In this document: one piece after another, positions 1 to 64,000 of the stretch | Numbering within the stretch: the stretch's first letter is position 1 | Layout of the letters: the number at the start of each line of letters is the position of its first letter | Assembly: GCF_000194155.1 (NCBI RefSeq) | Contig: NZ_GL877878.1 | Span: 124,001 to 188,000, forward strand | Reading direction: 5' to 3' | Origin: Saccharopolyspora spinosa NRRL 18395 | GTDB taxonomy: Bacteria > Actinomycetota > Actinomycetes > Mycobacteriales > Pseudonocardiaceae | DNA: 64,000 nucleotides | Notes under the pieces: generated by a model | Told to the model about the DNA's origin: nothing | Database searches by the model: none | What the model saw: the letters and a program-made list of their open reading frames with translations, nothing else | Made by a program: the position numbers and the translations under genes

Positions 1-432
1 GACGGTGCCGCGCTGGCCCTGATCGGCGGCGAAGCCTTCGGCGAACGCACCGGACTACGCCCCCGCGCCCGGATCGTCGCCGCCGCTCTCAGCGGCGCCG
101 ACCCGACGATCATGCTGACCGGCCCCGGCCCGGCGGTGCGCAAGGCGCTGGGCAAGGCAGACCTGAGCATCGACCAGATCGACCTGATCGAGATCAACGA
201 GGCCTTCGCCGCGGTCCCGCTGAAGTTCATGAAGGAATTCGGCGTGAGTCACGACAAGGTCAACGTCAACGGCGGGGCCATCGCCTTGGGCCACCCGCTG
301 GGCGCCACCGGGGCGATGATCCTGGGCACCCTCATCGACGAGCTGGAACGCCGCAACCTGCGCTACGGCCTGGCGACGCTGTGCATCGGCGGCGGCATGG
401 GGATCGCCACTGTCGTCGAACGGATCGGCTGA
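1..432 (+). CDS. fadA: Acetyl-CoA C-acetyltransferase (thiolase), C-terminal part
   Basis: The reading frame is open from the first base, so the 5' part lies outside the window; 143 codons remain. The fragment carries the thiolase C-terminal signatures: NEAFA, then [15 protein letters not shown] with the active-site His, and CIGGGMG with the second catalytic Cys near the end. The enzyme cleaves 3-ketoacyl-CoA to acetyl-CoA plus a shortened acyl-CoA, the last step of beta-oxidation. Only 14 bases separate its stop from the FadB-type gene, so the two form the usual thiolase/multifunctional-protein operon and probably act as one trifunctional complex. The family call is secure; substrate chain length cannot be read from this piece. 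Confidence 0.95.
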
Positions 433-446
433 AGGACACATCACAC

Positions 447-2663
447 ATGAGCGAGCAGAACACCATCCGCTGGGAGTCCGACGCCGACGGCATCGTCGTG
501 CTGACCCTGGACGATCCGCAGCAGCAGGCCAACACCATGAACGAGCGCTACCAGCGCAGCATGGCGGAAACCGTGCAGCGCCTGGAGGACGAGCACGACA
601 ACATCACCGGCGTCGTCCTCACCTCCGCGAAGAGCACCTTCTTCGCCGGCGGTGACCTCCGCGAGTTGGTCCAGGCCCGGCCCGGCGACGCCGAACGGGT
701 CGCCGAGACCACCACCGGCGTCAAGCGGCAGCTGCGCCGCCTCGAAACCCTCGGCGTGCCGGTGGTCGCCGCGCTCAACGGCACCGCCCTCGGCGGCGGC
801 CTGGAGATCGCGCTGGCCTGCCACCACCGCATCGCGTTGAAGAACCCCAAGGCCCGCTTCGGGTTCCCCGAGGTCACCCTCGGCCTGCTGCCCGGCGCGG
901 GCGGCGTGGTCCGCACGGTCCGCCTGCTCGGCATCGCCGACGCGCTGCTCAACCTGCTGCTGCAGGGCCAGCGGCTGCGGCCCGAGAAGGCCGCGGAGAT
1001 CGGCATCATCGACGAGCTCGTCGACACGCCGGGACAGCTGCTGACCGCCGCAAAGGAATGGATCAAGGCCAACCCCGAGGCCGCACAGCCGTGGGACCGG
1101 CCCGGGCACAAGATTCCCGGTGGCACACCGTCGAACCCGAAGTTCGCCGCGAACCTCCCGGCCTTCCCCGCCAACCTCAGCAAGCAGCTCAAGGGCGCGC
1201 CGCTGCCGGCCCCGCGCAACATCCTGGCCGCCGCGGTGGAAGGCGCGCAGGTCGACTTCGACACCGCGCTCACCATCGAGGGCCGCTACTTCGTGGAACT
1301 GGTCTGCGGCCAGACCGCCAAGAACATGAGCAAGGCGTTCTTCTTCGACCTCCAGCACATCAACTCCGGCGGCAGCCGCCCAGCCGGTGAACCCGAGTGG
1401 CGGGCGAAGAAGGTCGCGGTGCTCGGCGGCGGCATGATGGGCGCCGGTATCGCCTACGTGTGCGCCAAGGCCGGTATGGAGGTCGTGCTCAAGGACATCT
1501 CGCTGGCCGCCGCCGAGAAGGGCAAGGACTACTCGGCGAAGCTGCTTGAGAAGGCCGTCGCCAAGGGCCGCTCGACGCAGGCCAAGGCCGACGAGCTGCT
1601 GGCCCGGATCGCTCCCACCGACCAGCTCGAACCGCTGGCCGGCTGCGAGCTGGTCATCGAGGCCGTCTTCGAGGACCCGAAGATCAAGCACCAAGTGTAC
1701 GCGGAGGTGCAGGACGTCGTCGAAGGCGACGCGCTGATCGCCTCCAACACCTCCACGCTGCCGATCACCGGCCTCGCCGAGGGCGTGCGCCGCCGCGAGG
1801 ACTTCATCGGCCTGCACTTCTTCTCCCCGGTCGACAAGATGCCGCTGGTGGAGATCATCTGCGGCGAGCACACCAGCGAGCGGGCCCTGGCGCGCGCGTT
1901 CGACGTCGTGCAGCAGATCAACAAGACGCCGATCGTGGTCAACGACAGCCGCGGCTTCTTCACCAGCCGCGTCATCGGCACCTTCGCCAACGAGGGCGTG
2001 TCGATGCTCGCCGAAGGCGTGCACCCGGTGTCCATCGAGCAGGCCTCGGCGCAGGCCGGGTTCCCGGCACCCGTCCTGCAGCTGTTCGACGAGCTGACCC
2101 TGACGCTGCCGCGCAAGATCCGCGACGAGACCAAGCGCGCCGTCGAGGCGGCCGGCGGAACCTGGAACCCGCACCCGGCAGAGCAGGTGCTCGACCGCAT
2201 GGTCGACGAATTCGACCGCAAGGGCCGTTCCAGCGGCGCCGGTTTCTACGACTACGTCGACGGCAAGCGGGCCGGGTTGTGGCCGGGGCTGGTCGAGCAC
2301 TTCGGCGGGGCCGAGCGGGATCCGGCCGAGGTGAACCTGACCGACCTCAAGGAGCGGATGCTGTTCGTGGAGGCGCTGGAAACCGTCAAGTGCCTCGACG
2401 AGGGCGTGCTGCGGTCGGTGCCGGACGCCAACATCGGATCGATCCTCGGCATCGGGTTCCCAGCCTGGACCGGCGGTGTCGTGCAGTACATGAACGGCTA
2501 CCCGGGCGGGCTGGCCGGATTCGTCGCGCGCGCCCGGGAACTGGCGGAACGCTACGGGCAGCGGTTCGAGCCGCCGGCCTCGCTGGTCCACCGGGCCGAG
2601 GCGGGGGAGCCGTTCGACCTCGGCGAACCCGACGCGGCAATCGTCTCCGCTACGGCGGCGTGA
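447..2663 (+). CDS. fadB: FadB-type 3-hydroxyacyl-CoA dehydrogenase / enoyl-CoA hydratase
   Basis: A 738-residue bifunctional beta-oxidation protein. The N-terminal crotonase domain (about residues 1-190) has the oxyanion-hole segment GTALGGGLEIALA near residue 113. A Rossmann NAD-binding motif, VLGGGMMGAG, begins near residue 325 and opens the 3-hydroxyacyl-CoA dehydrogenase half. SNTSTLPI (about 433) and GLHFFSPV (about 456, catalytic His) are typical. It hydrates enoyl-CoA and oxidises the resulting 3-hydroxyacyl-CoA in the cytoplasm, passing the product to the thiolase encoded just upstream. ATG at 447 was chosen because the protein then starts MSEQNTIRW directly ahead of the hydratase fold; the frame extends a little upstream but overlaps the thiolase gene. 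Confidence 0.95.
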   Translation: MSEQNTIRWESDADGIVVLTLDDPQQQANTMNERYQRSMAETVQRLEDEHDNITGVVLTSAKSTFFAGGDLRELVQARPGDAERVAETTTGVKRQLRRLETLGVPVVAALNGTALGGGLEIALACHHRIALKNPKARFGFPEVTLGLLPGAGGVVRTVRLLGIADALLNLLLQGQRLRPEKAAEIGIIDELVDTPGQLLTAAKEWIKANPEAAQPWDRPGHKIPGGTPSNPKFAANLPAFPANLSKQLKGAPLPAPRNILAAAVEGAQVDFDTALTIEGRYFVELVCGQTAKNMSKAFFFDLQHINSGGSRPAGEPEWRAKKVAVLGGGMMGAGIAYVCAKAGMEVVLKDISLAAAEKGKDYSAKLLEKAVAKGRSTQAKADELLARIAPTDQLEPLAGCELVIEAVFEDPKIKHQVYAEVQDVVEGDALIASNTSTLPITGLAEGVRRREDFIGLHFFSPVDKMPLVEIICGEHTSERALARAFDVVQQINKTPIVVNDSRGFFTSRVIGTFANEGVSMLAEGVHPVSIEQASAQAGFPAPVLQLFDELTLTLPRKIRDETKRAVEAAGGTWNPHPAEQVLDRMVDEFDRKGRSSGAGFYDYVDGKRAGLWPGLVEHFGGAERDPAEVNLTDLKERMLFVEALETVKCLDEGVLRSVPDANIGSILGIGFPAWTGGVVQYMNGYPGGLAGFVARARELAERYGQRFEPPASLVHRAEAGEPFDLGEPDAAIVSATAA

Positions 2664-3120
2664 TGCGCGAGCTGGCGTAGACGCCGAACTCGTCGAGCAG
2701 TTCCTCCTCCACCGGCAGCGCGGAGCGGGCCTGCTTGCCTCGGCGGCGACGACGGCCGTGGCCAACGCCCGGACGACCGAGGTGAACGCGGTCGGCGACC
2801 GCAGCACCGACACCCCGGTCGTGTCCAGGTAGAAGGCGTGGTCGGCGTCGCCAGCCAGGGGCGAGGCCGGGGTGTCGGTGAGCGCGACGAAGCAGTCCCG
2901 TCGCGGACGCGGCGCAGTTCGTCGGTGAGCATGCCGGGGTTCTGCGCCAGCGTCGCGACGTCGTCGCGCACCATGCCCAGCAGGAACATGGGGGAGAAGC
3001 ACTTCCGCAGCCCCGGCCGGTGCACGCGGGGACCGGAGCTGAGCGCGGTCACCGCCGTGCCCCAGCTCGGCCGGTCCACGCGGGGCAGGCTGCGTGCGAC
3101 GTTGGCCTGGTCGAAGGTGT
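2664..3120 (-). pseudogene. Decayed RpiR-type (SIS domain) transcriptional regulator
   Basis: Read on the minus strand, pieces of one protein are spread over different frames: SLPRVDRPSWGTAVTAL, then LGMVRDDVATLAQNPGM, then FVALTDTPASPLAGDADHAF, and finally EEELLDEFGVYASS running up to the fadB stop. Together these resemble the C-terminal SIS (sugar isomerase) half of RpiR/MurR regulators. No single frame spans them, there is no start or helix-turn-helix domain, and fadB abuts the 3' end, so this is a relic. The family is recalled from motif wording; a translated search would confirm it. Confidence 0.6.
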
Positions 3121-3317
3121 CCAAAGCCGATGTCATCGCGGGCATCCTCGTCGGCGAAGTGTTCGCGTTCGCCCTGGTCACCACCGGCCCCAGCGTCCTC
3201 TTCGGACTGAGCACCGGATTGGTTGCCGTGGCGCTGAACTGCGCCATCACCGTCGTCATCAGCTTGCTGACCGCAGCACCACGTCGGATCGCCGAATCCG
3301 AGCCGGTGTCCGGATAG
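3120..3317 (+). pseudogene. C-terminal relic of a sodium:solute symporter-like permease
   Basis: A 65-codon open stretch starts in frame with no usable start codon and encodes two hydrophobic spans, ILVGEVFAFALVTTGPSVLF and GLVAVALNCAITVVISLL, then a short charged tail and stop. The pattern is the last two membrane helices of an SSS-type transporter. It lies head to head with the regulator relic on the other strand, as if a regulator/transporter pair had been deleted from the middle. Family assignment is tentative. Confidence 0.45.
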
Positions 3318-3332
3318 GACGGAGGGAATCAG

Positions 3333-3515
3333 ATGCGTGCCAAGTTCACCGCAGCGCCCGTGCCGGACGCGATCGAATACCTGGGCCCCGCCGGGAACGC
3401 CGAGCGTTTTGCCAAGCGGGTGCACGAAGAAGCCGACGTTGTCGTGCTGCCGCAACCGTCGTGGGTCACCTACGCCGCGCAGGCAGCGCTCGCCGTGGGC
3501 GTCGATCGTTGCAGG
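3333..3515 (+). pseudogene. Truncated 5' end of an unidentified gene
   Basis: An ATG at 3333 follows a strong Shine-Dalgarno (GGAGGGAATCAG). About 59 residues look like a genuine N-terminus, ending AAQAALAVGVD. The frame then runs into the terminator and antisense of the next gene, so the homologous part stops near 3510. It probably was the gene downstream of the lost permease. I do not recognise the family. Confidence 0.4.
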
Positions 3516-3520
3516 AGGAC

Positions 3521-3556
3521 GAAAAAAGTGGCCCCGGAGCCAAATCCGGGGCCACT
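3521..3556 (-). terminator. Rho-independent terminator of the secreted-protein gene
   Basis: A perfect 11-bp stem (3528-3538 with 3545-3555, arm GTGGCCCCGGA) with a 6-base loop is followed, reading the minus strand, by a run of six T (3527-3522). It lies 16 bases past the stop of the minus-strand gene at 3572. Confidence 0.9.
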
Positions 3557-3571
3557 TGACCGGGTCGTCGA

Positions 3572-4405
3572 TCAGCGCAGCGCGCGGGCGACGCTGTCGA
3601 TCCTCGGGAGCTGCCCGGTGATCCGGTGCACCGGAGCCTGTGGGAGGCGACCGCTGGCCTGCCGGGTGAGGTCGTTCGACGCCGTGCCCAAGCCGCTGCT
3701 CAGCTCGGAGGTCACCGGAAGCTTGCCGACCGCTGGCAGGAGCCTCTCCGCCTGCGGCAGGGCGACCGGCTCACCGGGGCGCAGGTCGTTCTGCAGGACG
3801 GGAGCAACGGCACCGACCGGGTTGGCCAGCGGTTCCGTCTCATAGCCCTTGGCGGCGGTCAGGTCGATCGCGGTGTCCAGCGCCGACGTGCCCTGGTGGC
3901 CGGGCTCGCGCGGTCCGACCTCGGTGTCCAGCAAAGCGGCGTTCGGGACGCGTTCGGTGACGAAGCCGAGGTGGTTCGGGACCACCGAACCACCGACGAC
4001 CGGGCGGGTCTTGGTCATCTGCTCGACGCGGGTGGTCTCGGCGAAGACGTGCCCGAGCACCTGGTTCGGCTTGCCCGGGGCGAGCAGCGGGCGGCCGTCC
4101 CGCAATTCGCCGCCCATTCCGTGGGCAGTGGTCGTGATGTCCGCGCCCACCTTCTTGACCAGGTTTGGGGTGTTCACGTGCAGTTCGGTGTCCGCGCACG
4201 GAGCCTTGGCCGGGCCGTACCCGGGACCGTCCTGTATCTGGCAGGCGTTCAACGGGGCGAGGACCCCGATTTGGTCCGGAACGGACGACAGGTCCGGCTT
4301 CGGGAGGTCGGTGCTCTCCGCAGCGGCGGTGGCACCGGTCCCGACTGCGGCGAACCCCGCGGCCACAACGGCTGCCTTCACTGTGCGCGTGGTCCAGGGG
4401 CGCAA
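3572..4405 (-). CDS. Secreted protein of unknown function
   Basis: A 277-residue protein. TTG at 4405 is preferred because GGAGAACAAATC precedes it at the right spacing and the product then begins with a classic Sec signal peptide: charged RPWTTRTVK, a hydrophobic run AAVVAAGFAAVGTGATA, and an AAAE-type cleavage region near residue 27. The mature part is rich in Pro, Leu and Val, has two Cys (ACQIQ and APCAD) that could form a disulfide, and short degenerate segments such as LPAVGKL and LPQAPV. No enzyme motif is visible. It has its own terminator, so it is probably a single-gene unit whose promoter lies in 4406-4638. Export is well supported; function is unknown. Confidence 0.75.
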   Translation of the reverse strand: MRPWTTRTVKAAVVAAGFAAVGTGATAAAESTDLPKPDLSSVPDQIGVLAPLNACQIQDGPGYGPAKAPCADTELHVNTPNLVKKVGADITTTAHGMGGELRDGRPLLAPGKPNQVLGHVFAETTRVEQMTKTRPVVGGSVVPNHLGFVTERVPNAALLDTEVGPREPGHQGTSALDTAIDLTAAKGYETEPLANPVGAVAPVLQNDLRPGEPVALPQAERLLPAVGKLPVTSELSSGLGTASNDLTRQASGRLPQAPVHRITGQLPRIDSVARALR

Positions 4406-4638
4406 GATTTGTTCTCCTTGGGTCTGACGTGTTGGTACGGCTGACTCGGTATCGGAGACCCCTCCGCCGATCTTGAGCCCATACCCAACCCAACAGCCTG
4501 AACGAGTGAGTTTCACGCGGACTCACGGCGTTCACCGAGCGACGGAATCCCGCAAGCGGCCGCCTCGGGCCCGCGTCCGCTCCAAGGCGCGCCCGGGTGC
4601 GCGGTGGGTTTCCTGTGCGTGTCGGGTGGCCGGATGTG

Positions 4639-5250
4639 TCAGAGGTTCTGGGTGAGGCTGGGGGCGAACAGCTCCATCAGGTGGCTCGTGGCTTGCTCCG
4701 CGGTGATGTCCGGGCGGCGGTCTCGCCACATGGCGAGCCGCTCGCAGGCGCCGATGATCGCCTCCGCGAACGCCTCCAGCCGCACCGGATCGAGGTCTGG
4801 GCGCGCGGCCCCGAGCAGCCCGGAGGTGAGTTCCATCTGCTGCATCCGGATCGCTTCCAGTTCGGTGCTCACCGAGGCGCGCGGCACCGCGGACTCGTTG
4901 CGCAGCAGCGCCCAGGCCTGGGCGTGTTCGTCGCTGAACTTGAAGAAGGCCAGCAAGCAGTCGTGCAGCAACCGCTCGGGGGTGTCGGCGCCGGCAGCCG
5001 CGACCGTGGTGGCTTCCAGTAGTTCGCGCTTGGATCGCTGCAGACAGGCGAGCAGCAGCCCTTCCTTCGAACCGAAGTACTCGTAGAGCATCGGCTTGGA
5101 CAGGCCGACCCGCGCCGCGATGTCGTCCATCGACGTGCCCTGGTAGCCGTCGGTCGCGAACACCTGCTCGGCGACGGCGAGGATCTGCCGTTCCCGCACG
5201 GCTCGGGGCATCCGCTTGCGTCCGGTGGTCGGTGCCTGCTGCGTCTCCAC
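4639..5250 (-). CDS. TetR/AcrR family transcriptional regulator
   Basis: A 203-residue one-component regulator. The N-terminal DNA-binding domain (about 18-66) has the TetR signature: RERQILAVAEQVFATDGYQG, then TSMDDIAARVGLSKPMLYEY with the recognition helix ending YFGSKEGLL. The rest is a helical ligand-binding and dimerisation domain. It is transcribed divergently from the flavin monooxygenase gene, with 83 bases between starts holding two small palindromes. The simplest model is repression of the monooxygenase, and of itself, relieved by a hydrophobic substrate. The ligand cannot be inferred. Confidence 0.92.
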   Translation of the reverse strand: METQQAPTTGRKRMPRAVRERQILAVAEQVFATDGYQGTSMDDIAARVGLSKPMLYEYFGSKEGLLLACLQRSKRELLEATTVAAAGADTPERLLHDCLLAFFKFSDEHAQAWALLRNESAVPRASVSTELEAIRMQQMELTSGLLGAARPDLDPVRLEAFAEAIIGACERLAMWRDRRPDITAEQATSHLMELFAPSLTQNL

Positions 5251-5270
5251 GGAATCACCCTACCGCAAGT

Positions 5271-5301
5271 AACCTACTCATAGTAAGCTACTGTTGAGTA
5301 G
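5271..5301. promoter_or_regulatory. Candidate TetR operator between divergent genes
   Basis: Two adjacent dyads lie in the regulator/monooxygenase intergenic region: TACT-cat-AGTA at 5275-5285 and CTACT-gttg-AGTAG at 5288-5301. Their half-sites share the core CTACT/AGTAG, giving a repeated ACTA-type element suited to a TetR dimer pair. Protein binding is inferred from position only. Confidence 0.5.
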
Positions 5302-5333
5302 ATCAGTCGTGCCGGTGTCCGGAGGAGGGCCTG

Positions 5334-6830
5334 ATGGCGCAACGGCAAACTCGGGACCAGCGCAGTTACCAGACCAAGGTGATCATCGTCGGGACCGGTT
5401 TCTCCGGGCTCGGGATGGCGATCCGGCTCAAGCAAGCCGGGATCGACGACTTCATCGTGCTGGAGAAGGCCACCGACCTCGGCGGCACCTGGCGGGACAA
5501 CACCTATCCGGGCTGTGCCTGCGACGTGCCGTCCCTGATGTACTCCTTCTCGTTCGAGCAGAACCCGTCCTGGTCCCGGATGTTCGCCAGGCAGGGCGAG
5601 ATCTCCGGCTACCTGCAGCACTGCGCGGACAAATTCCAGGTGCGCGACCACATCCACTACGGCGTGGAGTTCACCGGCGCCGAATACGACGAGGACGACG
5701 GCACCTGGACGGTGTCCACCGCGGACGGAACCGAGTACTCCGGTCGGGCGCTGGTGTCCGGCGTCGGCGCCCTGCACATCCCGCGCTACCCGGACCTGCC
5801 CGGCGTGGAGCGCTTCGAGGGCGAGGTGTTCCACTCCGCCGAGTGGAACCACGACTACGACCTTGAGGACAAGCGGGTCGCCGTGATCGGCACCGGTGCC
5901 AGCGCCATCCAGTTCGTGCCGCGCATCGCCAAGACGGTCACCCAACTGCACCTGTTCCAGCGCACTCCGCCGTGGATCCAGCCGAAACCGGACCGGCTCA
6001 TCCCGGAGTCGGTGCAGCACCTGTTCCGCAACGCTCCGCTGGTCCAGCGGGCTGCCCGCGCGGCGCTGTACTGGGTGCTGGAAGCGCGCTACTTCGCGGT
6101 ATTCAACCGTCGCCTCGGCAAGATCGCCGAGCAACTGTCCAAGCGCTACATCCGCAAGGCCGTCAAAGACCCGAAGCTGCGCGCCGCGGTGACGCCGGAC
6201 TACGTCATGGGCTGCAAACGGATCCTGCTTTCCAGCGACTACTACCCGGCGCTGAACAGGTCCAATGTGGAAGTGGTGACCAGTGGCGTGGCCGAGGTCA
6301 GGCCGCGATCCGTGGTGACCGGCGACGGCCAGGAGCACCCGGTCGACGCGATCATCTACGGCACCGGCTTCCACGTCACCGACGCGTTCGACCACCTGAG
6401 CATCGTCGGCCGCGACGGACGCAAGCTGCAGGACACCTGGCGCAACGGCATGGAGGCATACCTCGGCATGACCGTCTCCGGCTTCCCGAACCTGTTCTTC
6501 CTGCTGGGGCCCAACACGGGGCTCGGCCACAACTCCGTGGTGTTCATGATCGAGTCACAGATCAACTACGTGCTCAGCTGCCTGCGGCCGATCTGCCGCG
6601 GCAAGCTGGGGCAGGTCGACGTGCGGCAGTCGGTGCAGGACTCCTTCAACTCCGAGATCCAGACCGCGCTCACCGACGCGGTGTGGTCGGCCGGTGGCTG
6701 CCGGAGCTGGTACCTCGACGAGAATGGCGTCAACCGCACGATCTGGCCCGGATTCACCTGGAAGTACTGGCTGCGAACCCGGAAGGTGGACCTGGCCGAC
6801 TACGAGACGGTAGCCCGTCAATCCCGTTGA
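5334..6830 (+). CDS. Flavin-dependent monooxygenase, Baeyer-Villiger type
   Basis: A 498-residue FAD/NADPH enzyme. An FAD Rossmann motif GTGFSGLG starts at residue 20, followed by DLGGTWRDNTYPGCACD, typical of class B monooxygenases. The Baeyer-Villiger fingerprint FxGxxxHxxxW is present as FEGEVFHSAEW (about 161-171), and a second NADPH-binding GTGASA lies near 186. Such enzymes convert ketones to esters or lactones using O2 and NADPH; some oxidise steroids or other hydrophobic ketones. The start is supported by GGAGGAGGGCCTG before ATG. Divergence from a TetR gene suggests substrate-inducible expression. The substrate is unknown. Confidence 0.93.
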   Translation: MAQRQTRDQRSYQTKVIIVGTGFSGLGMAIRLKQAGIDDFIVLEKATDLGGTWRDNTYPGCACDVPSLMYSFSFEQNPSWSRMFARQGEISGYLQHCADKFQVRDHIHYGVEFTGAEYDEDDGTWTVSTADGTEYSGRALVSGVGALHIPRYPDLPGVERFEGEVFHSAEWNHDYDLEDKRVAVIGTGASAIQFVPRIAKTVTQLHLFQRTPPWIQPKPDRLIPESVQHLFRNAPLVQRAARAALYWVLEARYFAVFNRRLGKIAEQLSKRYIRKAVKDPKLRAAVTPDYVMGCKRILLSSDYYPALNRSNVEVVTSGVAEVRPRSVVTGDGQEHPVDAIIYGTGFHVTDAFDHLSIVGRDGRKLQDTWRNGMEAYLGMTVSGFPNLFFLLGPNTGLGHNSVVFMIESQINYVLSCLRPICRGKLGQVDVRQSVQDSFNSEIQTALTDAVWSAGGCRSWYLDENGVNRTIWPGFTWKYWLRTRKVDLADYETVARQSR

Positions 6831-6913
6831 AGCTTCGCACGGGCGTTCGATATAGTGGTGGCGTCACTGTCTAGCAGCCCCAACCGGGGCTCACCCTTGA
6901 GCAAGGGGCGGCG

Positions 6914-7660
6914 ATGTCACCGCTGTCGTCCGACGAACTGCGCGAACTCCGCGAGGAACTGAGCGCCGGAACCACCCCGACGGTGTGGTTCACCGGTTCG
7001 GCCGTAGGAGTCCCGGAAGGCCGATCCGGCAAGGTCGTCGCGCTCGGCGAACCAGCCGAAGGCGACTTCATCCAGGTCCGCCCGGCCGGATCGAAGGACG
7101 TGCTGTCCTTCTCGGCCACCGAGGTCACGAAGATCAAGCCACCCCGCAAGAAAGCGGCACCACCCGAGCCCCCGGCGAAACGCCCGGCGAAACCCCCGGC
7201 GAAGCCGCGGACGGCCGACGCTCCACCGGCGAAGCCACCGGTGGAACGGGCGAAGGCGACTGCGGAGCAGGCGAAGCCAGCTGCTCCGGCGAAGCCCCGC
7301 GCCGCTGCGGCCTCGGCTCCCGCGCCGGGTGTCTCGGCGTCGGCGAAGCCGGCCGGGGCCGCGGTGGCACGCCGCAAGCCGCGGCAGGCGAAGCCGATCG
7401 GCGGAGCGACGGTGATGCTGACAGCTGACCAAGACGGTCAGTGGAGCGTCGAGGTCAGCACCGGCAAGAAGCGGGTGGTGCGCCCGACACCGGTCGCCGC
7501 GAACGCCGTCGCCCAAGCCGCGAAGGCGCTCCACGACGACGTCGCGGCAGCCGTGGAACCGCTGATCGACGCCGCCCGCGAACAGCAGCGCGCCCGCGTC
7601 GAGCAACTGCGCGCCGAACTCGCGGCGGCGCAGGCGGCGCTCGACGAACTGGGGTCCTGA
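6914..7660 (+). CDS. Hypothetical protein with Lys/Pro/Ala-rich linker
   Basis: A 248-residue cytoplasmic protein in three parts. Residues 1-75 form a compact beta-rich domain containing TPTVWFTGSAVGVPEG and VLSFSATEVTKI. Residues 76-160 are a low-complexity basic linker with repeated PAKPPAKP-like units. The C-terminal part carries another small beta segment (GQWSVEVSTGKKRVV) and a long amphipathic helix rich in Ala, Arg and Glu that could form a coiled coil. AGGGGCGGCG precedes the ATG. The linker is highly charged and could bind nucleic acid, but no catalytic motif is seen. It resembles conserved actinobacterial proteins of unknown function. Confidence 0.8.
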   Translation: MSPLSSDELRELREELSAGTTPTVWFTGSAVGVPEGRSGKVVALGEPAEGDFIQVRPAGSKDVLSFSATEVTKIKPPRKKAAPPEPPAKRPAKPPAKPRTADAPPAKPPVERAKATAEQAKPAAPAKPRAAAASAPAPGVSASAKPAGAAVARRKPRQAKPIGGATVMLTADQDGQWSVEVSTGKKRVVRPTPVAANAVAQAAKALHDDVAAAVEPLIDAAREQQRARVEQLRAELAAAQAALDELGS

Positions 7661-7947
7661 ATCCCGCCGCGCTGAGCCGGATTGCCACGTCCGAAGCTCG
7701 CCAGCATCGGTCCTCGTCCTCAGATCACTCATGTCAGGCAAGAAGCACGGTGGAGGGGCCGCCATCGGCAGCGCAGTGGTGGCCGCAACAGGAACGATTG
7801 CTCACTCCGCGACCACGGCTGCCAGGGCCAGTACGCGCATCCGGTTCATGGCCGAACTCCTCGCCGTCGAGTGACCGCCCAGCCGAAACGATCACGGCCA
7901 AAAGCCACAGTCGGCCATGAGCGGACATCTCGGACGCTTGGAGCCGG
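7661..7947. other. Intergenic stretch without a convincing gene
   Basis: About 290 bases. A 47-codon frame starts at 7731 but has no Shine-Dalgarno and a mixed third-position composition. No repeat or terminator is evident. Confidence 0.5.
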
Positions 7948-9100
7948 ATGGACAAAAGTTGTCCGCACGCCTATCAAGAACTGGTGCGAGTCTCGGAAGA
8001 ACCCCGCGTCAAGGACACAACAGCGTTGCAACACCGGTCTTTTCGGCTTCTACTGGTAGCGACCGTCGGCGGTTTTGCGGGATACGTGCTGCTGCTTCCG
8101 GTCGTCCCGCTGTGGGCGGTAACGGGCGGTGCTGGTGAGATTGCGGCCGGCGCGACCAACGCCGTCTTCATGCTGGTGACAGTGCTGACCCAGCTCGGCA
8201 TGCCGTGGCTGCTCAAACGCATCGACCACCGCATTGCTTTCGCCTCGGGCACGATGCTGATCGGATTGCCGACACCGTTGTACGCGCTGTCCAGCGACCT
8301 GTGGCTGCTGCTCGGGGTTTCCGGCCTGCGAGGAGTCGGCTTCGGCCTCCTCACGGTGACCGGTGCAGCGCTGGTGGCCGAGCTCGTACCCGCTGCGCAA
8401 CACGGCCGGGCGGCTGGGCTCTACGGGTTGTCGGTCGGCCTGCCGAACGTTCTGTTCCTCCCCGCTGGCGTGTGGTTGACGCAGCAGATCGGATTCGGCC
8501 CGCTGTTCTGGATCGCTGGCGCCCTGCCCGTGGCCGCCACCGCTGCCGTGCTGGGGATGTCGCGGGTGCGGGCCAAACCCGCGCAGCGCTCAGGCGCCTC
8601 CGCGTTCCCCCTCGCGCTGCTGCCGTCCTGGATCGTCATGAGCATTCCTGCCGCTGGCAGTCGCCGGGCCGGTGGCCCCAGCCGCGCTGATGGTCTTCGG
8701 CGCATCCACGATGCTGGGCCGGTGGGCAGCAGGACAGCTAGGTGACCGGCTCGGCCAGCGCCGCGTCCTGGTCCCCGCCGTGCTGATGGCAGGCCTGGGC
8801 ACGGGCCTGCTCGCGGTTGCGGCGTGGGGAGCCGCCCCGCTCGCCCTGCTCGGCGCCGCCGCCTTCGGAGCCGGGTTCGGTGCGGTGCAGAACATCACCC
8901 TGGTCGTGATGTTCGAACGAACCGAGTCCGGGGCCGCCAGCACCGCGTGGAACATCGCCTACGACGCGGGCCAAGGCCTCGGTGCCATCGGCTTCGGTGC
9001 CCTGGTCACCCTGTCCGGTTACCCGACGACCTTCGCGGTCGCGGCGATCCTCATCACCATCTGCCTCCCCTTGGCGACCAGAAGCCGCAGGCGGAGCTGA
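7948..9100 (+). pseudogene. MFS transporter, frameshifted in the middle
   Basis: Two open frames together give one major-facilitator exporter of about 380 residues. The first half (7948 to about 8645) holds roughly six helices, including FVGYVLLLPVV-type and GVSGLRGVGFGLLTVTGAAL segments. It ends LPSWIVMS. The second half continues in the +1 frame from about 8648 with AFLPLAVAGPVAPAALMVFG and the motif-A-like GRWAAGQLGDRLGQRR, to a stop at 9098-9100. The join lacks part of the seventh helix, so a short non-triplet deletion near 8645 is more likely than a single miscalled base. As it stands the gene should make only a truncated protein. Confidence 0.75.
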
Positions 9101-9104
9101 ACGA

Positions 9105-9208
9105 AAGGGAACCTTCCTGTCACCAGCGGCTGCCGTCGGCGTTCACCGCAAATGCTGAGCCGGTCCTGCCGCGTGCCTTGGACAGGCCGGAAACAGGAAG
9201 GTTCCCTT
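9105..9208. repeat. Interspersed repeat, inverted pair after the MFS gene
   Basis: Two facing copies of the short repeat: 9105-9120 (AAGGGAACCTTCCTGT) and its exact reverse complement at 9193-9208, a 16-bp perfect pairing around a 72-base spacer. The first copy starts 5 bases after the MFS stop codon. It could act as a 3' hairpin. Confidence 0.85.
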
Positions 9209-9357
9209 GATACCGCCAGCCAGTGAGGCTGTTGTGTTCTTAGACACAATTGGCATGTGATTTCAGTCCGCCGAATCGTGATTCATGAGGCGGGTGTGAA
9301 CGTGCTGTGACGACGCCAGGCCGCCAAGCCTGCTCGGGACCGCCTAGAATTCAGGGC

Positions 9358-9777
9358 GTGTACCGCAGCCTGCTGACTCCGCGTTGGCTGCTTCTGCACG
9401 CGCTGTTCATCGTGGCCACGGTCGCCACCGGTTTCCTGGCCGTGTGGCAGTGGGATCGTGCGCACGAAGCTGGGGGGAGCTTCCAGAACCTCGGCTACGC
9501 GCTGCAGTGGCCGCTGTTCGGCGTGTTCACGATCTTCTTGTGGATCCGCCTGATGCGCATGGAGGTGCACCGCGGGGACGAGGCGGAACCGGCAGGCGCA
9601 GTCCAGGAAGAAGCGGTCGGCCCGGAGGTCACCGCGGAGGCGCCGCCCGTAATGCGCCGGAAGCGGCCGCTCGTGCCGCCACCGGCGCCGCCGGTCGATG
9701 CTGGGGATGATCCGGAACTCGCCGCCTACAACCACTACCTGGCGGAGTTGAACGAGTCGGATCGGCGCGCTAGCTGA
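9358..9777 (+). CDS. Two-helix membrane protein of unknown function
   Basis: A 139-residue protein when read from GTG at 9358, giving VYRSLLTPRW, a start typical of small actinobacterial membrane proteins. Two hydrophobic helices follow: WLLLHALFIVATVATGFLAV (about 10-30) and WPLFGVFTIFLWIRL (about 48-64). A Glu/Pro-rich cytoplasmic tail contains RRKRPLVPPPAPP and ends AAYNHYLAELNESDRRAS. An upstream in-frame start at 9307 would add 17 residues without a ribosome site. The opening resembles SURF1-type proteins but the second domain is absent. Its stop overlaps the 3' end of the convergent gene by 8 bases. Function unknown. Confidence 0.75.
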   Translation: MYRSLLTPRWLLLHALFIVATVATGFLAVWQWDRAHEAGGSFQNLGYALQWPLFGVFTIFLWIRLMRMEVHRGDEAEPAGAVQEEAVGPEVTAEAPPVMRRKRPLVPPPAPPVDAGDDPELAAYNHYLAELNESDRRAS

Positions 9778-10150
9778 ACGTGATGTTGCCCTTGATCTCG
9801 CGCGCCTGAATCAGGTTGTTGACCTCGCCGTGGTTCACGTTGACCACGCCGTCGTCGGCGGCCGAGATGGCTTTGTGCACTTCGGCGCCCTCGGCGCGCA
9901 GCTGCTCGGCGAAAGCGGCATCCTCTCCGCAAACCTGGTCCAGCCGTTCGGCCAGGGCTTTGATCTGCGGCTGGCCCGCGGACTCCTGCTCGGCGGCTTC
10001 GAGCGCGGCCTGCGTCTCCGGATCGTTCTGCGACCTGCGGCGCACGAGCTCGCGCACCTTCACCAGGGCCTGGCTTCCGGCTTTGCCCAGCGCGGTGGCG
10101 ACCTGACCGGCGAGCGCGGTGGCCAGGGAATCCAGGAACGGGTCGGTCAT
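9770..10150 (-). CDS. Small helical protein with an amyloid-like C-terminal motif
   Basis: A 126-residue protein with no signal peptide. The first 90 residues are predicted helical: Ala-rich ATALAGQVATALGKAGSQAL, then charged helices with ALEAAEQESA and IKALAERLDQV. The last 30 are different: VVNVNHGEVNNLIQAREIKG then NITFS. This Gly/Asn/Gln pattern (GxVxNLIQAxxIxGNITF) looks like the short actinobacterial motifs of the form GxVxGxVVQAxxIxGxVHF that have been proposed as RHIM-like amyloid signalling tails. By analogy the helical part could be an effector or adaptor domain. No NLR-type partner is encoded nearby. The ORF is convincing; the functional idea is inference. Confidence 0.8.
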   Translation of the reverse strand: MTDPFLDSLATALAGQVATALGKAGSQALVKVRELVRRRSQNDPETQAALEAAEQESAGQPQIKALAERLDQVCGEDAAFAEQLRAEGAEVHKAISAADDGVVNVNHGEVNNLIQAREIKGNITFS

Positions 10151-10441
10151 TTTTCCTCCGCGTGATCAACTCCGGTGGTCACCAAGTGTAGTGATCTGAT
10201 CCGGATCCGTGGGGTTGTCGGCCAGGACTCGGCCATTTGGTGCAACGCCGCCGGGATCAGCCGATGTGATATCAACGAATCGACTGACAGCAAAGAGAAG
10301 TAGGTGTCGACTGGTTCCGCGTGTGCGGGTCAGCGGTAAGCTCTTCGGCCGGTCGGTGGACGGGCAAGACGAGGCCTGGGTGGGCACTGTGCCCCGCGAT
10401 CGGTGGTCAAGTCGTTTGGACACTTGGTGATTGGGGCTGGC

Positions 10442-12532
10442 GTGCGCAGCGGCGTGCTGTTGAAGATGTTCGGACTGTGCGTCCTGGCCGGCGTGCTGGT
10501 AGCGGCGTTGCTGCTGCCGATGGCGACCGGTGCCGGGGCGATGGTCAACCAGACGAGCGACGCCATGTCCAGAATGTCAGGTTCCCTGGCGAGGCGGGAC
10601 ATGCCGCAAATAACCACTGTCACGGACAAGGACGGCGCGCCGATCGCGTACTTCTTCAAGGACTACCGCATCGAAACGCCGCCGGACCAGATCTCGGACA
10701 CCATGAAGGCCGCGATCACCGCGGTCGAGGACAAGCGCTTCTGGGACCACGGCGGCGTCGACTGGCACGGCACCATGCGTGCGCTGGCGACCAACTTCAG
10801 CAGCGGTTCGGCCGCGCAGGGTGCATCCACGATCACCCAGCAGTACGTGAAGAACTACCTCGTGCACGTCGCGGCGACCAACGCGGTGGAGGCCGAGAAG
10901 GCCAAGGAATCGACGATCGCCCGAAAGCTCCGCGAGGCGAAGATCGCCGTCGAACTCGAACACACCATGACCAAGGAGGAAATCCTCACCGGATACCTCA
11001 ACGTGGTGCCCTTCGGTAACCAGACGTTCGGTGTGGGTGCGGCGGCCCAGACCTACTTCGGCACCACCTCCGAAAAGCTGACCATCGCCCAGGCCGCGCT
11101 GCTCGCCGCGATCGTCAACCAGCCGGGCTCGCTGAACCCCAACAGCAACCCGCAAGACGCGATGCAGCGGCGCAACCTCGTGATCGACCTGATGGCGGAC
11201 CCGAACAACAACATCCGCATCACCAAGGAAGACGCGGAAATGGCCAAGAAGGAACCGCTCGGCGTGATGTCGCCGCTCGGGCGGCCGCCGAACGGCTGCG
11301 TCGGCGTCGGCGACGGTGCCACCGACGGTTTCTTCTGCACCTACCTCGTCGACTACCTCGACCGGCTCGGCATCGACAGCGACAAGCTGAAGAGCGGCGG
11401 CTACACAATTCGCACCACTCTCGACCGCAAGGCCACCGACGCGGCCAAGGCCGCCGCCGAAGCGCAGGTGCCCACCCAGACCGAGGGCATCGCGAACGCG
11501 ATGGCGATAGTCGAACCAGGCAAGGACAAGCACAAGGTGCGGGCGCTGGTCGCCAACCGCGACTACGGCAACGACGCGAGCAAGGGCCAGACGGCCTACG
11601 ACATCGTCAGCAGGGTGCAGCCCTTCGGTGCCGGCTCGATTTACAAGGTGTTCACGGCGGCCTCCGCGATCGAACAAGGCATGAGCATCTACGACACGCT
11701 CGACGTGCCGCCGTCCTACACGTCCCGCGTGTACAAGAACGGGACCGCGCCGTACACCGTCTCGAACGCCGACGGCGTGCAGCCGGGGCCGAGGACGCTG
11801 CAGATGGCCTTGGCCACGTCCCCGAACACGGCCTTCGTGGCGTTGCAGGAGAGGGCCGGACTCAGCAACGTCGTTGACATGGCCGCGCGCCTTGGGCTGC
11901 GGAACGGGATGACCGGCGTCAACACCAGTGGCCAGGGCCTGAAACCCGACGGCTCGAATGGTCCGTCCCAGGCCGACGCGATCAAGAAGGGCAACCGCGG
12001 CGCATTCACCCTCGGCTACACCCCGACGAGCGTGCTGGAATTGTCCAACGTCGCGGCAACGATCATGAGCGCCGGCGTCTACTGTCCGCCGACGCCGATC
12101 GAAGAGATCAAGGACCGGCACGGCGACCCTGTGCAGCTCAATGAACCCCGCTGCGAGCAGGCCGTGTCCCCGCAGGTGGCGGCGACGCTGGCCCAGGGCA
12201 TGAGCAAGGACGACACCGACGGCACGTCGCGCGTGGCAGCGCAGAGCGTCGGCTGGACCCGCCCCATGATCGGTAAGACCGGGACGACCCAACTCCACCA
12301 GTCCGCGGGGTTCTTGGCGGCAACCCCGCAGATGGCGGGTGCGGTCCTGACCTACGCCGACGGGAACAGCCCCCAAGGGATCTGCGACGGCGGTGGCGAC
12401 GCGCCCCCGTACCTGTGCGGGAAGAACGGCGGCAACATCTACGGCGGCAAAGTGCCGGCCCGAACCTGGTTCGCCGCGATGACGAAGGTGCACGAAGGCC
12501 TGCCGGCAGCACCGCTGCCGGGCACCCCGTAG
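10442..12532 (+). CDS. Class A penicillin-binding protein (PonA2-like)
   Basis: A 696-residue bifunctional murein synthase. One N-terminal membrane anchor (LFGLC/VLAGVLVAALLLP region, about residues 8-30) precedes a glycosyltransferase-51 domain with TAVEDKRFWDHGG (catalytic Glu about 96) and GASTITQQYVKNYL. The transpeptidase domain has SIYK (Ser about 399), SPN (about 460) and KTGTT (about 612). It polymerises lipid II and cross-links peptides on the outer membrane face. There is no PASTA domain and the protein ends in a Pro-rich tail. GTG at 10442 gives the usual PonA2-like start VRSGVLLK; GTG at 10403 is an alternative adding 13 residues. A strong terminator follows. Confidence 0.92.
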   Translation: MRSGVLLKMFGLCVLAGVLVAALLLPMATGAGAMVNQTSDAMSRMSGSLARRDMPQITTVTDKDGAPIAYFFKDYRIETPPDQISDTMKAAITAVEDKRFWDHGGVDWHGTMRALATNFSSGSAAQGASTITQQYVKNYLVHVAATNAVEAEKAKESTIARKLREAKIAVELEHTMTKEEILTGYLNVVPFGNQTFGVGAAAQTYFGTTSEKLTIAQAALLAAIVNQPGSLNPNSNPQDAMQRRNLVIDLMADPNNNIRITKEDAEMAKKEPLGVMSPLGRPPNGCVGVGDGATDGFFCTYLVDYLDRLGIDSDKLKSGGYTIRTTLDRKATDAAKAAAEAQVPTQTEGIANAMAIVEPGKDKHKVRALVANRDYGNDASKGQTAYDIVSRVQPFGAGSIYKVFTAASAIEQGMSIYDTLDVPPSYTSRVYKNGTAPYTVSNADGVQPGPRTLQMALATSPNTAFVALQERAGLSNVVDMAARLGLRNGMTGVNTSGQGLKPDGSNGPSQADAIKKGNRGAFTLGYTPTSVLELSNVAATIMSAGVYCPPTPIEEIKDRHGDPVQLNEPRCEQAVSPQVAATLAQGMSKDDTDGTSRVAAQSVGWTRPMIGKTGTTQLHQSAGFLAATPQMAGAVLTYADGNSPQGICDGGGDAPPYLCGKNGGNIYGGKVPARTWFAAMTKVHEGLPAAPLPGTP

Positions 12533-12550
12533 GGGATCTGACGTAGATGA

Positions 12551-12589
12551 GGTCCGTGCCCGCTGGTTCGGCGGGCACGGACCTTTTTC
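12551..12589 (+). terminator. Rho-independent terminator of the PBP gene
   Basis: An 11-bp perfect stem (12552-12562 with 12572-12582, arm GTCCGTGCCCG), a 9-base loop and five T at 12584-12588. It lies 20 bases past the PBP stop. Confidence 0.9.
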
Positions 12590-12771
12590 GATGCCGAGCC
12601 AGGATGAGAGAACCGGCTCGCGGACGCGCTGCTTTTCGCTGCTGTCGGCCCGCAAGGACGTCTCGTCGATGCCCGCTGCGAGCCGCATGCGCGGCCGCAG
12701 AGAACCGCCATTTCGGCCATCAGTGGGGCGACCCTCAGCAGGAGCTCAGCAAGGGTTGGCAAAATGCCGAC

Positions 12772-13728
12772 GTGAGCACCGAGGATGACCGGGTCGATGT
12801 ACGGGGCGTTGCCAGTTTCGTCGCAATTGCATATGTGCCGGCATGGCTGTTGACCTTGCCCCTGTGGCTTACCGGCGAAGGACTGTCGTGGAATTGGGCA
12901 CCGCTCGTTCTCACGGTCATGATGTTCATGCCCGCAGTCGCGGCGTTGGTGGTCAACAAGTGGATCAGCCCACGACCGAAATTGCTGCGCACCCTGGGAA
13001 TCACAAACCCCGGCGGTATCAAGAAGTGGTGGCCTTATGTACTGATTGCCTGGTTGGGGCCTCCGCTGGTGATGGCCCTCGCGCTGCTGGTGGGCTATCT
13101 GCTGGGGGTCTATCAAGCCGACTGGACCGGTTTCTCCGGGCTCGCAGAACAGGCCGGGCCCACAGTGGTGGGTTCGGCACCGCAAACGCCGCCCGGGATG
13201 CTCGCGCTCATCCAGATCGCAATGGTCTTCGGACTGGGCTGGTTGCAGATCATTCCCGCGCTCGGTGAAGAACTGGGGTGGCGTGGCTACCTCACTCAGG
13301 CGCTGCTGCCCCTCGGTCAGCCCGGCGCGTTCGTCACGACAGGGGTGCTCTGGGGTCTCTGGCACGTGCCGGTGCTGATCCTCGGCTACAACTACCCGAC
13401 GCTCCCGATCGTGGTGGCCGTCATCATGATGGTGTGCTTCTGCACCCTGGTGGGCACGTTGCTCGGCTGGCTCAGGCTCGTTTCGCGCAGTGTCTGGCCG
13501 TCGACGATCGCCCACGGATTCCTCAATGCGGCGGCTGGTTTGGGCACGGTCTTCAGCATGGCCGGGCACCCCGTCGACAACGCATCAGTGGGCCTTCTCG
13601 GGTGGACCGGATGGATCGTGCTCGTCCTGCTCATCCTGGTCCTCGTAATGCTCGGGAAACTGCCGATGCAGTTTCCTGCGGAGACGGTCGGAATCACCCG
13701 AGGAGTCAACCGGCGCACTCGACGCTGA
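12772..13728 (+). CDS. CPBP-family intramembrane metalloprotease (CAAX protease-like)
   Basis: A 318-residue polytopic membrane protein with about eight hydrophobic helices. It has the CPBP/Abi motifs: EELGWRG (EExxxR, starting about residue 166), WGLWHVP (motif 2 His) and HGFLNA (motif 3). In this family these residues bind a metal and cleave peptide bonds inside the membrane; bacterial members include bacteriocin self-immunity and regulatory proteases. The GTG at 12772 gives VSTEDDRVDVRG and then the first helix. There is no obvious partner gene, and a copy of the interspersed repeat follows the stop by 10 bases. Family sure, substrate unknown. Confidence 0.9.
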   Translation: MSTEDDRVDVRGVASFVAIAYVPAWLLTLPLWLTGEGLSWNWAPLVLTVMMFMPAVAALVVNKWISPRPKLLRTLGITNPGGIKKWWPYVLIAWLGPPLVMALALLVGYLLGVYQADWTGFSGLAEQAGPTVVGSAPQTPPGMLALIQIAMVFGLGWLQIIPALGEELGWRGYLTQALLPLGQPGAFVTTGVLWGLWHVPVLILGYNYPTLPIVVAVIMMVCFCTLVGTLLGWLRLVSRSVWPSTIAHGFLNAAAGLGTVFSMAGHPVDNASVGLLGWTGWIVLVLLILVLVMLGKLPMQFPAETVGITRGVNRRTRR

Positions 13729-13737
13729 CGGCTCCAC

Positions 13738-13762
13738 GAGAGCATGGCGACCTTCCTGTCAC
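13738..13762 (-). repeat. Interspersed repeat, single copy
   Basis: GAGAGCATGGCGACCTTCC followed by TGTCAC, one mismatch-bearing copy in the reverse orientation, 10 bases after the CAAX-protease stop. Confidence 0.75.
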
Positions 13763-13843
13763 TCACCGAGAACAGGCCGTCTGACGGCGTGGGAACGCCG
13801 AATGCTCCACCCCCGCGCTTTGGCGGAGTGAAAGCATGGGGGC

Positions 13844-15202
13844 ATGACGAGTCTGCTGCCCTCCACCCAGCGCGCACTGTTGCGGCGTCTGGCCCTGGAG
13901 CAGAGTGAAAACCGCGTTCCCTCGTTGATCGCGGGGCTGATCCGCGATGGTGAGACGATCTGGGTGGACACCCGCGGGCAGGTCGGTGGTCGGCCCTCCA
14001 CAACGGACACTCAGTACCGAGTTGGCTCGATCACGAAAACCTTCGTCGCGGTGCTGGTGATGCGGCTGCGAGACGAGGGTCGCCTCGACCTCGCCGACAA
14101 GCTCGACGACTACGTGCCGGGCACCTCAATCGGAAAGCAAAGCATCGGCGAGATCCTGTCGCATTCGAGTGGGCTGACTGCGGAACCTGCTGGGCAGTGG
14201 TGGGAGCGAACCCCGGGTGGCAGCGCCGACGATCTGCTGTCCACCATCGACGAACACGCACGGCGCCCGACACCTCGGCACGGCTTCCACTACTCCAACG
14301 TCGGTTTCGGGGTGCTGGGCGAGCTCGTATCCCGGTCGCGCGGAGCTCCGTGGGGCGAGGTCCTGCAACGCGAGATCCTCGAACCGCTCGGCATGAAACG
14401 GACAACGCTGAGTCCCGTCGCGCCGCACGCGGAGGGGTTCGCCGTGCACCCGTGGGCGGACGTGGTCCTTCCTGAGCCGTCCGAGGATGCGGGGGCGATG
14501 GCCCCTGCCGGCCAGCTGTGGTCGACCTTCGACGACATGGCCAGGTGGGCGCGTTTCGTGAGCGGCGACACCGGCGACGTGCTGCACCCGGCCACGGTTG
14601 CCGAGATGCGTCTGCCCGGGTCGGTCGACGATGGCCCCGAATGGCGGAGTGGCTACGGGCTCGGATTGCAGCTGATGCGGCATCGCGGACGTCGACTGGC
14701 CGGGCACACCGGTTCGATGCCCGGCTTCCTGGCGACTGTTTGGGCAGACCCCGCCGAAGCCACCGGTGTGATCTTCATGGCCAACACCACAGCAGGTGTC
14801 ACAGGGGCGTTGGCGACCGATCTGCTGGATTTGCTCGCAGAACACGAGCCACGGATCCCGGCCGCGTGGGAGCCCCGCGGTGACGTGGACCTGCAACTCC
14901 TGGAGCTCACCGGCCAGTGGTATTGGGGCCCGACACCATATGCGCTGCGGGTTCTTCGCGATGGGCTGCTCGACCTCTCGCCGTGGCAGGGACGCGGGCG
15001 AGCCTCTCGATTCCGGGCCAACCCGGATGGCACCTGGACCGGACTGGACGGCTACTACGCAGGAGAGACCCTGCGCGTGGGCCGGGACGAAAGCGGTGTT
15101 CCCACGCACCTCGACCTGAACACGTTCATCTTCACCCGCACTCCGTACGACTCTGACGCCCCGGTCCCCGGCGGCGTAGCCGGCTGGCGCCCAGCGCGGT
15201 AA
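13844..15202 (+). CDS. Serine hydrolase, class C beta-lactamase / DD-peptidase fold
   Basis: A 452-residue protein of the beta-lactamase-related (Pfam Beta-lactamase) family. Catalytic motifs are SITK (Ser about 62, Lys about 65), YSN (about 150) and HTG (about 288, taking the place of KTG). The domain ends near 345; the remaining 100 residues form a separate beta-rich C-terminal domain (GQWYWGPTPYALRVLRDG) that often accompanies esterase/D-aminopeptidase members. No signal peptide is visible, so it is probably cytoplasmic and acts as an esterase or peptidase rather than in antibiotic resistance. The start ATG is weakly supported by upstream sequence. Flanked on both sides by interspersed repeats. 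Confidence 0.88.
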   Translation: MTSLLPSTQRALLRRLALEQSENRVPSLIAGLIRDGETIWVDTRGQVGGRPSTTDTQYRVGSITKTFVAVLVMRLRDEGRLDLADKLDDYVPGTSIGKQSIGEILSHSSGLTAEPAGQWWERTPGGSADDLLSTIDEHARRPTPRHGFHYSNVGFGVLGELVSRSRGAPWGEVLQREILEPLGMKRTTLSPVAPHAEGFAVHPWADVVLPEPSEDAGAMAPAGQLWSTFDDMARWARFVSGDTGDVLHPATVAEMRLPGSVDDGPEWRSGYGLGLQLMRHRGRRLAGHTGSMPGFLATVWADPAEATGVIFMANTTAGVTGALATDLLDLLAEHEPRIPAAWEPRGDVDLQLLELTGQWYWGPTPYALRVLRDGLLDLSPWQGRGRASRFRANPDGTWTGLDGYYAGETLRVGRDESGVPTHLDLNTFIFTRTPYDSDAPVPGGVAGWRPAR

Positions 15203-15217
15203 CCCCCGGCTGGGAGC

Positions 15218-15271
15218 GAGAGCATGGGAACCTTCCTGGCACTGCCATGACTGGAAGGTTCCCATGCTCCA
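15218..15271. repeat. Interspersed repeat pair forming a perfect hairpin
   Basis: A 17-bp perfect stem, GAGCATGGGAACCTTCC at 15220-15236 and its complement at 15253-15269, with a 16-base loop. It starts 15 bases after the serine-hydrolase stop. This is the cleanest paired copy of the family. It lacks a T-tract. Confidence 0.9.
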
Positions 15272-15371
15272 ACAGCCGTAGCCGCCAGCCAGACGAGGCA
15301 TTCCGGCCTCGATTTCGGCGGACTGGTGCCGTCGCGGCCCTGCGGAAACGGTGTGAGGCATCCTGATTGGT

Positions 15372-15806
15372 ATGCCCGCAGACCTGCCCATCACCAGCCG
15401 CTGGACCATCCCTGCGGCCGAGCTATCCGAACGCTTCTCGCGATCCTCCGGTCCTGGTGGGCAGGGTGTTAACACGACGGACTCGCGGGTCGAACTCTCC
15501 TTCGATCTAGCCCGCTCAGCGTCGGTCCCAGAACTCCTGCGGCAACGTTCGATGGAGCGCCTCGCCCACCGGCTCGTCAATGGCGTGATCACGATTGCGG
15601 CCTCGGAGTTTCGCGCGCAGCTCGCAAACCGCGAAGCGGCGCGGGAACGGCTGGCAAAACTGCTAGCCGACTCCGTTGCTCCACCCGCCCCCAAACGGCG
15701 CCGCACCAAGCCGACCAAGGGATCGCAGGAGCGCCGTCTCGCTGGTAAGAAGCGGCGCGGGGAGGCGAAACGGCAGCGCCGTCGAGGTGATCCCGGCGAC
15801 GCCTGA
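15372..15806 (+). CDS. arfB: ArfB-like peptidyl-tRNA hydrolase (class I release-factor domain)
   Basis: A 144-residue protein with only the catalytic release-factor domain. SSGPGGQGVNTTDSRVE carries the GGQ tripeptide (about 29-31) that hydrolyses peptidyl-tRNA in the ribosomal P site. There is no codon-recognition domain. The C-terminal 40 residues are strongly basic (KRRRTKPTKGSQERRLAGKK), matching the ArfB tail that enters the empty mRNA channel of stalled ribosomes. It is thus a stop-codon-independent ribosome rescue factor. Single-gene unit, between two repeat clusters. Confidence 0.93.
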   Translation: MPADLPITSRWTIPAAELSERFSRSSGPGGQGVNTTDSRVELSFDLARSASVPELLRQRSMERLAHRLVNGVITIAASEFRAQLANREAARERLAKLLADSVAPPAPKRRRTKPTKGSQERRLAGKKRRGEAKRQRRRGDPGDA

Positions 15807-15868
15807 CGTGTGCCGTCGGTGTTCGCGACTAGCCTCGGGACAGGACTAACGCAGAAGGGACATTGCTG

Positions 15869-16813
15869 ATGCGTACGGCTTGGGTCTTGCCGGGTGGCTC
15901 CACCTTCGGGGCAATCCAGGCCGGCCTCGTTACGGCATTGTTCGAGGCCGGTGTCGAACCCGACGTGGTCGTCGGGACCTCCGCTGGCTCGCTGAACGCG
16001 GCATGGCTTGCCGGCGACCCGACGCCTCGTGGGGCGGCAAAACTCCGCGAGCTCTGGATGTCGATGCGGCGCACGGATGTCTTCCCGATCCAACCCACGC
16101 GGATATTCGCGGGGAAACTCGGCTTGTCGAACCACGTGATGGGCAACCACGGGCTGGCGCGCTGGCTGCACAACAACCTGCCGTTTCGCCGGTTGGAGAA
16201 CGCGCAGATCCCGGTGACCGTGACCGCAACCGATCTGGACACCGGCGAGCCGGTGTATTTCGAAAGCGGTCCGGCGCTTCCTCCGCTGGTCGCGTCGTGC
16301 TCGATTCCTGGGATGTTCCCGCCGGTGAAGGTCGGGGACCGTTGGCTGGTGGACGGTGGCCCGGCGGCGTTCATGCCCATCAGCCGCGCTGTTGAGCGCG
16401 GGGCGGAGCGTGTTTTCGTGCTGCCGTGTGGCGGCACTGAACCGTTCGAATTCAACCGGCGCAGGCGCGGGATCGGTTCGATCGCGACCTGGCCACCGCC
16501 GAAGACGCCGCCGAGGTCGGTCGGCGGAGTGAACGGCGCAGCGCTCGGGGCAGCGATGGTGTCTGCCGCGCGGCTTGATATGCAGTTGAACGCGACGCGC
16601 TGCGAGCTCTACGTGGTGCCCGCCCCATCGGTGGTGGGCCTCTCGCCGTATTCCTTCGCGCACGCGGGTGCCCTGATCGACGCTTCTTGGGAGGTCGCCA
16701 AACGGTGGTATCCCACGGCCAAGCCAGTGCCATCCGGACCAGTCGACATCGGTGGTAACCCGAGCACCAGCGGTCGGTTCGGGGTTACCGAATCAGCCCC
16801 CAACGCCAAATGA
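15869..16813 (+). CDS. Patatin-like phospholipase
   Basis: A 314-residue lipid acyl hydrolase. The N-terminal GGSTFGAIQAGL is the oxyanion-hole segment. GTSAG (about 36-40) carries the nucleophilic Ser and DGG (about 163) the Asp of the catalytic dyad. ATG at 15869 is chosen because AGAAGGGA lies about 8 bases upstream; in-frame TTG and CTG codons at 15863 and 15866 are poorer. No signal peptide, so it acts in the cytoplasm or at the inner membrane face. It is followed directly by a repeat pair and IS debris. Confidence 0.9.
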   Translation: MRTAWVLPGGSTFGAIQAGLVTALFEAGVEPDVVVGTSAGSLNAAWLAGDPTPRGAAKLRELWMSMRRTDVFPIQPTRIFAGKLGLSNHVMGNHGLARWLHNNLPFRRLENAQIPVTVTATDLDTGEPVYFESGPALPPLVASCSIPGMFPPVKVGDRWLVDGGPAAFMPISRAVERGAERVFVLPCGGTEPFEFNRRRRGIGSIATWPPPKTPPRSVGGVNGAALGAAMVSAARLDMQLNATRCELYVVPAPSVVGLSPYSFAHAGALIDASWEVAKRWYPTAKPVPSGPVDIGGNPSTSGRFGVTESAPNAK

Positions 16814-16823
16814 CCCGTCGATG

Positions 16824-16864
16824 AGAGCAAGGGAACCTACCTGCCAGCCGGCAGGAAGGTTACG
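16824..16864. repeat. Interspersed repeat, degenerate inverted pair at an IS junction
   Basis: GAGCAAGGGAACCTACCTGC (16825 onward) faces GGCAGGAAGGTTAC (16850-16863). The arms pair imperfectly. The copy lies 11 bases after the patatin stop, and the transposase frame begins at its right edge. Confidence 0.7.
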
Positions 16865-17380
16865 TTGGCGGTGCACCTTCTCGCGGAGGTAACAACGCCC
16901 CCGGTTGGCCGGCTCGTCCTGGTCGATGGCACCGATGTGCCGACCGGTAACCGTGCTGGTCACGAGGACAACTACTCCGGCAAACGTCGCCGTGCTGGGC
17001 TGAACATCCAGGTCGCCGCCGATACGGAGGGAGGTCTGCTGGGAATATCGACGCCTCTATGCGGATCCATGCACGACCGAAAGGCGTTCACCGAGTCCGG
17101 CTGGGAAGATCTTCTAGTCGAGACCTCATTCATCGGAGACCCTGCCTATCAGGGAACTCGCGCGATTACGCCTCGCAAGAAGCCGAAAGGCGGCGAACTC
17201 TCGGCGGCAGATAAGAAAAACAACAAAACGATCTCATCGCTACGATCTGCCGTCGAGCGATGCATCGCACATTTAAAGAATTGGAAGATACTTGCCACCG
17301 GGTACCGAGGGCGGCTCGCTGAACTCTCCAACATCATCCGCATCGTCACGGCGCTCGAATTCTATCGACTCGGCTGGTAA
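16865..17380 (+). mobile_element. 5'-truncated IS5-type transposase (DDE_Tnp_4-like)
   Basis: A 171-codon frame covers only the catalytic half of a transposase. LVLVDGTDVP carries the first Asp, FIGDPAYQGT the second and SAVERCIAHLKNW the Glu, the DDE arrangement of DDE_Tnp_4 proteins of IS5-like elements. The N-terminal helix-turn-helix domain is missing: the coding part starts abruptly at the repeat at 16864. The last 200 bases are clearly less GC-rich than their surroundings. The ATG-like start is probably not used, so the remnant is inactive. Confidence 0.85.
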
Positions 17381-17770
17381 CTCACGTGAATAACGCTCAC
17401 AATATCGCGTTCAGTACCCCCTCTTTGTCTGAACTGTGCGACGTGTTGATCTTTCCGTGACTTCGAGGAGAATGCAATACTGGCACATATGGCGGAGATC
17501 ACACTACTCTTTTGGGGGGACAACGAAAGTGGTACGGGGGAACAGAGTTAGGTATTAGCGTGAGCGTCGGACAATTTCGGGTGGCCCAGTAAATCGACAG
17601 CTAGTCGGGCTCGCGGCGAACTGACCGTCACCCCGGGTGATCAGGTGATGTGGATCGACCAGTCGACCAGCGAGCACCAATGGAGCCTGACCGTATAGCC
17701 GCGCCCGAAACGACGAACGCGCCCCCGTACCCGGTGAAGGGACGCTGTTGGCAAATCCGTCCCGTCGCTG
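17381..17770. other. Low-GC spacer between two IS fragments
   Basis: About 390 bases with runs such as ACACTACTCTTTTGGGG and few coding signals on either strand. It probably includes the right end of the IS5-type element and other acquired DNA. No terminal inverted repeat was identified with certainty. Confidence 0.5.
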
Positions 17771-18148
17771 TTAGGCGGCGGGGCGGAGTGCCGCGAAGTG
17801 GGATGTTCGGGTGGGCGCGAACGGGGTGTCGGTGAGCCAGGCGTTGAGGCGGGTGAGGTTCATCGCGGCGGCGGCGGCGGGGGGGAGCGCGGCGGCGGCG
17901 GCGGTGAGTAGGTGCTGTAGCCGTGTCTTGTCCAGTCCTCGGTAGCGGGTCCGGCGTAGCCCGAAGGCGCTGATGCCTTGGGCGATGGTTCCTTCGACAC
18001 CGGCTCTGTGCTGGTAGGAGCGTTGCCATTCCGGGGTTTGTTGCTCGATCCTGGCCTGCTGAAGAGCTTCGTGTTCCGTTTGCAGGCGTAGCGTGATCCG
18101 GCGTCCGGAGCGGCTGTCGGCCTTGGTGCTTTTCTCGCGCACTGGGCA
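17771..18148 (-). mobile_element. C-terminal fragment of an IS1182-type transposase
   Basis: About 125 residues on the minus strand, CPVREKSTKADSRSGRRITL then HRAGVEGTIAQGISAFGLRR and LNAWLTDTPF, match the C-terminal end of DDE_Tnp_1_6 transposases (IS1182 family): the Cys-containing CPVR segment, the catalytic-Glu region (GVEGTI) and the RTRYRGLDKTRLQHL helix. Upstream the frame stays open to 18331 but the sequence no longer resembles a transposase. Inactive remnant. Confidence 0.8.
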
Positions 18149-18840
18149 GGCTCGGTCGCTGGTGACGGAGGGGTCAGGTCCGACCGAGCGGTCGACTGTC
18201 GTCAAGCTCGACGAGTCGACCGCGCAGCTCTCCGCCGTGCGGTGCCCGTCTACCGTGCTGCCCACAAGGATGGCGGGCGGGTCCACGATGGTCATGCCCT
18301 TGTGTGCAGCCCCGGTGGATCCCGAGGACATCCGGCATCTTGTTGTCCCGCCGTCCGATGGTGGTTAGGCGATGGCGAACCAGAACAGCTGGTTGGCGCG
18401 GATTCCACTTGGCTTCGGTCATGTTCAGCGAGGTGGGCGGCGGGAAGGTCTGTCCGCCTTGGTAGACCGAGTAGGGTTGATCGCCGATGAGCAGCTGCGC
18501 ACCGGTTCCGGTGGGCGTGGACGACAGGCGGGGTGGGGTTGTCCAGCCGGTGACGATCATGCAGATGGCGACGTACCGGCCTTCGATGATCGAGATGCTG
18601 CCGATGTCGATGTGCCGGACGCCCGCAGTGGCGACGTGACGCTGCGCCCGATTCCCCGCACGCCGTTTCGGGCGGCCACAGGTATTCCAGTACGCCTCAG
18701 CGGTCGCAGCCCCGAGCCCGACGGGCACGCCGTGCACTGGCTCAACTGGCGCCGCCGTCACCAGGCACGAGCACGTTGGTTCCACCAGTGCACACCCCAA
18801 AACAGGGAATACTCCCTGGTCAGCTAGGAATTGGCGGCTG
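18149..18840. other. Decayed IS-derived sequence
   Basis: About 690 bases without an intact gene. On the plus strand 18730-18827 encodes WLNWRRRHQARARWFHQCT, which looks like the C-terminal end of another transposase. On the minus strand a stretch with GRYVAICMIVTGWTTP and TEAKWNPRQ is open but unrecognised. Treated as nested insertion debris. Confidence 0.5.
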
Positions 18841-18845
18841 CCGTA

Positions 18846-19451
18846 CTAGGCGGTGCGGCGCAGCCACCAGCGCATGGCGTACTCGACCAGCCGGATCAGT
18901 GCTTGCTTGGTGGATTCGCGGTTTCGGGCGTCGCAGGTGACGATCGGGACATCGGCTGGAATCGCGATCGCTTCCCGGACCTCTTCGATGCGGTGGAGCA
19001 GGGTTCCGTCGAAGCAGTTGAGCCCCACGATGTATGGCAGTCGGCGGTCTTCGAAGAAGTCGATGGCTGAGAAGCAGTCCGCGAGGCGCCGGGTGTCGAC
19101 GAGCACCACGGCGCCGATCGCGCCCCGGGCCAAGTCGTCCCACATGAACCAGAAGCGCTGCTGGCCGGGGGTTCCGAAAAGGTAGAGGATCAGATCGGAA
19201 TCCAGCGACAACCTGCCGAAGTCCATTGCCACCGTCGTGGTGTTCTTGTTCGGGGTGGCGTGCAGGTCGTCGATGCCTTTGCTGGCTTCGGTCATGACGG
19301 CCTCAGTGGTCAGCGGAACGATCTCCGACACGGAACCGACGAATGTGGTCTTGCCTACTCCGAAGCCACCCGCGACGACGATCTTCGCCGAGGTTGCGTT
19401 CGTGGACCGACCACCGGTTTGCGCGGGACGGGATCGCGTTTCAGGTGTCAT
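18846..19451 (-). CDS. Conservon GTP-binding protein (CvnD-like)
   Basis: A 201-residue small GTPase. The P-loop GGFGVGKTTF lies near residues 27-36 and the G3 region is LYLFGTPGQQRF, with Gln after the Gly as in Ras/Arf-like proteins. It is the last gene of a four-gene minus-strand conservon (kinase, roadblock protein, DUF742 protein, GTPase). In Streptomyces such products form a membrane-associated complex resembling a eukaryotic G-protein-coupled system and influence development and secondary metabolism. ATG at 19451 is preferred; GTG at 19547 would overlap the upstream gene by 20 bases, which is also common in conservons. Confidence 0.88.
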   Translation of the reverse strand: MTPETRSRPAQTGGRSTNATSAKIVVAGGFGVGKTTFVGSVSEIVPLTTEAVMTEASKGIDDLHATPNKNTTTVAMDFGRLSLDSDLILYLFGTPGQQRFWFMWDDLARGAIGAVVLVDTRRLADCFSAIDFFEDRRLPYIVGLNCFDGTLLHRIEEVREAIAIPADVPIVTCDARNRESTKQALIRLVEYAMRWWLRRTA

Positions 19452-19527
19452 TCTGCCAACCTCAGCTATCGAGTCGAGCGGATGTCTGCGGTTCGCGCGC
19501 TGATTCACGAGATCCGCACCCGGACGT

Positions 19528-20127
19528 TCAGAGTCGGCGAAGCCCACTCAGAACCCTTTCCATCAACAACAAGTGCGGCTTGCTGCCGTTTTCGCTCACT
19601 GTTCGGTGCACCGTGATCAGGCCGAGGTCGGCCATGTCGCCGAGGAGGACTTTCGCCACGCTGAGCGGAACGTCCAGCAGCGCAGCGACTTCCGCCACCG
19701 AACGCGGATTCCGGCACAGCTCGGCGACCGAGTGGTGTTCGAGCCTCTGCAGCCGTCCCGGTAGACCTGATTCGCTGGTGGACACCAGGGTTTCCAGTTC
19801 CAGCCGGTGATTCGACCGGGTGCGACCACCAGTCCAGGCGTATGGCCGGATGTAGGTGGCTGCAGCTTCGAACTCATGGGGGTTCGCTTGCTCACGAGTC
19901 GCGGCCAGGGCCGGGGGGTCGACCGGTTCGGACGACGGCCAGGGCGGCTCCGGCGCCAGCGGTCCCGATTCCTGCGGTTCGGGCTCGTCGCGAGCCCGTT
20001 TGCGGCGGCGCCCGCGACGGCCGCTGTCGAGGGTGAACCGGTTGAAGACCTCGGCCACGGCGTCAGCTTCGGGTGACTCTCGGTCATCCCAGCGGTGTCG
20101 CCCGGACGAGTCCGGACCTGTGCTCAT
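19528..20127 (-). CDS. DUF742 protein (CvnC-like)
   Basis: A 199-residue conservon component. The first 90 residues are charged and disordered (GRRGRRRKRARDEPEPQE). The DUF742 domain follows: EAAATYIRPYAWTGGRTRS, a helix-turn-helix-like middle RSVAEVAALLDVPLSVAKVL, and a C-terminal GLITVH plus RVLSGLRRL. The domain resembles a winged helix and is thought to link the kinase to the GTPase. It lies 8 bases after the roadblock gene and probably is translationally coupled. Confidence 0.9.
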   Translation of the reverse strand: MSTGPDSSGRHRWDDRESPEADAVAEVFNRFTLDSGRRGRRRKRARDEPEPQESGPLAPEPPWPSSEPVDPPALAATREQANPHEFEAAATYIRPYAWTGGRTRSNHRLELETLVSTSESGLPGRLQRLEHHSVAELCRNPRSVAEVAALLDVPLSVAKVLLGDMADLGLITVHRTVSENGSKPHLLLMERVLSGLRRL

Positions 20128-20134
20128 GCCGTCC

Positions 20135-20575
20135 TCACACCGACTGGCCGGTCATCACCCGATTCGTTCCCTGCAGTCGGGAGCGCAGTTCGGGGGTCAG
20201 GATCTGGCCGACTCGTTCCACCAGCAAAGCCATTTCGTAGGCGATCAGGCCCATGTCGCAGTGCGGTGCGGCTAGCACCGTCAGGCACGAGCCGCCGCTG
20301 ATCGCCATCTGCAGCATGAGGCCGCGTTCCATTTCAACCACGGTTTCGTTCACGGCCCCGGCTTCGAAGCATCGCGCCGCGCCTTGAGTGAGGCTGAGCA
20401 GCCCTGATGCGACCGCTGCGAGTTGGTCGGCCCGGTCGGTGGGCAGTTTCGCGGATGCCGTCAGCAGCAGCCCGTCGGCTGAGACGACCACGGCGTGCGC
20501 CACGCCTGGAACTCTCTCGGTGAAGTCCGTGACCAGCCAGCCGAATTGGCTCGGTTGGGAGTTTTGGGCGTTCAT
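20135..20575 (-). CDS. Roadblock/LC7 domain protein (CvnB-like)
   Basis: A 146-residue protein consisting of one roadblock/LC7 fold: FGWLVTDFTERVPGVAHAVV, SADGLLLTAS, ADQLAAVASGLLSLT, and a second beta layer ending GLIAYEMALLVERVG. In other bacteria such proteins (MglB-like) modulate the partner GTPase. GGAGGG lies upstream of the ATG at 20575. Spacing to the kinase gene is 41 bases, so the four genes are one operon. Confidence 0.93.
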   Translation of the reverse strand: MNAQNSQPSQFGWLVTDFTERVPGVAHAVVVSADGLLLTASAKLPTDRADQLAAVASGLLSLTQGAARCFEAGAVNETVVEMERGLMLQMAISGGSCLTVLAAPHCDMGLIAYEMALLVERVGQILTPELRSRLQGTNRVMTGQSV

Positions 20576-20616
20576 CGGCCCTCCTGTCTCTCCACTGATT
20601 CGGGTTGTCACCGGCG

Positions 20617-23598
20617 TTAGTCGGCTGAGTGCGCGTCGCGGAGGCTGTGCTTGCCTTCGCGGACTCCGCGTTGGAAACTGGCCAGCCGCCCACGCATCAG
20701 GTCCGCATCGCGGCGCGGCGTCACAGCCGGATCGGTAGCCGTTCCCGGCACCAGTTGGGCTCTTGGGGTTCGCCTGGGCAGCCCGGCAGTGGTGTAGTCG
20801 ACGGATTCCTGGTCGATGAGGGGCTCGGGTGCTGCTGCGGCGGCGCCGTTGGTGCTCGGCTCCGGGGCCGCCTGCGGCGACTCCCCTGCCGGTGCGGTGC
20901 CGTTGTGGCGGGCCGGCTGCTGCCTGTGGCGGCCGCGTCGAACACCGGCCTGGAAGCTCGCCAGCCGGCCGCGGGCAACATGCGGATCGCGGGGCGGCCG
21001 TGCACGCTCGCTGTGATCGGCGCCGGCGCTCCCGGCCACCAGGTTCGCTCGCGGAACCCGCAGCGGAAGACCCGCAGTGGTGTAGTCGGCGGGTTCTGCG
21101 GCCGCGACTTCCTCCGCCCGCTGTCTTGCCTCGTCGTTCGCGAAGGTCCACACGCTCTGGCCGCCGTGACCGTTCCGCGTGGGCTGGGAGGAAGGGAACC
21201 TTCCTGTCATCGGCGGTGGGACGGTTCCCTTGCTCTCAGCATCCGCTGGGGGAGCGGGCCATCGGATGGCGGGGCGGGTGGCGGTGTGGGAGACCTGCGA
21301 CGGCACTTGGAACCACGCGGTGGCGAGGTCGTCGAAGATCGGTGTCGGGGCCGTCTCGTCGTTGTGCTTTTCGGCAATCTGCGCGGGCGCTGGGGTGATC
21401 TCTTGGGTGTTGGACAGTTCGCCTGGCAGCGCCGGCGGAGCCCCGTTGGCAGGGGTGCGGGACAGGTGGATTCCGTTGCGCGCGAGGTGACGCTGGCTGG
21501 ACGCGTCCTGTTCGGCCGCCTCCCAGTCGAACTCCTCGACCAGCGTGTCAGCGGTGCGGTCGTCGGGCACGATGCCGTTGCCCGCGAACGGCAGTGACGG
21601 GCCCGGCACTGCCGGGCTCGCCACATCCACCAGCAGTTCGGGCCCGAGGCTGACCGCGACGTGCACCCCGACCTCCTCGGGTCCGGGACGCAGTTCGGCC
21701 CGGATTCCGTGGCGGCTGGCGAGCCGGCCGACGACGAACAGGCCCATGCGCCGGGACGTCGACAGCTTGATCTCTTCGTCGGTGGCCAGCCGCTGGTTGA
21801 CCGCGTTCAGCTCGTCCGGGGACATGCCAATGCCGCGGTCGACGATGTCGACTTCCAGCGATCCGTCGCCGCGCCGATGTCCGGAAACGGTGACCTGGGT
21901 TTCCGGGGCTGAGAAGTTCGCCGCGTTGTCGAGGAGTTCGGCCAGCAGCCGCACCAGGTCGCTGGCCGCGTATCCGACGATCTTGACGTCCGGCAGCGGC
22001 TGGACGATCACCCGCGGGTAGTGCTCGATCTCCGACACCGCAGCCCGGATCAGATCCGCGGGCGACGTCGGCTGGGAGAACCGCCGGGCCGGGTCAGCCC
22101 CGGAGAGCACCATGAGGTTCTCGTTGTTGCGGCGCATCCGGGTGGCCAGGTGGTCCAGCTGAAACAGGGTCGCCAACTGGTCGGGGTCTTCCTCGTCGCG
22201 TTCGAGCTGCTCGAACAGCCGGAGCTGCCGTTCCAGCAGGCTCTGGCTGCGTCGCGACACGTTGACGAACGAATCGCTGTAGCTGCGGCGGAGTTCGGCC
22301 TGCTCGGTGGCGAGGTTGACGGCTTGGGTGTGCACGTCGTCGAAGGCCCTCGCCACTTCACCGATCTCGTCAGTGCTTTCAACCGGCACCTGGTCGACGG
22401 GGGATCGGGTGGCATGACCGGCGCGGATGTCGGCGACAGCTTGCGGCAGCTGGTGGTTCGCCGTGTCCAGCGCGGTGCGCCGCAGGATATCGAGGGAGCC
22501 GAGCAGGTGCCTGGCCACCACGACGACGATCGCGCCCGCGATCAGCAGCGCCGACAGCAGGATCACCGACTCCAGCCCGGCCATGTTGCTGGAGCTGTCC
22601 TGCAAGGCGAACGCGGTGTCGTGCAGCTGCTGGTCAAGGTGCGTTTGGAGCATGTCGAGCGCTTCGAGCGCCGTCCGGGACTGGTCTTTCCAGGCCGAGG
22701 GCGATACCAGCTGCGTGGAGATCCGCGACTTGCTGTTGTCGCGTTCGACCATCGCCAGCTGCACCGACGTTTCCCGCGCCGGCACCTCCGGCTTGGCGTA
22801 GAGCTGGTCGTAGCGCATCCGTTGTTGCGGCGTGGCGGACGCGCGGAATTCCTTGACCGCGGAGGTGCGGCGGGATTCGCTGGCCGCTAGCCGAGCCAGG
22901 TTGTCGGTGGTGAAGCTGCCGCGGGTCAGCCCCACGAGCACCAGGGCCTGCTGAAGCTGCATCTCCTCGCTGATCTGCGCCAGCTCGTGCGCGCTGATGG
23001 CGGTGGACACCAGCTGGGACGACGAGATCTGGCTGGTCAGCGTGCGGTCGAGCGCGAGCAGCACCCCGACGAACTCGGTGTAGGTGTTGATCACGACCCC
23101 GGGGTCCGGGTGGCCGCCCAGCACCTGCTGGCGGATCGGCGCGAGCCCGGTGAGCTGCCGGTCGGTGTCCTGCCGGGCGAACCGGACCGCATCGCCGTCC
23201 GGGACGGACCGCAGTCGCTGGTGGATCTCGTCCAGGGCCCGGTCAGTCGCGGTGTAGTGTTCCTGCACTTCCGGCGCGGAAACCGGCCCGCGCACCAGGA
23301 ATTCCGCGGCCTTACTGCGTTCCTGCTGCAGGCGGCCAACGGCCGCGCGCACGACGTTGCCGGCCGCGACCACCCGGTCCAGCTTGGCGTAGTGGTCGGC
23401 CTGGTTGATCTGGCTGAGGATCTGCAGCACGCCGAGTACCAGGGCGAAGATCACCGGAACGAGTACGACGGCGGTGATCTTGACCGGTAGTTTCCAGTTG
23501 CGCCAATTGGTGATCCGCCCGGTGAGCTTCGGTGTGGTGCGCGACCACGTGGACGCCCGGGTCGCGTTCGCGGTCGGGTTTTCGAGTCCGCTGCTCAC
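20617..23598 (-). CDS. Nitrate/nitrite-sensor-type histidine kinase (CvnA-like)
   Basis: A 993-residue membrane kinase, first gene of the conservon. After a cytoplasmic start (GTG 23598, VSSGLENP) come helix 1 (ITAVVLVPVIFALVLGVLQI), a large extracellular NIT sensor region, helix 2 (ILLSALLIAGAIVVVVARH), a HAMP-like segment and a HATPase domain: ELLDNAANFS (N box, about 551) and DRGIGMS (G1, about 586). The conventional phospho-accepting His region is not obvious, as in other CvnA proteins. The C-terminal 300 residues are disordered and contain two copies of a module, DYTTAGLP...PRA.LV followed by RGRLASFQ.GVR (about 836 and 932). A copy of the interspersed repeat is translated at about 787-803. 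An in-frame ATG at 23754 would add 52 unlikely residues. Confidence 0.92.
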   Translation of the reverse strand: MSSGLENPTANATRASTWSRTTPKLTGRITNWRNWKLPVKITAVVLVPVIFALVLGVLQILSQINQADHYAKLDRVVAAGNVVRAAVGRLQQERSKAAEFLVRGPVSAPEVQEHYTATDRALDEIHQRLRSVPDGDAVRFARQDTDRQLTGLAPIRQQVLGGHPDPGVVINTYTEFVGVLLALDRTLTSQISSSQLVSTAISAHELAQISEEMQLQQALVLVGLTRGSFTTDNLARLAASESRRTSAVKEFRASATPQQRMRYDQLYAKPEVPARETSVQLAMVERDNSKSRISTQLVSPSAWKDQSRTALEALDMLQTHLDQQLHDTAFALQDSSSNMAGLESVILLSALLIAGAIVVVVARHLLGSLDILRRTALDTANHQLPQAVADIRAGHATRSPVDQVPVESTDEIGEVARAFDDVHTQAVNLATEQAELRRSYSDSFVNVSRRSQSLLERQLRLFEQLERDEEDPDQLATLFQLDHLATRMRRNNENLMVLSGADPARRFSQPTSPADLIRAAVSEIEHYPRVIVQPLPDVKIVGYAASDLVRLLAELLDNAANFSAPETQVTVSGHRRGDGSLEVDIVDRGIGMSPDELNAVNQRLATDEEIKLSTSRRMGLFVVGRLASRHGIRAELRPGPEEVGVHVAVSLGPELLVDVASPAVPGPSLPFAGNGIVPDDRTADTLVEEFDWEAAEQDASSQRHLARNGIHLSRTPANGAPPALPGELSNTQEITPAPAQIAEKHNDETAPTPIFDDLATAWFQVPSQVSHTATRPAIRWPAPPADAESKGTVPPPMTGRFPSSQPTRNGHGGQSVWTFANDEARQRAEEVAAAEPADYTTAGLPLRVPRANLVAGSAGADHSERARPPRDPHVARGRLASFQAGVRRGRHRQQPARHNGTAPAGESPQAAPEPSTNGAAAAAPEPLIDQESVDYTTAGLPRRTPRAQLVPGTATDPAVTPRRDADLMRGRLASFQRGVREGKHSLRDAHSAD
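21191..21238. repeat. Interspersed repeat pair inside the histidine-kinase coding region
   Basis: GAAGGGAACCTTCCTGTCAT (21191-21210) faces GGGACGGTTCCCTTGCTCTC (21219-21238). AAGGGAACC pairs with GGTTCCCTT. In the minus-strand frame it encodes KGTVPPPMTGRFPSS in the disordered tail, so the frame is kept. Confidence 0.85.
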
Positions 23599-24436
23599 GA
23601 CGCAGTCCTTTCCCACGCGGTCGAAGTCTGCACCGACGGCGCGTTCGTGTGGTGGGCAGCCTGGGCCCGTCTGTGGTGTGCGCGGCAGGTCTTGGTGGCT
23701 GGTGGGGCTGCTCGCGGCCGGGTTTTCGCCGGTGGCCGGTGCGGTCGTCGACACCGGAGTCCGGAGCCTGCGATCGATGTCGGGGGTGATCGCGGCCGCA
23801 CCGGATTCTTCGTCGCCGAGTGTCGGTGGCAGAACACTACCTCAATGAAATGATCTCCTCCGTTTCTCGGATTTGGTTTTCTGACCAGCGAATTCGTCGC
23901 CGGTGGAGATCATTCTCGCCGGGCCGTGCCGCATGGAGAAGGCTGTGAACACTGATCGTGTTCGTCGTGGCAATGTCTGGATAGGCTTTTGTCGCTCGAT
24001 AGGTAGATGTTGGAGCTACGAATGTTTTGTTCGGCCAGGGGGCTGGGGGGAGTTCAGCCAGGGTTCCCGGCGAGTCCGCTGGCTGCCTTGTTGACCAGCC
24101 GAAACTGGCTGCCCACCAAGCTTTTTCGGGTGTGAGCAGGCAGGCATGAAGGTGCTTCGACGCTGATCAGGCACATCGCGTTGACCACATTCTGTGATCG
24201 ACGAATTCATCAATGTGTGTGCTGTGTCGTTGTGGGAGGCTGCGTGGGCCGGATCGCTGGCTAGACTTCCGGGCTGGTTGGCAGCGCAGGCAGCGCGGTT
24301 CACCGGCACCTCGGATTCACGAACCACTCGATAACGCCGGATCGAAGCGGACCCAGGTGATCGGCCACGGAGCGCGGGGAACTCCGAAGCATCGGCCGAA
24401 ACCACGTCGATGCAGTTCTACTGCTTGGAAGGACGC
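23599..24436. other. Long intergenic region between divergent operons
   Basis: About 840 bases between the conservon and the symporter operon; it should hold both promoters. No convincing gene on either strand. GC is visibly lower between 23840 and 24220 than in the flanking genes. The clearest element is the inverted repeat at 23849-23914, listed separately. A TAGACT hexamer at 24262-24267 could be a -10 box for the symporter operon, but no good -35 box goes with it. Confidence 0.5.
23849..23914. repeat. 14-bp inverted repeat upstream of the conservon
   Basis: AATGATCTCCTCCG at 23849-23862 is matched at 13 of 14 positions by the reverse complement of 23901-23914, with a 38-base AT-richer loop. 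It may be a regulatory stem-loop or operator for the minus-strand conservon, or the ends of a vanished insertion. Confidence 0.6.
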
Positions 24437-24859
24437 ATGCCCAACGCAACTCAGCCCCCGCCGCCGCGCACCCCCAGCGGCGGGCCCGCGGCGGCCGCCA
24501 CCTTCGGTAAGATCGACACGCCCGCGCCGCGAGCTCATCGACCGCCGGCACCGGACTACGAGCGCATCGCGCGGAGCCCCGAATTCCTCGACCTGCGCGC
24601 CCGGCTGCGCCGCTTCGCCTTCCCAATGACCGCGGTGTTCCTCATCTGGTACCTCGGATACGTCATCATCGCTGCCTACCTGCCGGAATTCATGAGCGTT
24701 CGGCTCGTCGGCGAGGTCAACATCGCCCTCGTCATGGGGGGCGGCCAGTTCGCGTCCACGATCCTGATCACCGCCCTCTACATCCGGTACGCGGCTCGCC
24801 AGATCGATCCGCGAGTGCAGGCGTTCTACCAGGACTCGGTCGGGGAGGACGCTCCATGA
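24437..24859 (+). CDS. DUF485 small membrane protein
   Basis: A 140-residue protein. After a Pro-rich 60-residue cytoplasmic start comes the DUF485 domain: SPEFLDLRARLRRFAFPM, helix FLIWYLGYVIIAAYLP, then helix GQFASTILITALYIRYAARQ. GGAAGGACGC precedes the ATG at 24437. Its stop overlaps the start of the symporter gene (ATGA), the arrangement found for DUF485/ActP pairs, where the small protein probably assists the transporter. Confidence 0.92.
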   Translation: MPNATQPPPPRTPSGGPAAAATFGKIDTPAPRAHRPPAPDYERIARSPEFLDLRARLRRFAFPMTAVFLIWYLGYVIIAAYLPEFMSVRLVGEVNIALVMGGGQFASTILITALYIRYAARQIDPRVQAFYQDSVGEDAP

Positions 24860-26424
24860 TCGACACCAACCCCGTGCTCAACATGAGCATCTTCGGGGTG
24901 TTCGTGCTGATCACGCTCTACATGGTCTACCGCGTGAGCAGCACCGGCACCGCGACCGACTACTTCGCCGCCGATGGCCGGTTCACCGGTGCGCAGAACG
25001 GCATCGCCCTGTCCGGGGACTTCCTGTCGGCGGCGTCGTTCCTGGGGATCGCCGGGGCTATCGCGGTGCACGGCTACGACGGCTTCCTCTACTCGATCGG
25101 CTTCCTCGTTGGCTGGCTGATCAATCTGCTGCTGGTCGCCGAACTCCTGCGCAACACCGGGCAATTCACGATGGGTGACGTGCTTAGCTTCCGGATGCGG
25201 CAGCGTCCGGTCCGCGCGGCCGCCGCAGTGTCCACATTGGTAATTTCGTTCGTCTACATGATCGCTCAGATGGCCGGCGCGGGCAGCCTGGTGGCGCTGC
25301 TGCTCGACGTGCACAGCTCCGGCGGCCAGGCGCTGGTCATCGGCGGCGTGGGTGTGGTCATGGTCGTCTACGTGCTGGTGGGCGGCATGAAGGGAACCAC
25401 CTGGGTGCAGATCATCAAGACCGGCATGCTCATGCTGTGCACGGTCATGATGACCTTGTTCCTGATGGGCAAGTTCGGGTTCAGCCTCACCTCGCTGTTG
25501 CAGCACGCGGCGGAGAAGAACCCGTTGGGGGACCGGATCTTCTCGCCCGGCGCGAAGTACGGGCAGAGCGACGTGACCAAACTGGACTTCGTGTCGCTGT
25601 CGCTGGCGTTGGTCCTGGGCGTCGCCGGGCTGCCGCACGTGCTGATGCGGTTCTACACAGTGCCCGATGCGCTGCAGGCACGGCGCTCCGTGGTTTGGGC
25701 GACCTGCACGATGGCCGTGTTCTACCTGTGCACCCTGGTGATCGGGTACGGGGCGGGGGCGGTTAACGGCACGAAGGCGATCCTCGCGGCGCCCGGCGGC
25801 GAGAACTCCGCCGCGCCGCTGCTGGCTTTCCGCGTCGGGGGCACGGTGCTGCTGGGGATCGTGGCCGCGGTCGCATTCGCGACGATCCTCGCCGTCGTCG
25901 CCGGGCTGACGCTGACCGCGTCCGCATCCTTCGCCCACGACGTTTACGCCAACGTCGTAAAGCACGGCAAAGCGGATCCGGACTCGGAGGTTCGTGTGGC
26001 GCGGTTGACCGCGCTCGTGATCGGTGCCGCGTCGATCTTCGGCGGGATCCTCGTCAACGGGCAGAACATCGCATTCCTGGTCTCGCTCGCGTTCGCGTTC
26101 GCCGCTTCAGCGAACTTGTCGACGCTGCTGTTCTCGCTGTTCTGGCGGCGGTTCAACACCCGTGGCACGCTGTGGGGAATCTACGGCGGGTTGAGCTCGT
26201 GCCTGGTGCTGGTCATCTTCTCACCGGTTGTGTCGGGTTCGCCGGACTCGATCCTGCCCGGTGTGGACTTCGCGTGGTTCCCGCTGAGCAACCCCGGGAT
26301 CGTGTCGATCCCGATCTCGTTCCTGTGCGGCTACGTCGGCACCCTGATCGGCGGCGGCCAGGTGAGCGAAAAGCGAACCGCGGAGATGGAAGTCCGCTCC
26401 CTCACCGGCATCGGCTCGTCGTGA
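24856..26424 (+). CDS. ActP-like cation/acetate symporter (SSS family)
   Basis: A 522-residue sodium:solute symporter with about 13 hydrophobic helices. Family features include DYFAADGRFTGAQNGIALSG near the N-terminus, GDFLSAASFLGIAGAI (second helix) and ALVLGVAGLPHVLMRFYTV. With the overlapping DUF485 gene it matches the yjcH-actP arrangement that imports acetate or other short monocarboxylates with a cation. Substrate is inferred from this pairing. An interspersed repeat begins 4 bases after the stop. Confidence 0.92.
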   Translation: MIDTNPVLNMSIFGVFVLITLYMVYRVSSTGTATDYFAADGRFTGAQNGIALSGDFLSAASFLGIAGAIAVHGYDGFLYSIGFLVGWLINLLLVAELLRNTGQFTMGDVLSFRMRQRPVRAAAAVSTLVISFVYMIAQMAGAGSLVALLLDVHSSGGQALVIGGVGVVMVVYVLVGGMKGTTWVQIIKTGMLMLCTVMMTLFLMGKFGFSLTSLLQHAAEKNPLGDRIFSPGAKYGQSDVTKLDFVSLSLALVLGVAGLPHVLMRFYTVPDALQARRSVVWATCTMAVFYLCTLVIGYGAGAVNGTKAILAAPGGENSAAPLLAFRVGGTVLLGIVAAVAFATILAVVAGLTLTASASFAHDVYANVVKHGKADPDSEVRVARLTALVIGAASIFGGILVNGQNIAFLVSLAFAFAASANLSTLLFSLFWRRFNTRGTLWGIYGGLSSCLVLVIFSPVVSGSPDSILPGVDFAWFPLSNPGIVSIPISFLCGYVGTLIGGGQVSEKRTAEMEVRSLTGIGSS

Positions 26425-26427
26425 GCT

Positions 26428-26449
26428 GAAGCAAGGTTCCCATGCTCGG
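26428..26449 (+). repeat. Interspersed repeat, single copy
   Basis: GCAAGGTTCCCATGCTCGG (26431-26449) with its left flank, immediately 3' of the symporter stop. The lytic monooxygenase relic on the other strand loses similarity exactly here. Confidence 0.85.
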
Positions 26450-26456
26450 CCCAGGA

Positions 26457-26836
26457 GTGGGCTCGAAGTCAGGCGAACCAGCCCATCACGCGATCCCAGA
26501 GGGACGTAGCCGAGGCGGGAGTCGCGGGTTGCGTGGTCTCGTGGGTTGGCGCTGCAGAGCTTCCCGTCCGGGATCAGCTCCTGGTGCCTGCCGTTGGCAT
26601 CACCAATCCGATTGCTCATCCAGTCGTAGATTGGGGCAGCGCCATTCTCGGCGACAACTCCCTTGCAGACCTCAGAATCCGGGCTCTCCGTGCCTTCCAG
26701 GAATCGGATGTCGGCGCGACCGGTTGGCGGCCTGGATGTCACTGTGGGCGAAGGCAACCTGCGGGACCAGCAGGATGCCGACGACGGAAATGCCGCCGAG
26801 AACAGCAGATGCGGCAGCCTTGTGACGCACCTTCAC
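26457..26836 (-). pseudogene. Frameshifted, truncated AA10-type lytic polysaccharide monooxygenase
   Basis: GTG at 26836 follows an excellent ribosome site (GAGGAGAATCGAC). It encodes a signal peptide, AASAVLGGISVVGILLVPQV then AFA and HSDIQ; cleavage would expose the N-terminal His of the copper brace. Near 26740 the frame must change; the continuation reads EVCKGVVAENGAAPIYDW, ANGRHQELIPDGKLCSAN, matching chitin/cellulose-active AA10 enzymes. Similarity ends near 26457 at the repeat, so the second copper His and the C-terminal half are lost. Secreted polysaccharide oxidase relic. Confidence 0.7.
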
Positions 26837-27181
26837 GTCGATTCTCCTCGCTATCCGCCGGTGCCGACTCGGATAGCGGTCGACGATCCATTGTGGATGT
26901 GGCGGGCCGCTGGGTCCGTTGGACCGAACTGCGGTTGTCGCCGCGACCTCGCCGCTGCGTGCCGCGACGAAGCGGGCGTGCCGGGGGTTTTGGAGGTAAG
27001 CGTGCTCGATGCCGATCACGTCCGCGTGCCATGTCGAGTCGTAGCCGTGTCCGAACTCCTTTCGTGCGCCGTCGACATCGGATGGTCGGCTGCCCGAAGG
27101 GTGTACTCGCCGATGCGGTGTTCGAGGTTGTGCTGCATCGCGTCCTCTCTGGGGATTTGATGGTGCGTGTTCGCTTCGGAG

Positions 27182-27204
27182 GCAGGAAGGTGCCCTTGCT
27201 GCAG
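27182..27204 (+). repeat. Interspersed repeat, degenerate copy
   Basis: GCAGGAAGGTGCCCTTGCT (27182-27200), three differences from the family core. Confidence 0.6.
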
Positions 27205-27304
27205 AGCCGAGGCGGCTGAAACCGCGCGAGCAATGCAATGATAATCGTTTTAAACAATTGGGAGAACGGTGGCCCTGCTTCCGAACTGCTCTGTCGCGGT
27301 GCGG

Positions 27305-27330
27305 GTGACAGGAAAGTCCCCATGCTGTCG
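27305..27330 (+). repeat. Interspersed repeat, degenerate copy
   Basis: GTGACAGGAAAGTCCCCATG (27305-27324) then CTGTCG. Two or three differences from the core. Confidence 0.75.
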
Positions 27331-27464
27331 CCCACTATGGCGGGTTGACGGTGGGTGGGGGGCGGTGTTGGTTTCGACGCCAGTTATGGCCTGACCGAAT
27401 GTCCGGTAAGGGGTCAGCGTTGAGGCCGACTGCATGGTGGGGCCGCTGCTCGCCGAGCGGGCCC

Positions 27465-28020
27465 GTCGGCCATCGAGATGGCGTCCGTGGCCAACGGCAC
27501 CGGGCTGATGCCGCAGGACGAAGGTCTGTTCTTCCCGCCCTGCGGCGTCGACGACCTGACCTGGCAACGGTGTTCCGGCCTGTAGAGATCGGCGGTCAGC
27601 TGACCCGCCGGGCACCGTCGAGATCGACTCCAGCCTACACCGCGACGGCACGGCTCGCTTTGCCGGTCGTAGCACATGATCGGCTCGAACTCGGCGTCAG
27701 CGTCGCTTCGGCGGCAGTGCGCGGCGAGGCGACCGGATGCCCGGCCAACTTCCGCGGTGGCGTGGTCTCGGTCGCCAAACGCGCGCTCAAGGCCGGGGAA
27801 ATCCTCGACGGTGCGGGCGGCTACCTGGTTTACGGCAGGCTCGCACCGGCTGGGGTGTCGCTGAAGTCGGGTGCGTTACCGATGGGGGTTGGCGCGTGGT
27901 TTCAAGCTGCGTAACGACGTTCCCGAAGGCGGCGTGCTCGGTTGGGACGACGTCGAAGTGGACGAAACGATGCTGGCAGTGCGGTTGCGGCGCGAGCTGG
28001 AACGGACAACGCGCGGCTGA
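27465..28020 (+). pseudogene. Decayed SAF-domain homoserine-dehydrogenase-like oxidoreductase
   Basis: Pieces of one protein occur in three frames in the right order: MASVANGTGLMPQDEGLFFP then PCGVDDL (27480-27560); a segment with GTVEIDSSLHRDGTARFAG (27615-27670); VSVAKRALKAGEILDGAGGY then LVYGRL (27770-27845); and RNDVPEGGVLGWDDVEVDET to the stop at 28018-28020. This is the C-terminal part of the Gfo/Idh-like NAD(P)-dependent oxidoreductases that end in a SAF domain. At least two frame changes and in-frame stops make it a relic. It sits just ahead of a FadR-type regulator, perhaps its former regulator. Confidence 0.65.
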
Positions 28021-28091
28021 CGCCGGACAGCGGCGGGCGTCGCCCGTAAGGTAGAGCGGTCGAGCATCACTGCTGGAGGTCGAGTAGAAGC

Positions 28092-28847
28092 ATGAGTTCC
28101 GCGAGCCAGAGCTCATGGGAGCCGGTGCGCAAGGTCCGCACTTACGAGCAGGTCATGGCGCAGATCGAGCAGCGCATGCTGGAGGGGCTGCTCGCACCAG
28201 GCGACCGGCTGCCCAGCGAACGTGAACTCTCGCAGCTCCTCGGCGTCAGCCGCCCGTCGCTGCGCGAGGCGCTGCGCGTGCTGGAAGCGCTTGGCATTGT
28301 CGAAGTTCGGCCCGGCCGCGGTCCCGAAGGCGGGACAATGTTCGTCGGTCGTCCCGGCGACGGCTTCGCGATCCTGTTGAAGATGCAGTTGGCGCTCGGG
28401 CATTTTAGCGACACCGACGTCCTCCGCACCCGGCTGATGCTGGAGGAGTGGGCGGTCGCCGACGCGGCGCGCAACGCAACCCACGAGGACCACGAGGCGT
28501 TGCGAGGCATCCTGGACCGGATGGACGCGCCGGAGCTCACCGCCCGGGACTTCAACCGGCTGGACACCGAATTCCACGTGCGGGTCGCGGAATCCACCGG
28601 GAACTCGCTGGCCTCCTACCTGATGAGCTCGCTGCGCGCCGCTATCCAACGCCAGATGATCGACGTGTACGAGCAGCTGGCGGACTGGCGCGAGACCGCG
28701 AGGGCGGTGCGCGCCGAGCACCGGGAGATCCTGCGGGCCGTCGAGGAGCACGACGTGCCGCGGGCCATCGAACTCGTCTGCGGCCACATCAACGACTTCT
28801 ACGAGCTCGGCTCGTTCTCCGATGGAGCCGCCGAGCGCGATCATTGA
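28092..28847 (+). CDS. FadR-family GntR transcriptional regulator
   Basis: A 251-residue regulator. The winged helix-turn-helix (about 15-80) contains LLAPGDRLPSERELSQLLGV then SRPSLREALRVLEALG, the GntR signature. The C-terminal FCD domain has metal-site residues in order: FNRLDTEFHVRVAE, RAEHREIL and CGHINDFY. Such regulators bind carboxylates. An intact target is not adjacent; the oxidoreductase relic upstream may have been one. GGAGG lies 12 bases before the ATG. Confidence 0.92.
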   Translation: MSSASQSSWEPVRKVRTYEQVMAQIEQRMLEGLLAPGDRLPSERELSQLLGVSRPSLREALRVLEALGIVEVRPGRGPEGGTMFVGRPGDGFAILLKMQLALGHFSDTDVLRTRLMLEEWAVADAARNATHEDHEALRGILDRMDAPELTARDFNRLDTEFHVRVAESTGNSLASYLMSSLRAAIQRQMIDVYEQLADWRETARAVRAEHREILRAVEEHDVPRAIELVCGHINDFYELGSFSDGAAERDH

Positions 28848-28956
28848 CCGCAAGCCCACCACGTGCCGGAGCTGTTCAACCCGAGAATTTCGGCGTCACC
28901 TGGCGCATTTCGGCTTCGGAGCTGTTGGGCAGCGATTCGCCTTCTGCGGGCGGGGT

Positions 28957-28980
28957 GGAGCATGGGAACCTTCCTGTCGC
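28957..28980 (-). repeat. Interspersed repeat, single copy between convergent genes
   Basis: GGAGCATGGGAACCTTCCTG (28957-28976) then TCGC, a near-consensus copy in the 234-base gap between the convergent FadR-type and MarR genes. The rest of the gap shows nothing else. Confidence 0.88.
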
Positions 28981-29081
28981 CTAACGTGATCCCCGGCAAG
29001 TGGAACCTGTTCGGCACCCCGCCTCAACCGGGAAGCTGAACCAGCGGAGCAGGACCCGAACGAGTCCGAAGTGGACGATGC

Positions 29082-29639
29082 TCACCCCGCGGGCTCGTCC
29101 GGGGGCCGTTCGACGAGCGATTGTTCGAGCTTGGCGAGGAATCCGGTGAGGGACGCGCGTTCGGCCGCGCCGAGTGCGCTGATCAGCTGCGATTCGTGTT
29201 CGAGCAGCTCTCGCACGGTGGCTTCGATGAGGCGGTGACCGGCGTCGGTCAGCCGGACGGCCACCGCTCGGCGCGATGCTGTCGACGGTGCTCTGGCGAC
29301 CAGCCCGGCCTGTTCGGCCCGGGCGATGCGCTGGGAGACCGCGCCGGGGGTGACCAGCGTTCGGCGGGTGATCTCGCGGGTGGTGAGTTCGTACGGCGGC
29401 CCGGCGCGGCGGATCACGCTGAGCAGGTCCAGCGTGGACGGATCGATCCCGAGCCTGTTCAGGGTGCGCCGCCGGTCGTCGGCGAGGACCTTCGCGATGC
29501 GCCAGATCGGGGTGATGACCTCGATGGATTCCGTGTTCACGCCGGGGAGTTCGCGTTGCCAGGCAGTGGCGATGTCCGCCGCCGGCCACGTGGAGCTCGA
29601 AGCGAGTGGATAACCCTCGCCGCCTGAACCGTTGGACAT
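29082..29639 (-). CDS. MarR-family transcriptional regulator
   Basis: A 185-residue regulator with the MarR winged helix (about 70-140): LDLLSVIRRAGPPYELTTRE, then ITRRTLVTPGAVSQRIARAE and the wing LVARAPSTASRRAVAVRLTD. GGGAGGTTTGCCG precedes the ATG at 29639. It is divergent from a short-chain dehydrogenase with 55 bases between starts, which contain a near-perfect 24-bp palindrome. Likely represses both genes and responds to the dehydrogenase substrate or a related phenolic ligand. Confidence 0.93.
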   Translation of the reverse strand: MSNGSGGEGYPLASSSTWPAADIATAWQRELPGVNTESIEVITPIWRIAKVLADDRRRTLNRLGIDPSTLDLLSVIRRAGPPYELTTREITRRTLVTPGAVSQRIARAEQAGLVARAPSTASRRAVAVRLTDAGHRLIEATVRELLEHESQLISALGAAERASLTGFLAKLEQSLVERPPDEPAG

Positions 29640-29654
29640 CGGCAAACCTCCCAC

Positions 29655-29678
29655 GATACATTTAGCGCTAAACGTATC
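29655..29678. promoter_or_regulatory. MarR-type operator palindrome
   Basis: Halves GATACATTTAGC and GCTAAACGTATC form a 24-bp palindrome with one mismatched pair. It lies 15 bases upstream of both starts (MarR at 29639, SDR at 29695), overlapping where the divergent promoters must be. Confidence 0.8.
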
Positions 29679-29694
29679 AGTTTGGGAGGCAACA

Positions 29695-30417
29695 GTGAAC
29701 CGCATCGTGCTGGTAACCGGTGGCGGCAGCGGAATCGGCAAGGCCGTGGCGGCAAGATTCCGCGCCGACGGGGACACCGTGATCATCACCGGCCGCAACC
29801 CGGAACGGCTGGCGGCCACGGCGGCCGAGCTCGACGTCCGCTCGATCGCCTGCGATGCGGCCGATCCCCGGCAGGTGGCAGACCTGGCCGCTGAACTCGG
29901 GGAACACCTCGACGTGCTCGTCAACATGGCCGGCGGCAACACCGACCTCCAGCGGTCCGGGGAACCGGCGGACCTGGAGCAGGTGAAGGACGCGTGGCGC
30001 GCGAACCTGGACGCCAACCTGCTCAGCGCGGTACTCACCACGACGGCCGTGCTCTGCAAGCTGCGGCCGGGCGGCACCATCATCAACGTCGGATCCATCG
30101 GCGCCGAAAACGCCTCGACCTCCTACGGCGCGGCGAAGGCGGCGCTGGCGGCCTGGAACGCCGGCCTATCCGCGCAGATCGGCCCGAAGGGCCTGACTGC
30201 CAACCTGATCGCTCCCGGCTACATCGAGGAAACCGAGTTCTTCCACGGGCAGCTCAGCGAACAACGCCGAACGGAGCTGATCGACGCGACCCACAACGGG
30301 CGGCCGGGTCGCCCGGGCGACATCGCCGGTACCGCGCATTTCCTGGCATCCGAGGGCGCGAGCCACCTCACGGGCCAGACCCTGCACGTGAACGGCGGCG
30401 CCCACACCACCCGATGA
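29695..30417 (+). CDS. SDR-family oxidoreductase
   Basis: A 240-residue short-chain dehydrogenase/reductase. The cofactor motif is TGGGSGIGKA (about 9-18), with NMAGG near 80, catalytic Ser in NVGSIG (about 134) and YGAAK (Tyr about 144, Lys about 148). GGGAGGCAACA precedes the GTG at 29695. Expression is probably controlled by the divergent MarR protein through the intergenic palindrome. A hairpin follows the stop. The substrate is not predictable. Confidence 0.93.
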   Translation: MNRIVLVTGGGSGIGKAVAARFRADGDTVIITGRNPERLAATAAELDVRSIACDAADPRQVADLAAELGEHLDVLVNMAGGNTDLQRSGEPADLEQVKDAWRANLDANLLSAVLTTTAVLCKLRPGGTIINVGSIGAENASTSYGAAKAALAAWNAGLSAQIGPKGLTANLIAPGYIEETEFFHGQLSEQRRTELIDATHNGRPGRPGDIAGTAHFLASEGASHLTGQTLHVNGGAHTTR

Positions 30418-30425
30418 CGGGACGA

Positions 30426-30459
30426 ATCAGCCCCCCGCCGAACCTGCCAAGGGGCTGAT
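30426..30459 (+). terminator. Hairpin terminator of the SDR gene
   Basis: A 9-bp perfect stem, ATCAGCCCC (30426-30434) with GGGGCTGAT (30451-30459), 9 bases after the SDR stop. Only a weak T-rich tail (CTCTATG). Confidence 0.65.
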
Positions 30460-30507
30460 CTCTATGCGCCGGTATGCCCTCCGATTCCAGGCCGGACACT
30501 GCGGAAG

Positions 30508-30880
30508 TCAGGAGCGGCGGCGTGCGAAAAGGACCGCTTGCGGACGATTCTCATCCGGGACGAGCAGCTTTTGGGCCTCCGCCATGAATCCGGCGTCCCG
30601 CAGCCAGGTTGCCACCTGGTCCGGCTGGCGGCGGAGGACGTGGACTTTCATCGGGTGGCCGCCATAGCCCTCCGTCCTTCAGTCGCGACTCGTCGACATG
30701 AAAAAGGAGCTGGAGCGGTCCGCCTGGCCCGCAGCCGATATCCGCGGCTGGTCCGCCGCTGACGGCTCGCACGCTGTCGGCGAACAACGCCAGAACTGCC
30801 CGAAGGTACTGGTCACCGGCGATGGCAGCGCATGACGGGAAATGGCCGAAAAGCAGATCCGCCCCTGAGCGCATTCTGCT
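30508..30880 (-). pseudogene. Decayed class I SAM-dependent methyltransferase
   Basis: On the minus strand, pieces in two or three frames occur in the family order: LRAVLALFADSVRAV, then ADIGCGPGG (motif I for SAM binding), PLQLLFHVDESRLKDGG, and HPMKVHVLRRQPDQVATWLR, DAGFMAEAQKLLVPDENRPQ ending LFARRRS and stop at 30508. The N-terminus is missing and the tRNA terminator abuts the 5' side. Confidence 0.65.
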
Positions 30881-30897
30881 TGCTCAGGGGCGGATCT
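30855..30897 (-). terminator. Terminator of the tRNA-Arg gene
   Basis: A perfect 16-bp stem (30855-30870 with 30882-30897, arm AGATCCGCCCCTGAGC) and an 11-base loop, followed on the minus strand by GCTTTTC. It lies 17 bases past the tRNA 3' end. Confidence 0.88.
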
Positions 30898-30913
30898 CAT
30901 TGGTAACGCATTG

Positions 30914-30986
30914 CGCCCTCGACAGGACTCGAACCTGTGACACCTGCCTCCGGAGGGCAGTGCTCTATCCGCTGAGCTACGAGGGC
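30914..30986 (-). tRNA. tRNA-Arg (anticodon CCG)
   Basis: The minus strand folds into a full cloverleaf: acceptor GCCCTCG with CGAGGGC, D stem GCTC/GAGC, anticodon stem CTGCC/GGCAG around loop CTCCGGA (anticodon CCG, reading CGG), and T stem ACAGG/CCTGT with TTCGAAT. Discriminator G; the CCA end is not encoded. CGG is a heavily used Arg codon in this GC-rich genome. Confidence 0.97.
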
Positions 30987-31150
30987 TTGTCGCTGCGGAC
31001 GATCGTTAGCTTAGCGCACCCGGCAGATCCCCTTCGATGGGGGTCGGATCGCCCCTCCTTGCGTCCGAACGGGTGGGACCCGGATACTTGACTCGTGCAT
31101 TCATGCATACTTCACTATGTATCTGAGGGGCGGCGTGAGGAGGACGGTCG

Positions 31151-32068
31151 ATGGGTCAGGGGCATGGGCACGGCTCGGCCGCCGATGCGGTCAGCGCATC
31201 CGGTCGTTACCTGCGGCGGTTGGTCGCGTCGTTCGCGATCCTGCTCGCGTTCTTCGTCATTGAAGCGCTGGTCGGCTTCCTCACCTCGTCGCTGGCGCTG
31301 CTCTCCGACGCCGGGCACATGCTCACCGACGTGCTCGGGGTCGGCATGGCGCTGGCCGCGATCACCGCGGCGCGCCGACCGGTCGGGGACAAGCGGACCT
31401 TTGGCCTCTACCGCATGGAGGTGCTGGCCGCGCTCGCGAACGCCGTGCTGCTGTTCGGCGTCGCCGGCTACATCCTCTACGAGTCCATCGCCCGGTTCCA
31501 GTCGCCGCCGGAGGTCGCCGGCCTGCCGATGATGCTGACCGCCGCCGCCGGACTGGTCGCCAACCTGGTGGTGTTCGCGCTGCTGCGGCAGGGCGCCAAC
31601 GAGAGCCTGAACGTGCGAGGCGCCTACCTCGAAGTGCTCGCGGACACCATCGGTTCCGTCGGCGTGCTGATCGGTGGCGCCGTGACCTGGGCGTTCGGCT
31701 GGTACCTGGCCGACCCGATCGTCGCCGTCTCCGTCGGCCTGTTCGTGCTGCCGCGAACCTGGAAGCTTGCCCGGCAGGCGCTACGGATCCTCGTCCAGCA
31801 AGCGCCCGAGGGCATGGACGTGCAGGAGCTGCGGGCCGAACTCGCCGCGCTGCCATCCGTCACCGAGGTGCACGACCTGCACGTGTGGACCCTCACCTCG
31901 GGGATGGAGGTCGCCTCGGCCCACCTCACCACCGGGGCCGGCGCCGACCACGGCGGCGTGCTGGTCGCGGCGCAGCGACTCCTGGCCGAGCGCTACCAGA
32001 TCGACCACGCGACCCTGCAGGTCGAACCCGCGGAATGCGCCAAACGCTGCCAAGCCCTGACCTGGTGA
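31151..32068 (+). CDS. Cation diffusion facilitator (CzcD-like metal exporter)
   Basis: A 305-residue CDF transporter. Helix 2 carries SLALLSDAGHMLTDVLGVGM (metal site A residues Asp and His); helix 5 has YLEVLADTIGSVGVLIGG (second Asp). Six helices are followed by a C-terminal cytoplasmic metallochaperone-like domain, VQELRAELAALPSVTEVHDL then HVWTL. It exports Zn2+, Co2+ or Cd2+ in exchange for protons. ATG follows GAGGAGGACGGTCG. The upstream 60 bases hold short dyads (ATGCAT; ATAC...GTAT) that could bind a metal sensor, but none is encoded beside it. Confidence 0.93.
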   Translation: MGQGHGHGSAADAVSASGRYLRRLVASFAILLAFFVIEALVGFLTSSLALLSDAGHMLTDVLGVGMALAAITAARRPVGDKRTFGLYRMEVLAALANAVLLFGVAGYILYESIARFQSPPEVAGLPMMLTAAAGLVANLVVFALLRQGANESLNVRGAYLEVLADTIGSVGVLIGGAVTWAFGWYLADPIVAVSVGLFVLPRTWKLARQALRILVQQAPEGMDVQELRAELAALPSVTEVHDLHVWTLTSGMEVASAHLTTGAGADHGGVLVAAQRLLAERYQIDHATLQVEPAECAKRCQALTW

Positions 32069-32080
32069 TCGCCGCCCGGT

Positions 32081-32107
32081 GGTGACAGGAAGGTTCCCAT
32101 GCTCGCG
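32081..32107 (+). repeat. Interspersed repeat, consensus copy between convergent genes
   Basis: GGTGACAGGAAGGTTCCCAT (32081-32100) then GCTCGCG, filling the 39-base gap between the convergent CDF and DUF305 stops. Confidence 0.9.
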
Positions 32108-32779
32108 TCAGCGCAGCGGTCGGGCGCCTCGTTCGGAGAGCATGGAGCGCATCAGGTCGCTCTCGCTGCGCTGCGAGCCGAGCATGTTCTTCGCCAGCTC
32201 GCGCACCGCCGGCAGCGCCGCGTGCGTCGCGCCGTAGTCGGCCATCGGGGCGCCGCCCTCGTGGTGGCGCAGCATCAGTTGCAGGAAGTAGACGTCGAAC
32301 TCCGGGCCGCGCAGCGACTGCAGCCGGGACATCTCCGCACTGGTGGCCATGCCGGGCATCAGCCCTCCCGAGGACGCCCCGGCCGCCGCGGGAGCGGTGT
32401 GGTCGTGGCCACCGTCCGCCGTCATCCACGTCATCAGCGGGCCGACGGCCTGCGCGGGCTCGCCCCACAGGCTGAGCCAGCCCTGCATCCGGCCGATCTG
32501 ATCGCGCTGGTTGGTTTCGATGTCGAACGCCAGCTGCCGCACGGCGACGTCGGCGGCGCGCTCGCGCGCGAGCGTCGCCATAGTCACCGCCTGCTGGTGG
32601 TGCACCGACATGTCCTGCGCGAACCCGACGTCGACCGCTGTCGGCTTCGGTTCGGCGCTGTCGAAGGACGGCACCCGGATCAGCAGACCAAGCGCCGCCC
32701 CGAGCATTAGCAGGGCGACCGCGGCCGCGACGGCCACGAAGATGCGGGCCACGAGCGGCCGCCGCGCTTCAGCCGACAC
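32108..32779 (-). CDS. DUF305 membrane-anchored protein
   Basis: A 223-residue protein with one N-terminal helix (IFVAVAAAVALLMLGAALGL) and an exported DUF305 domain. It has the paired His-rich motifs of this ferritin-like family: DMSVHHQQAVTMA (about 56-68) and LMLRHHEGGAPMA (about 178), with AEMSRLQ between them. DUF305 proteins are often found with copper or other metal handling genes, though the role is unproven. The GTG start lies 4 bases after the stop of the DUF3105 gene, so the two are one operon. Confidence 0.93.
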   Translation of the reverse strand: MSAEARRPLVARIFVAVAAAVALLMLGAALGLLIRVPSFDSAEPKPTAVDVGFAQDMSVHHQQAVTMATLARERAADVAVRQLAFDIETNQRDQIGRMQGWLSLWGEPAQAVGPLMTWMTADGGHDHTAPAAAGASSGGLMPGMATSAEMSRLQSLRGPEFDVYFLQLMLRHHEGGAPMADYGATHAALPAVRELAKNMLGSQRSESDLMRSMLSERGARPLR

Positions 32780-32782
32780 TGC

Positions 32783-33575
32783 TCACTGACCCATCTTCTC
32801 GCCGGAACCCTGGGAGGAGCCGCGGCCGTCCATCGGGACCGCGTCCGGGCCAGGCGGGGTCCCGTCGAACTTCGGCGGGTTGTTCGTGTCGAACGCGCCC
32901 GGGTAGGCCTGGCAGGAGCCGCCGACCTCCGGGTAGACGCCGTTGTTGTTCAACCGCAGCGCGGTGATGAACTGGTCGATGCGCTGGTCGTCGGCGCGGT
33001 CGACCTTGAGCTGGTGGCCCCACGACTGCAACGAGATCGCGCTGTCCAGACCCGGGTACGGCGACATCGTCGTGCGTGTAGGGCTTGCCGTCCACGCGGG
33101 CCTTGAGCCGCTCCAGGCCCGGCTCGTCGACTTTGTCCGGGTTGTAGGCGATCCACACCGCCCCGTGCTCCAGCGAGTGGACCATGTTCTCGGTGCGCAC
33201 CGCCTCCGGGTAGACCACGCCGGTGCAGTCGGCCCAGATCCCGTCGTGCGGGCCGCCGAACGGCGGGCTGTGGTCGTAGGCCACCCGCTGCGCGGGGGTG
33301 ACGTGCATCTGGCCCGGGTAGTCGACGACGGTGACGCCGGGGATCGCTTTCGACGGGTCCGGGTTCTGCGGCGACGGCTTGAACGCCTCGGTCGCCTTCT
33401 CCGCCTCGGCCTGGGCCTGCCGGACGGTTTCCTGCCCGGACCACCGGGAGTACGCGTAGCCGAAGATCACGGCCGCGAACACCGCCACGACGGTGACGCC
33501 GGAGATCAGCATCCAGGGGACCGACCGCTGGTGCACCACGGCGCCGCGCACCGCTTTGTTCTTCCTGTTCGCCAT
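32783..33575 (-). CDS. DUF3105 membrane protein, apparent frameshift
   Basis: The N-terminal frame (ATG 33575) encodes MANRKNKAVRG, one helix (WMLISGVTVVAVFAAVIFGY) and most of a DUF3105 domain: DYPGQMHVTPAQRVAYDHSP, then VHSLEHGAVWIAYNPD and DGKPYT. The rest of the domain, MSPYPGLDSAISLQSWGHQL to EKMGQ and a stop at 32783, lies in the next frame. The switch is at about 33064-33076, where one extra base seems to be present. Both halves are well conserved in appearance and the downstream gene is intact. I therefore suspect either a base-calling error or a very recent mutation. Combined length is about 264 residues. Confidence 0.75.
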
Positions 33576-33774
33576 GCTGTTCGCAAACCTCGTCTCGACA
33601 AGAACCACCGGGGGGATCCGGCCCGTCAGTGTAGAGATTGCGGGCGCTTCGGGTGGCCGTGCGTCCGATGCTCGCCACCAAGTTCTCACATTAGAGTGAC
33701 GAGTCGGTCACATGGCGTGGCGTGTCCGGTCTCGCCGTGCCCAACCCGTTGGCTGAGCAGCGAGGACACATCCT

Positions 33775-33788
33775 TAGACTGCATAGGG
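33775..33788 (+). promoter_or_regulatory. Probable -10 box of a leaderless argS transcript
   Basis: TAGACT at 33775-33780 fits the actinobacterial -10 consensus TANNNT and ends 7 bases before the GTG start. Transcription would begin at or next to the start codon, and no Shine-Dalgarno is present. No convincing -35 box. Confidence 0.55.
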
Positions 33789-35449
33789 TGACTCCCGCCG
33801 CGCTCGCAGAACTGGTCCGCAACACCGCTGTCGAGGTCCTCACCACCAGGGACCTGGACACTTCCGTCCTGCCGGAGGCGGTGACGGTCGAGCGACCCCG
33901 CAACCCGGAGCACGGCGACTATGCGACCAACCTGGCCATGCAGGTCGCCAAGAAGGTCGGCGTTTCGCCGCGGGATCTCGCCGGCTGGCTGGCCGAGGCG
34001 CTGACCGGGCAGGACGCCATCGACTCCGTGGACGTCGCCGGGCCGGGCTTCCTCAACCTGCGGCTGGCCGCCGACGCGCAGGGCCAGATCGTGCGCGAGG
34101 TGCTGAACGGCTCCGCCGCCTACGGCCGCGGCGACCTGTACACCGCGCTGAAGGTCAACCTGGAGTTCGTCTCGGCCAACCCGACCGGCCCGATCCACCT
34201 GGGCGGCACCCGGTGGGCGGCGGTCGGCGACGCGCTCGGCCGCGTGCTGGCCGCGCAGGGCGCCGAGGTGACCCGCGAGTACTACTTCAACGACGCCGGC
34301 GCGCAGATCGACCGGTTCGTCCGGTCCCTGGTCGCCGTTGCGAAGGGCGAGCCCGCCCCGGAGGACGGCTACGGTGGCGACTACATCGCTGACATCGCCG
34401 CGGCCGTGCTCAAGGCCGAGCCGAACGCCATTGAGCTGCCCGAAGCGGAGCGCAATGAGACGTTCCGCCGCATCGGCGTCGGGCTGATGTTCGACGAGAT
34501 CAAGCAGAGCCTGCACGAGTTCGGCGCCGACTTCGACGTGTTCTTCCACGAGGACTCGCTGCACACCTCCGGCGCGGTCGCCGAGTGCGTCGAGGAGCTC
34601 AAGAAGTCCGGTCACGTGTACTTCTCCGACGGCGCCTGGTGGCTGCGCTCCACCGAGTACGGCGACGACAAGGACCGGGTGCTGATCAAGAGCGACGGCG
34701 CGCCCGCCTACATCGCCGGCGACGTCGCCTATCTGCGGGACAAGCGCCGGCGCGGTTTCGACCTGTGCATCTACATGCTGGGCGCCGACCACCACGGCTA
34801 CATCGCCCGGCTGAAGGCGGCGGCCGCGGCGCTGGGCGACGACCCCGCCGTCGTCGAGGTCCTCATCGGGCAGATGGTGAACCTGGTGCGCGACGGTGAG
34901 GCGGTGCGGATGAGCAAGCGCGCGGGCACCGTCGTGACCCTGGAGGACCTCGTCGAGGCCGTCGGCGTGGACGCGGCCCGATACTCGCTGATCCGGTCCT
35001 CCGCGGACTCCGCGGTCGACATCGACCTGGACCTGATCAGCAAGCGCACCAACGAGAACCCGGTCTTCTACGTGCAGTACGCGCACGCCAGGCTGGCCTC
35101 GCTGCAGCGCAACGCCGCCTCGCTCGGCATCGAGCGGGGCTCGGTGGACGACGCCGACCTGTCGCTGCTCACCCACGAACGTGAGGGCGACCTGATCCGC
35201 ACCCTGGGTGAATTCCCGCGCGTGGTGCGCTCGGCCGCCCAGCTGCGGGAACCGCACCGGGTGGCCCGCTACCTGGAAGACGTGGCCGCCGCGTACCACA
35301 AGTTCTACGACGCGTGCCGCGTGCTGCAGCCCGGTGACGACCAGGCGAGCCCGTTGACCATCGCGCGGCTGCAGCTGTGCGAGGCGACCCGCCAGGTCCT
35401 CGCCAACGGCCTCGGCCTTCTCGGGGTCAGCGCCCCCGAGAAGATGTAG
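33788..35449 (+). CDS. argS: Arginyl-tRNA synthetase
   Basis: A 553-residue class I synthetase that charges tRNA-Arg. The N-terminal Add-1 domain starts [24 protein letters not shown] (about 130) is the HIGH-like ATP site and [10 protein letters not shown] (about 373) the KMSKS-like loop. The C-terminal anticodon-binding domain ends APEKM. GTG at 33788 is chosen from the family N-terminus; an in-frame ATG at 33722 would add 22 residues without similarity. It starts the run argS-lysA-hom-thrC-thrB. Confidence 0.97.
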
Positions 35450-35517
35450 GGCGCTGACGCGAGCCGATGTACGCAACAACGGCCTGTCCAGCGGCAGGCC
35501 GCGCGAAGGAGTTGTAA

Positions 35518-36936
35518 ATGCGCGCCCATCCCGCCGGGCCGCGGCACGCCGATGTCGTGCCGCCCGGCAACACCGCAGGGCCGGTTCCGAGCACCGCCGA
35601 AGAACTCGACCTGCTGCACCCGCACGTGTGGCCGCGCAACTGCGAGCGAGGCGCCGACGGTGTCACGCGGTTCGCCGGGATCGACGTCCGGGAGCTTGTC
35701 GAACGGTTCGGCACCCCGCTGTTCGTGCTCGACGAGGACGACTTCCGGTCGCGCTGCCGCGACTACGCCGAAGCCTTCGGGGACCCGGCTGCCGTGCACT
35801 ACGCCTCGAAGGCGTTCCTGTGCACCGAGGTCGCCAAGTGGGTCGCCGAGGAGGGCTTGAGCCTGGACGTGTGCAGCGGCGGCGAGCTCGCCGTGGCGCT
35901 GCGCGCCGGGTTCCCGCCCGAGCGGATCACCTTGCATGGCAACAACAAGTCCGTCGCCGAGCTGACCGCCGCGGTCGAGGCCGGGGTCGGTTCCGTGGTG
36001 CTGGACTCGTTCCACGAGATCACCAGGCTGGACCACATCGCCACCGAGCGAGGAGTCCGCCAGCATGTGCTGGTGCGCATCACCGTCGGTGTCGAGGCGC
36101 ATACCCACGAGTTCATCGCGACCGCGCACGAGGACCAGAAGTTCGGTTTCTCGCTGGCCAACGGGCAGGCCGCCGAGGCGGTGCACCGCGTGCTCAAGGC
36201 CGGCTCGCTGGTGCTGTCCGGCCTGCACAGCCACATCGGCTCGCAGATCTTCGACGTGGACGGGTTCGAGCTGGCCGCGCACCGGGTGGTCCGGCTGCTG
36301 GCGGAGCTGCGCGAGGAGCACGGCGCCGACGCGCTGGCCACCGCTTCCACCGTGGATCTCGGTGGTGGTTTGGGCATCGCCTACACCGCCGAGGACGACC
36401 CGCTGCCGGCAGCGCAACTGGCGGTCCGGCTGCACGAGATCGTCGGCAAGGAAGCCGAGAACGCCGGCATCCCGGTGCCGAAGATCGCCGTCGAGCCCGG
36501 TCGCGCCATCGTCGGCCCGGGCATGGTGACCGTCTACGAGGTCGGCACCATCAAGGACGTGGCGCTCGGCAGCGACGTGGAGCGCAAGTACGTGAGCGTG
36601 GACGGCGGCATGAGCGACAACATCCGCACCTCGCTCTACGACGCCGTCTACGACTGCCGCCTAGTGTCCCGCGGCGCCGAGGCGCCCGCCGCGCTGTCCC
36701 GCATCGTGGGTAAACACTGTGAATCCGGTGACGTAGTGGTGCGCGACAGCTGGCTGCCGGAGGACATTGCTCCAGGAGACCTGCTAGCGGTGGCCGCCAC
36801 CGGCGCGTACTGCTACGTGATGGCCAGCAACTACAACCGCCTGCCCAAGCCGCCCGTGGTGGCGGTTCGCGATGGTCAGGCGCGGTTGCTGCTGCGCAGG
36901 GAGACCGAGGACGACCTGCTCCGGCTGGAGGTCTGA
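35518..36936 (+). CDS. lysA: Diaminopimelate decarboxylase
   Basis: A 472-residue fold-III PLP enzyme converting meso-diaminopimelate to L-lysine. HYASKAF carries the PLP Lys (about 98); [23 protein letters not shown] and [11 protein letters not shown] bind the phosphate and cofactor, and CESGDVV provides the active-site Cys from the other subunit. GAAGGAGTTGTAA precedes the ATG. It belongs to the aspartate-family cluster with hom, thrC and thrB; its stop precedes the hom GTG with no gap. Confidence 0.97.
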
Positions 36937-38241
36937 GTGATCCACGACCGTGAACCGATCCGGGTCGCACTTTTGGGGTGCGGGACCGTCGGCACCGAGG
37001 TGCTGCGCCTGTTGCGTGACCAACCGGAGGAATTCGCCGCGCGCACCGGCGCGCCGATGCTGGTGACCGGGGTGGCCGTGCGCCGCCCGCACAAGCACCC
37101 CGACCTGCCCGAGCACCTGCTCACCACCGACGCGCAAGCGCTGGTGGAGGGCGATGTCGACGTCATCGTGGAGCTGATCGGCGGCATCGAACCGGCCCGC
37201 AGCCTGCTGCTGACCGCGCTGAAGTCAGGCAAGTCGGTGGTGACCGCGAACAAGGCGCTGCTGGCTGAGCACGGCTCCGAGCTGTACGCGGCGGCCGACG
37301 CCTCGGGCGCCGACATCTACTTCGAGGCGGCCGTGGCGGGCGCGATCCCGCTGCTGCGCCCGCTGCGCGAGTCGCTGGCCGGGGACCGGATCAACCGGGT
37401 CATGGGCATCGTCAACGGCACCACCAACTACATCCTGTCGGCGATGGACTCCACCGGTGCCGGCTACTCCGAGACGCTGGACGAGGCCGGTCGGCTGGGC
37501 TACGCCGAGGCGGACCCGACCGCGGACGTGGACGGCTTCGACGCCGCCTCGAAGGCCGCGATCCTGGCCTCGCTGGCCTTCCACACGCGGGTCACCGCCA
37601 GCGACGTCCACCGCGAGGGCATCTCGGCGGTCACGCCCGGCGACATCGCCGCGGCGCGCACCCTGGACCGCACGGTGAAGCTGCTGGCGATCTGCGAGCG
37701 GGTGGTCGACGAGGACGGCACCGAGTCGGTGTCGGCCCGCGTGCACCCGGCGATGATCCCGCGCAGCCACCCGCTGGCCGGGGTCGGTGAAGCGTTCAAC
37801 GCGGTGTTCGTGGAGGCCGAGGCTGCCGGTCAGCTGATGTTCTACGGGCAAGGCGCCGGGGGAGCGCCGACCGCCAGCGCGGTGCTCGGCGATCTCGTCG
37901 CCGTCGCCCGTAACCTTGTCGTGGCGGGCAAGGGGCCCCGTGAGTCGGCGCACGCGCAGCTGCCGATGCGGCCGATGGGCAAGACCCCGACCCGCTACCA
38001 CATCAGCCTCGACGTGGCCGACAAGCCGGGCGTGCTCTCGCAGGTCGCGGCCACGTTCAACGAGCACGATGTGAGCATTTCCGTGGTGCGCCAGCAGGGC
38101 AGGGGAGCGGAGGCCAGCCTCGTGGTGGTCACCCACACCGCGCCCGATGCGGCACTGAGGTCCACAGTGGACAAGATCGCGCAGCTACCAGTGGTGCGCG
38201 AGGTGGTCAGCGTGATGCGCGTGGAAGGTGAATCGTCGTGA
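36937..38241 (+). CDS. hom: Homoserine dehydrogenase
   Basis: A 434-residue NAD(P)-dependent enzyme reducing aspartate semialdehyde to homoserine. The Rossmann motif [12 protein letters not shown] is at about 9-20, [14 protein letters not shown] near 158, and a C-terminal ACT domain (about 355-430) opening with [20 protein letters not shown] probably confers threonine feedback inhibition. GGAGGTCTGA precedes the GTG, overlapping the end of lysA. Its 3' end overlaps thrC by 4 bases. Confidence 0.97.
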
Positions 38242-39326
38242 CGAACGTCCAGGGTGTGCCGGTGCGGTCCGGTGCTGGGTGGCCTGGCCTGATCGAGGCG
38301 TACCGGGACCGGGTCCCGGTCCCGGACGGGGCGCGCATCGTGACCCTGCAGGAGGGCAATACCCCGCTGGTACCCGCCCATCACCTCTCCGAGCTCACGG
38401 GTTGCACCGTCTACCTGAAGGTGGAGGGCGCCAACCCCACCGGTTCGTTCAAGGACCGCGGCATGACGGTGGCCATCACGCACGCCCTCGCCGGGGGCAG
38501 CAAGGCCGTCATCTGCGCCTCGACCGGCAACACGTCGGCCTCTGCCGCGGCCTACGCCGCTCGCGCCGGGCTGACCTCGGCGGTGCTGGTGCCGCAGGGC
38601 AAGATCGCGCTTGGCAAGCTCGCCCAGGCGGTCGTGCACGGCGCGAAGATCCTGCAGGTCGAGGGCAACTTCGACGACTGCCTGGAGTTGGCCCGCAAGA
38701 CCTCCGCCGAGCACCCGGTGACCCTGGTCAACTCGGTCAACCCGGTCCGCCTGGAGGGGCAGAAGACCGCCTCGTTCGAGATCTGCGACGTGCTCGGCCG
38801 GGCGCCCGACGTGCACTGCCTGCCGGTCGGCAACGCCGGCAACATCACGGCCTACTGGAAGGGCTACACCGAGTACGCCGCCGACGGCGTGATCGAGCAG
38901 GCGCCGCGCATGTTCGGTTTCCAGGCCGCCGGTGCCGCGCCGCTGGTGCACGGTCAGCCCGTCGCGCAGCCGGAGACCATCGCGACCGCGATCCGGGTCG
39001 GCAGCCCGGCGTCGTGGGCCGGTGCGGTGCGCGCGAAGGACGAGTCCGGCGGGCTGTTCGAGGCGGTGACCGACGAACAGATCCTCGATGCCTACCGGAC
39101 GCTGGCCGCGCGCGAAGGCGTCTTCGTCGAGCCCGCCTCGGCGTCCAGCGTCGCCGGCCTGCTGGCCACCGCCGCCGACGGCCGGCTCCCGGCCGGTTCG
39201 GTCGTTGTGTGCACGGTCACCGGCCACGGTCTCAAGGACCCGGACACCGCGCTGTCCGGCATGGTCGAGGTCGAGCCGCTGCCGGTGGACCCCGGCGCGG
39301 TCGCCACCGCGCTGGAACTGGCATGA
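38238..39326 (+). CDS. thrC: Threonine synthase
   Basis: A 362-residue PLP enzyme that converts O-phosphohomoserine to threonine. [11 protein letters not shown] carries the PLP Lys (about 72), followed by [18 protein letters not shown] and the phosphate-binding loop [14 protein letters not shown]. The short form lacks the plant-type SAM-binding extension. Translationally coupled to hom (GTGA overlap) and to thrB (ATGA overlap). Confidence 0.97.
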
Positions 39327-40237
39327 CCGGACTGCCGGTATCGGCCGTCCGGGTGACCGTGCCCGCTTCCACCGCGAACCTCGGCTCCGGTTTTGACACC
39401 CTGGGCATGGCGTTGTCCTTGTACGACGCGGTTTCCGTGCAGGTCGTCGATGGAGCCGCGGGTTCGGCGAGCGTGTCGGTCGAGGGGCAGGGCGCCGCCG
39501 AGCTGCCCACCGACGAGCGTCACCTGGTGGTGCGGGTCATCCACAAGGCGTTGGCCGAACTGGGTTTCGCGGCACCGGCGCTGCGGTTGCACTGCCAGAA
39601 CTCGATTCCGCACTCCCGCGGGCTGGGCTCCTCGGCGGCGGCCATCGTCGCCGGGGTCGCCGCCGCCTTCGGTCTCGCCGGATTCGATTTGCGCGACAAG
39701 GAAAACGCCGACCGGGCGTTGCAGCTGGCCGCGGTCCGGGAAGGACACGCGGACAACGCCGCGGCGAGCCTGCTCGGCGGATTCGTGGTCGCCTGGCAGG
39801 AATCCGGGCGCTTTCACGCGGTCCGGATGCGGCCGCACCCGGACGTGTCACCGATCGTCCTTGTCCCCCAAGCGGAGTCGTCGACGCACACCACCCGCGG
39901 CCTGTTGCCCGAACGGGTTCCGCACGCGGACGCGGCGTTCGCTGCCAGCCGTGCGGCGCTGGCGGTGCACGCCATCACCAGCGATCCGGCGTTGCTGCTG
40001 GCCGCCACCGACGATCGGCTGCACCAGAACTACCGCGAGTCGGCCTGGCCGGAAACCATCGCGCTGGTCCGCCGGCTGCGCGCGGCCGGTATCGCCGCCG
40101 CCGTGTCCGGTGCCGGCCCGACGGTACTGGCGTTTCCGCCCGGCGGGGAGCTTCCCGCCGACATTGCGCCGAACGGCTTCGACGAGCTGCGTCTTCCGGT
40201 CGATCCGGCTGGCGTGCGGGTCGAGCCGCAGGCCTGA
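39323..40237 (+). CDS. thrB: Homoserine kinase
   Basis: A 304-residue GHMP kinase phosphorylating homoserine. It has the family motifs: [16 protein letters not shown] at the N-terminus, the ATP loop [16 protein letters not shown] (about 96-111) and the C-terminal [15 protein letters not shown] overlaps the thrC stop. A 10-bp hairpin follows the gene and closes the hom-thrC-thrB operon. Confidence 0.97.
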
Positions 40238-40238
40238 C

Positions 40239-40282
40239 CCGGGGCCGTTAACCGTGCCGAAAAGCCCAGTTCACGGCCCCGG
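40239..40282 (+). terminator. Hairpin at the end of the threonine operon
   Basis: A perfect 10-bp stem, CCGGGGCCGT (40239-40248) with ACGGCCCCGG (40273-40282), right after the thrB stop. No T-tract, as is usual in high-GC actinobacteria. Confidence 0.75.
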
Positions 40283-40402
40283 AACCCGGCGTCTTGCGGC
40301 CGAGTGGTACAAAGGAAGTGTCGTCGGCCGCTAGCAGCGGCTCCCGTTGCGTAGTTGTCGATGGCGTGATCTGCGACGGGCATGCCATGCCCAGGGGGGT
40401 TG

Positions 40403-40431
40403 TTGCACCCGAACTGCGGGGCGTCTACCCT
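40403..40431 (+). promoter_or_regulatory. Candidate sigma-70-type promoter of rho
   Basis: TTGCAC at 40403-40408, a 17-base spacer and TACCCT at 40426-40431. A transcript from here would start near 40438, almost 600 bases ahead of the Rho coding region. Confidence 0.6.
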
Positions 40432-40437
40432 CAAGGT

Positions 40438-41019
40438 CAATCAGTCACCGCGCCCAGGGCGCCGGTGCCATGCCCGGGACATCGTTTTCCGGGGCGCATC
40501 TCCCGCTTGGAATTGAACTCCACCCGGCACGGGTGAAGATCAACTTAGCGAGTTCGGGGCGATCGCGGTGACCGAGGCAGGAGTTGTCAACTCAATTGAG
40601 TTCGCTTCGGGACGATGGGCGGTGCACATCCGTTGCCGATGTCGGGGCGGGGGCCTTAAGTTCCACGGTGTGGCCCCCGAGGTGACCATGACGCCGGCTC
40701 GACGGCCCGTAGCTTCCCGGTTCTCCACCGGGGCGCAAGGTGAGTCGGGAATTCCTGGAATGAGGCGGCAGCAGGGCGTGCATCGGCACGCGTGGATCGG
40801 AGTGGATGCGTCGCACATGGACCACGCGAGCCGGGTACCTCCCACCGCCCGGTGCTGCTGGTTCCCCGAGCCATCGCCGAAATCGGTCGCGCCGCGTGCG
40901 CGGCGCTGATCCGAACCGGCAAGAGGGCTGGTAGCACACACCGGCCGCCCGCACTCCAAGAGCGGGCGGGCAATCCGCTGGGTCGCGTAGGAGGCGCGGT
41001 CCGGTCAGGAAGGACATTC
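40438..41019 (+). other. Long untranslated leader of rho
   Basis: About 580 bases with no convincing gene. Contains a perfect 14-bp palindrome AACTCAATTGAGTT at 40589-40602 and several GC-rich hairpins. Rho mRNAs in other bacteria have autoregulatory leaders where Rho terminates its own transcription; this one may do the same. Confidence 0.5.
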
Positions 41020-41134
41020 GTGAGCAACACCGAACTGTTGAGCAGCGAGGCGACGAACGCCTCTTCGGCTGGCCAGCAGGCAGCAGGAATCCGAGGCCAA
41101 CGGCACCCCGCGGCGACGTGGCGGACTCTCCGGC

Positions 41135-42928
41135 ATGGTTCTCGCCGAACTGCGCCAACTCGCGGGGGAACTGGGGATCGAGACTGGTGGTCTGCGTAAG
41201 GGCGACCTGATCGCCGCGATCAAGGAGAAGCAGGGCGGCACGACCGTGCCGCGGACCCGCTCCACTAGGAAGAGCACGGCCCGCGCCGAGGAGCTCCCGG
41301 CCGCCAAGGCCCACCAGCCGGCGCTGGACGAGACCGAGGCCGCCCCGCGCGAGACCCCGGCCGAGTCCGGCAGCGGCACCAACGGTGCCCCCACCCGCGG
41401 CCGCACCCGGCGCCCGCAGGTCGCCGAGTCCGCAGGTGAGGACGACAACCGGCGCGGCAACCGTCGCCGCCGTTCGCCTGGTCGGGTCGGCGTGGCCGCC
41501 GAATCGGGTGGTGCCGACGAGCAGCGCGGCCTCGAGCGCAAGTCCGAGGGCCGCGACAACCGCCAGGAGCGCGACAACCGCCAGGAGCGGGATAACCGCC
41601 AGGAGCGGGACAACCGCCCGGAGCGGGACAACCGCCCGGACCGCGGCAACCGGCAGGACCGGGACCGCGACAACCGGCAGGACGACGATGACGACGAGGG
41701 CGGTCGTCGGGGTCGTGGCCGCCGGTTCCGCGACCGCCGCCGCAACCGCGGCCGCGGCGAGGGCGGCGAGCCCGAGGTCCGCGAGGACGACGTGCTGCTG
41801 CCGGTGGCCGGCATCCTGGACGTGCTGGAGAACTACGCCTTCGTGCGCACCTCCGGCTACCTGGCCGGCCCGAACGACGTTTACGTGTCGTTGTCGCTGG
41901 TCCGCAAGTACGGGCTGCGCCGCGGCGACGCGCTCAAGGGCGTCATCCGGCAGCCCCGCGAGGGCGAGCAGCAGCGGCAGAAGTTCAACCCGCTGGTTCG
42001 GGTGGACTCCATCAACGGGCTGGAGCCGGACGCGGCGAAGAACCGCGCCGAGTTCCACAAGCTGACCCCGCTCTACCCGAACGAGCGGCTGCGCCTCGAA
42101 ACCGAGCCGCACAACCTGACCGGCCGGATCATCGACCTGGTGATGCCCGTCGGCAAGGGGCAGCGTGCGCTGATCGTCTCGCCGCCAAAGGCCGGTAAGA
42201 CGATGGTGCTGCAGGCGATCGCCAACGCGATCACCACCAACAACCCCGAGTGCCACCTGATGGTCGTCCTCGCCGACGAGCGTCCGGAAGAGGTCACCGA
42301 CATGCAGCGCTCGGTCAAGGGTGAGGTCATCGCCTCCACCTTCGACCGGCCGCCGTCGGACCACACCACGGTCGCCGAGCTGTCCATCGAGCGGGCCAAG
42401 CGGCTCGTCGAGATGGGCCACGACGTGGTCGTCCTGCTGGACTCGATCACCCGGCTGGGCCGCGCCTACAACCTGGCGGCCCCGGCGTCCGGGCGAATCC
42501 TGTCCGGTGGTGTGGACTCCACGGCGCTGTACCCGCCGAAGCGGTTCCTCGGCGCGGCCCGCAACATCGAGAACGGCGGCTCGCTGACCATCTTCGCCAC
42601 GGCGCTGGTGGAGACCGGTTCCACGATGGACACGGTCATCTTCGAGGAGTTCAAGGGCACCGGTAACGCGGAGCTGAAGCTGGACCGCAAGCTCGCGGAC
42701 AAGCGGCTGTTCCCGGCGGTGGACGTCGACTCCTCCAGCACCCGCAAGGACGAGATCCTGCTCTCGCCCGACGAGCTGGCCGTCACGCACAAGCTGCGCC
42801 GGGTGCTCGCCGCGCTCGACGCGCAGCAGGCACTGGAACTCCTGCAGGACCGGCTGCGCAAGACGCGCACCAACATCGAGTTCCTGATGCAGGTCGCCAA
42901 GACCACCCCGGGCAAGGACGACGACTGA
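41135..42928 (+). CDS. rho: Transcription termination factor Rho
   Basis: From ATG 41135 the product is 597 residues. Order: Rho N-terminal helical domain (VLAELRQLAGELGIETGGLR), a hydrophilic insert of about 170 residues with an Arg/Asp/Asn repeat (units RDNRQE/RDNRPE, about 139-185), the cold-shock-like RNA-binding domain (VAGILDVLENYAFVRTSGYL), Walker A SPPKAGKT (about 348) and Walker B VVVLLDSIT. It is the hexameric RNA helicase ending transcripts. The true start is doubtful: a GTG at 41020 has a fine ribosome site but is one frame off. Frame-2 sequence upstream of 41135 also looks coding (ANGTPRRRGGLSG). See finding. Confidence 0.95.
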   Translation: MVLAELRQLAGELGIETGGLRKGDLIAAIKEKQGGTTVPRTRSTRKSTARAEELPAAKAHQPALDETEAAPRETPAESGSGTNGAPTRGRTRRPQVAESAGEDDNRRGNRRRRSPGRVGVAAESGGADEQRGLERKSEGRDNRQERDNRQERDNRQERDNRPERDNRPDRGNRQDRDRDNRQDDDDDEGGRRGRGRRFRDRRRNRGRGEGGEPEVREDDVLLPVAGILDVLENYAFVRTSGYLAGPNDVYVSLSLVRKYGLRRGDALKGVIRQPREGEQQRQKFNPLVRVDSINGLEPDAAKNRAEFHKLTPLYPNERLRLETEPHNLTGRIIDLVMPVGKGQRALIVSPPKAGKTMVLQAIANAITTNNPECHLMVVLADERPEEVTDMQRSVKGEVIASTFDRPPSDHTTVAELSIERAKRLVEMGHDVVVLLDSITRLGRAYNLAAPASGRILSGGVDSTALYPPKRFLGAARNIENGGSLTIFATALVETGSTMDTVIFEEFKGTGNAELKLDRKLADKRLFPAVDVDSSSTRKDEILLSPDELAVTHKLRRVLAALDAQQALELLQDRLRKTRTNIEFLMQVAKTTPGKDDD

Positions 42929-42961
42929 CCGGTTCCCACCGGCTGTCCCGTTCCACCCGAC

Positions 42962-42997
42962 GGCAGGGCCCGCACCGACCCCGGTGCGGGCCCTGCC
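42962..42997 (+). terminator. Strong hairpin terminator after rho
   Basis: A perfect 16-bp stem (arm GGCAGGGCCCGCACCG, 42962-42977, with 42982-42997) and 4-base loop, then GCTTCTG. 34 bases past the rho stop. Confidence 0.88.
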
Positions 42998-43010
42998 GCT
43001 TCTGGGGGTG

Positions 43011-43037
43011 GGTGACAGGAAGATTCCCATGCTCGCA
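43011..43037 (+). repeat. Interspersed repeat between convergent genes
   Basis: GGTGACAGGAAGATTCCCAT (43011-43030) then GCTCGCA; one change from the core. It lies between the rho terminator and the convergent membrane-protein stop at 43049. Confidence 0.88.
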
Positions 43038-43048
43038 CCTGCGCGACG

Positions 43049-43417
43049 TCAAGCTCGGGCGCACTCCGGGATGTCCCGGTAGGCGCGGACCAGCAGGGCG
43101 GCCAGCAACACGGCTCCGACCGGGCCGGCGGTGAGCGCGGCGACGACGGGCAGCTGCAGCCCGTCCGTGGCGAGAGCGCAGGCCACCATCAGCAGCGGGT
43201 AGCTGAACCGCAGGCCGCGGCGCTGCCAACGGAAGTTCCAGCGGACGTGGCTCGCCGTGAACAGGGCCAGCCCGGCGGCGAACCCGAACAGCAGCGGCAC
43301 GGAGAGGCTCAGGTCCTGGTCGAGGCTCGGGTTGCGCGCGAGCAGCACGTCGAGCAGGGCGGCGACTCCGGCCGCGCTGCATACGAAGAGCGGGGGCAGG
43401 AACACCCACGACTTCAC
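43049..43417 (-). CDS. Small four-helix membrane protein
   Basis: A 122-residue integral membrane protein. GTG at 43417 is preferred: GGAAGG lies 7 bases upstream and the product begins [18 protein letters not shown]. Four hydrophobic segments follow, with a basic loop between the second and third ([14 protein letters not shown]). No motif or family recognised. Convergent with rho and divergent from rpmE. It interrupts the usual rho-rpmE adjacency. Confidence 0.7.
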
Positions 43418-43694
43418 CGTGAGCCTTCCCAGGACCGAACACAGCTGCACGCGTCGAGGATGGACGGCGTACCACCCCGGACGCACCCTCGACCGGGGGT
43501 CGCTCGGCAGGCGGTTCGTTTGGTGCGTTGGGCGGTTGCGCGGAAGCGCCGAAAGGCCCGCCGGAATACCGGACGGGCCCCCTGCGTTGCAGGTCACAAG
43601 CCCTGGTCTGGCAGAATGCAGGGTTGATCCGGCACCGGTTCACCGCGCGGCAGCGGCCGCGTGGACCCGGCGGCCAAGCAGAGAGGACGAGCCG

Positions 43695-43916
43695 TTGAAG
43701 AGTGGCATCCACCCCGAGTACGTGGTCACGCAGGTGAACTGCGGCTGTGGCAACAGCTTCACCACCCGCAGCACCCGCAAGACCGGCCAGATCACCGTCG
43801 AGGTCTGCTCGAACTGCCACCCGTTCTACACGGGCAAGCAGAAGATCCTGGACACCGGCGGCCGCGTGGCCCGCTTCGAGGCCCGCTACGGCAAGCGCCA
43901 GAAGGCGCAGAAGTAG
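43695..43916 (+). CDS. rpmE: 50S ribosomal protein L31
   Basis: A 73-residue ribosomal protein of the zinc-binding (C+) type: NCGCGNSF and [12 protein letters not shown] supply four Cys. TTG at 43695 is the start, with GAGGACGA upstream, giving KSGIHPEY after the initiator. A zinc-independent paralogue may exist elsewhere; in other actinobacteria it replaces this form under zinc limitation. Confidence 0.96.
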
Positions 43917-43923
43917 CTGCACT

Positions 43924-43966
43924 GACGGCGCCCGTCCCACGCGAGCAGCGCGGGACGGGCGCCGTC
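43924..43966 (+). terminator. Hairpin terminator after rpmE
   Basis: A perfect 15-bp stem (arm GACGGCGCCCGTCCC, 43924-43938, with 43952-43966) and a 13-base loop, 7 bases after the stop. Confidence 0.88.
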
Positions 43967-44002
43967 GCCGCGTTTGGTGTCCGAACGTCCGCAGCAAAAG
44001 AA

Positions 44003-44127
44003 GTGTTCAGAAGTGGTTTGCGTGGCGGCTTCACCACGTCGGGGCTGTCCTCGCGAGAGACGTCTGAGAACCCGCGGCGGTGCAGGTTGCTTGCCCCACC
44101 GCAAGCGGCTGACGCCGCTTATGAATG
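44003..44127 (+). repeat. Fold-back element, internally deleted copy (upstream of prfA)
   Basis: Matches the element at 51613-51800 at both ends but lacks about 60 bases of the left-middle part. Shared parts include GTCGGGGCTGTCCTCGCGAG, then GAGAACCCGCGGCGGTGC and ACCGCAAGCGGCT. Two hairpins are kept with different loops: GCGGTG...CACCGC and AGCGGC-TGAC-GCCGCT. It forms the leader of prfA. Confidence 0.85.
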
Positions 44128-44151
44128 AGGAACCAGCGGAAGAGGTCGCCA

Positions 44152-45219
44152 GTGGAGACATCGAAGCTCGAAGCGCTGCTCACCGAGTACGCGGAACTGG
44201 AGCAGCGGCTGGCCGATCCCGGCGTGCATGCTGACCAGGCGAACGCCCGCAAGCTCGGTCGGCGCTACGCCGAGCTCGCCCCGATCGTGCGCACCGCGCG
44301 GGAGCTCGACCAGGCCCAGTCTGATCTGGACACGGCCCGCGAGTTCGCCGCCGAGGACGCCGCCTTCGCCGAGGAGGCCGACCAGCTCGCCGAGTCGATC
44401 CCGGTTCTGGAGTCGAAGCTCACCGAACTGCTGCTGCCCCGCGACCCGCACGACGGTTCCGACGTGCTGCTGGAGGTCAAGTCGGGCGAGGGTGGCGAGG
44501 AGTCCGCGCTGTTCGCCGGCAACCTGCTGCGCATGTACCTGCGGTTCGCGGAGCGCCAGGGCTGGCGGGCCGAGGTGCTGGACAAGACCGAATCCGACCT
44601 CGGCGGCTACAAGGACGCCACGGTCGCCATCAAGGCCAAGGCCGGCGACACCAGCCCCGACGGGGTCTGGTCGCGGCTGAAGTTCGAGGGCGGCGTGCAC
44701 CGCGTGCAGCGGGTGCCGGTCACCGAGTCGCAGGGCCGGGTGCACACCTCCGCCGCCGGGGTGCTGGTCTACCCCGAACCGGAGGAGGTCGAGGTCGAGG
44801 TCGACGAGAAGGACCTGCGCATCGACGTCTACCGGTCGTCCGGGCCGGGCGGGCAGAGTGTGAACACAACCGACTCGGCGGTGCGGGTCACCCACCTGCC
44901 GACCGGCATCGTGGTGTCCTGCCAGAACGAGAAGTCGCAGCTGCAGAACAAGCAGCGCGCCATTCAGGTGCTCAAGGCCCGGTTGCAGGCGCTCGCCGAG
45001 GAAGAAGCCGAGCGGGAGGCGTCGGAGGCGCGGCGCAGCCAGGTGCGCACAGTGGACCGTTCGGAGCGCATCCGCACCTACAACTTCCCGGAGAACCGCA
45101 TTTCAGATCACCGGGTGAACTACAAGGCCTACAACCTGGACCAGGTCCTCGACGGCGATCTCGATGCCGTGGTGGCAGCCCTGCTCTCCGCCGACCGGAA
45201 AGAACGCCTCGCGCTCTAA
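44152..45219 (+). CDS. prfA: Peptide chain release factor 1
   Basis: A 355-residue class I release factor for UAA and [21 protein letters not shown] carries the PVT anticodon-like tripeptide and [17 protein letters not shown] the GGQ motif (about 232-234), whose Gln is methylated by the PrmC product of the next gene. GTG at 44152 is preceded by GGAAGAGGTCGCCA. The preceding fold-back element separates it from rpmE. Only 9 bases lie between it and prmC. Confidence 0.97.
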
Positions 45220-45228
45220 GCTAGCCGT

Positions 45229-46101
45229 GTGACGCGACAGCCCCTACGCCTGGCCATTCTCGAGGCGGAACGCATCCTCGCCGCGGCGGGCGTGGCGAGC
45301 CCGCGCACCGATGCCGAACTGCTTGCCGCGCACCTGCTCGGGGTCGAGCGCACCAAGTTGATGATGGTGCCGTTGGTGGACCCGCCGGTCGTCCAGGCGC
45401 TGCACGACCTGGTGAGCCGCCGGGCCGCGCGGGTGCCGCTGCAGCACCTCACCGGTACCGCGTCGCTCGGGGCCTTGGCGCTCGAAGTCGGGCCCGGCGT
45501 GTTCGTGCCCCGGCCCGAGACGGAATTGCTGCTCGCCTGGGGCCTGGCGACGCTGGACGGCGTGGAGCGGCCGACCGTGGTGGACCTCTGCACGGGGTCC
45601 GGGGCGCTGGCGCTGGCGATGGCGAACGCCCGCCCGGACGCCACCGTGCACGCGGTGGAGAAGGAGCCCGCCGCGCTGGCCTGGGCGCGCCGCAACGCCG
45701 ATCGGCAGACTCAGGCCGGTGACACCCCGATCCACCTCTACGCGGGGGATGTCACCGACCCGATGCTGTTCATGGAGCTGGAGGGCCTGGTCGACCTGGT
45801 CCTCTGCAACCCGCCGTACGTGCCGGAGGGCACCCCGGTGCCGCCGGAGGTCCGCGACCACGACCCGCACCAGGCGGTGTTCGGCGGCCGCGACGGCCTC
45901 GACGTGGTCCGGCACGTCGTGGGCTGTGCGGCCCGGCTGCTGCGCCCCGGCGGCGGGGTGGCCATCGAGCACGACGACACCCACGGCGGCTCGGTGCCCG
46001 CTCTGCTGCGAGCCCGCCGCGTCCTCGAAGATGCCCAGGAGCACACCGACCTGGCCGGTCGCCCCCGCTTCGCCACCGCCCGCCGCACCCGGCCGGAGTG
46101 A
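45229..46101 (+). CDS. prmC: Peptide chain release factor N5-glutamine methyltransferase
   Basis: A 290-residue SAM-dependent methyltransferase. VVDLCTGSGALALAMA is the SAM-binding motif I and NPPY (about 194-197) the catalytic motif. It methylates the GGQ glutamine of release factors, and its place directly after prfA fits. The final codons run into an interspersed repeat, which begins at the stop codon itself. Confidence 0.96.
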   Translation: MTRQPLRLAILEAERILAAAGVASPRTDAELLAAHLLGVERTKLMMVPLVDPPVVQALHDLVSRRAARVPLQHLTGTASLGALALEVGPGVFVPRPETELLLAWGLATLDGVERPTVVDLCTGSGALALAMANARPDATVHAVEKEPAALAWARRNADRQTQAGDTPIHLYAGDVTDPMLFMELEGLVDLVLCNPPYVPEGTPVPPEVRDHDPHQAVFGGRDGLDVVRHVVGCAARLLRPGGGVAIEHDDTHGGSVPALLRARRVLEDAQEHTDLAGRPRFATARRTRPE

Positions 46102-46123
46102 CAGAAAGGTTCCCATGCTCCAG
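46096..46123 (+). repeat. Interspersed repeat overlapping the prmC stop codon
   Basis: GAGTGACAGAAAGGTTCCCA (46096-46115) then TGCTCCAG. The TGA of prmC is part of the repeat. Lies in the 36-base gap between convergent genes. Confidence 0.88.
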
Positions 46124-46137
46124 CCACCGGGCCAAGA

Positions 46138-47007
46138 TCAGCTGCGGGCGTTGACGAACTCGCGCAGCAGGGCGTTGAACTCGGTGGGTTTCTCGCGGTT
46201 CGGCCAGTGGCCCGCGTCGGGGATCACCCGCAGCGATGAGCCCGGGATCGCACCGGCGGCGTCGCGCGACGCGGACACCGGCACGATGGCGTCGCGCTCG
46301 CCGTGGATCACCATCACCGGGCACTGGATCTGACCCAGGTGCGGGAGGTGGTTGATCCGCATCGCCTTCCGGGCGACGGCGTCGGCGTGCCAGTCGGCGA
46401 AAATCGAGCCCCGCGCGCCGGTTTCGGCCAATGCCTCGTCGACAATGGACTCCAGGTCCGGGACCGGTTGCCCGCCGGTGAAGAAACCTCGCGTCAGCAA
46501 CGTGCGGGTGAAGGAGCGGTTGAGCCGCAGCAACTTCGCGGCGAGCGGTCCGGCGAAACCGCTGCGCAGCATCGCGTAGGTCAAGAATTGGTGCGGCATC
46601 TTGTGCTGCAATCCGGTGCTGTCCACAAGCACCAGCCCGCGCACCCGCCGCGGGTTGCGCAGCGTGAAACCGGCCGCGATGCTGCCGCCCATCGACAGGC
46701 CGATCAGGATCGCCTCCGGCACCCGCCAGGCGTCCAGCAGCCAGCGCAGCACCTCTTCAAAGGTGCGCTGGTTCGCGCTGCCTCGCCACGGCATGCTCCC
46801 GCCCTGGCCGGGCAGGTCCGGCGCGAACACCCGGTGGTCGGCTCCCAGCACACCGATCGCGTGGCGCCAGCTCAGCAGCGCGTTGTCCGGCCCGCCGCCG
46901 TGCAGCAGGACGATCGCCGGACCGCTGGAACCCGCCCGGTAGAAGCGGATCCGGCCCGCGGTGAACTCGATCTGGTCGGCCTCGACACCCTGGGGTGGGG
47001 CGGTCAT
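46138..47007 (-). CDS. Alpha/beta-hydrolase
   Basis: A 289-residue hydrolase. LLHGGGPDNA supplies the oxyanion hole, GLSMGGS (nucleophile elbow) the Ser, HGERDAIVP the Asp and DAGHWPNREKP the His. It resembles meta-cleavage-product hydrolases and other small C-C or ester hydrolases. ATG at 47007 follows GAGGAGAGCAAGC. It is inserted on the opposite strand between prmC and sua5, which are adjacent in many relatives. Substrate unknown. Confidence 0.92.
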   Translation of the reverse strand: MTAPPQGVEADQIEFTAGRIRFYRAGSSGPAIVLLHGGGPDNALLSWRHAIGVLGADHRVFAPDLPGQGGSMPWRGSANQRTFEEVLRWLLDAWRVPEAILIGLSMGGSIAAGFTLRNPRRVRGLVLVDSTGLQHKMPHQFLTYAMLRSGFAGPLAAKLLRLNRSFTRTLLTRGFFTGGQPVPDLESIVDEALAETGARGSIFADWHADAVARKAMRINHLPHLGQIQCPVMVIHGERDAIVPVSASRDAAGAIPGSSLRVIPDAGHWPNREKPTEFNALLREFVNARS

Positions 47008-47203
47008 GCTTGCTCTCCTCGTTCGTTGGCGATTCGTGCCCGCTTCCGGCAGACGCCTGAGCGCCACCGGCGTTGCCCGGTGCGGGCACACCAAACGTGA
47101 TCTCGGTCGAGCGCTCGGGTGTTACTCGGGACGGATGCTGCCGGACGGCGATGAGCCGCACCACTCGAACGGGGCCGACCCCGGGCGTGCCAGGATTCGG
47201 GGT

Positions 47204-47854
47204 GTGAGCACCGTCTATGACTGCACCAGTCCGGACAGCCGCGAGGAAGGCCTGGCCGCCGCGGCCAACGCGGTTCGCGCGGGCGGGCTGGTAGTGCTGC
47301 CCACCGATACCGTCTACGGCATCGGCGCGGACGCCTTCGACTCCAACGCCGTGCACGCCCTGCTCGCCGCCAAGGGGCGCGGCCCGGACATGCCGGTGCC
47401 CGTCCTGGTCGGCTCCTGGTCCACTGTGGATGGGCTGGTGATGTCCGTTCCGCAGCAGGCACGCGCGTTGATCGAGGCGTTCTGGCCCGGCGGGCTGTCG
47501 CTAGTGCTGCCGCAGGCGCCGTCGCTGTCCTGGGACCTCGGCAACACCCGGGGCACGGTGAACCTGCGGATGCCGCTGCACCCGGTGGCCCTGGACCTGC
47601 TGCGCGAGGTCGGCCCGATGGCCGTCTCCAGCGCCAACCGCACCGGCCACCCGCCGGCCAGCAACGCCGACCAGGCGCGCGAGCAACTCGGCGACTCCGT
47701 GCAGGTCTACCTCGACGGCGGCCCGTCCGGGGAACCCATCGCCTCCACCATCGTCGACCTCACCCAGGGCAAGCCGCGGGTGCTGCGGGAGGGCGCGGTG
47801 AGCCTCGCCGACCTGTCCGAGGTGCTCGGCGAAGAGCTCGAAGCGGACCGGTGA
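47204..47854 (+). CDS. L-threonylcarbamoyladenylate synthase (Sua5/YrdC)
   Basis: A 216-residue YrdC-fold protein that makes threonylcarbamoyl-AMP for the t6A modification of ANN-decoding tRNAs. GGLVVLPTDTVYGIGADAFD is the characteristic N-terminal segment; AKGRGPDMPVPVLVGSW and PMAVSSANRTGHPPA bind substrate. The short form lacks the C-terminal Sua5 domain. GTG at 47204 gives VSTVYDCTSPD. Upstream in-frame codons extend without similarity. Confidence 0.95.
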   Translation: MSTVYDCTSPDSREEGLAAAANAVRAGGLVVLPTDTVYGIGADAFDSNAVHALLAAKGRGPDMPVPVLVGSWSTVDGLVMSVPQQARALIEAFWPGGLSLVLPQAPSLSWDLGNTRGTVNLRMPLHPVALDLLREVGPMAVSSANRTGHPPASNADQAREQLGDSVQVYLDGGPSGEPIASTIVDLTQGKPRVLREGAVSLADLSEVLGEELEADR

Positions 47855-47928
47855 AAGCGCCCCGGGCGCGGGCCGATAGCGTTAGCATTCGCCAGCCGCA
47901 ACGTGAACAGCGATGAGGAGCGCCGGGC

Positions 47929-47991
47929 TTGAGCAATCCGTTCTGGGGGCAGAACGTCGAATTCCCGCGGGCATCGGCACAGCGCGGGTGA
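47929..47991 (+). CDS. Possible 20-residue leader peptide before wecA
   Basis: TTG at 47929 is preceded by AGGAG at an 8-base spacing, and encodes LSNPFWGQNVEFPRASAQRG before a TGA that lies 9 bases ahead of the wecA start. Size and position suggest translational coupling. Coding status is a hypothesis; no homologue was searched. Confidence 0.35.
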   Translation: MSNPFWGQNVEFPRASAQRG

Positions 47992-48000
47992 GCCACCGGT

Positions 48001-49173
48001 ATGGACAATGCGCCGTGGGCTCCGGCCGGGCTACCTGCCCGTGAGTACCTCCTCGTCATGCTCACCGCTGCGGCGGCGACCTTCCTACTGACCGGGCTGG
48101 TCCGGTTGCTGGCGATCCGCGTCGGCGCGGTCGCCTACCCCCGCAAGCGAGACGTGCACGTCAAGCCGATGCCGCGGATGGGCGGGGTCGCGATGTACGG
48201 CGGGGTGCTGGTGGCGATGTTCCTCGCCGCCAACCTGCCGACGCTGTCGCGCGGCTTCTCCTACTCCAACGACATCCTGGCCGTGGTCATCGCCGGGGGG
48301 CTGATCGTCCTCGTCGGAGCGCTGGACGACCGCTTCGAGCTGGACTCCCTGACGAAGCTGGCCGGGCAGGTCACCGCAGCCGGGATCCTGGTGCTCTTCG
48401 GCGTGCAGTGGTTCATGTTCTGGGTCCCGTGGGGCGGCGGGGACGCGGGCCACGTGGGGCAGCTGATGGTGCTGGGCAGCAACCAGGGCCAGCTGCTGAC
48501 CGTGCTGCTGGTCGTCGCGATGATCAACGCGATGAACTTCGTGGACGGGCTGGACGGGCTGGCCTCCGGCATCGGCCTGGTCTCGGCCACCGCAACCTTC
48601 GTGTTCTGCCTCGGCGTGCTGGACCGGCAGGGCGGCGACGTCAACGCCTACCCGCCCGCGCTGATCGCGGCCGCGATCGCCGGGGCCTGCCTGGGCTTCC
48701 TGCCGTACAACTTCCAGCCCGCGAAGATCTTCATGGGCGACTCCGGTTCGATGCTGATCGGCCTGATGCTGGCCACGGCCAGCACGTCGGCGTCCGGCCG
48801 GATGAACTACGCCTACATGAACCCGACCGACACCATCGCGCTGCTGTCGCCGCTGCTGGTGGTCGCGGCGGTGCTGTTCGTGCCGCTGCTGGACCTCATC
48901 ATGGCCGTCGTGCGCCGCACCCGGGCGGGCAAGAGCCCCTTCCACGCCGACAAGATGCACCTGCACCACCGGCTCCTGGAAATCGGGCATTCGCAGCGCC
49001 GCGCGGTACTGCTGATCTACCTGTGGGCGGCCGTCATCGCCTTCGGTGCGGTGTCGTTGACGCTGTTCAACGCCGTTGTTGTGGCATGGGTCGTAGGCCT
49101 CGGCGTGTTGCTGGCGGCTATCATCTCGGTGATTCCGCGAATGCGCACCCGAGCCGATCGAGAGTCCCGATGA
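48001..49173 (+). CDS. wecA: Undecaprenyl-phosphate GlcNAc-1-phosphate transferase (WecA/TagO type)
   Basis: A 390-residue polytopic enzyme of the MraY/WecA family with about 11 helices. Motifs: KPMPRMGGVAMYGG, GALDDRFELDSLTK, NAMNFVDGLDGLASG (catalytic Asp cluster), AKIFMGDSGSMLIG and DKMHLHHRLLEIGHS. It transfers GlcNAc-1-phosphate (or a related sugar) to undecaprenyl phosphate, the first step of arabinogalactan-linker or teichoic-type polymer synthesis. Its stop overlaps the AtpI-like gene (ATGA). Confidence 0.95.
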   Translation: MDNAPWAPAGLPAREYLLVMLTAAAATFLLTGLVRLLAIRVGAVAYPRKRDVHVKPMPRMGGVAMYGGVLVAMFLAANLPTLSRGFSYSNDILAVVIAGGLIVLVGALDDRFELDSLTKLAGQVTAAGILVLFGVQWFMFWVPWGGGDAGHVGQLMVLGSNQGQLLTVLLVVAMINAMNFVDGLDGLASGIGLVSATATFVFCLGVLDRQGGDVNAYPPALIAAAIAGACLGFLPYNFQPAKIFMGDSGSMLIGLMLATASTSASGRMNYAYMNPTDTIALLSPLLVVAAVLFVPLLDLIMAVVRRTRAGKSPFHADKMHLHHRLLEIGHSQRRAVLLIYLWAAVIAFGAVSLTLFNAVVVAWVVGLGVLLAAIISVIPRMRTRADRESR

Positions 49174-49646
49174 GCGAAGCGACCGACGCGCCGACCCCCG
49201 CTGTGGCCCCCGAGGCGGCCGAGACCGAGAACCCGCACGCGGAAATCGTGCGGAAGCTCGCATCGGCCATGCTGCGCACCGCCGTGTGGCCGGGTGTGGC
49301 GACGGTGGCCGTCGGGGCGATCGTGGCGACCGTGCTGGTCGGGGTGTCCGGGCTGATCGGTGCGCTGGTCGGCGGCGTCGTGGCGTTCGCCTCGTCGCTG
49401 CTGACGATCTGGCTGATGCGGTTCACCGGTGGCATGAACCCGCACTTCGTGATGGTCGCCGCGCTCGGCGGCTACATCGGCAAGATGATCGTGCTGCTGG
49501 TGGTGATGACGCTGCTGGGCGGCGTCGACGTGATCCACCGGGAATCGCTGGCGTTCACCATGCTGGCCACCGTGATGGTGTGGGCGGGCGCCGAAGTGGT
49601 GGCTTTCAAGCGCACCAAGATTCCCACCATCGTGCCGGGGAGCTGA
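49170..49646 (+). CDS. AtpI-like membrane protein of the ATP synthase operon
   Basis: A 158-residue protein with a 40-residue acidic start and four helices (VATVAVGAIVATVLVGVSGL, GALVGGVVAFASSLLTIWLM, GYIGKMIVLLVVMTLL, FTMLATVMVWAGAEVVAF). Position and topology match the poorly conserved AtpI, which assists assembly of the c-ring. Coupled to wecA by a 4-base overlap. Confidence 0.85.
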   Translation: MSEATDAPTPAVAPEAAETENPHAEIVRKLASAMLRTAVWPGVATVAVGAIVATVLVGVSGLIGALVGGVVAFASSLLTIWLMRFTGGMNPHFVMVAALGGYIGKMIVLLVVMTLLGGVDVIHRESLAFTMLATVMVWAGAEVVAFKRTKIPTIVPGS

Positions 49647-49917
49647 CCGGTTACGGCGGGATTTCCGCGCCGTCGGCCGTGGGCCGGACGGGTGGTGCCC
49701 GACCACATGTCGGGTGACTACCTACCCGCTGATATCGTCCCGCGGCAGAAGCCTTCCCTGCGCAGCACGGATCGGAGGACTCCACGGAGCCCCCGCGATC
49801 GCACGCGGTAGGGAGGGCCCCTCCGCGTGCCAGATCGCGTATCAGGTACGTTAAGTGCAAAACGTGACGATTCCCCCGGCAGAGTGAGGTTCACCGGGAG
49901 AACCGGAAGGAGCCCAG

Positions 49918-50697
49918 TTGGGCGCGCTGATGCTGGCCGAGGGCGGAACATTCCAACCGCCGGGTGCCGATAGCTTTATCCTTCCGCCGATCTTCGGCGG
50001 AGTCACCAAGCCGATGCTCCTCGTCGTGCTGTCGGCGATCATCGTGGGCGCCTACTTCGTGATCGCCACCCGGAACCTGAAGCTGGTCCCGGGCAAGGGG
50101 CAGTTCGTTGCGGAGTTCGTCTACGAGTTCAGCCGCAACAAGATCGCGCGGGAGCAGATCGGTGCCAAGAACTTCCGTCCGTTCGTGCCGCTGATCTTCA
50201 CGTTGTTCACCTTCATCCTGGTCAACAACATCTTTGGCATCATCCCGGTCATCCAGTTCCCCACGATGTCGCGGATCGGTTTCCCGATCGCGCTGGCCGT
50301 CGTGGTGTACCTGGTGTTCCACGGGGTCGGCTTCGCCCGGCACGGTTTCCTGGGCTACTTCAAGCACGTCATGTTCCCGCCCGGGGTGCCCAAGCCGATC
50401 TACATCCTGCTTGCCCCGATCGAATTTCTGCAGAAGTTCATCGCGCAGCCGGCCGCCCTGGCGGTCCGAGTCTTCGCCGCGATGTTCGCCGGACACCTGA
50501 TCCTCCTGGTGTTCACCTTGGGCGGGGAGTTCCTGCTCATCGAGGCGAGTGGGGCGTTCAAGCCGATCTCGATCGTCGCGTTCGCCTTCTCCATTGCCTT
50601 GACGTTCGTCGAAGCCTTGATCCAGGTGCTGCAGGCCTACATCTTCGCGCTGCTGACCGCGAACTTCATCGGCGCGGCGCTGTCCTCCGAGCACTGA
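49918..50697 (+). CDS. atpB: F0F1 ATP synthase subunit a
   Basis: A 259-residue membrane subunit that forms the proton half-channels. The essential Arg is in QPAALAVRVFAAMFAGH (about 184). VEALIQVLQAYIFALLTANF is the conserved last helix. TTG at 49918 is the start, preceded by GGAAGGAGCCCAG. The 271-base gap after the AtpI-like gene probably holds the main promoter of atpB-atpE-atpF. Confidence 0.97.
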   Translation: MGALMLAEGGTFQPPGADSFILPPIFGGVTKPMLLVVLSAIIVGAYFVIATRNLKLVPGKGQFVAEFVYEFSRNKIAREQIGAKNFRPFVPLIFTLFTFILVNNIFGIIPVIQFPTMSRIGFPIALAVVVYLVFHGVGFARHGFLGYFKHVMFPPGVPKPIYILLAPIEFLQKFIAQPAALAVRVFAAMFAGHLILLVFTLGGEFLLIEASGAFKPISIVAFAFSIALTFVEALIQVLQAYIFALLTANFIGAALSSEH

Positions 50698-50757
50698 CGA
50701 GAAAGACCAAGACCTCCGATCCGCGCCTAGAAGCGGACCGAGTGAAAGGTAGTGAAA

Positions 50758-51015
50758 GTGAGCAACATCGTTCTTGCGCAGGCCGCTGAAGCCGCGGGCA
50801 GCATCAACCCCGGTCTGGCCGCGATCGGCTACGGCCTGGGCGCTGTCGGCCCCGGTATCGGCGTCGGCCTGATCTGGGCGGCCGTCATCAACGGCACCGC
50901 CCGCCAGCCGGAGGCCCAGGGCCAGCTGCAGGGCATCGCCTGGATCTCGTTCGTTCTGGTCGAGGTGCTGGCGCTGATCGGTCTGGTCGTCTACTTCATC
51001 GCCTCCGCTGCCTGA
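50758..51015 (+). CDS. atpE: F0F1 ATP synthase subunit c
   Basis: An 85-residue hairpin of two helices that forms the rotor ring. Helix 1 has [20 protein letters not shown]; the polar loop is [13 protein letters not shown]; helix 2 carries the proton-binding Glu in [12 protein letters not shown] (about 69). GTG at 50758 is preferred over GTG at 50752 because AAAGG then lies 8 bases upstream. Confidence 0.96.
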
Positions 51016-51045
51016 TAACGGCTTAACGCGTTGGGAGACGTTGTG

Positions 51046-51609
51046 GTGAAGACGCAGATGCTGCTGGCGGCGGCCGGCGAACACAACCCGATCATCCCCG
51101 AACCAGCGGAGATCGTGGTCGGTCTGATCGCCTTCCTGCTGCTGTTGTTCGTGCTGTGGAAGTACGCGATCCCGCGCTTCGAGAAGATCTACGCGGAGCG
51201 CAGCGAGCGGATCGAGGGCGGTATCGCCAAGGCCGAGGCCGCCCAGGCCGAGGCCCAGCGGACGCTGGAGCAGTACAAGTCGCAGCTGGCCGAGGCCCGT
51301 GCGGAAGCGGCCCGGATCCGCGATGACGCCCGCGCCGAAGGTCAGCAGATCCTGGAAGAGATGCGCGCCCAGGCGCAGACCGAGTCCGAGCGGATCATCA
51401 ACCAGGGCCAGACCCAGCTGGCGCACCAGCGGGCCCAGATCGTCACCGAGCTGCGGTCGGAGCTCGGCCGCCACGCGGTCGACCTGGCCAGCCGGGTCGT
51501 CGGCGAGTCCCTGGAGGACGAGGCCCGTCGGCGGGGCACCGTCGACCGGTTCCTCGACGAGCTGGAGGCCGCCTCGGCCCCGGCGTCGTCCGAATCGGCC
51601 AAGGCCTAG
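51046..51609 (+). CDS. atpF: F0F1 ATP synthase subunit b
   Basis: A 187-residue stator subunit. One N-terminal helix (IVVGLIAFLLLLFVLWKYAI) is followed by a long Glu/Ala/Gln-rich coiled coil (RIEGGIAKAEAAQAEAQRTL onward). GTG at 51046 has GGGAGA 7 bases upstream; TTG at 51031 is an alternative adding 5 residues. A 188-bp fold-back element follows 3 bases past the stop, between it and atpH. Confidence 0.95.
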   Translation: MKTQMLLAAAGEHNPIIPEPAEIVVGLIAFLLLLFVLWKYAIPRFEKIYAERSERIEGGIAKAEAAQAEAQRTLEQYKSQLAEARAEAARIRDDARAEGQQILEEMRAQAQTESERIINQGQTQLAHQRAQIVTELRSELGRHAVDLASRVVGESLEDEARRRGTVDRFLDELEAASAPASSESAKA

Positions 51610-51612
51610 GGA

Positions 51613-51800
51613 CTGTTTGAAAGTGGCTAGCGTAGCGGTGCGGGTAGCGGAACCTCAGAGGCCTTCTCGCTCTGGGATCCCCGACATCATGAATGCCAAT
51701 TCACCAGGTCGGGGCTGTCCTCGCGAGAAGACCCCTGAGAACCCGCGGCGGTGCGAGTTGAGTCCCACACCGCAAGCGGCTACCGCCGCTTATAAGACAG
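51613..51800 (+). repeat. 188-bp fold-back (MITE-like) element between atpF and atpH
   Basis: Begins CTGTTTGAAAGTGGCTAGCG and ends CGCCGCTTATAAGACAG. Arms pair in several nested blocks: AAGTGG with CCGCTT, GCGGTG with CACCGC, GCGGGT with ACCCGC, CTCAG with CTGAG, CTTCTCGC with GCGAGAAG, and CCCCGAC with GTCGGGG around a 19-base loop. A second, internally deleted copy lies at 44003-44127. No coding capacity. Confidence 0.85.
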
Positions 51801-51828
51801 GCTCTAACCGAGTGAAAGGCGCTGAGAG

Positions 51829-52659
51829 TTGAGCACCCTCGTGAACGCCGCGAGCCGCGAGGCGCTGGCAGCCACCGAGCTGCAGCTGCTGCAGGCCACC
51901 GATGGGGCCCAGGCCGCGGAGATCACCGGGCTCGCCGACGAGCTGTTCGGCGTGGCCGCCCTGCTGGGCCGCGAGTCCACGCTGCGGCGGGCGCTCGCCG
52001 ACGCCTCCACCGACCCGCGGTCCAGGGAGGACCTGGCCCGCGGGCTGTTGGCGGACAAGCTCGGCGCGCGGGCGCTGCCGGTGGCCGTCGAGGCCGTCCG
52101 GGCCCGCTGGTCCAGTCCGACGGACCTGGTCGACGGGCTGGAGCGGTTGGCCCGCACCGCGCTGCTGGTGCAGGCCGAGCGGGCCGGTCGGCTCGACGCC
52201 GTCGAGGACGAGCTGTTCCGGCTGGGCCGCATCATCGGCTCCCAGGTCGACCTGGAGCGGTTGCTGTCGGACCCTACGGGGGACGAGGCGGGCAAGTACG
52301 CGGTCGTCGACCAGCTCATCGAGGGCAAGGTCGAGCCGGTGACCCTGAGCCTGGTCCGCCAACTGGTGGCCCGGCCGCGCGGTCGGCGGGTCAGCGAAGG
52401 CCTGGAAGAACTGGCCGAGCTGTCGGCGAAGCGGCGCGAGCGCTCGGTGGCGCACGTCCGGTCCGCGATCCCGCTCAGCGATGAGCAGCAGCAGCGGCTG
52501 TCGCGCACCCTGCAGCGGATCTACGCGCGGCCGATCGCCGTGCACCTCGAGGTCGACCCCGGGGTCGAGGGCGGGCTGCTGATCCGGGTCGGCGACGAGG
52601 TCATCGACGGCAGCATCACGGGACGCCTGCAGTCCCTTCGACGCGACCTCGCCGACTGA
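51829..52659 (+). CDS. atpH: F0F1 ATP synthase subunit delta
   Basis: A 276-residue stator subunit, longer than the usual 180 residues as in other actinobacteria. The N-terminal helical part starts [18 protein letters not shown]; the delta signature is [20 protein letters not shown] near the C-terminus ([14 protein letters not shown]). TTG at 51829 has AAAGG about 9 bases upstream. The ribosome site lies just outside the fold-back element. Confidence 0.95.
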
Positions 52660-52714
52660 CGAAGCGTCGAACACCAACTCCCTTCCAAGAACTAACCGAG
52701 GGCAGGAACGAGAC

Positions 52715-54361
52715 ATGGCGGAGCTGACGATCTCGTCGGACGAGATCCGCAGTGCGATCGAGAAGTACGTCTCCAGCTACTCCCCGGAGGTCAGCCGCGA
52801 GGAGGTCGGGGTCGTCACCGATACCGGTGACGGCATCGCCCATGTCGAGGGTCTGCCTTCGGTGATGACCGAGGAACTGCTGGAGTTCCCGGGCGGCATC
52901 TACGGTGTCGCGATGAACCTGGAAGCTCAGGAGATCGGTGCGGTCATCCTGGGCGAGTCCGAGAAGATCGAAGAGGGCCAGGAGGTCAAGCGGACCGGCA
53001 AGGTCCTCTCGGTCCCGGTCGGCGACGGCTTCCTCGGCCGCGTGGTCGACCCGCTGGGCGAGCCGATCGACGGTCTCGGCGACATCGCCGCCGAGGCACA
53101 CCGTCCCCTGGAGCTGCAGGCCGCGACGGTCGTGCAGCGCAAGGGCGTGCACGAGCCGCTGCAGACCGGCATCAAGGCCATCGACTCGATGACCCCGATC
53201 GGCCGCGGCCAGCGCCAGCTGATCATCGGCGACCGCAAGACCGGCAAGACCACGGTCGCGGTCGACACGATCATCAACCAGAAGTCCAACTGGGCCAGCG
53301 GCGACCCGGACAAGCAGGTCCGCTGCATCTACGTCGCGATCGGCCAGAAGGGCTCCACGATCGCTGGCGTGAAGCGGTCCCTGGAGGACGCCGGTGCGAT
53401 GGAGTACACCACCATCGTCGCCGCGCCGGCCTCCGACTCGCCGGGTCTGAAGTGGCTGGCCCCGTACGCGGGTTCGGCGATCGGCCAGCACTGGATGTAC
53501 CAGGGCAAGCACGTCCTGATCATCTTCGACGACCTGACCAAGCAGGCCGAGGCGTACCGCGCGATCTCGCTGCTGCTGCGCCGCCCGCCGGGCCGTGAGG
53601 CGTACCCGGGCGACGTGTTCTACCTGCACTCGCGCCTGCTGGAGCGCTGCGCGAAGCTCTCCGACGAGATGGGCGCCGGCTCGATGACGGGTCTGCCGAT
53701 CATCGAGACCAAGGCGAACGACGTGTCGGCATACATCCCGACGAACGTCATCTCCATCACCGACGGCCAGTGCTTCCTGCAGTCCGACCTGTTCAACGCG
53801 GGTCAGCGCCCCGCCATCGACGTCGGTATCTCGGTGTCGCGCGTCGGTGGTTCCGCGCAGATCAAGGCGATGCGGTCGGTCACCGGTTCGCTGCGTCTGG
53901 ACCTGGCCCAGTACCGCGAGCTGGAGGCGTTCTCCGCCTTCGCCTCGGACCTGGACGCCGCTTCGAAGGCCCAGCTGGACCGCGGTGCCCGGCTGATGGA
54001 GGTCCTCAAGCAGAGCCAGGGCGAGCCGCTCCCGGTCGAGGAAGAGGCCGTTTCGCTCTACATCGCCACCAAGGGACACCTGGACTCGGTGCCGGTCGCC
54101 GACGTGCGCCGGTTCGAGAACGAGTTCCTGGGGTACGTGCGGCGTACCAGCGAGACCACGCTCAAGGACATCGTCGAGACCGGCAAGCTCTCCGAAGACG
54201 GTGAGAAGGCCATCGTGTCGGCGGTCGAAGAGTTCAAGAAGCAGTTCACGGGCTCCGGCGGCGAGTCGGTCGTCCCGGCCGAGCCGGACGCCGAAGCGCT
54301 GGCGGCCGACGAGGTGGGGCAGGAGACCGTGAAGGTCAACCGCCCCGCGCCGAAGAAGTGA
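52715..54361 (+). CDS. atpA: F0F1 ATP synthase subunit alpha
   Basis: A 548-residue subunit of the F1 hexamer with non-catalytic nucleotide sites. P-loop GDRKTGKT (about 172-179); [20 protein letters not shown] and [20 protein letters not shown] are conserved segments. The C-terminus has an acidic extension of about 30 residues beyond the usual end ([17 protein letters not shown]), as seen in mycobacteria, where such an extension suppresses ATP hydrolysis. Confidence 0.97.
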
Positions 54362-54372
54362 CCGGGTAAGTC

Positions 54373-56731
<2,359 letters not shown>

Positions 56732-56768
56732 GCGCCTGACCCCGCTGGCGGGGTCGGCAGACCGGCAA

Positions 56769-56800
56769 CGGGGTCGGGGTCCGAGCGGACCCCGACCCCG
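56769..56800 (+). terminator. Strong hairpin between atpD and atpC
   Basis: A perfect 14-bp stem, CGGGGTCGGGGTCC (56769-56782) with its complement at 56787-56800, and 4-base loop. Probably attenuates or ends the main atp transcript before atpC. Confidence 0.8.
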
Positions 56801-56901
56801 CTTGCCAAGCACCGCGACAAGGCAATTCCAGCCCGGCCAGTCACGATCGCCCTGGTGGCACCGGATAGACTGCGGGCACACACCCGACAAAGGAGACGCG
56901 C

Positions 56902-57267
56902 GTGGCCAACATGTCCGTCCAACTGGTCGCCGTCGAGCGCCGCCTGTGGTCCGGGGAGGCGACCGCCGTGGTCGCGCAGACCACCGAAGGGGAGATCGGC
57001 ATCCTGCCGGGGCACGAGCCCCTGCTCGGCGAGCTGATCGAGGGTGGCGTGGTGCGCATCACCACCACCGACAAGGAGACCGTGACCGCTGCGGTGCACG
57101 GTGGTTTCCTTTCCGTCACCGCGGACGGTGTGAGCGTGTTGGCGGAGACCGCTGAGCTCGCCTCCGAGATCGACGTGGCGCAGGCCCGCGAGGACGTCAA
57201 GAGCGCGGATGAACAGGCCCGGGCACGGGCCTTGAGCCGATTGCGAGCAGCCGGCCACTCGGCCTGA
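56902..57267 (+). CDS. atpC: F0F1 ATP synthase subunit epsilon
   Basis: A 121-residue subunit with the N-terminal beta-sandwich ([36 protein letters not shown]) and a C-terminal helical pair ([20 protein letters not shown]). It inhibits ATP hydrolysis. AAAGGAGACGCGC precedes the GTG. It is 170 bases from atpD, behind a strong hairpin, and a TAGACT hexamer at 56866-56871 may be its own -10 box. Confidence 0.96.
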
Positions 57268-57279
57268 TCCGGGCCGCGC

Positions 57280-57717
57280 ATGGGTTCCCCGGTCCTGTTG
57301 CTCGCGGTGGCCTTCGGGCTGCTGATGACCGCTGCCGTGGTCGTCACGGCGCTCGCGTGGCGGCGGCTGCGGGAACTGCGCGTCGGGGGCATCGACGTGG
57401 CGTTGCGCGCCCGCAAGGACGGCGATGGCCGCGGCTGGCACCTGGGCGTCGCGCACTACCGGGGCGAGGAGTTCGCCTGGTACCGGGCGCTGAGCCTGCG
57501 ATCGGGGCCGAACTGGGTGATCAACCGCCGGGACGTGGAGATCGCGCGGCGCCGCGAGCCGTCGATGGCGGAGGCCTACGCGATGCCCACCGGGTCGACG
57601 GTCCTCGGCCTGACCGGCCCGGAGCTGGAGCTGGCGATGAGCACCGACGCCCTGACCGGCTTCCTGTCCTGGCTCGAATCCGCCCCACCGGGCCGATCGG
57701 TGCACTGGGCATCCTGA
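57280..57717 (+). CDS. DUF2550 membrane-anchored protein
   Basis: A 145-residue protein with one N-terminal helix (VLLLAVAFGLLMTAAVVVTA) and the DUF2550 domain: GGIDVALRARKDGDGRGWHL then GVAHYRGEEFAWYRALSL and a C-terminal LTGFLSWLESAPPG. This family nearly always follows atpC in actinobacteria, as here (12-base gap). Role unknown. Confidence 0.92.
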   Translation: MGSPVLLLAVAFGLLMTAAVVVTALAWRRLRELRVGGIDVALRARKDGDGRGWHLGVAHYRGEEFAWYRALSLRSGPNWVINRRDVEIARRREPSMAEAYAMPTGSTVLGLTGPELELAMSTDALTGFLSWLESAPPGRSVHWAS

Positions 57718-57742
57718 ATCCTTCCAGCGGGGTCCTGCGGAC

Positions 57743-57898
57743 GCCGGCTGCTCGCGGATCCGCCTGGACACCGCCGCCGAACTCCACGAAGCCCGCGCGC
57801 TCTACGCCTCGTCGGGGTACCGGGAAATCCCCGCCTGCAACGACAACCAGTACGCAAAGCACTGGTTCGAGAAACCCTTGCGCTCAACGGAGTCCTAG
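57743..57898 (+). pseudogene. C-terminal relic of a GNAT acetyltransferase
   Basis: 52 codons with no start: SRIRLDTAAELHEARALYAS then SGYREIPACNDNQYAKHWFE and KPL to a TAG. This is the typical last strand-helix-strand of a GNAT N-acetyltransferase. The rest of the gene is missing, deleted up to the DUF2550 stop. Confidence 0.75.
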
Positions 57899-58037
57899 GC
57901 TTCGGAGATGCGGATCTAGAACGGTCGCGTACGACCACCCCGACGCCAAACAGTTGATCGACGGCCTCCAGCAGTAGTACGTGATCCGCGTTCGGGGCGT
58001 ACCGCGACGACCCGCTGAGCAGGTGTTCGCCGGAGGT

Positions 58038-58610
58038 CTAGGCGTTGCCGCCCGGCTTCCAGAGGACGTCGCCGTCCGGGTTCGCTACCCGGGCGAGGAT
58101 GAACAGCAGGTCCGACAGCCGGTTCAGGTACTTGGCGGGCAGCGGCGAAGTGCGCTCGCCGTCGGCTTCCTGTAGTGCCCACGCCGACCGCTCGGCGCGC
58201 CGGGCCACGCACCGTGCCTGGTGCAGCAGCGCGCCGCCGGGGGTGCCGCCGGGGAGGATGAACGAGTCCAGCTTGCCCAGGCGCGCGTTGAACTCGTCGC
58301 ACCAGCCCTCGAGGCGGTCGACGTAGGCCTGCGTGACGCGCAGCGGCGGGTACTTCGGGTTCTCGACGACCGGCGTCGACAGGTCCGCTCCCACGTCGAA
58401 CAGGTCATTCTGCACTGCCCTCAGCACCGCGACGACGTCGTCGGCGAGCTGCGCGGTTGCCAACGCCACGCCGAGCACCGAATTCGTCTCGTCCACATCG
58501 GCGTAGGCGATCAGCCGCGGATCGGTCTTGTGCACCTTGGAGTTGTCCGACAACCGAGTCGTGCCCGAATCGCCGGCCCGCGTGTAGATCTTCGTCAGGT
58601 GGACTGCCAT
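58038..58610 (-). CDS. Cob(I)yrinic acid a,c-diamide adenosyltransferase (PduO/MMAB type)
   Basis: A 190-residue trimeric enzyme that attaches the 5'-deoxyadenosyl group of ATP to cob(I)alamin. YTRAGDSGTTRLSDNSKV is the N-terminal ATP loop, DETNSVLG follows, and FILPGGTPGGALLHQARCVA with RRAER forms the cobalamin/ATP site. ATG at 58610. Divergent from murA; a repeat copy lies between their starts. Confidence 0.95.
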   Translation of the reverse strand: MAVHLTKIYTRAGDSGTTRLSDNSKVHKTDPRLIAYADVDETNSVLGVALATAQLADDVVAVLRAVQNDLFDVGADLSTPVVENPKYPPLRVTQAYVDRLEGWCDEFNARLGKLDSFILPGGTPGGALLHQARCVARRAERSAWALQEADGERTSPLPAKYLNRLSDLLFILARVANPDGDVLWKPGGNA

Positions 58611-58650
58611 GCCGACAGCCTAGGCGGATCCCGCCCGGCGCCCGGGCGTG

Positions 58651-58677
58651 CGTGACGGGAAGGTTCCCATGCTCGCT
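58651..58677 (+). repeat. Interspersed repeat between divergent genes
   Basis: CGTGACGGGAAGGTTCCCAT (58651-58670) then GCTCGCT. The only near-consensus copy seen in a divergent promoter region rather than at 3' ends. Confidence 0.88.
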
Positions 58678-58731
58678 CCGATCGCAACCCGATCCGATGG
58701 CGGTGGGGGGCGGGCCGTAACCTCGATGCTC

Positions 58732-59988
58732 GTGAGTGAGCACTTCCGGGTACACGGCGGGGCGCGCCTCGTCGGCGAAGTCGACGTGGTCGGGGCGAAG
58801 AACAGCGTGCTGAAGCTGATGGCTGCGGCGCTGCTGGCGGAGGGCACGACGACGATCGTCAACTGCCCGGAGATCCTCGACGTTCCGCTGATGGCAGACG
58901 TGCTGCGCAGCCTCGGCTGCGAGGTGTCGATCGACGGCGGCACGGTGCACATCACGACCCCGGCGTCGATCAACCACGAGGCGATCTCGCCGTCGATGGG
59001 CAAGCTGCGTGCGTCGGTGTGCGTGCTGGGGCCGCTGGTGGCCCGGTGCCGCCGCGCGATGGTGACGCTGCCCGGTGGTGATGCGATCGGTTCCCGCCCG
59101 CTGGACATGCACCAGAACGGCTTGCGGAAGCTCGGCGCGACCAGCCACATCGAGCACGGCGCGGTGGTTGCGGAGGCGGAGAACCTGCGCGGCGCCCAGA
59201 TCTGGCTGGACTTCCCCAGCGTGGGTGCGACGGAGAACATCCTGATGGCCGCGGTGCTGGCGGAAGGCACCACGGTGATCGACAACGCGGCGCGGGAGCC
59301 GGAGATCGTCGATCTCTGCGTGATGCTGCAGCAGATGGGCGCCAAGATCGAGGGTTCCGGTACATCGACGTTGAACGTGCACGGCGTGTCCTCGCTGAAG
59401 GCCGTCAAGCACCGCGTGATCGGGGACCGGATCGTCGGCGCGACCTGGGCTTTCGCGGCGGCTGCGACGCGCGGCGACATCACGGTGCGCGGGGTCGACC
59501 CGCGGCACGTGAACCTGGTGCTGGAGAAGCTGCGCAGCGCGGGTGCCGAGGTGACCGCGTCCGAAGAGAGTTTCCGGGTGGCGATGCACGGCCGCCCGCA
59601 CGCGGTGGACTTCGTGACGCTGCCGTACCCGGGTTTCCCGACCGACCTGCAGCCGATGGCGTTGGCGCTGTCTGCGGTCGCCGACGGCACCTCGATGATC
59701 ACCGAGAACCTGTTCGAGTCCAGGTTCCGGTTCATCGAGGAGCTGGTCCGGATGGGCGCCGACGCCCGCACCGACGGGCACCACGCGGTGGTCCGCGGCC
59801 TGGAGCGGTTGTCCAGCGCCCCGGTGTGGGCGACCGACATCCGCGCTGGGGTGGGACTGGTGCTGGCCGGTTTGTGTGCGGACGGCTCGACCGAGGTGTG
59901 GGACGTGTTCCACATCGATCGCGGCTATCCGAACTTCGTGGAGAACCTGCGCGGTCTCGGCGCTGACATCGAACGCGTGACCGACTGA
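58732..59988 (+). CDS. murA: UDP-N-acetylglucosamine 1-carboxyvinyltransferase
   Basis: A 418-residue enzyme adding enolpyruvate to UDP-GlcNAc, the first committed step of peptidoglycan synthesis. [20 protein letters not shown] holds the substrate-binding Lys and Asn. The active-site loop reads [15 protein letters not shown], with Asp (residue 117 from GTG 58732) in place of the usual Cys. This is the natural change known in Mycobacterium tuberculosis MurA (Asp117, also 418 residues) that prevents fosfomycin alkylation. The same length and numbering favour GTG 58732 over ATG 58726. No Shine-Dalgarno; the message may be leaderless. Confidence 0.97.
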
Positions 59989-60079
59989 GCGGTCCGCCAA
60001 CCCGACCCGCCCCGGTGATGCAAGTCACGCGTTCGGGCCTGACTATGGGCCTGAACCCTGCTCCCGCTTCGAAGGGGCG

Positions 60080-60979
60080 ATGGTCATGGCGAGCAGAGGG
60101 TGGACGCGGCGAGATTTCCTGAGGGGCTCCGGTGCTGCGGTGGGCGCGCTGGTGCTGGGCGGGTGCACCCGCACCGTCGGGGGTGGTGCGGGCGGTGATC
60201 CGCTCCAGGCGGCCCGAAGTTCCGGCACCATCCAGGTCGGCATAGCTGGCGAGGCGCCCTACGGCTTCACCGACGCATCCGGCAAGATCACCGGCGAGGC
60301 CCCGGAGGTGGCGCGCGCGGTGTTCCGGAACCTCGGGGTGAACACCGTGCTGGCCTCGCAGGTCGACTTCAACCAGCTGATCCCGGCCCTCAACGCGGGC
60401 AAGTTCAGCGTGGTCGCGGCGGGCATGTTCATCACCCCGGAGCGCTGCAAGAACGCGGCGTTCTCGATCCCGGATTACATCGCGCCAACGGCGTTCCTGG
60501 TGCCCGTGGGAAACCCTGAGGGCGTCACCAGCTTCGAGGACGTGGCGAAGAAGAAGCTCAACCTCGCGGTCCTCAGCGGAGCGGTGGAGAAGGACTATGC
60601 GCAACGGCTGGGCGTGCCGGATGCGCAGGTGCAGGTCTTCGACTCGCAGAACGCGCTCCTGCAGGCCGTCACCAACAAACGCGCCTACTGCGCCGCGTTG
60701 ACCAACATCTCGCTGAACGACCTGGTGCGGAGGAGCCCGGGCGCGCAGGTTGAGGTGACCAAGGGCTTCACGCCGGTGATCAACGGCAAGCCAGAGGTGC
60801 AGGCGGGTGCGTTCGTGTTCCGCACGCCGGACACCTCGCTGCGCGATGCGTTCAACACCGAGCTGAAGAAGCTGCACGACAGCAGCGAGTGGGTCCGCAT
60901 CGCCGAGCCGTTCGGCTTCACCCAGGACAACCTGCCACCGGCCGGGGTGACCACGGAGACGCTGTGCGCCGGTAGCTGA
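60080..60979 (+). CDS. ehuB: Ectoine/amino-acid ABC transporter, substrate-binding lipoprotein (EhuB-like)
   Basis: A 299-residue solute-binding protein. The start has a Tat-like RRDFLRG and a lipobox LVLGGC, so it is an exported lipoprotein. The bilobed SBP_bac_3 domain begins TIQVGIAGEAPYGFTDASGK; NQLIPALNAGKFSVVAAGMF is also typical. The four-gene order binding protein, permease, permease, ATPase matches ehuBCDA. Whether ectoine or another polar amino acid is carried cannot be told, as no catabolic genes are near. Confidence 0.9.
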   Translation: MVMASRGWTRRDFLRGSGAAVGALVLGGCTRTVGGGAGGDPLQAARSSGTIQVGIAGEAPYGFTDASGKITGEAPEVARAVFRNLGVNTVLASQVDFNQLIPALNAGKFSVVAAGMFITPERCKNAAFSIPDYIAPTAFLVPVGNPEGVTSFEDVAKKKLNLAVLSGAVEKDYAQRLGVPDAQVQVFDSQNALLQAVTNKRAYCAALTNISLNDLVRRSPGAQVEVTKGFTPVINGKPEVQAGAFVFRTPDTSLRDAFNTELKKLHDSSEWVRIAEPFGFTQDNLPPAGVTTETLCAGS

Positions 60980-60999
60980 TCCCGGCGACGGGAGGCGAC

Positions 61000-61713
61000 A
61001 TGTTCGAGAACTTCTCGCACTTCCTCTCGGTCCTGCTGCAGGGTGTGCCGCCGACGGTGATCGCGACGCTGTGCGGCATAGCGCTGTGCATAGTGCTGTC
61101 GTTCACGGCTGGACTCGGCATGCTCGCGCCCTGGCGGTGGGTCCGCGTCGTCGCCCGCAGCTACGTCGAGGTTTGGCGCGGCACGTCCGAAGTGGTCCAG
61201 CTGTTCTGGATCTTCTTCGCGCTGCCATTGCTGGTCGGCTTCGAGCTGCTGCCGCTGTGGGCGGGCGTCCTCGTGCTCGGCCTGAACCACGGCGCGTACG
61301 GCGGCGAGATCGTGCGCGGTGCGGTGCAGGCGGTGCCGAAGGAGCAGTACGAGTGCGCGGTCGCGCTGAGCTTCAGCCGGGTGCAGCGGATGCGGCGGGT
61401 GATCCTGCCGCAGGCGGCGGTGGAGATGATCCCGCCGTTCAACAACCTGTTCATCCAGCTGCTGAAGAGCAGCGCGCTGCTGTCGCTGATCTTCGTGCAC
61501 GACATCACCTACCAGGGCCGGGAGGTACTCGAATCGAACTTCACCGGCCAGACCGCGCTGATCTACCTGCTGATGCTCGCGCTGTACCTGGTGCTGGCGG
61601 TGCTGATCACGATTGTGATGCGGGTGCTGGAGCGGCGGGCCGCCGCGGCCGTCGGCCGCGAACCGGTCGAACCGTCGAAGGAGCTCGGCCGGGTCGAAGG
61701 CGGGGCGATCTAG
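61000..61713 (+). CDS. ehuC: ABC transporter permease (EhuC-like)
   Basis: A 237-residue inner-membrane permease with five helices and the HisM-type EAA loop (YECAVALSFSRVQRMRRVIL). LKSSALLSLIFVHDITYQG is the conserved last loop. GACGGGAGGCGAC precedes the ATG. It ends flush with the next permease gene, with no gap. Confidence 0.92.
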   Translation: MFENFSHFLSVLLQGVPPTVIATLCGIALCIVLSFTAGLGMLAPWRWVRVVARSYVEVWRGTSEVVQLFWIFFALPLLVGFELLPLWAGVLVLGLNHGAYGGEIVRGAVQAVPKEQYECAVALSFSRVQRMRRVILPQAAVEMIPPFNNLFIQLLKSSALLSLIFVHDITYQGREVLESNFTGQTALIYLLMLALYLVLAVLITIVMRVLERRAAAAVGREPVEPSKELGRVEGGAI

Positions 61714-62364
61714 TTGATCTGGGACTGGGAGTTCACCGGCCGGATCATCCCGGACATCCTCGGCGGCCTGGTGGTGACGTTCGAGGCCACGGTGCTGGGC
61801 TCGATCGTGGCGTTCGCGCTCGGTCTTGTGCTGGCCCTGCTGCGGCGATCCAGGGTCCGGCTGGTCAGCACGGCGGTCTGGGCGTTCATCGAGTTCGTCC
61901 GCAGCACGCCGCTGCTGGTGCAGCTGTACTTCCTGTTCAACGTGCTGCCGGGCATCGGCCTGAAGTTCTCTTCGCTGACCACCGGAGTGATCGGTCTAGG
62001 CGTGCATTACGCCTGCTACACGGCGGAGGTCTATCGGGCCGGCATCGAAGGTGTGCCGCGAGGTCAGTGGGAAGCGGCGACGGCGCTGAGCCTGCCGGCC
62101 CGCAGGGTGTGGACAAGCGTGATCCTGCCGCAGGCGATCCCGCGGGTGCTGCCCGCGCTGGGCAACTACACGATCTCGATGTTCAAGGAAACGCCGTTGC
62201 TGCTGGCGATCGGGGTACTCGACTTGGTAGGGGCGGCGCAGGAAGCGGGGTCGGAGGCGTACCGGTACGTGGAGCCGCTGACCTTGGCGGGCATCTGCTT
62301 CCTGCTGCTCAGCTACCCGTCGTCGCTGCTGGTGCGGAGGTTGGAACGGCGTGTTGGGATCTGA
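61714..62364 (+). CDS. ehuD: ABC transporter permease (EhuD-like)
   Basis: A 216-residue partner permease. TTG at 61714 comes directly after the stop of the previous gene. WEAATALSLPARRVWTSVIL is its EAA loop; FKETPLLLAIGVLDLVGAA is typical of amino-acid permeases. Forms a heterodimer with EhuC. Confidence 0.92.
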   Translation: MIWDWEFTGRIIPDILGGLVVTFEATVLGSIVAFALGLVLALLRRSRVRLVSTAVWAFIEFVRSTPLLVQLYFLFNVLPGIGLKFSSLTTGVIGLGVHYACYTAEVYRAGIEGVPRGQWEAATALSLPARRVWTSVILPQAIPRVLPALGNYTISMFKETPLLLAIGVLDLVGAAQEAGSEAYRYVEPLTLAGICFLLLSYPSSLLVRRLERRVGI

Positions 62365-62377
62365 GGCGGGCGGAGAG

Positions 62378-63142
62378 ATGATCCGGTTCGACCGCGTGGT
62401 CAAGCGGTTCGGCGACAACGTGGTGCTGGACGAACTGGACTTCGCGGTCTGCCCGGGCGAGCGGGTCACCCTGATCGGGCCGAGCGGATCGGGCAAGACG
62501 ACGATCCTGCGGTTGCTGATGACCCTGGAGCGGGTGGACGGCGGCACGATCCACGTGGGCGAGGAATGCCTCACCCACGTGCGCCGCGGCGAAAGGCTGG
62601 TGCCCGCCGACGAGAAGCACCTGCGCAAGGTGCGAAGGCGGATCGGCATGGTGTTCCAGCAGTTCAACCTGTTCCCGAACATGCGGGTGCTGCGCAACGT
62701 CACGGAGGCACCGGTCCACGTGCTCGGCCAGTCCGCCGCGGATGCCGAGCGGCGAGCGCGGGAACTCCTGGACATGGTGGGCCTGGCGGACAAGGTCGAC
62801 GCCTTTCCGACGCAGCTCTCCGGTGGCCAGCAGCAGCGCGTGGCGATCGCCCGAGCGCTGGCGATGAGCCCGGACGTGCTGCTGCTCGACGAGATCACCT
62901 CGGCGCTGGACCCGGAACTGGCGGCCGAGGTGCTCGACGTGTTGCGAGATCTGGCGCGCACCAGCGACATCACGATGCTGTGCGTGACGCATGCGATGAA
63001 GTTCGCCCGCGACGTCTCCCACCGGGTGCTGATGTTCGACAACGGGAAGATCATCGAGGACAAGCCGCCGGCCGATCTGTTCGAGAGGCCGGAACAGGAG
63101 CGCACCCGGGCGTTCCTGCGGTCGGTGCTGGAGGAAGCCTGA
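62378..63142 (+). CDS. ehuA: ABC transporter ATP-binding protein (EhuA-like)
   Basis: A 254-residue ATPase. Walker A GPSGSGKTT (about 35-43), Q-loop region MVFQQFNLFPNMRVL, signature LSGGQQQRVAIARALA, Walker B LLLDEITSALD (Ile in place of the usual Pro or Val) and switch His VTHAM. ATG at 62378 gives MIRFDRVVKRFGD; GTG at 62351 overlaps ehuD and would add 9 residues. Last gene of the operon. Confidence 0.93.
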   Translation: MIRFDRVVKRFGDNVVLDELDFAVCPGERVTLIGPSGSGKTTILRLLMTLERVDGGTIHVGEECLTHVRRGERLVPADEKHLRKVRRRIGMVFQQFNLFPNMRVLRNVTEAPVHVLGQSAADAERRARELLDMVGLADKVDAFPTQLSGGQQQRVAIARALAMSPDVLLLDEITSALDPELAAEVLDVLRDLARTSDITMLCVTHAMKFARDVSHRVLMFDNGKIIEDKPPADLFERPEQERTRAFLRSVLEEA

Positions 63143-63202
63143 CCTGTCGGCGCCGGTACTAGGGTTCGCGGCGAGCCGGTGCCGGGCGTCCCTGACTGCC
63201 CT

Positions 63203-63742
63203 TCAGGCGCGGTTCCGGCGTTCGTGCAGGAGCAGCAGCGTGTAGGCGGCGACCGACTGCGCATCGGTGACCTCGGCTGCGGCGATCATCTTCTCGAACT
63301 CGGTCCGGGAGAACCAGCCGGCCCGCATGTCCTGCTCCTCCGACTCGCGTTCGTGCTCGCCCGCCGTCAGCCCGGTGGCCAGGAAAACCCGCCCCCGCTG
63401 ACTGGATATGCCGGGAGCCACGTCGAGGGTGCCGATCTCGACGAGGCTCGCTGCCCGCAGGCCGGTTTCCTCGCGCAGCTCCCGCGCGGCGAGCTCGGTG
63501 GGCTCGACGTCGAGCCGGTCCGGAGCGGTGCCCTGCGGGAACTCCCACCGCCGCATGCCCAACGGGTACCGGAACTGCTCCACGAGGTGGAGCCGATCGC
63601 CGTCGAGCGGGATCACCAAGGCGTAGTCTGGCTTGTCAACCACGCCGTAGATCCCGTCGGAACCATCGGCGCGCCGAACGCCGTCCTCGCGGACGGTCAT
63701 CCACGGGTTGGCGTACACCTCGCGACTGCTCGTCTGCTGCAT
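63203..63742 (-). CDS. NUDIX hydrolase
   Basis: A 179-residue pyrophosphatase resembling ADP-ribose or NDP-sugar hydrolases. LVEQFRYPLGMRRWEFPQGT is followed by a NUDIX box, GTAPDRLDVEPTELAARELR then EETGL, longer than the standard 23-residue box by a few residues. ATG at 63742 (MQQTSSREVYANPW) is preferred; longer in-frame starts up to 63886 add residues without similarity. Convergent with the ehu operon. Substrate not predictable. Confidence 0.9.
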   Translation of the reverse strand: MQQTSSREVYANPWMTVREDGVRRADGSDGIYGVVDKPDYALVIPLDGDRLHLVEQFRYPLGMRRWEFPQGTAPDRLDVEPTELAARELREETGLRAASLVEIGTLDVAPGISSQRGRVFLATGLTAGEHERESEEQDMRAGWFSRTEFEKMIAAAEVTDAQSVAAYTLLLLHERRNRA

Positions 63743-63830
63743 GCGGACATGGTGCCCGACGCGGGCCACGGTGGCGCGTGACACCCGCAGGTGCCGATCA
63801 ATGATCGCGCGGTGTTGGGTGGGTAGTGCT

Positions 63831-63998
63831 CTACCGCCTGGTCGCGGTATTCGCCTGGGGTCCACTGTGGCTGGTGGGATGAACACCGGTCGCCGGTCTC
63901 GTATTTCGCGTTTCCCATCGCTGGTTGTGCAAGCCCCGGTGGCCGGCTTCGGCGATGTACCGCAACTGCTCCATCATCGACACCCGCATGGCCTGCTC
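63831..63998 (-). CDS. Unidentified partial ORF at the window edge
   Basis: The minus strand is open from the window end to a TAG at 63831-63833. It encodes EQAMRVSMMEQLRYIAEAGH and RGLHNQRWETRN, then a less ordered tail. The first 35 residues look coding; the tail may be read-through after a break. Not recognised; an IS-related origin is possible. Confidence 0.3.
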   Translation of the reverse strand, partial: EQAMRVSMMEQLRYIAEAGHRGLHNQRWETRNTRPATGVHPTSHSGPQANTATRR

Positions 63999-64000
63999 CA

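Follow-up and report, generated by a model that had tools for sequence, protein, structure and literature searches.

A short dyad repeat confined to one chromosomal block of Saccharopolyspora, tentatively read as an array of protein-binding sites

Introduction

The window analysed here is a 64-kb stretch of DNA (G000:C1:124001-188000) from a Saccharopolyspora genome of 8.58 Mb in 22 contigs, and it carries a family of short repeats, many of which stand directly after genes. What is such a family for, and does it belong to the genome as a whole or to this part of it? The first-pass annotation had listed 13 loci, had called the family REP-like, and had offered 3'-end processing, a protein-binding site or a mobile element as its nature. 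A literature search by repeat sequence found nothing. Among the top-ranked papers listed in the subject searches (at most 10-15 each), no title or opening of an abstract describes an array of this kind in the bacterial family, subscription journals and preprints lying outside the scope of these searches.

Results

Repeat copies in the window

The 17-bp core (up to three mismatches) matched 15 times at 13 loci in the window, compared with a shuffle mean of 0.17 and a largest shuffle value of 2. The 23-mer scan (up to six mismatches) gave 16 copies at 13 loci, and all 13 loci listed earlier carry copies of the family. At the first locus the core scan caught a copy at 9196; its neighbour at 9101-9123, whose 3' end has diverged further, was caught by the 23-mer scan. 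The consensus of the 16 window copies was GTGACAGGAAGGTTCCC(A/T)TGCTC. The copies, and the gene that holds one pair of them, are as follows.

9101-9123, minus strand: repeat copy, 1 bp 3' of the stop of ORF 8672-9100
9190-9212, plus strand: repeat copy, loose inverted partner of 9101
13740-13762, minus strand: repeat copy, 12 bp 3' of the stop at 13728
15220-15242, minus strand: left arm of a tight inverted pair, 18 bp 3' of a stop; RNA fold z −6.6
15247-15269, plus strand: right arm of the tight pair with 15220, from the scans and the RNA fold
16825-16847, minus strand: repeat copy, 12 bp 3' of the stop at 16813
20617-23754, minus strand: sensor kinase with Pfam NIT, HATPase_c and a weak HAMP; the element lies in its variable C-terminal linker
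21188-21210, minus strand: arm of the intragenic pair, in frame in the sensor-kinase gene; the element is also in orthologues
21213-21235, plus strand: other arm of the intragenic pair, with a degenerate core, from the 23-mer scan and the orthologue comparison
26425-26447, plus strand: repeat copy, directly 3' of the stop at 26424
27179-27201, plus strand: diverged repeat copy in a long spacer
27305-27327, plus strand: diverged repeat copy in a long spacer
28958-28980, minus strand: repeat copy in a convergent gap
32082-32104, plus strand: copy identical to the consensus, in a convergent gap; G009 and G018 also have a copy in this gap
43012-43034, plus strand: repeat copy in the convergent gap after rho (Pfam Rho_RNA_bind); the gap is occupied in G009 and G034 and empty in G018
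46098-46120, plus strand: repeat copy overlapping a stop codon, in a convergent gap
58652-58674, plus strand: repeat copy between divergent starts; G009 and G034 have a copy in the same gap, which is empty in G018

By our own gene calls, which covered 0.83-0.87 of the sequence, eight of the 13 loci had a stop codon within 30 bp, and one further locus lay in a convergent gap. The earlier statement that nearly all copies sit at stops or in convergent gaps stood for these nine, but not for 27179 and 27305 in the long spacer, 58652 between divergent starts, or 21188/21213 inside an ORF. Likewise, two of the four inverted pairs reported earlier were tight and head-to-head (15220/15247 and 21188/21213); of the other two, 9101/9190 is a loose pair, its cores lying 89 bp from each other, and the partner of 16825 is only partial.

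Confinement of the family to one block

In the whole genome that holds the window, all 19 copies with at most one mismatch lay inside 207 kb (C1:48,518-255,848), and a reversed-pattern control gave 0 matches. The bare 11-mer GGAAGGTTCCC matched 41 times in this genome, 34 times in the block and 7 times elsewhere. A looser core, run over C1:1-400,000 in 20-kb bins, matched only between 40 and 260 kb. The family reaches beyond the window but not through the genome, all copies at one mismatch or fewer being found at C1:48.5-255.9 kb. It is not a genome-wide REP; it is a repeat of one region.

The core was present in 20 of 22 genomes of the genus, with 6-95 copies each (at most one mismatch; reversed control 0), and G014 and G016 were the two congeners without an array at that limit. 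With patterns and mismatch limits that differed between searches, 91 of 91 copies lay within 288 kb in G001, 86 of 87 within 231 kb in G007 and 43 of 43 within 203 kb in G018 (exact 13-mer and reversed control 0 in the latter two), 86 of 88 within 201 kb in G009 and 54 of 59 within 166 kb in G034, a member of another genus (looser pattern in both, with a reversed control of at most one match per genome). Among the five G034 copies outside the block is a full pair; it lies 0.7 Mb from the block and about 0.1 Mb from parS. Among more fragmented assemblies, G002 had 23 of 23 copies on one 283-kb contig of 80, and G003 had 36 copies on three of eight contigs, those of the first contig reaching near its end. 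Confinement was near-complete in the six genomes with the region on one contig (G000, G001, G007, G009, G018 and G034).

The exact 22-mer was found in 115 stretches of a named-species collection, all from Saccharopolyspora and covering 12 named species. In a sample of 200 genomes of the bacterial family, 37 had any match; outside the window's genus, counts above 2 occurred only in G034 (10) and in four of six sampled genomes of genus g46 (45-63), one of which, G119, was found to have 36 core copies in 80 kb of the atp region. Most sampled genera of the family had no array at the stringency used. A pair-specific pattern matched in five of 397 genomes of the order, all in the same family; this pattern skips single-site arrays, giving zero for G002 and G006 although both bear arrays, and the reach of the repeat beyond this bacterial family is therefore known for the paired form only. 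As the array is absent from G014, G016 and most sampled genera, it is dispensable.

Chromosomal place of the block

The array block is one syntenic orthologous block in G000, G009, G018 and G034 by reciprocal best hits, and its genes include rho, a release factor and ATP synthase genes by Pfam. The array lay 0.82-1.44 Mb from dnaA or parS in G001, G007, G009, G018 and G034, whose chromosomes measure 4.8-9.4 Mb; if the terminus lies roughly opposite the origin, the array region is not Ter. The sites resemble those of parS/ParB in being dyads clustered in one part of the chromosome. However, their sequence is unrelated, and in five relatives parS (GTTTCACGTGAAAC) was tightly clustered on its own, next to dnaA in both genomes for which the two were mapped; a parS variant was ruled out by this separation. 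For S. erythraea, large transcriptional macro-regions are reported (PMC3610266).

Anatomy, folding and 3'-end preference

The site is 23 bp long, GTGACAGGAARGTTCCCWTNCTC in Saccharopolyspora, and is arranged around a GGAA-NN-TTCC dyad, with the genus consensus GTGACAGGAAGGTTCCC(A/T)T(G/C)CTC. The G034 version is a 56-bp palindrome of two 27-bp GTGACAGGAAAGTTCCCTTACTGTCAC units. Sites occurred singly, in tandem, or as head-to-head pairs with cores exactly 25 bp apart; inverted pairs and tandems are also seen in REPs. Tandem arrays varied in copy number and look like repeat expansion. Ten stretches held 71 inverted pairs with the 25-bp core spacing, of which G034, G018 and G119 had 31, 22 and 10, respectively; the remaining pairs fell to G000 and G009 (3 each) and to G014 and G016 (1 each), and the other three stretches had none. 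The arms of a pair covaried at positions 11, 18 and 20 in G034 and at positions 0, 8 and 11 in G018 (shuffle p 0.0005-0.015, uncorrected for 30 positions), and at positions 4-6 no covariation was seen in either genome. This covariation fits hairpins, copying, or symmetric recognition.

Loci numbered 26 in G000, 50 in G009, 34 in G034 and 18 in G018. With the intragenic ones (2, 4, 2 and 1, respectively) left out, 38%, 65%, 44% and 59% of the loci between genes lay within 30 bp of a stop codon, compared with 10-13% of random intergenic points in the same four genomes; the proposed enrichment at stop codons was therefore confirmed. Single copies, which made up 20 of the 26 loci in G000, took both orientations in codirectional gaps (same/opposite: G000 5/4, G009 10/6, G034 3/2, G018 1/0).

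Such enrichment would be expected of a regional RNA element serving 3'-end processing, mRNA stabilisation or termination of the block genes. The covarying arms are in keeping with it, as are two paired copies that folded strongly as RNA (z −6.6 and −10.3). Three of three single copies, however, folded no better than shuffles, the pair 21188-21235 lies in coding sequence, and the mixed orientation of singles also speaks against an RNA role, which would give no reason for restriction to one region. We regard this explanation as improbable, and the general 3'-end processing role proposed earlier was set aside because it leaves the restriction unexplained. As regards intrinsic termination, the consensus has no T run; a terminator or 3'-processing signal was ruled out by the three non-folding singles and the one intragenic pair.

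Conservation of positions and of sequence

Co-occupancy of orthologous gaps was compared with expectation, stratified by gap class and length, and the p values are uncorrected for the six genome comparisons. G000 and G009 shared 12 occupied gaps against 5.45 expected (p 5e-5), G009 and G034 shared 10 against 6.4 (p 0.006), G018 and G034 shared 6 against 2.8 (p 0.005), and G009 and G018 shared 9 against 6.2 (p 0.03). For G000-G018 (p 0.44) and for G000-G034 (p 0.23) co-occupancy did not reach significance. Flank identity at co-occupied gaps was 0.25-0.50, and core identity there is fixed by the search pattern. In G014, which has no copy at one mismatch or fewer, a degenerate core that shares the upstream flank of 58652 was seen.

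Orthologous copies showed no extra likeness over shuffled pairings in any of the six genome pairs, although G034 has its own version of the sequence. Likeness within a genome exceeded likeness between genomes in G009, G018 and G034. The G000 copies had a likeness of 0.809 among themselves and 0.831 to those of G009, so set-wise drift holds for G009, G018 and G034 only. Site positions are partly inherited, and the sequences have no locus memory. This combination is expected for sites that track one binder, and also for conversion among copies.

The element inside the sensor-kinase gene

Translated, the pair 21188-21235 reads SKGTVPPPMTGRFPSS; this peptide belongs to the variable linker of the kinase, a protein that has NIT and HATPase domains. 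An in-frame element stood at the matching place in nine of nine array-bearing orthologues seen, four from the genomes G000, G009, G018 and G034 and five from the named species S. shandongensis L136, S. soli L157, S. hirsuta L106, S. kobensis L158 and S. indica L121. G000 and G009 each have one degenerate arm, and the arm spacing varies by whole codons. The kinase gene had no match in the 240-kb matching region of the array-less G098.

The element uses codons that are rare in the region, for example GGA (4-12% of Gly), AGG (2-4% of Arg) and CCT (2-5% of Pro). Codons ending in A or T were enriched in the element in G018 (p 0.001), G009 (p 0.009) and G034 (p 0.03), and the enrichment in G000 fell short of significance (p 0.06). 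In G014 the intragenic element is eroded, its left arm gone and its surviving Thr, Gly and Pro residues in other codons, and degenerate cores are kept elsewhere in the region. At conserved residues, identical codons were commoner inside the element than across the remainder of the gene in just one of ten pairs (p 0.009, uncorrected). These codon patterns suggest selection on the DNA of the element, and the lack of a codon-identity excess in the other nine pairs leaves such selection suggested rather than proven.

Transposases, other repeats and candidate binders

Y1_Tnp (PF01797) was absent from five of five copy-rich relatives (G001, G009, G018, G034 and G119), and also from the array-less G016. 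It was present in the array-bearing G000 (2) and in G014 (1) and G098 (2), both array-less. For RAYT-type transposases, this means none in the five copy-rich relatives and two genes in the window's own genome. With respect to MITEs, the paired form has inverted arms, and the transposase search covered the Y1_Tnp family only. The window pair had no plasmid match. Six viral-contig stretches gave one match each to a 17-bp degenerate pattern.

Palindromic repeats of other sequence were present in the same bacterial family. Sampling of 51 stretches of 20 kb along the G034 chromosome found a palindromic AACGGCACTTT family in 17 of them, and a GAACGGWCCGTTC family was found in G098 and G119, being genome-wide in G098 with at least 234 sites (at most one mismatch). 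Since genome-wide palindromic families of similar build occur in G119 and G034, confinement is not general for such repeats there. The regional family is exceptional beside the other palindromic repeats of the same genomes. As a replacement label in G098, the GAACGGWCCGTTC family was ruled out because it is genome-wide there.

The idea that every region has a label of its own found no support in a survey of G034 (40 samples of 20 kb, 17% of the genome), where the locally repeated 11-mers that were looked up proved to be tandem blocks, a local duplication or genome-wide families. With two weak 11-mers near 2.77 and 4.02 Mb beyond those looked up, further regional families may exist. The core itself appeared in four of the 40 samples outside the block, once or twice in each.

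The main competing explanation is that of selfish REP/MITE-like palindromes with local spread only, which began in the block in a common ancestor and stayed there; during replication they would have multiplied by template switching, gene conversion or copying over short distances. Such spread would suit the BIME-like mixture of singles, tandems and inverted pairs, the covarying arms, the orthologous copies without locus memory, and the other palindromic families of the same bacterial family. However, the five copy-rich genomes tested have no Y1_Tnp, the same gaps are occupied across genera above chance in four of six pairs with a flank identity of only 0.25-0.50, and the in-frame intragenic element persists. 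The copies also share little beyond the element, as judged from the consensus, so conversion tracts would have to be very short. Moreover, we know of no mechanism that confines copying to 200 kb over genus-level time. We judge selfish local spread to be less likely than binding sites, though to be taken seriously.

A binder gene was sought within the 240-kb matching region of G098. Six of 120 genes common to four array-bearing genomes had no tblastn match there, and none of them is an obvious organiser; they include one LysR regulator and one gene without a Pfam match. A LysR-type regulator without a match in the G098 region adjoins the first dense cluster of sites. That neighbour, together with the short conserved dyad, would suit a transcription factor that binds the sites as operators and whose regulon, by chance, forms one large cluster. 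Yet the sites prefer to follow genes rather than to stand at promoters, occur at about one copy per 2-6 kb, and run through a block holding unrelated housekeeping genes (rho, release factor, ATP synthase), and we give the operator explanation little probability.

Discussion

The family shares several traits with the REP, BIME and REPIN elements that go with RAYT, being short, intergenic, downstream of genes, and arranged in inverted pairs and tandems. Most REP families are described as spread through the genome and as carrying GTAG/CGTC tags (PMC3733652). The present family, in contrast, is confined to one block, its consensus has no GTAG/CGTC tag, the single units tested form no hairpin, and the copy-rich relatives tested have no Y1_Tnp. 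The REP-like membership first proposed is not supported, in view of the block of about 200 kb, the missing tag and the absence of Y1_Tnp from copy-rich relatives, and a genome-wide REP was ruled out by the distribution together with that absence.

To our knowledge, site families that define a region are found in few bacteria, chiefly in the Ter system of enterobacteria and their relatives. The likeness to matS/MatP is that of a short dyad with many copies in one region and largely absent elsewhere, and the element begins with GTGAC, as does matS. Unlike matS (GTGACRNYGTCAC, 13 bp), the site is 23 bp long with another core, belongs to Actinobacteria, and has 6-95 near-exact copies per genome (20 congeners) at 0.8-1.4 Mb from the origin. 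According to PMC3116907, matS is a 13-bp motif with 23 copies in Ter, and SlmA and SeqA sites occur throughout the chromosome except in Ter. For maoS, PMC5023128 describes one site. The SlmA, SeqA and MaoP/maoS systems share with the present array a regional bias of DNA sites, which in them serve chromosome organisation or cell division.

We tentatively favour, at somewhat below an even chance, a region-specific array of putative protein-binding sites by which about 200 kb of a single chromosome arm would be marked in a macrodomain-like manner. Occupation of one orthologous block, partly fixed positions, sequences without locus memory and the lack of Y1_Tnp in copy-rich relatives make the binding-site reading the best one, and of the three roles first offered (3'-end processing, binding site, mobile element) protein binding survives best. 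By analogy, the array may work like the matS or SlmA sites of E. coli, to which it is unrelated in sequence and position. A putative dimeric or tetrameric DNA-binding protein would recognise each genus's version of the site and might organise the block by bridging, tethering or insulating it. The preference for 3' ends would then mark the places where a site does least harm.

A more specific picture, which we hold somewhat more loosely, is an actinobacterial macrodomain with a putative dedicated protein, genus-specific sites every few kb over a 200-kb block far from the origin, and co-evolution of site and protein across genera. If true, the chromosome would have an organiser specific to this region and based on neither the origin nor the terminus. 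Should the family instead prove to be selfish and confined by local spread, it would clearly exemplify a repeat that hardly leaves its neighbourhood across genera, for which there is also no explanation. A dense, orthologously placed array on an actinomycete chromosome arm would offer a handle on the zoning of large chromosomes.

Other palindromes and features

A second palindrome of the S. spinosa genome (G000), CAGTTTCAATTGAAACTG, was parS-like with an altered centre and showed 8 sites in C1:1-400,000, with further sites elsewhere in the genome.

G000:C1:82168-358343, CAGTTTCAATTGAAACTG palindrome

By pattern count, GTTTCANNTGAAAC occurred 111 times in G000, compared with 3-6 times per genome in five relatives, where 22 of the 24 sites were true parS.

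Palindromic families were also observed in other genomes. The array-less relative G098 and the copy-rich G119 shared the GAACGGWCCGTTC family, with 234 and 211 sites, respectively (at most 1 mismatch), and some copies showed a 30-bp spacing between partners. The array-bearing G034 had AACGGCAC-type palindromes, including tandem blocks, and AACGGCACTTT was found in 17 of the 51 stretches sampled from it. Inverted GAGGACCCTCC pairs, a short palindrome of a different kind, occupied two places in the array-less congener G014.

G034:C1:1107751-1108003, 1228404-1229019 and 4079160-4079644, AACGGCAC-type family, tandem blocks
G014:C127:4841-6766, inverted GAGGACCCTCC pairs

Two other features were located inside the window.

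43629-43675, L31-Actinobacteria ribosomal protein leader (Rfam RF03158)
41547-41696, tandem repeat of an 18-bp unit, within the rho ORF (41135-42928)
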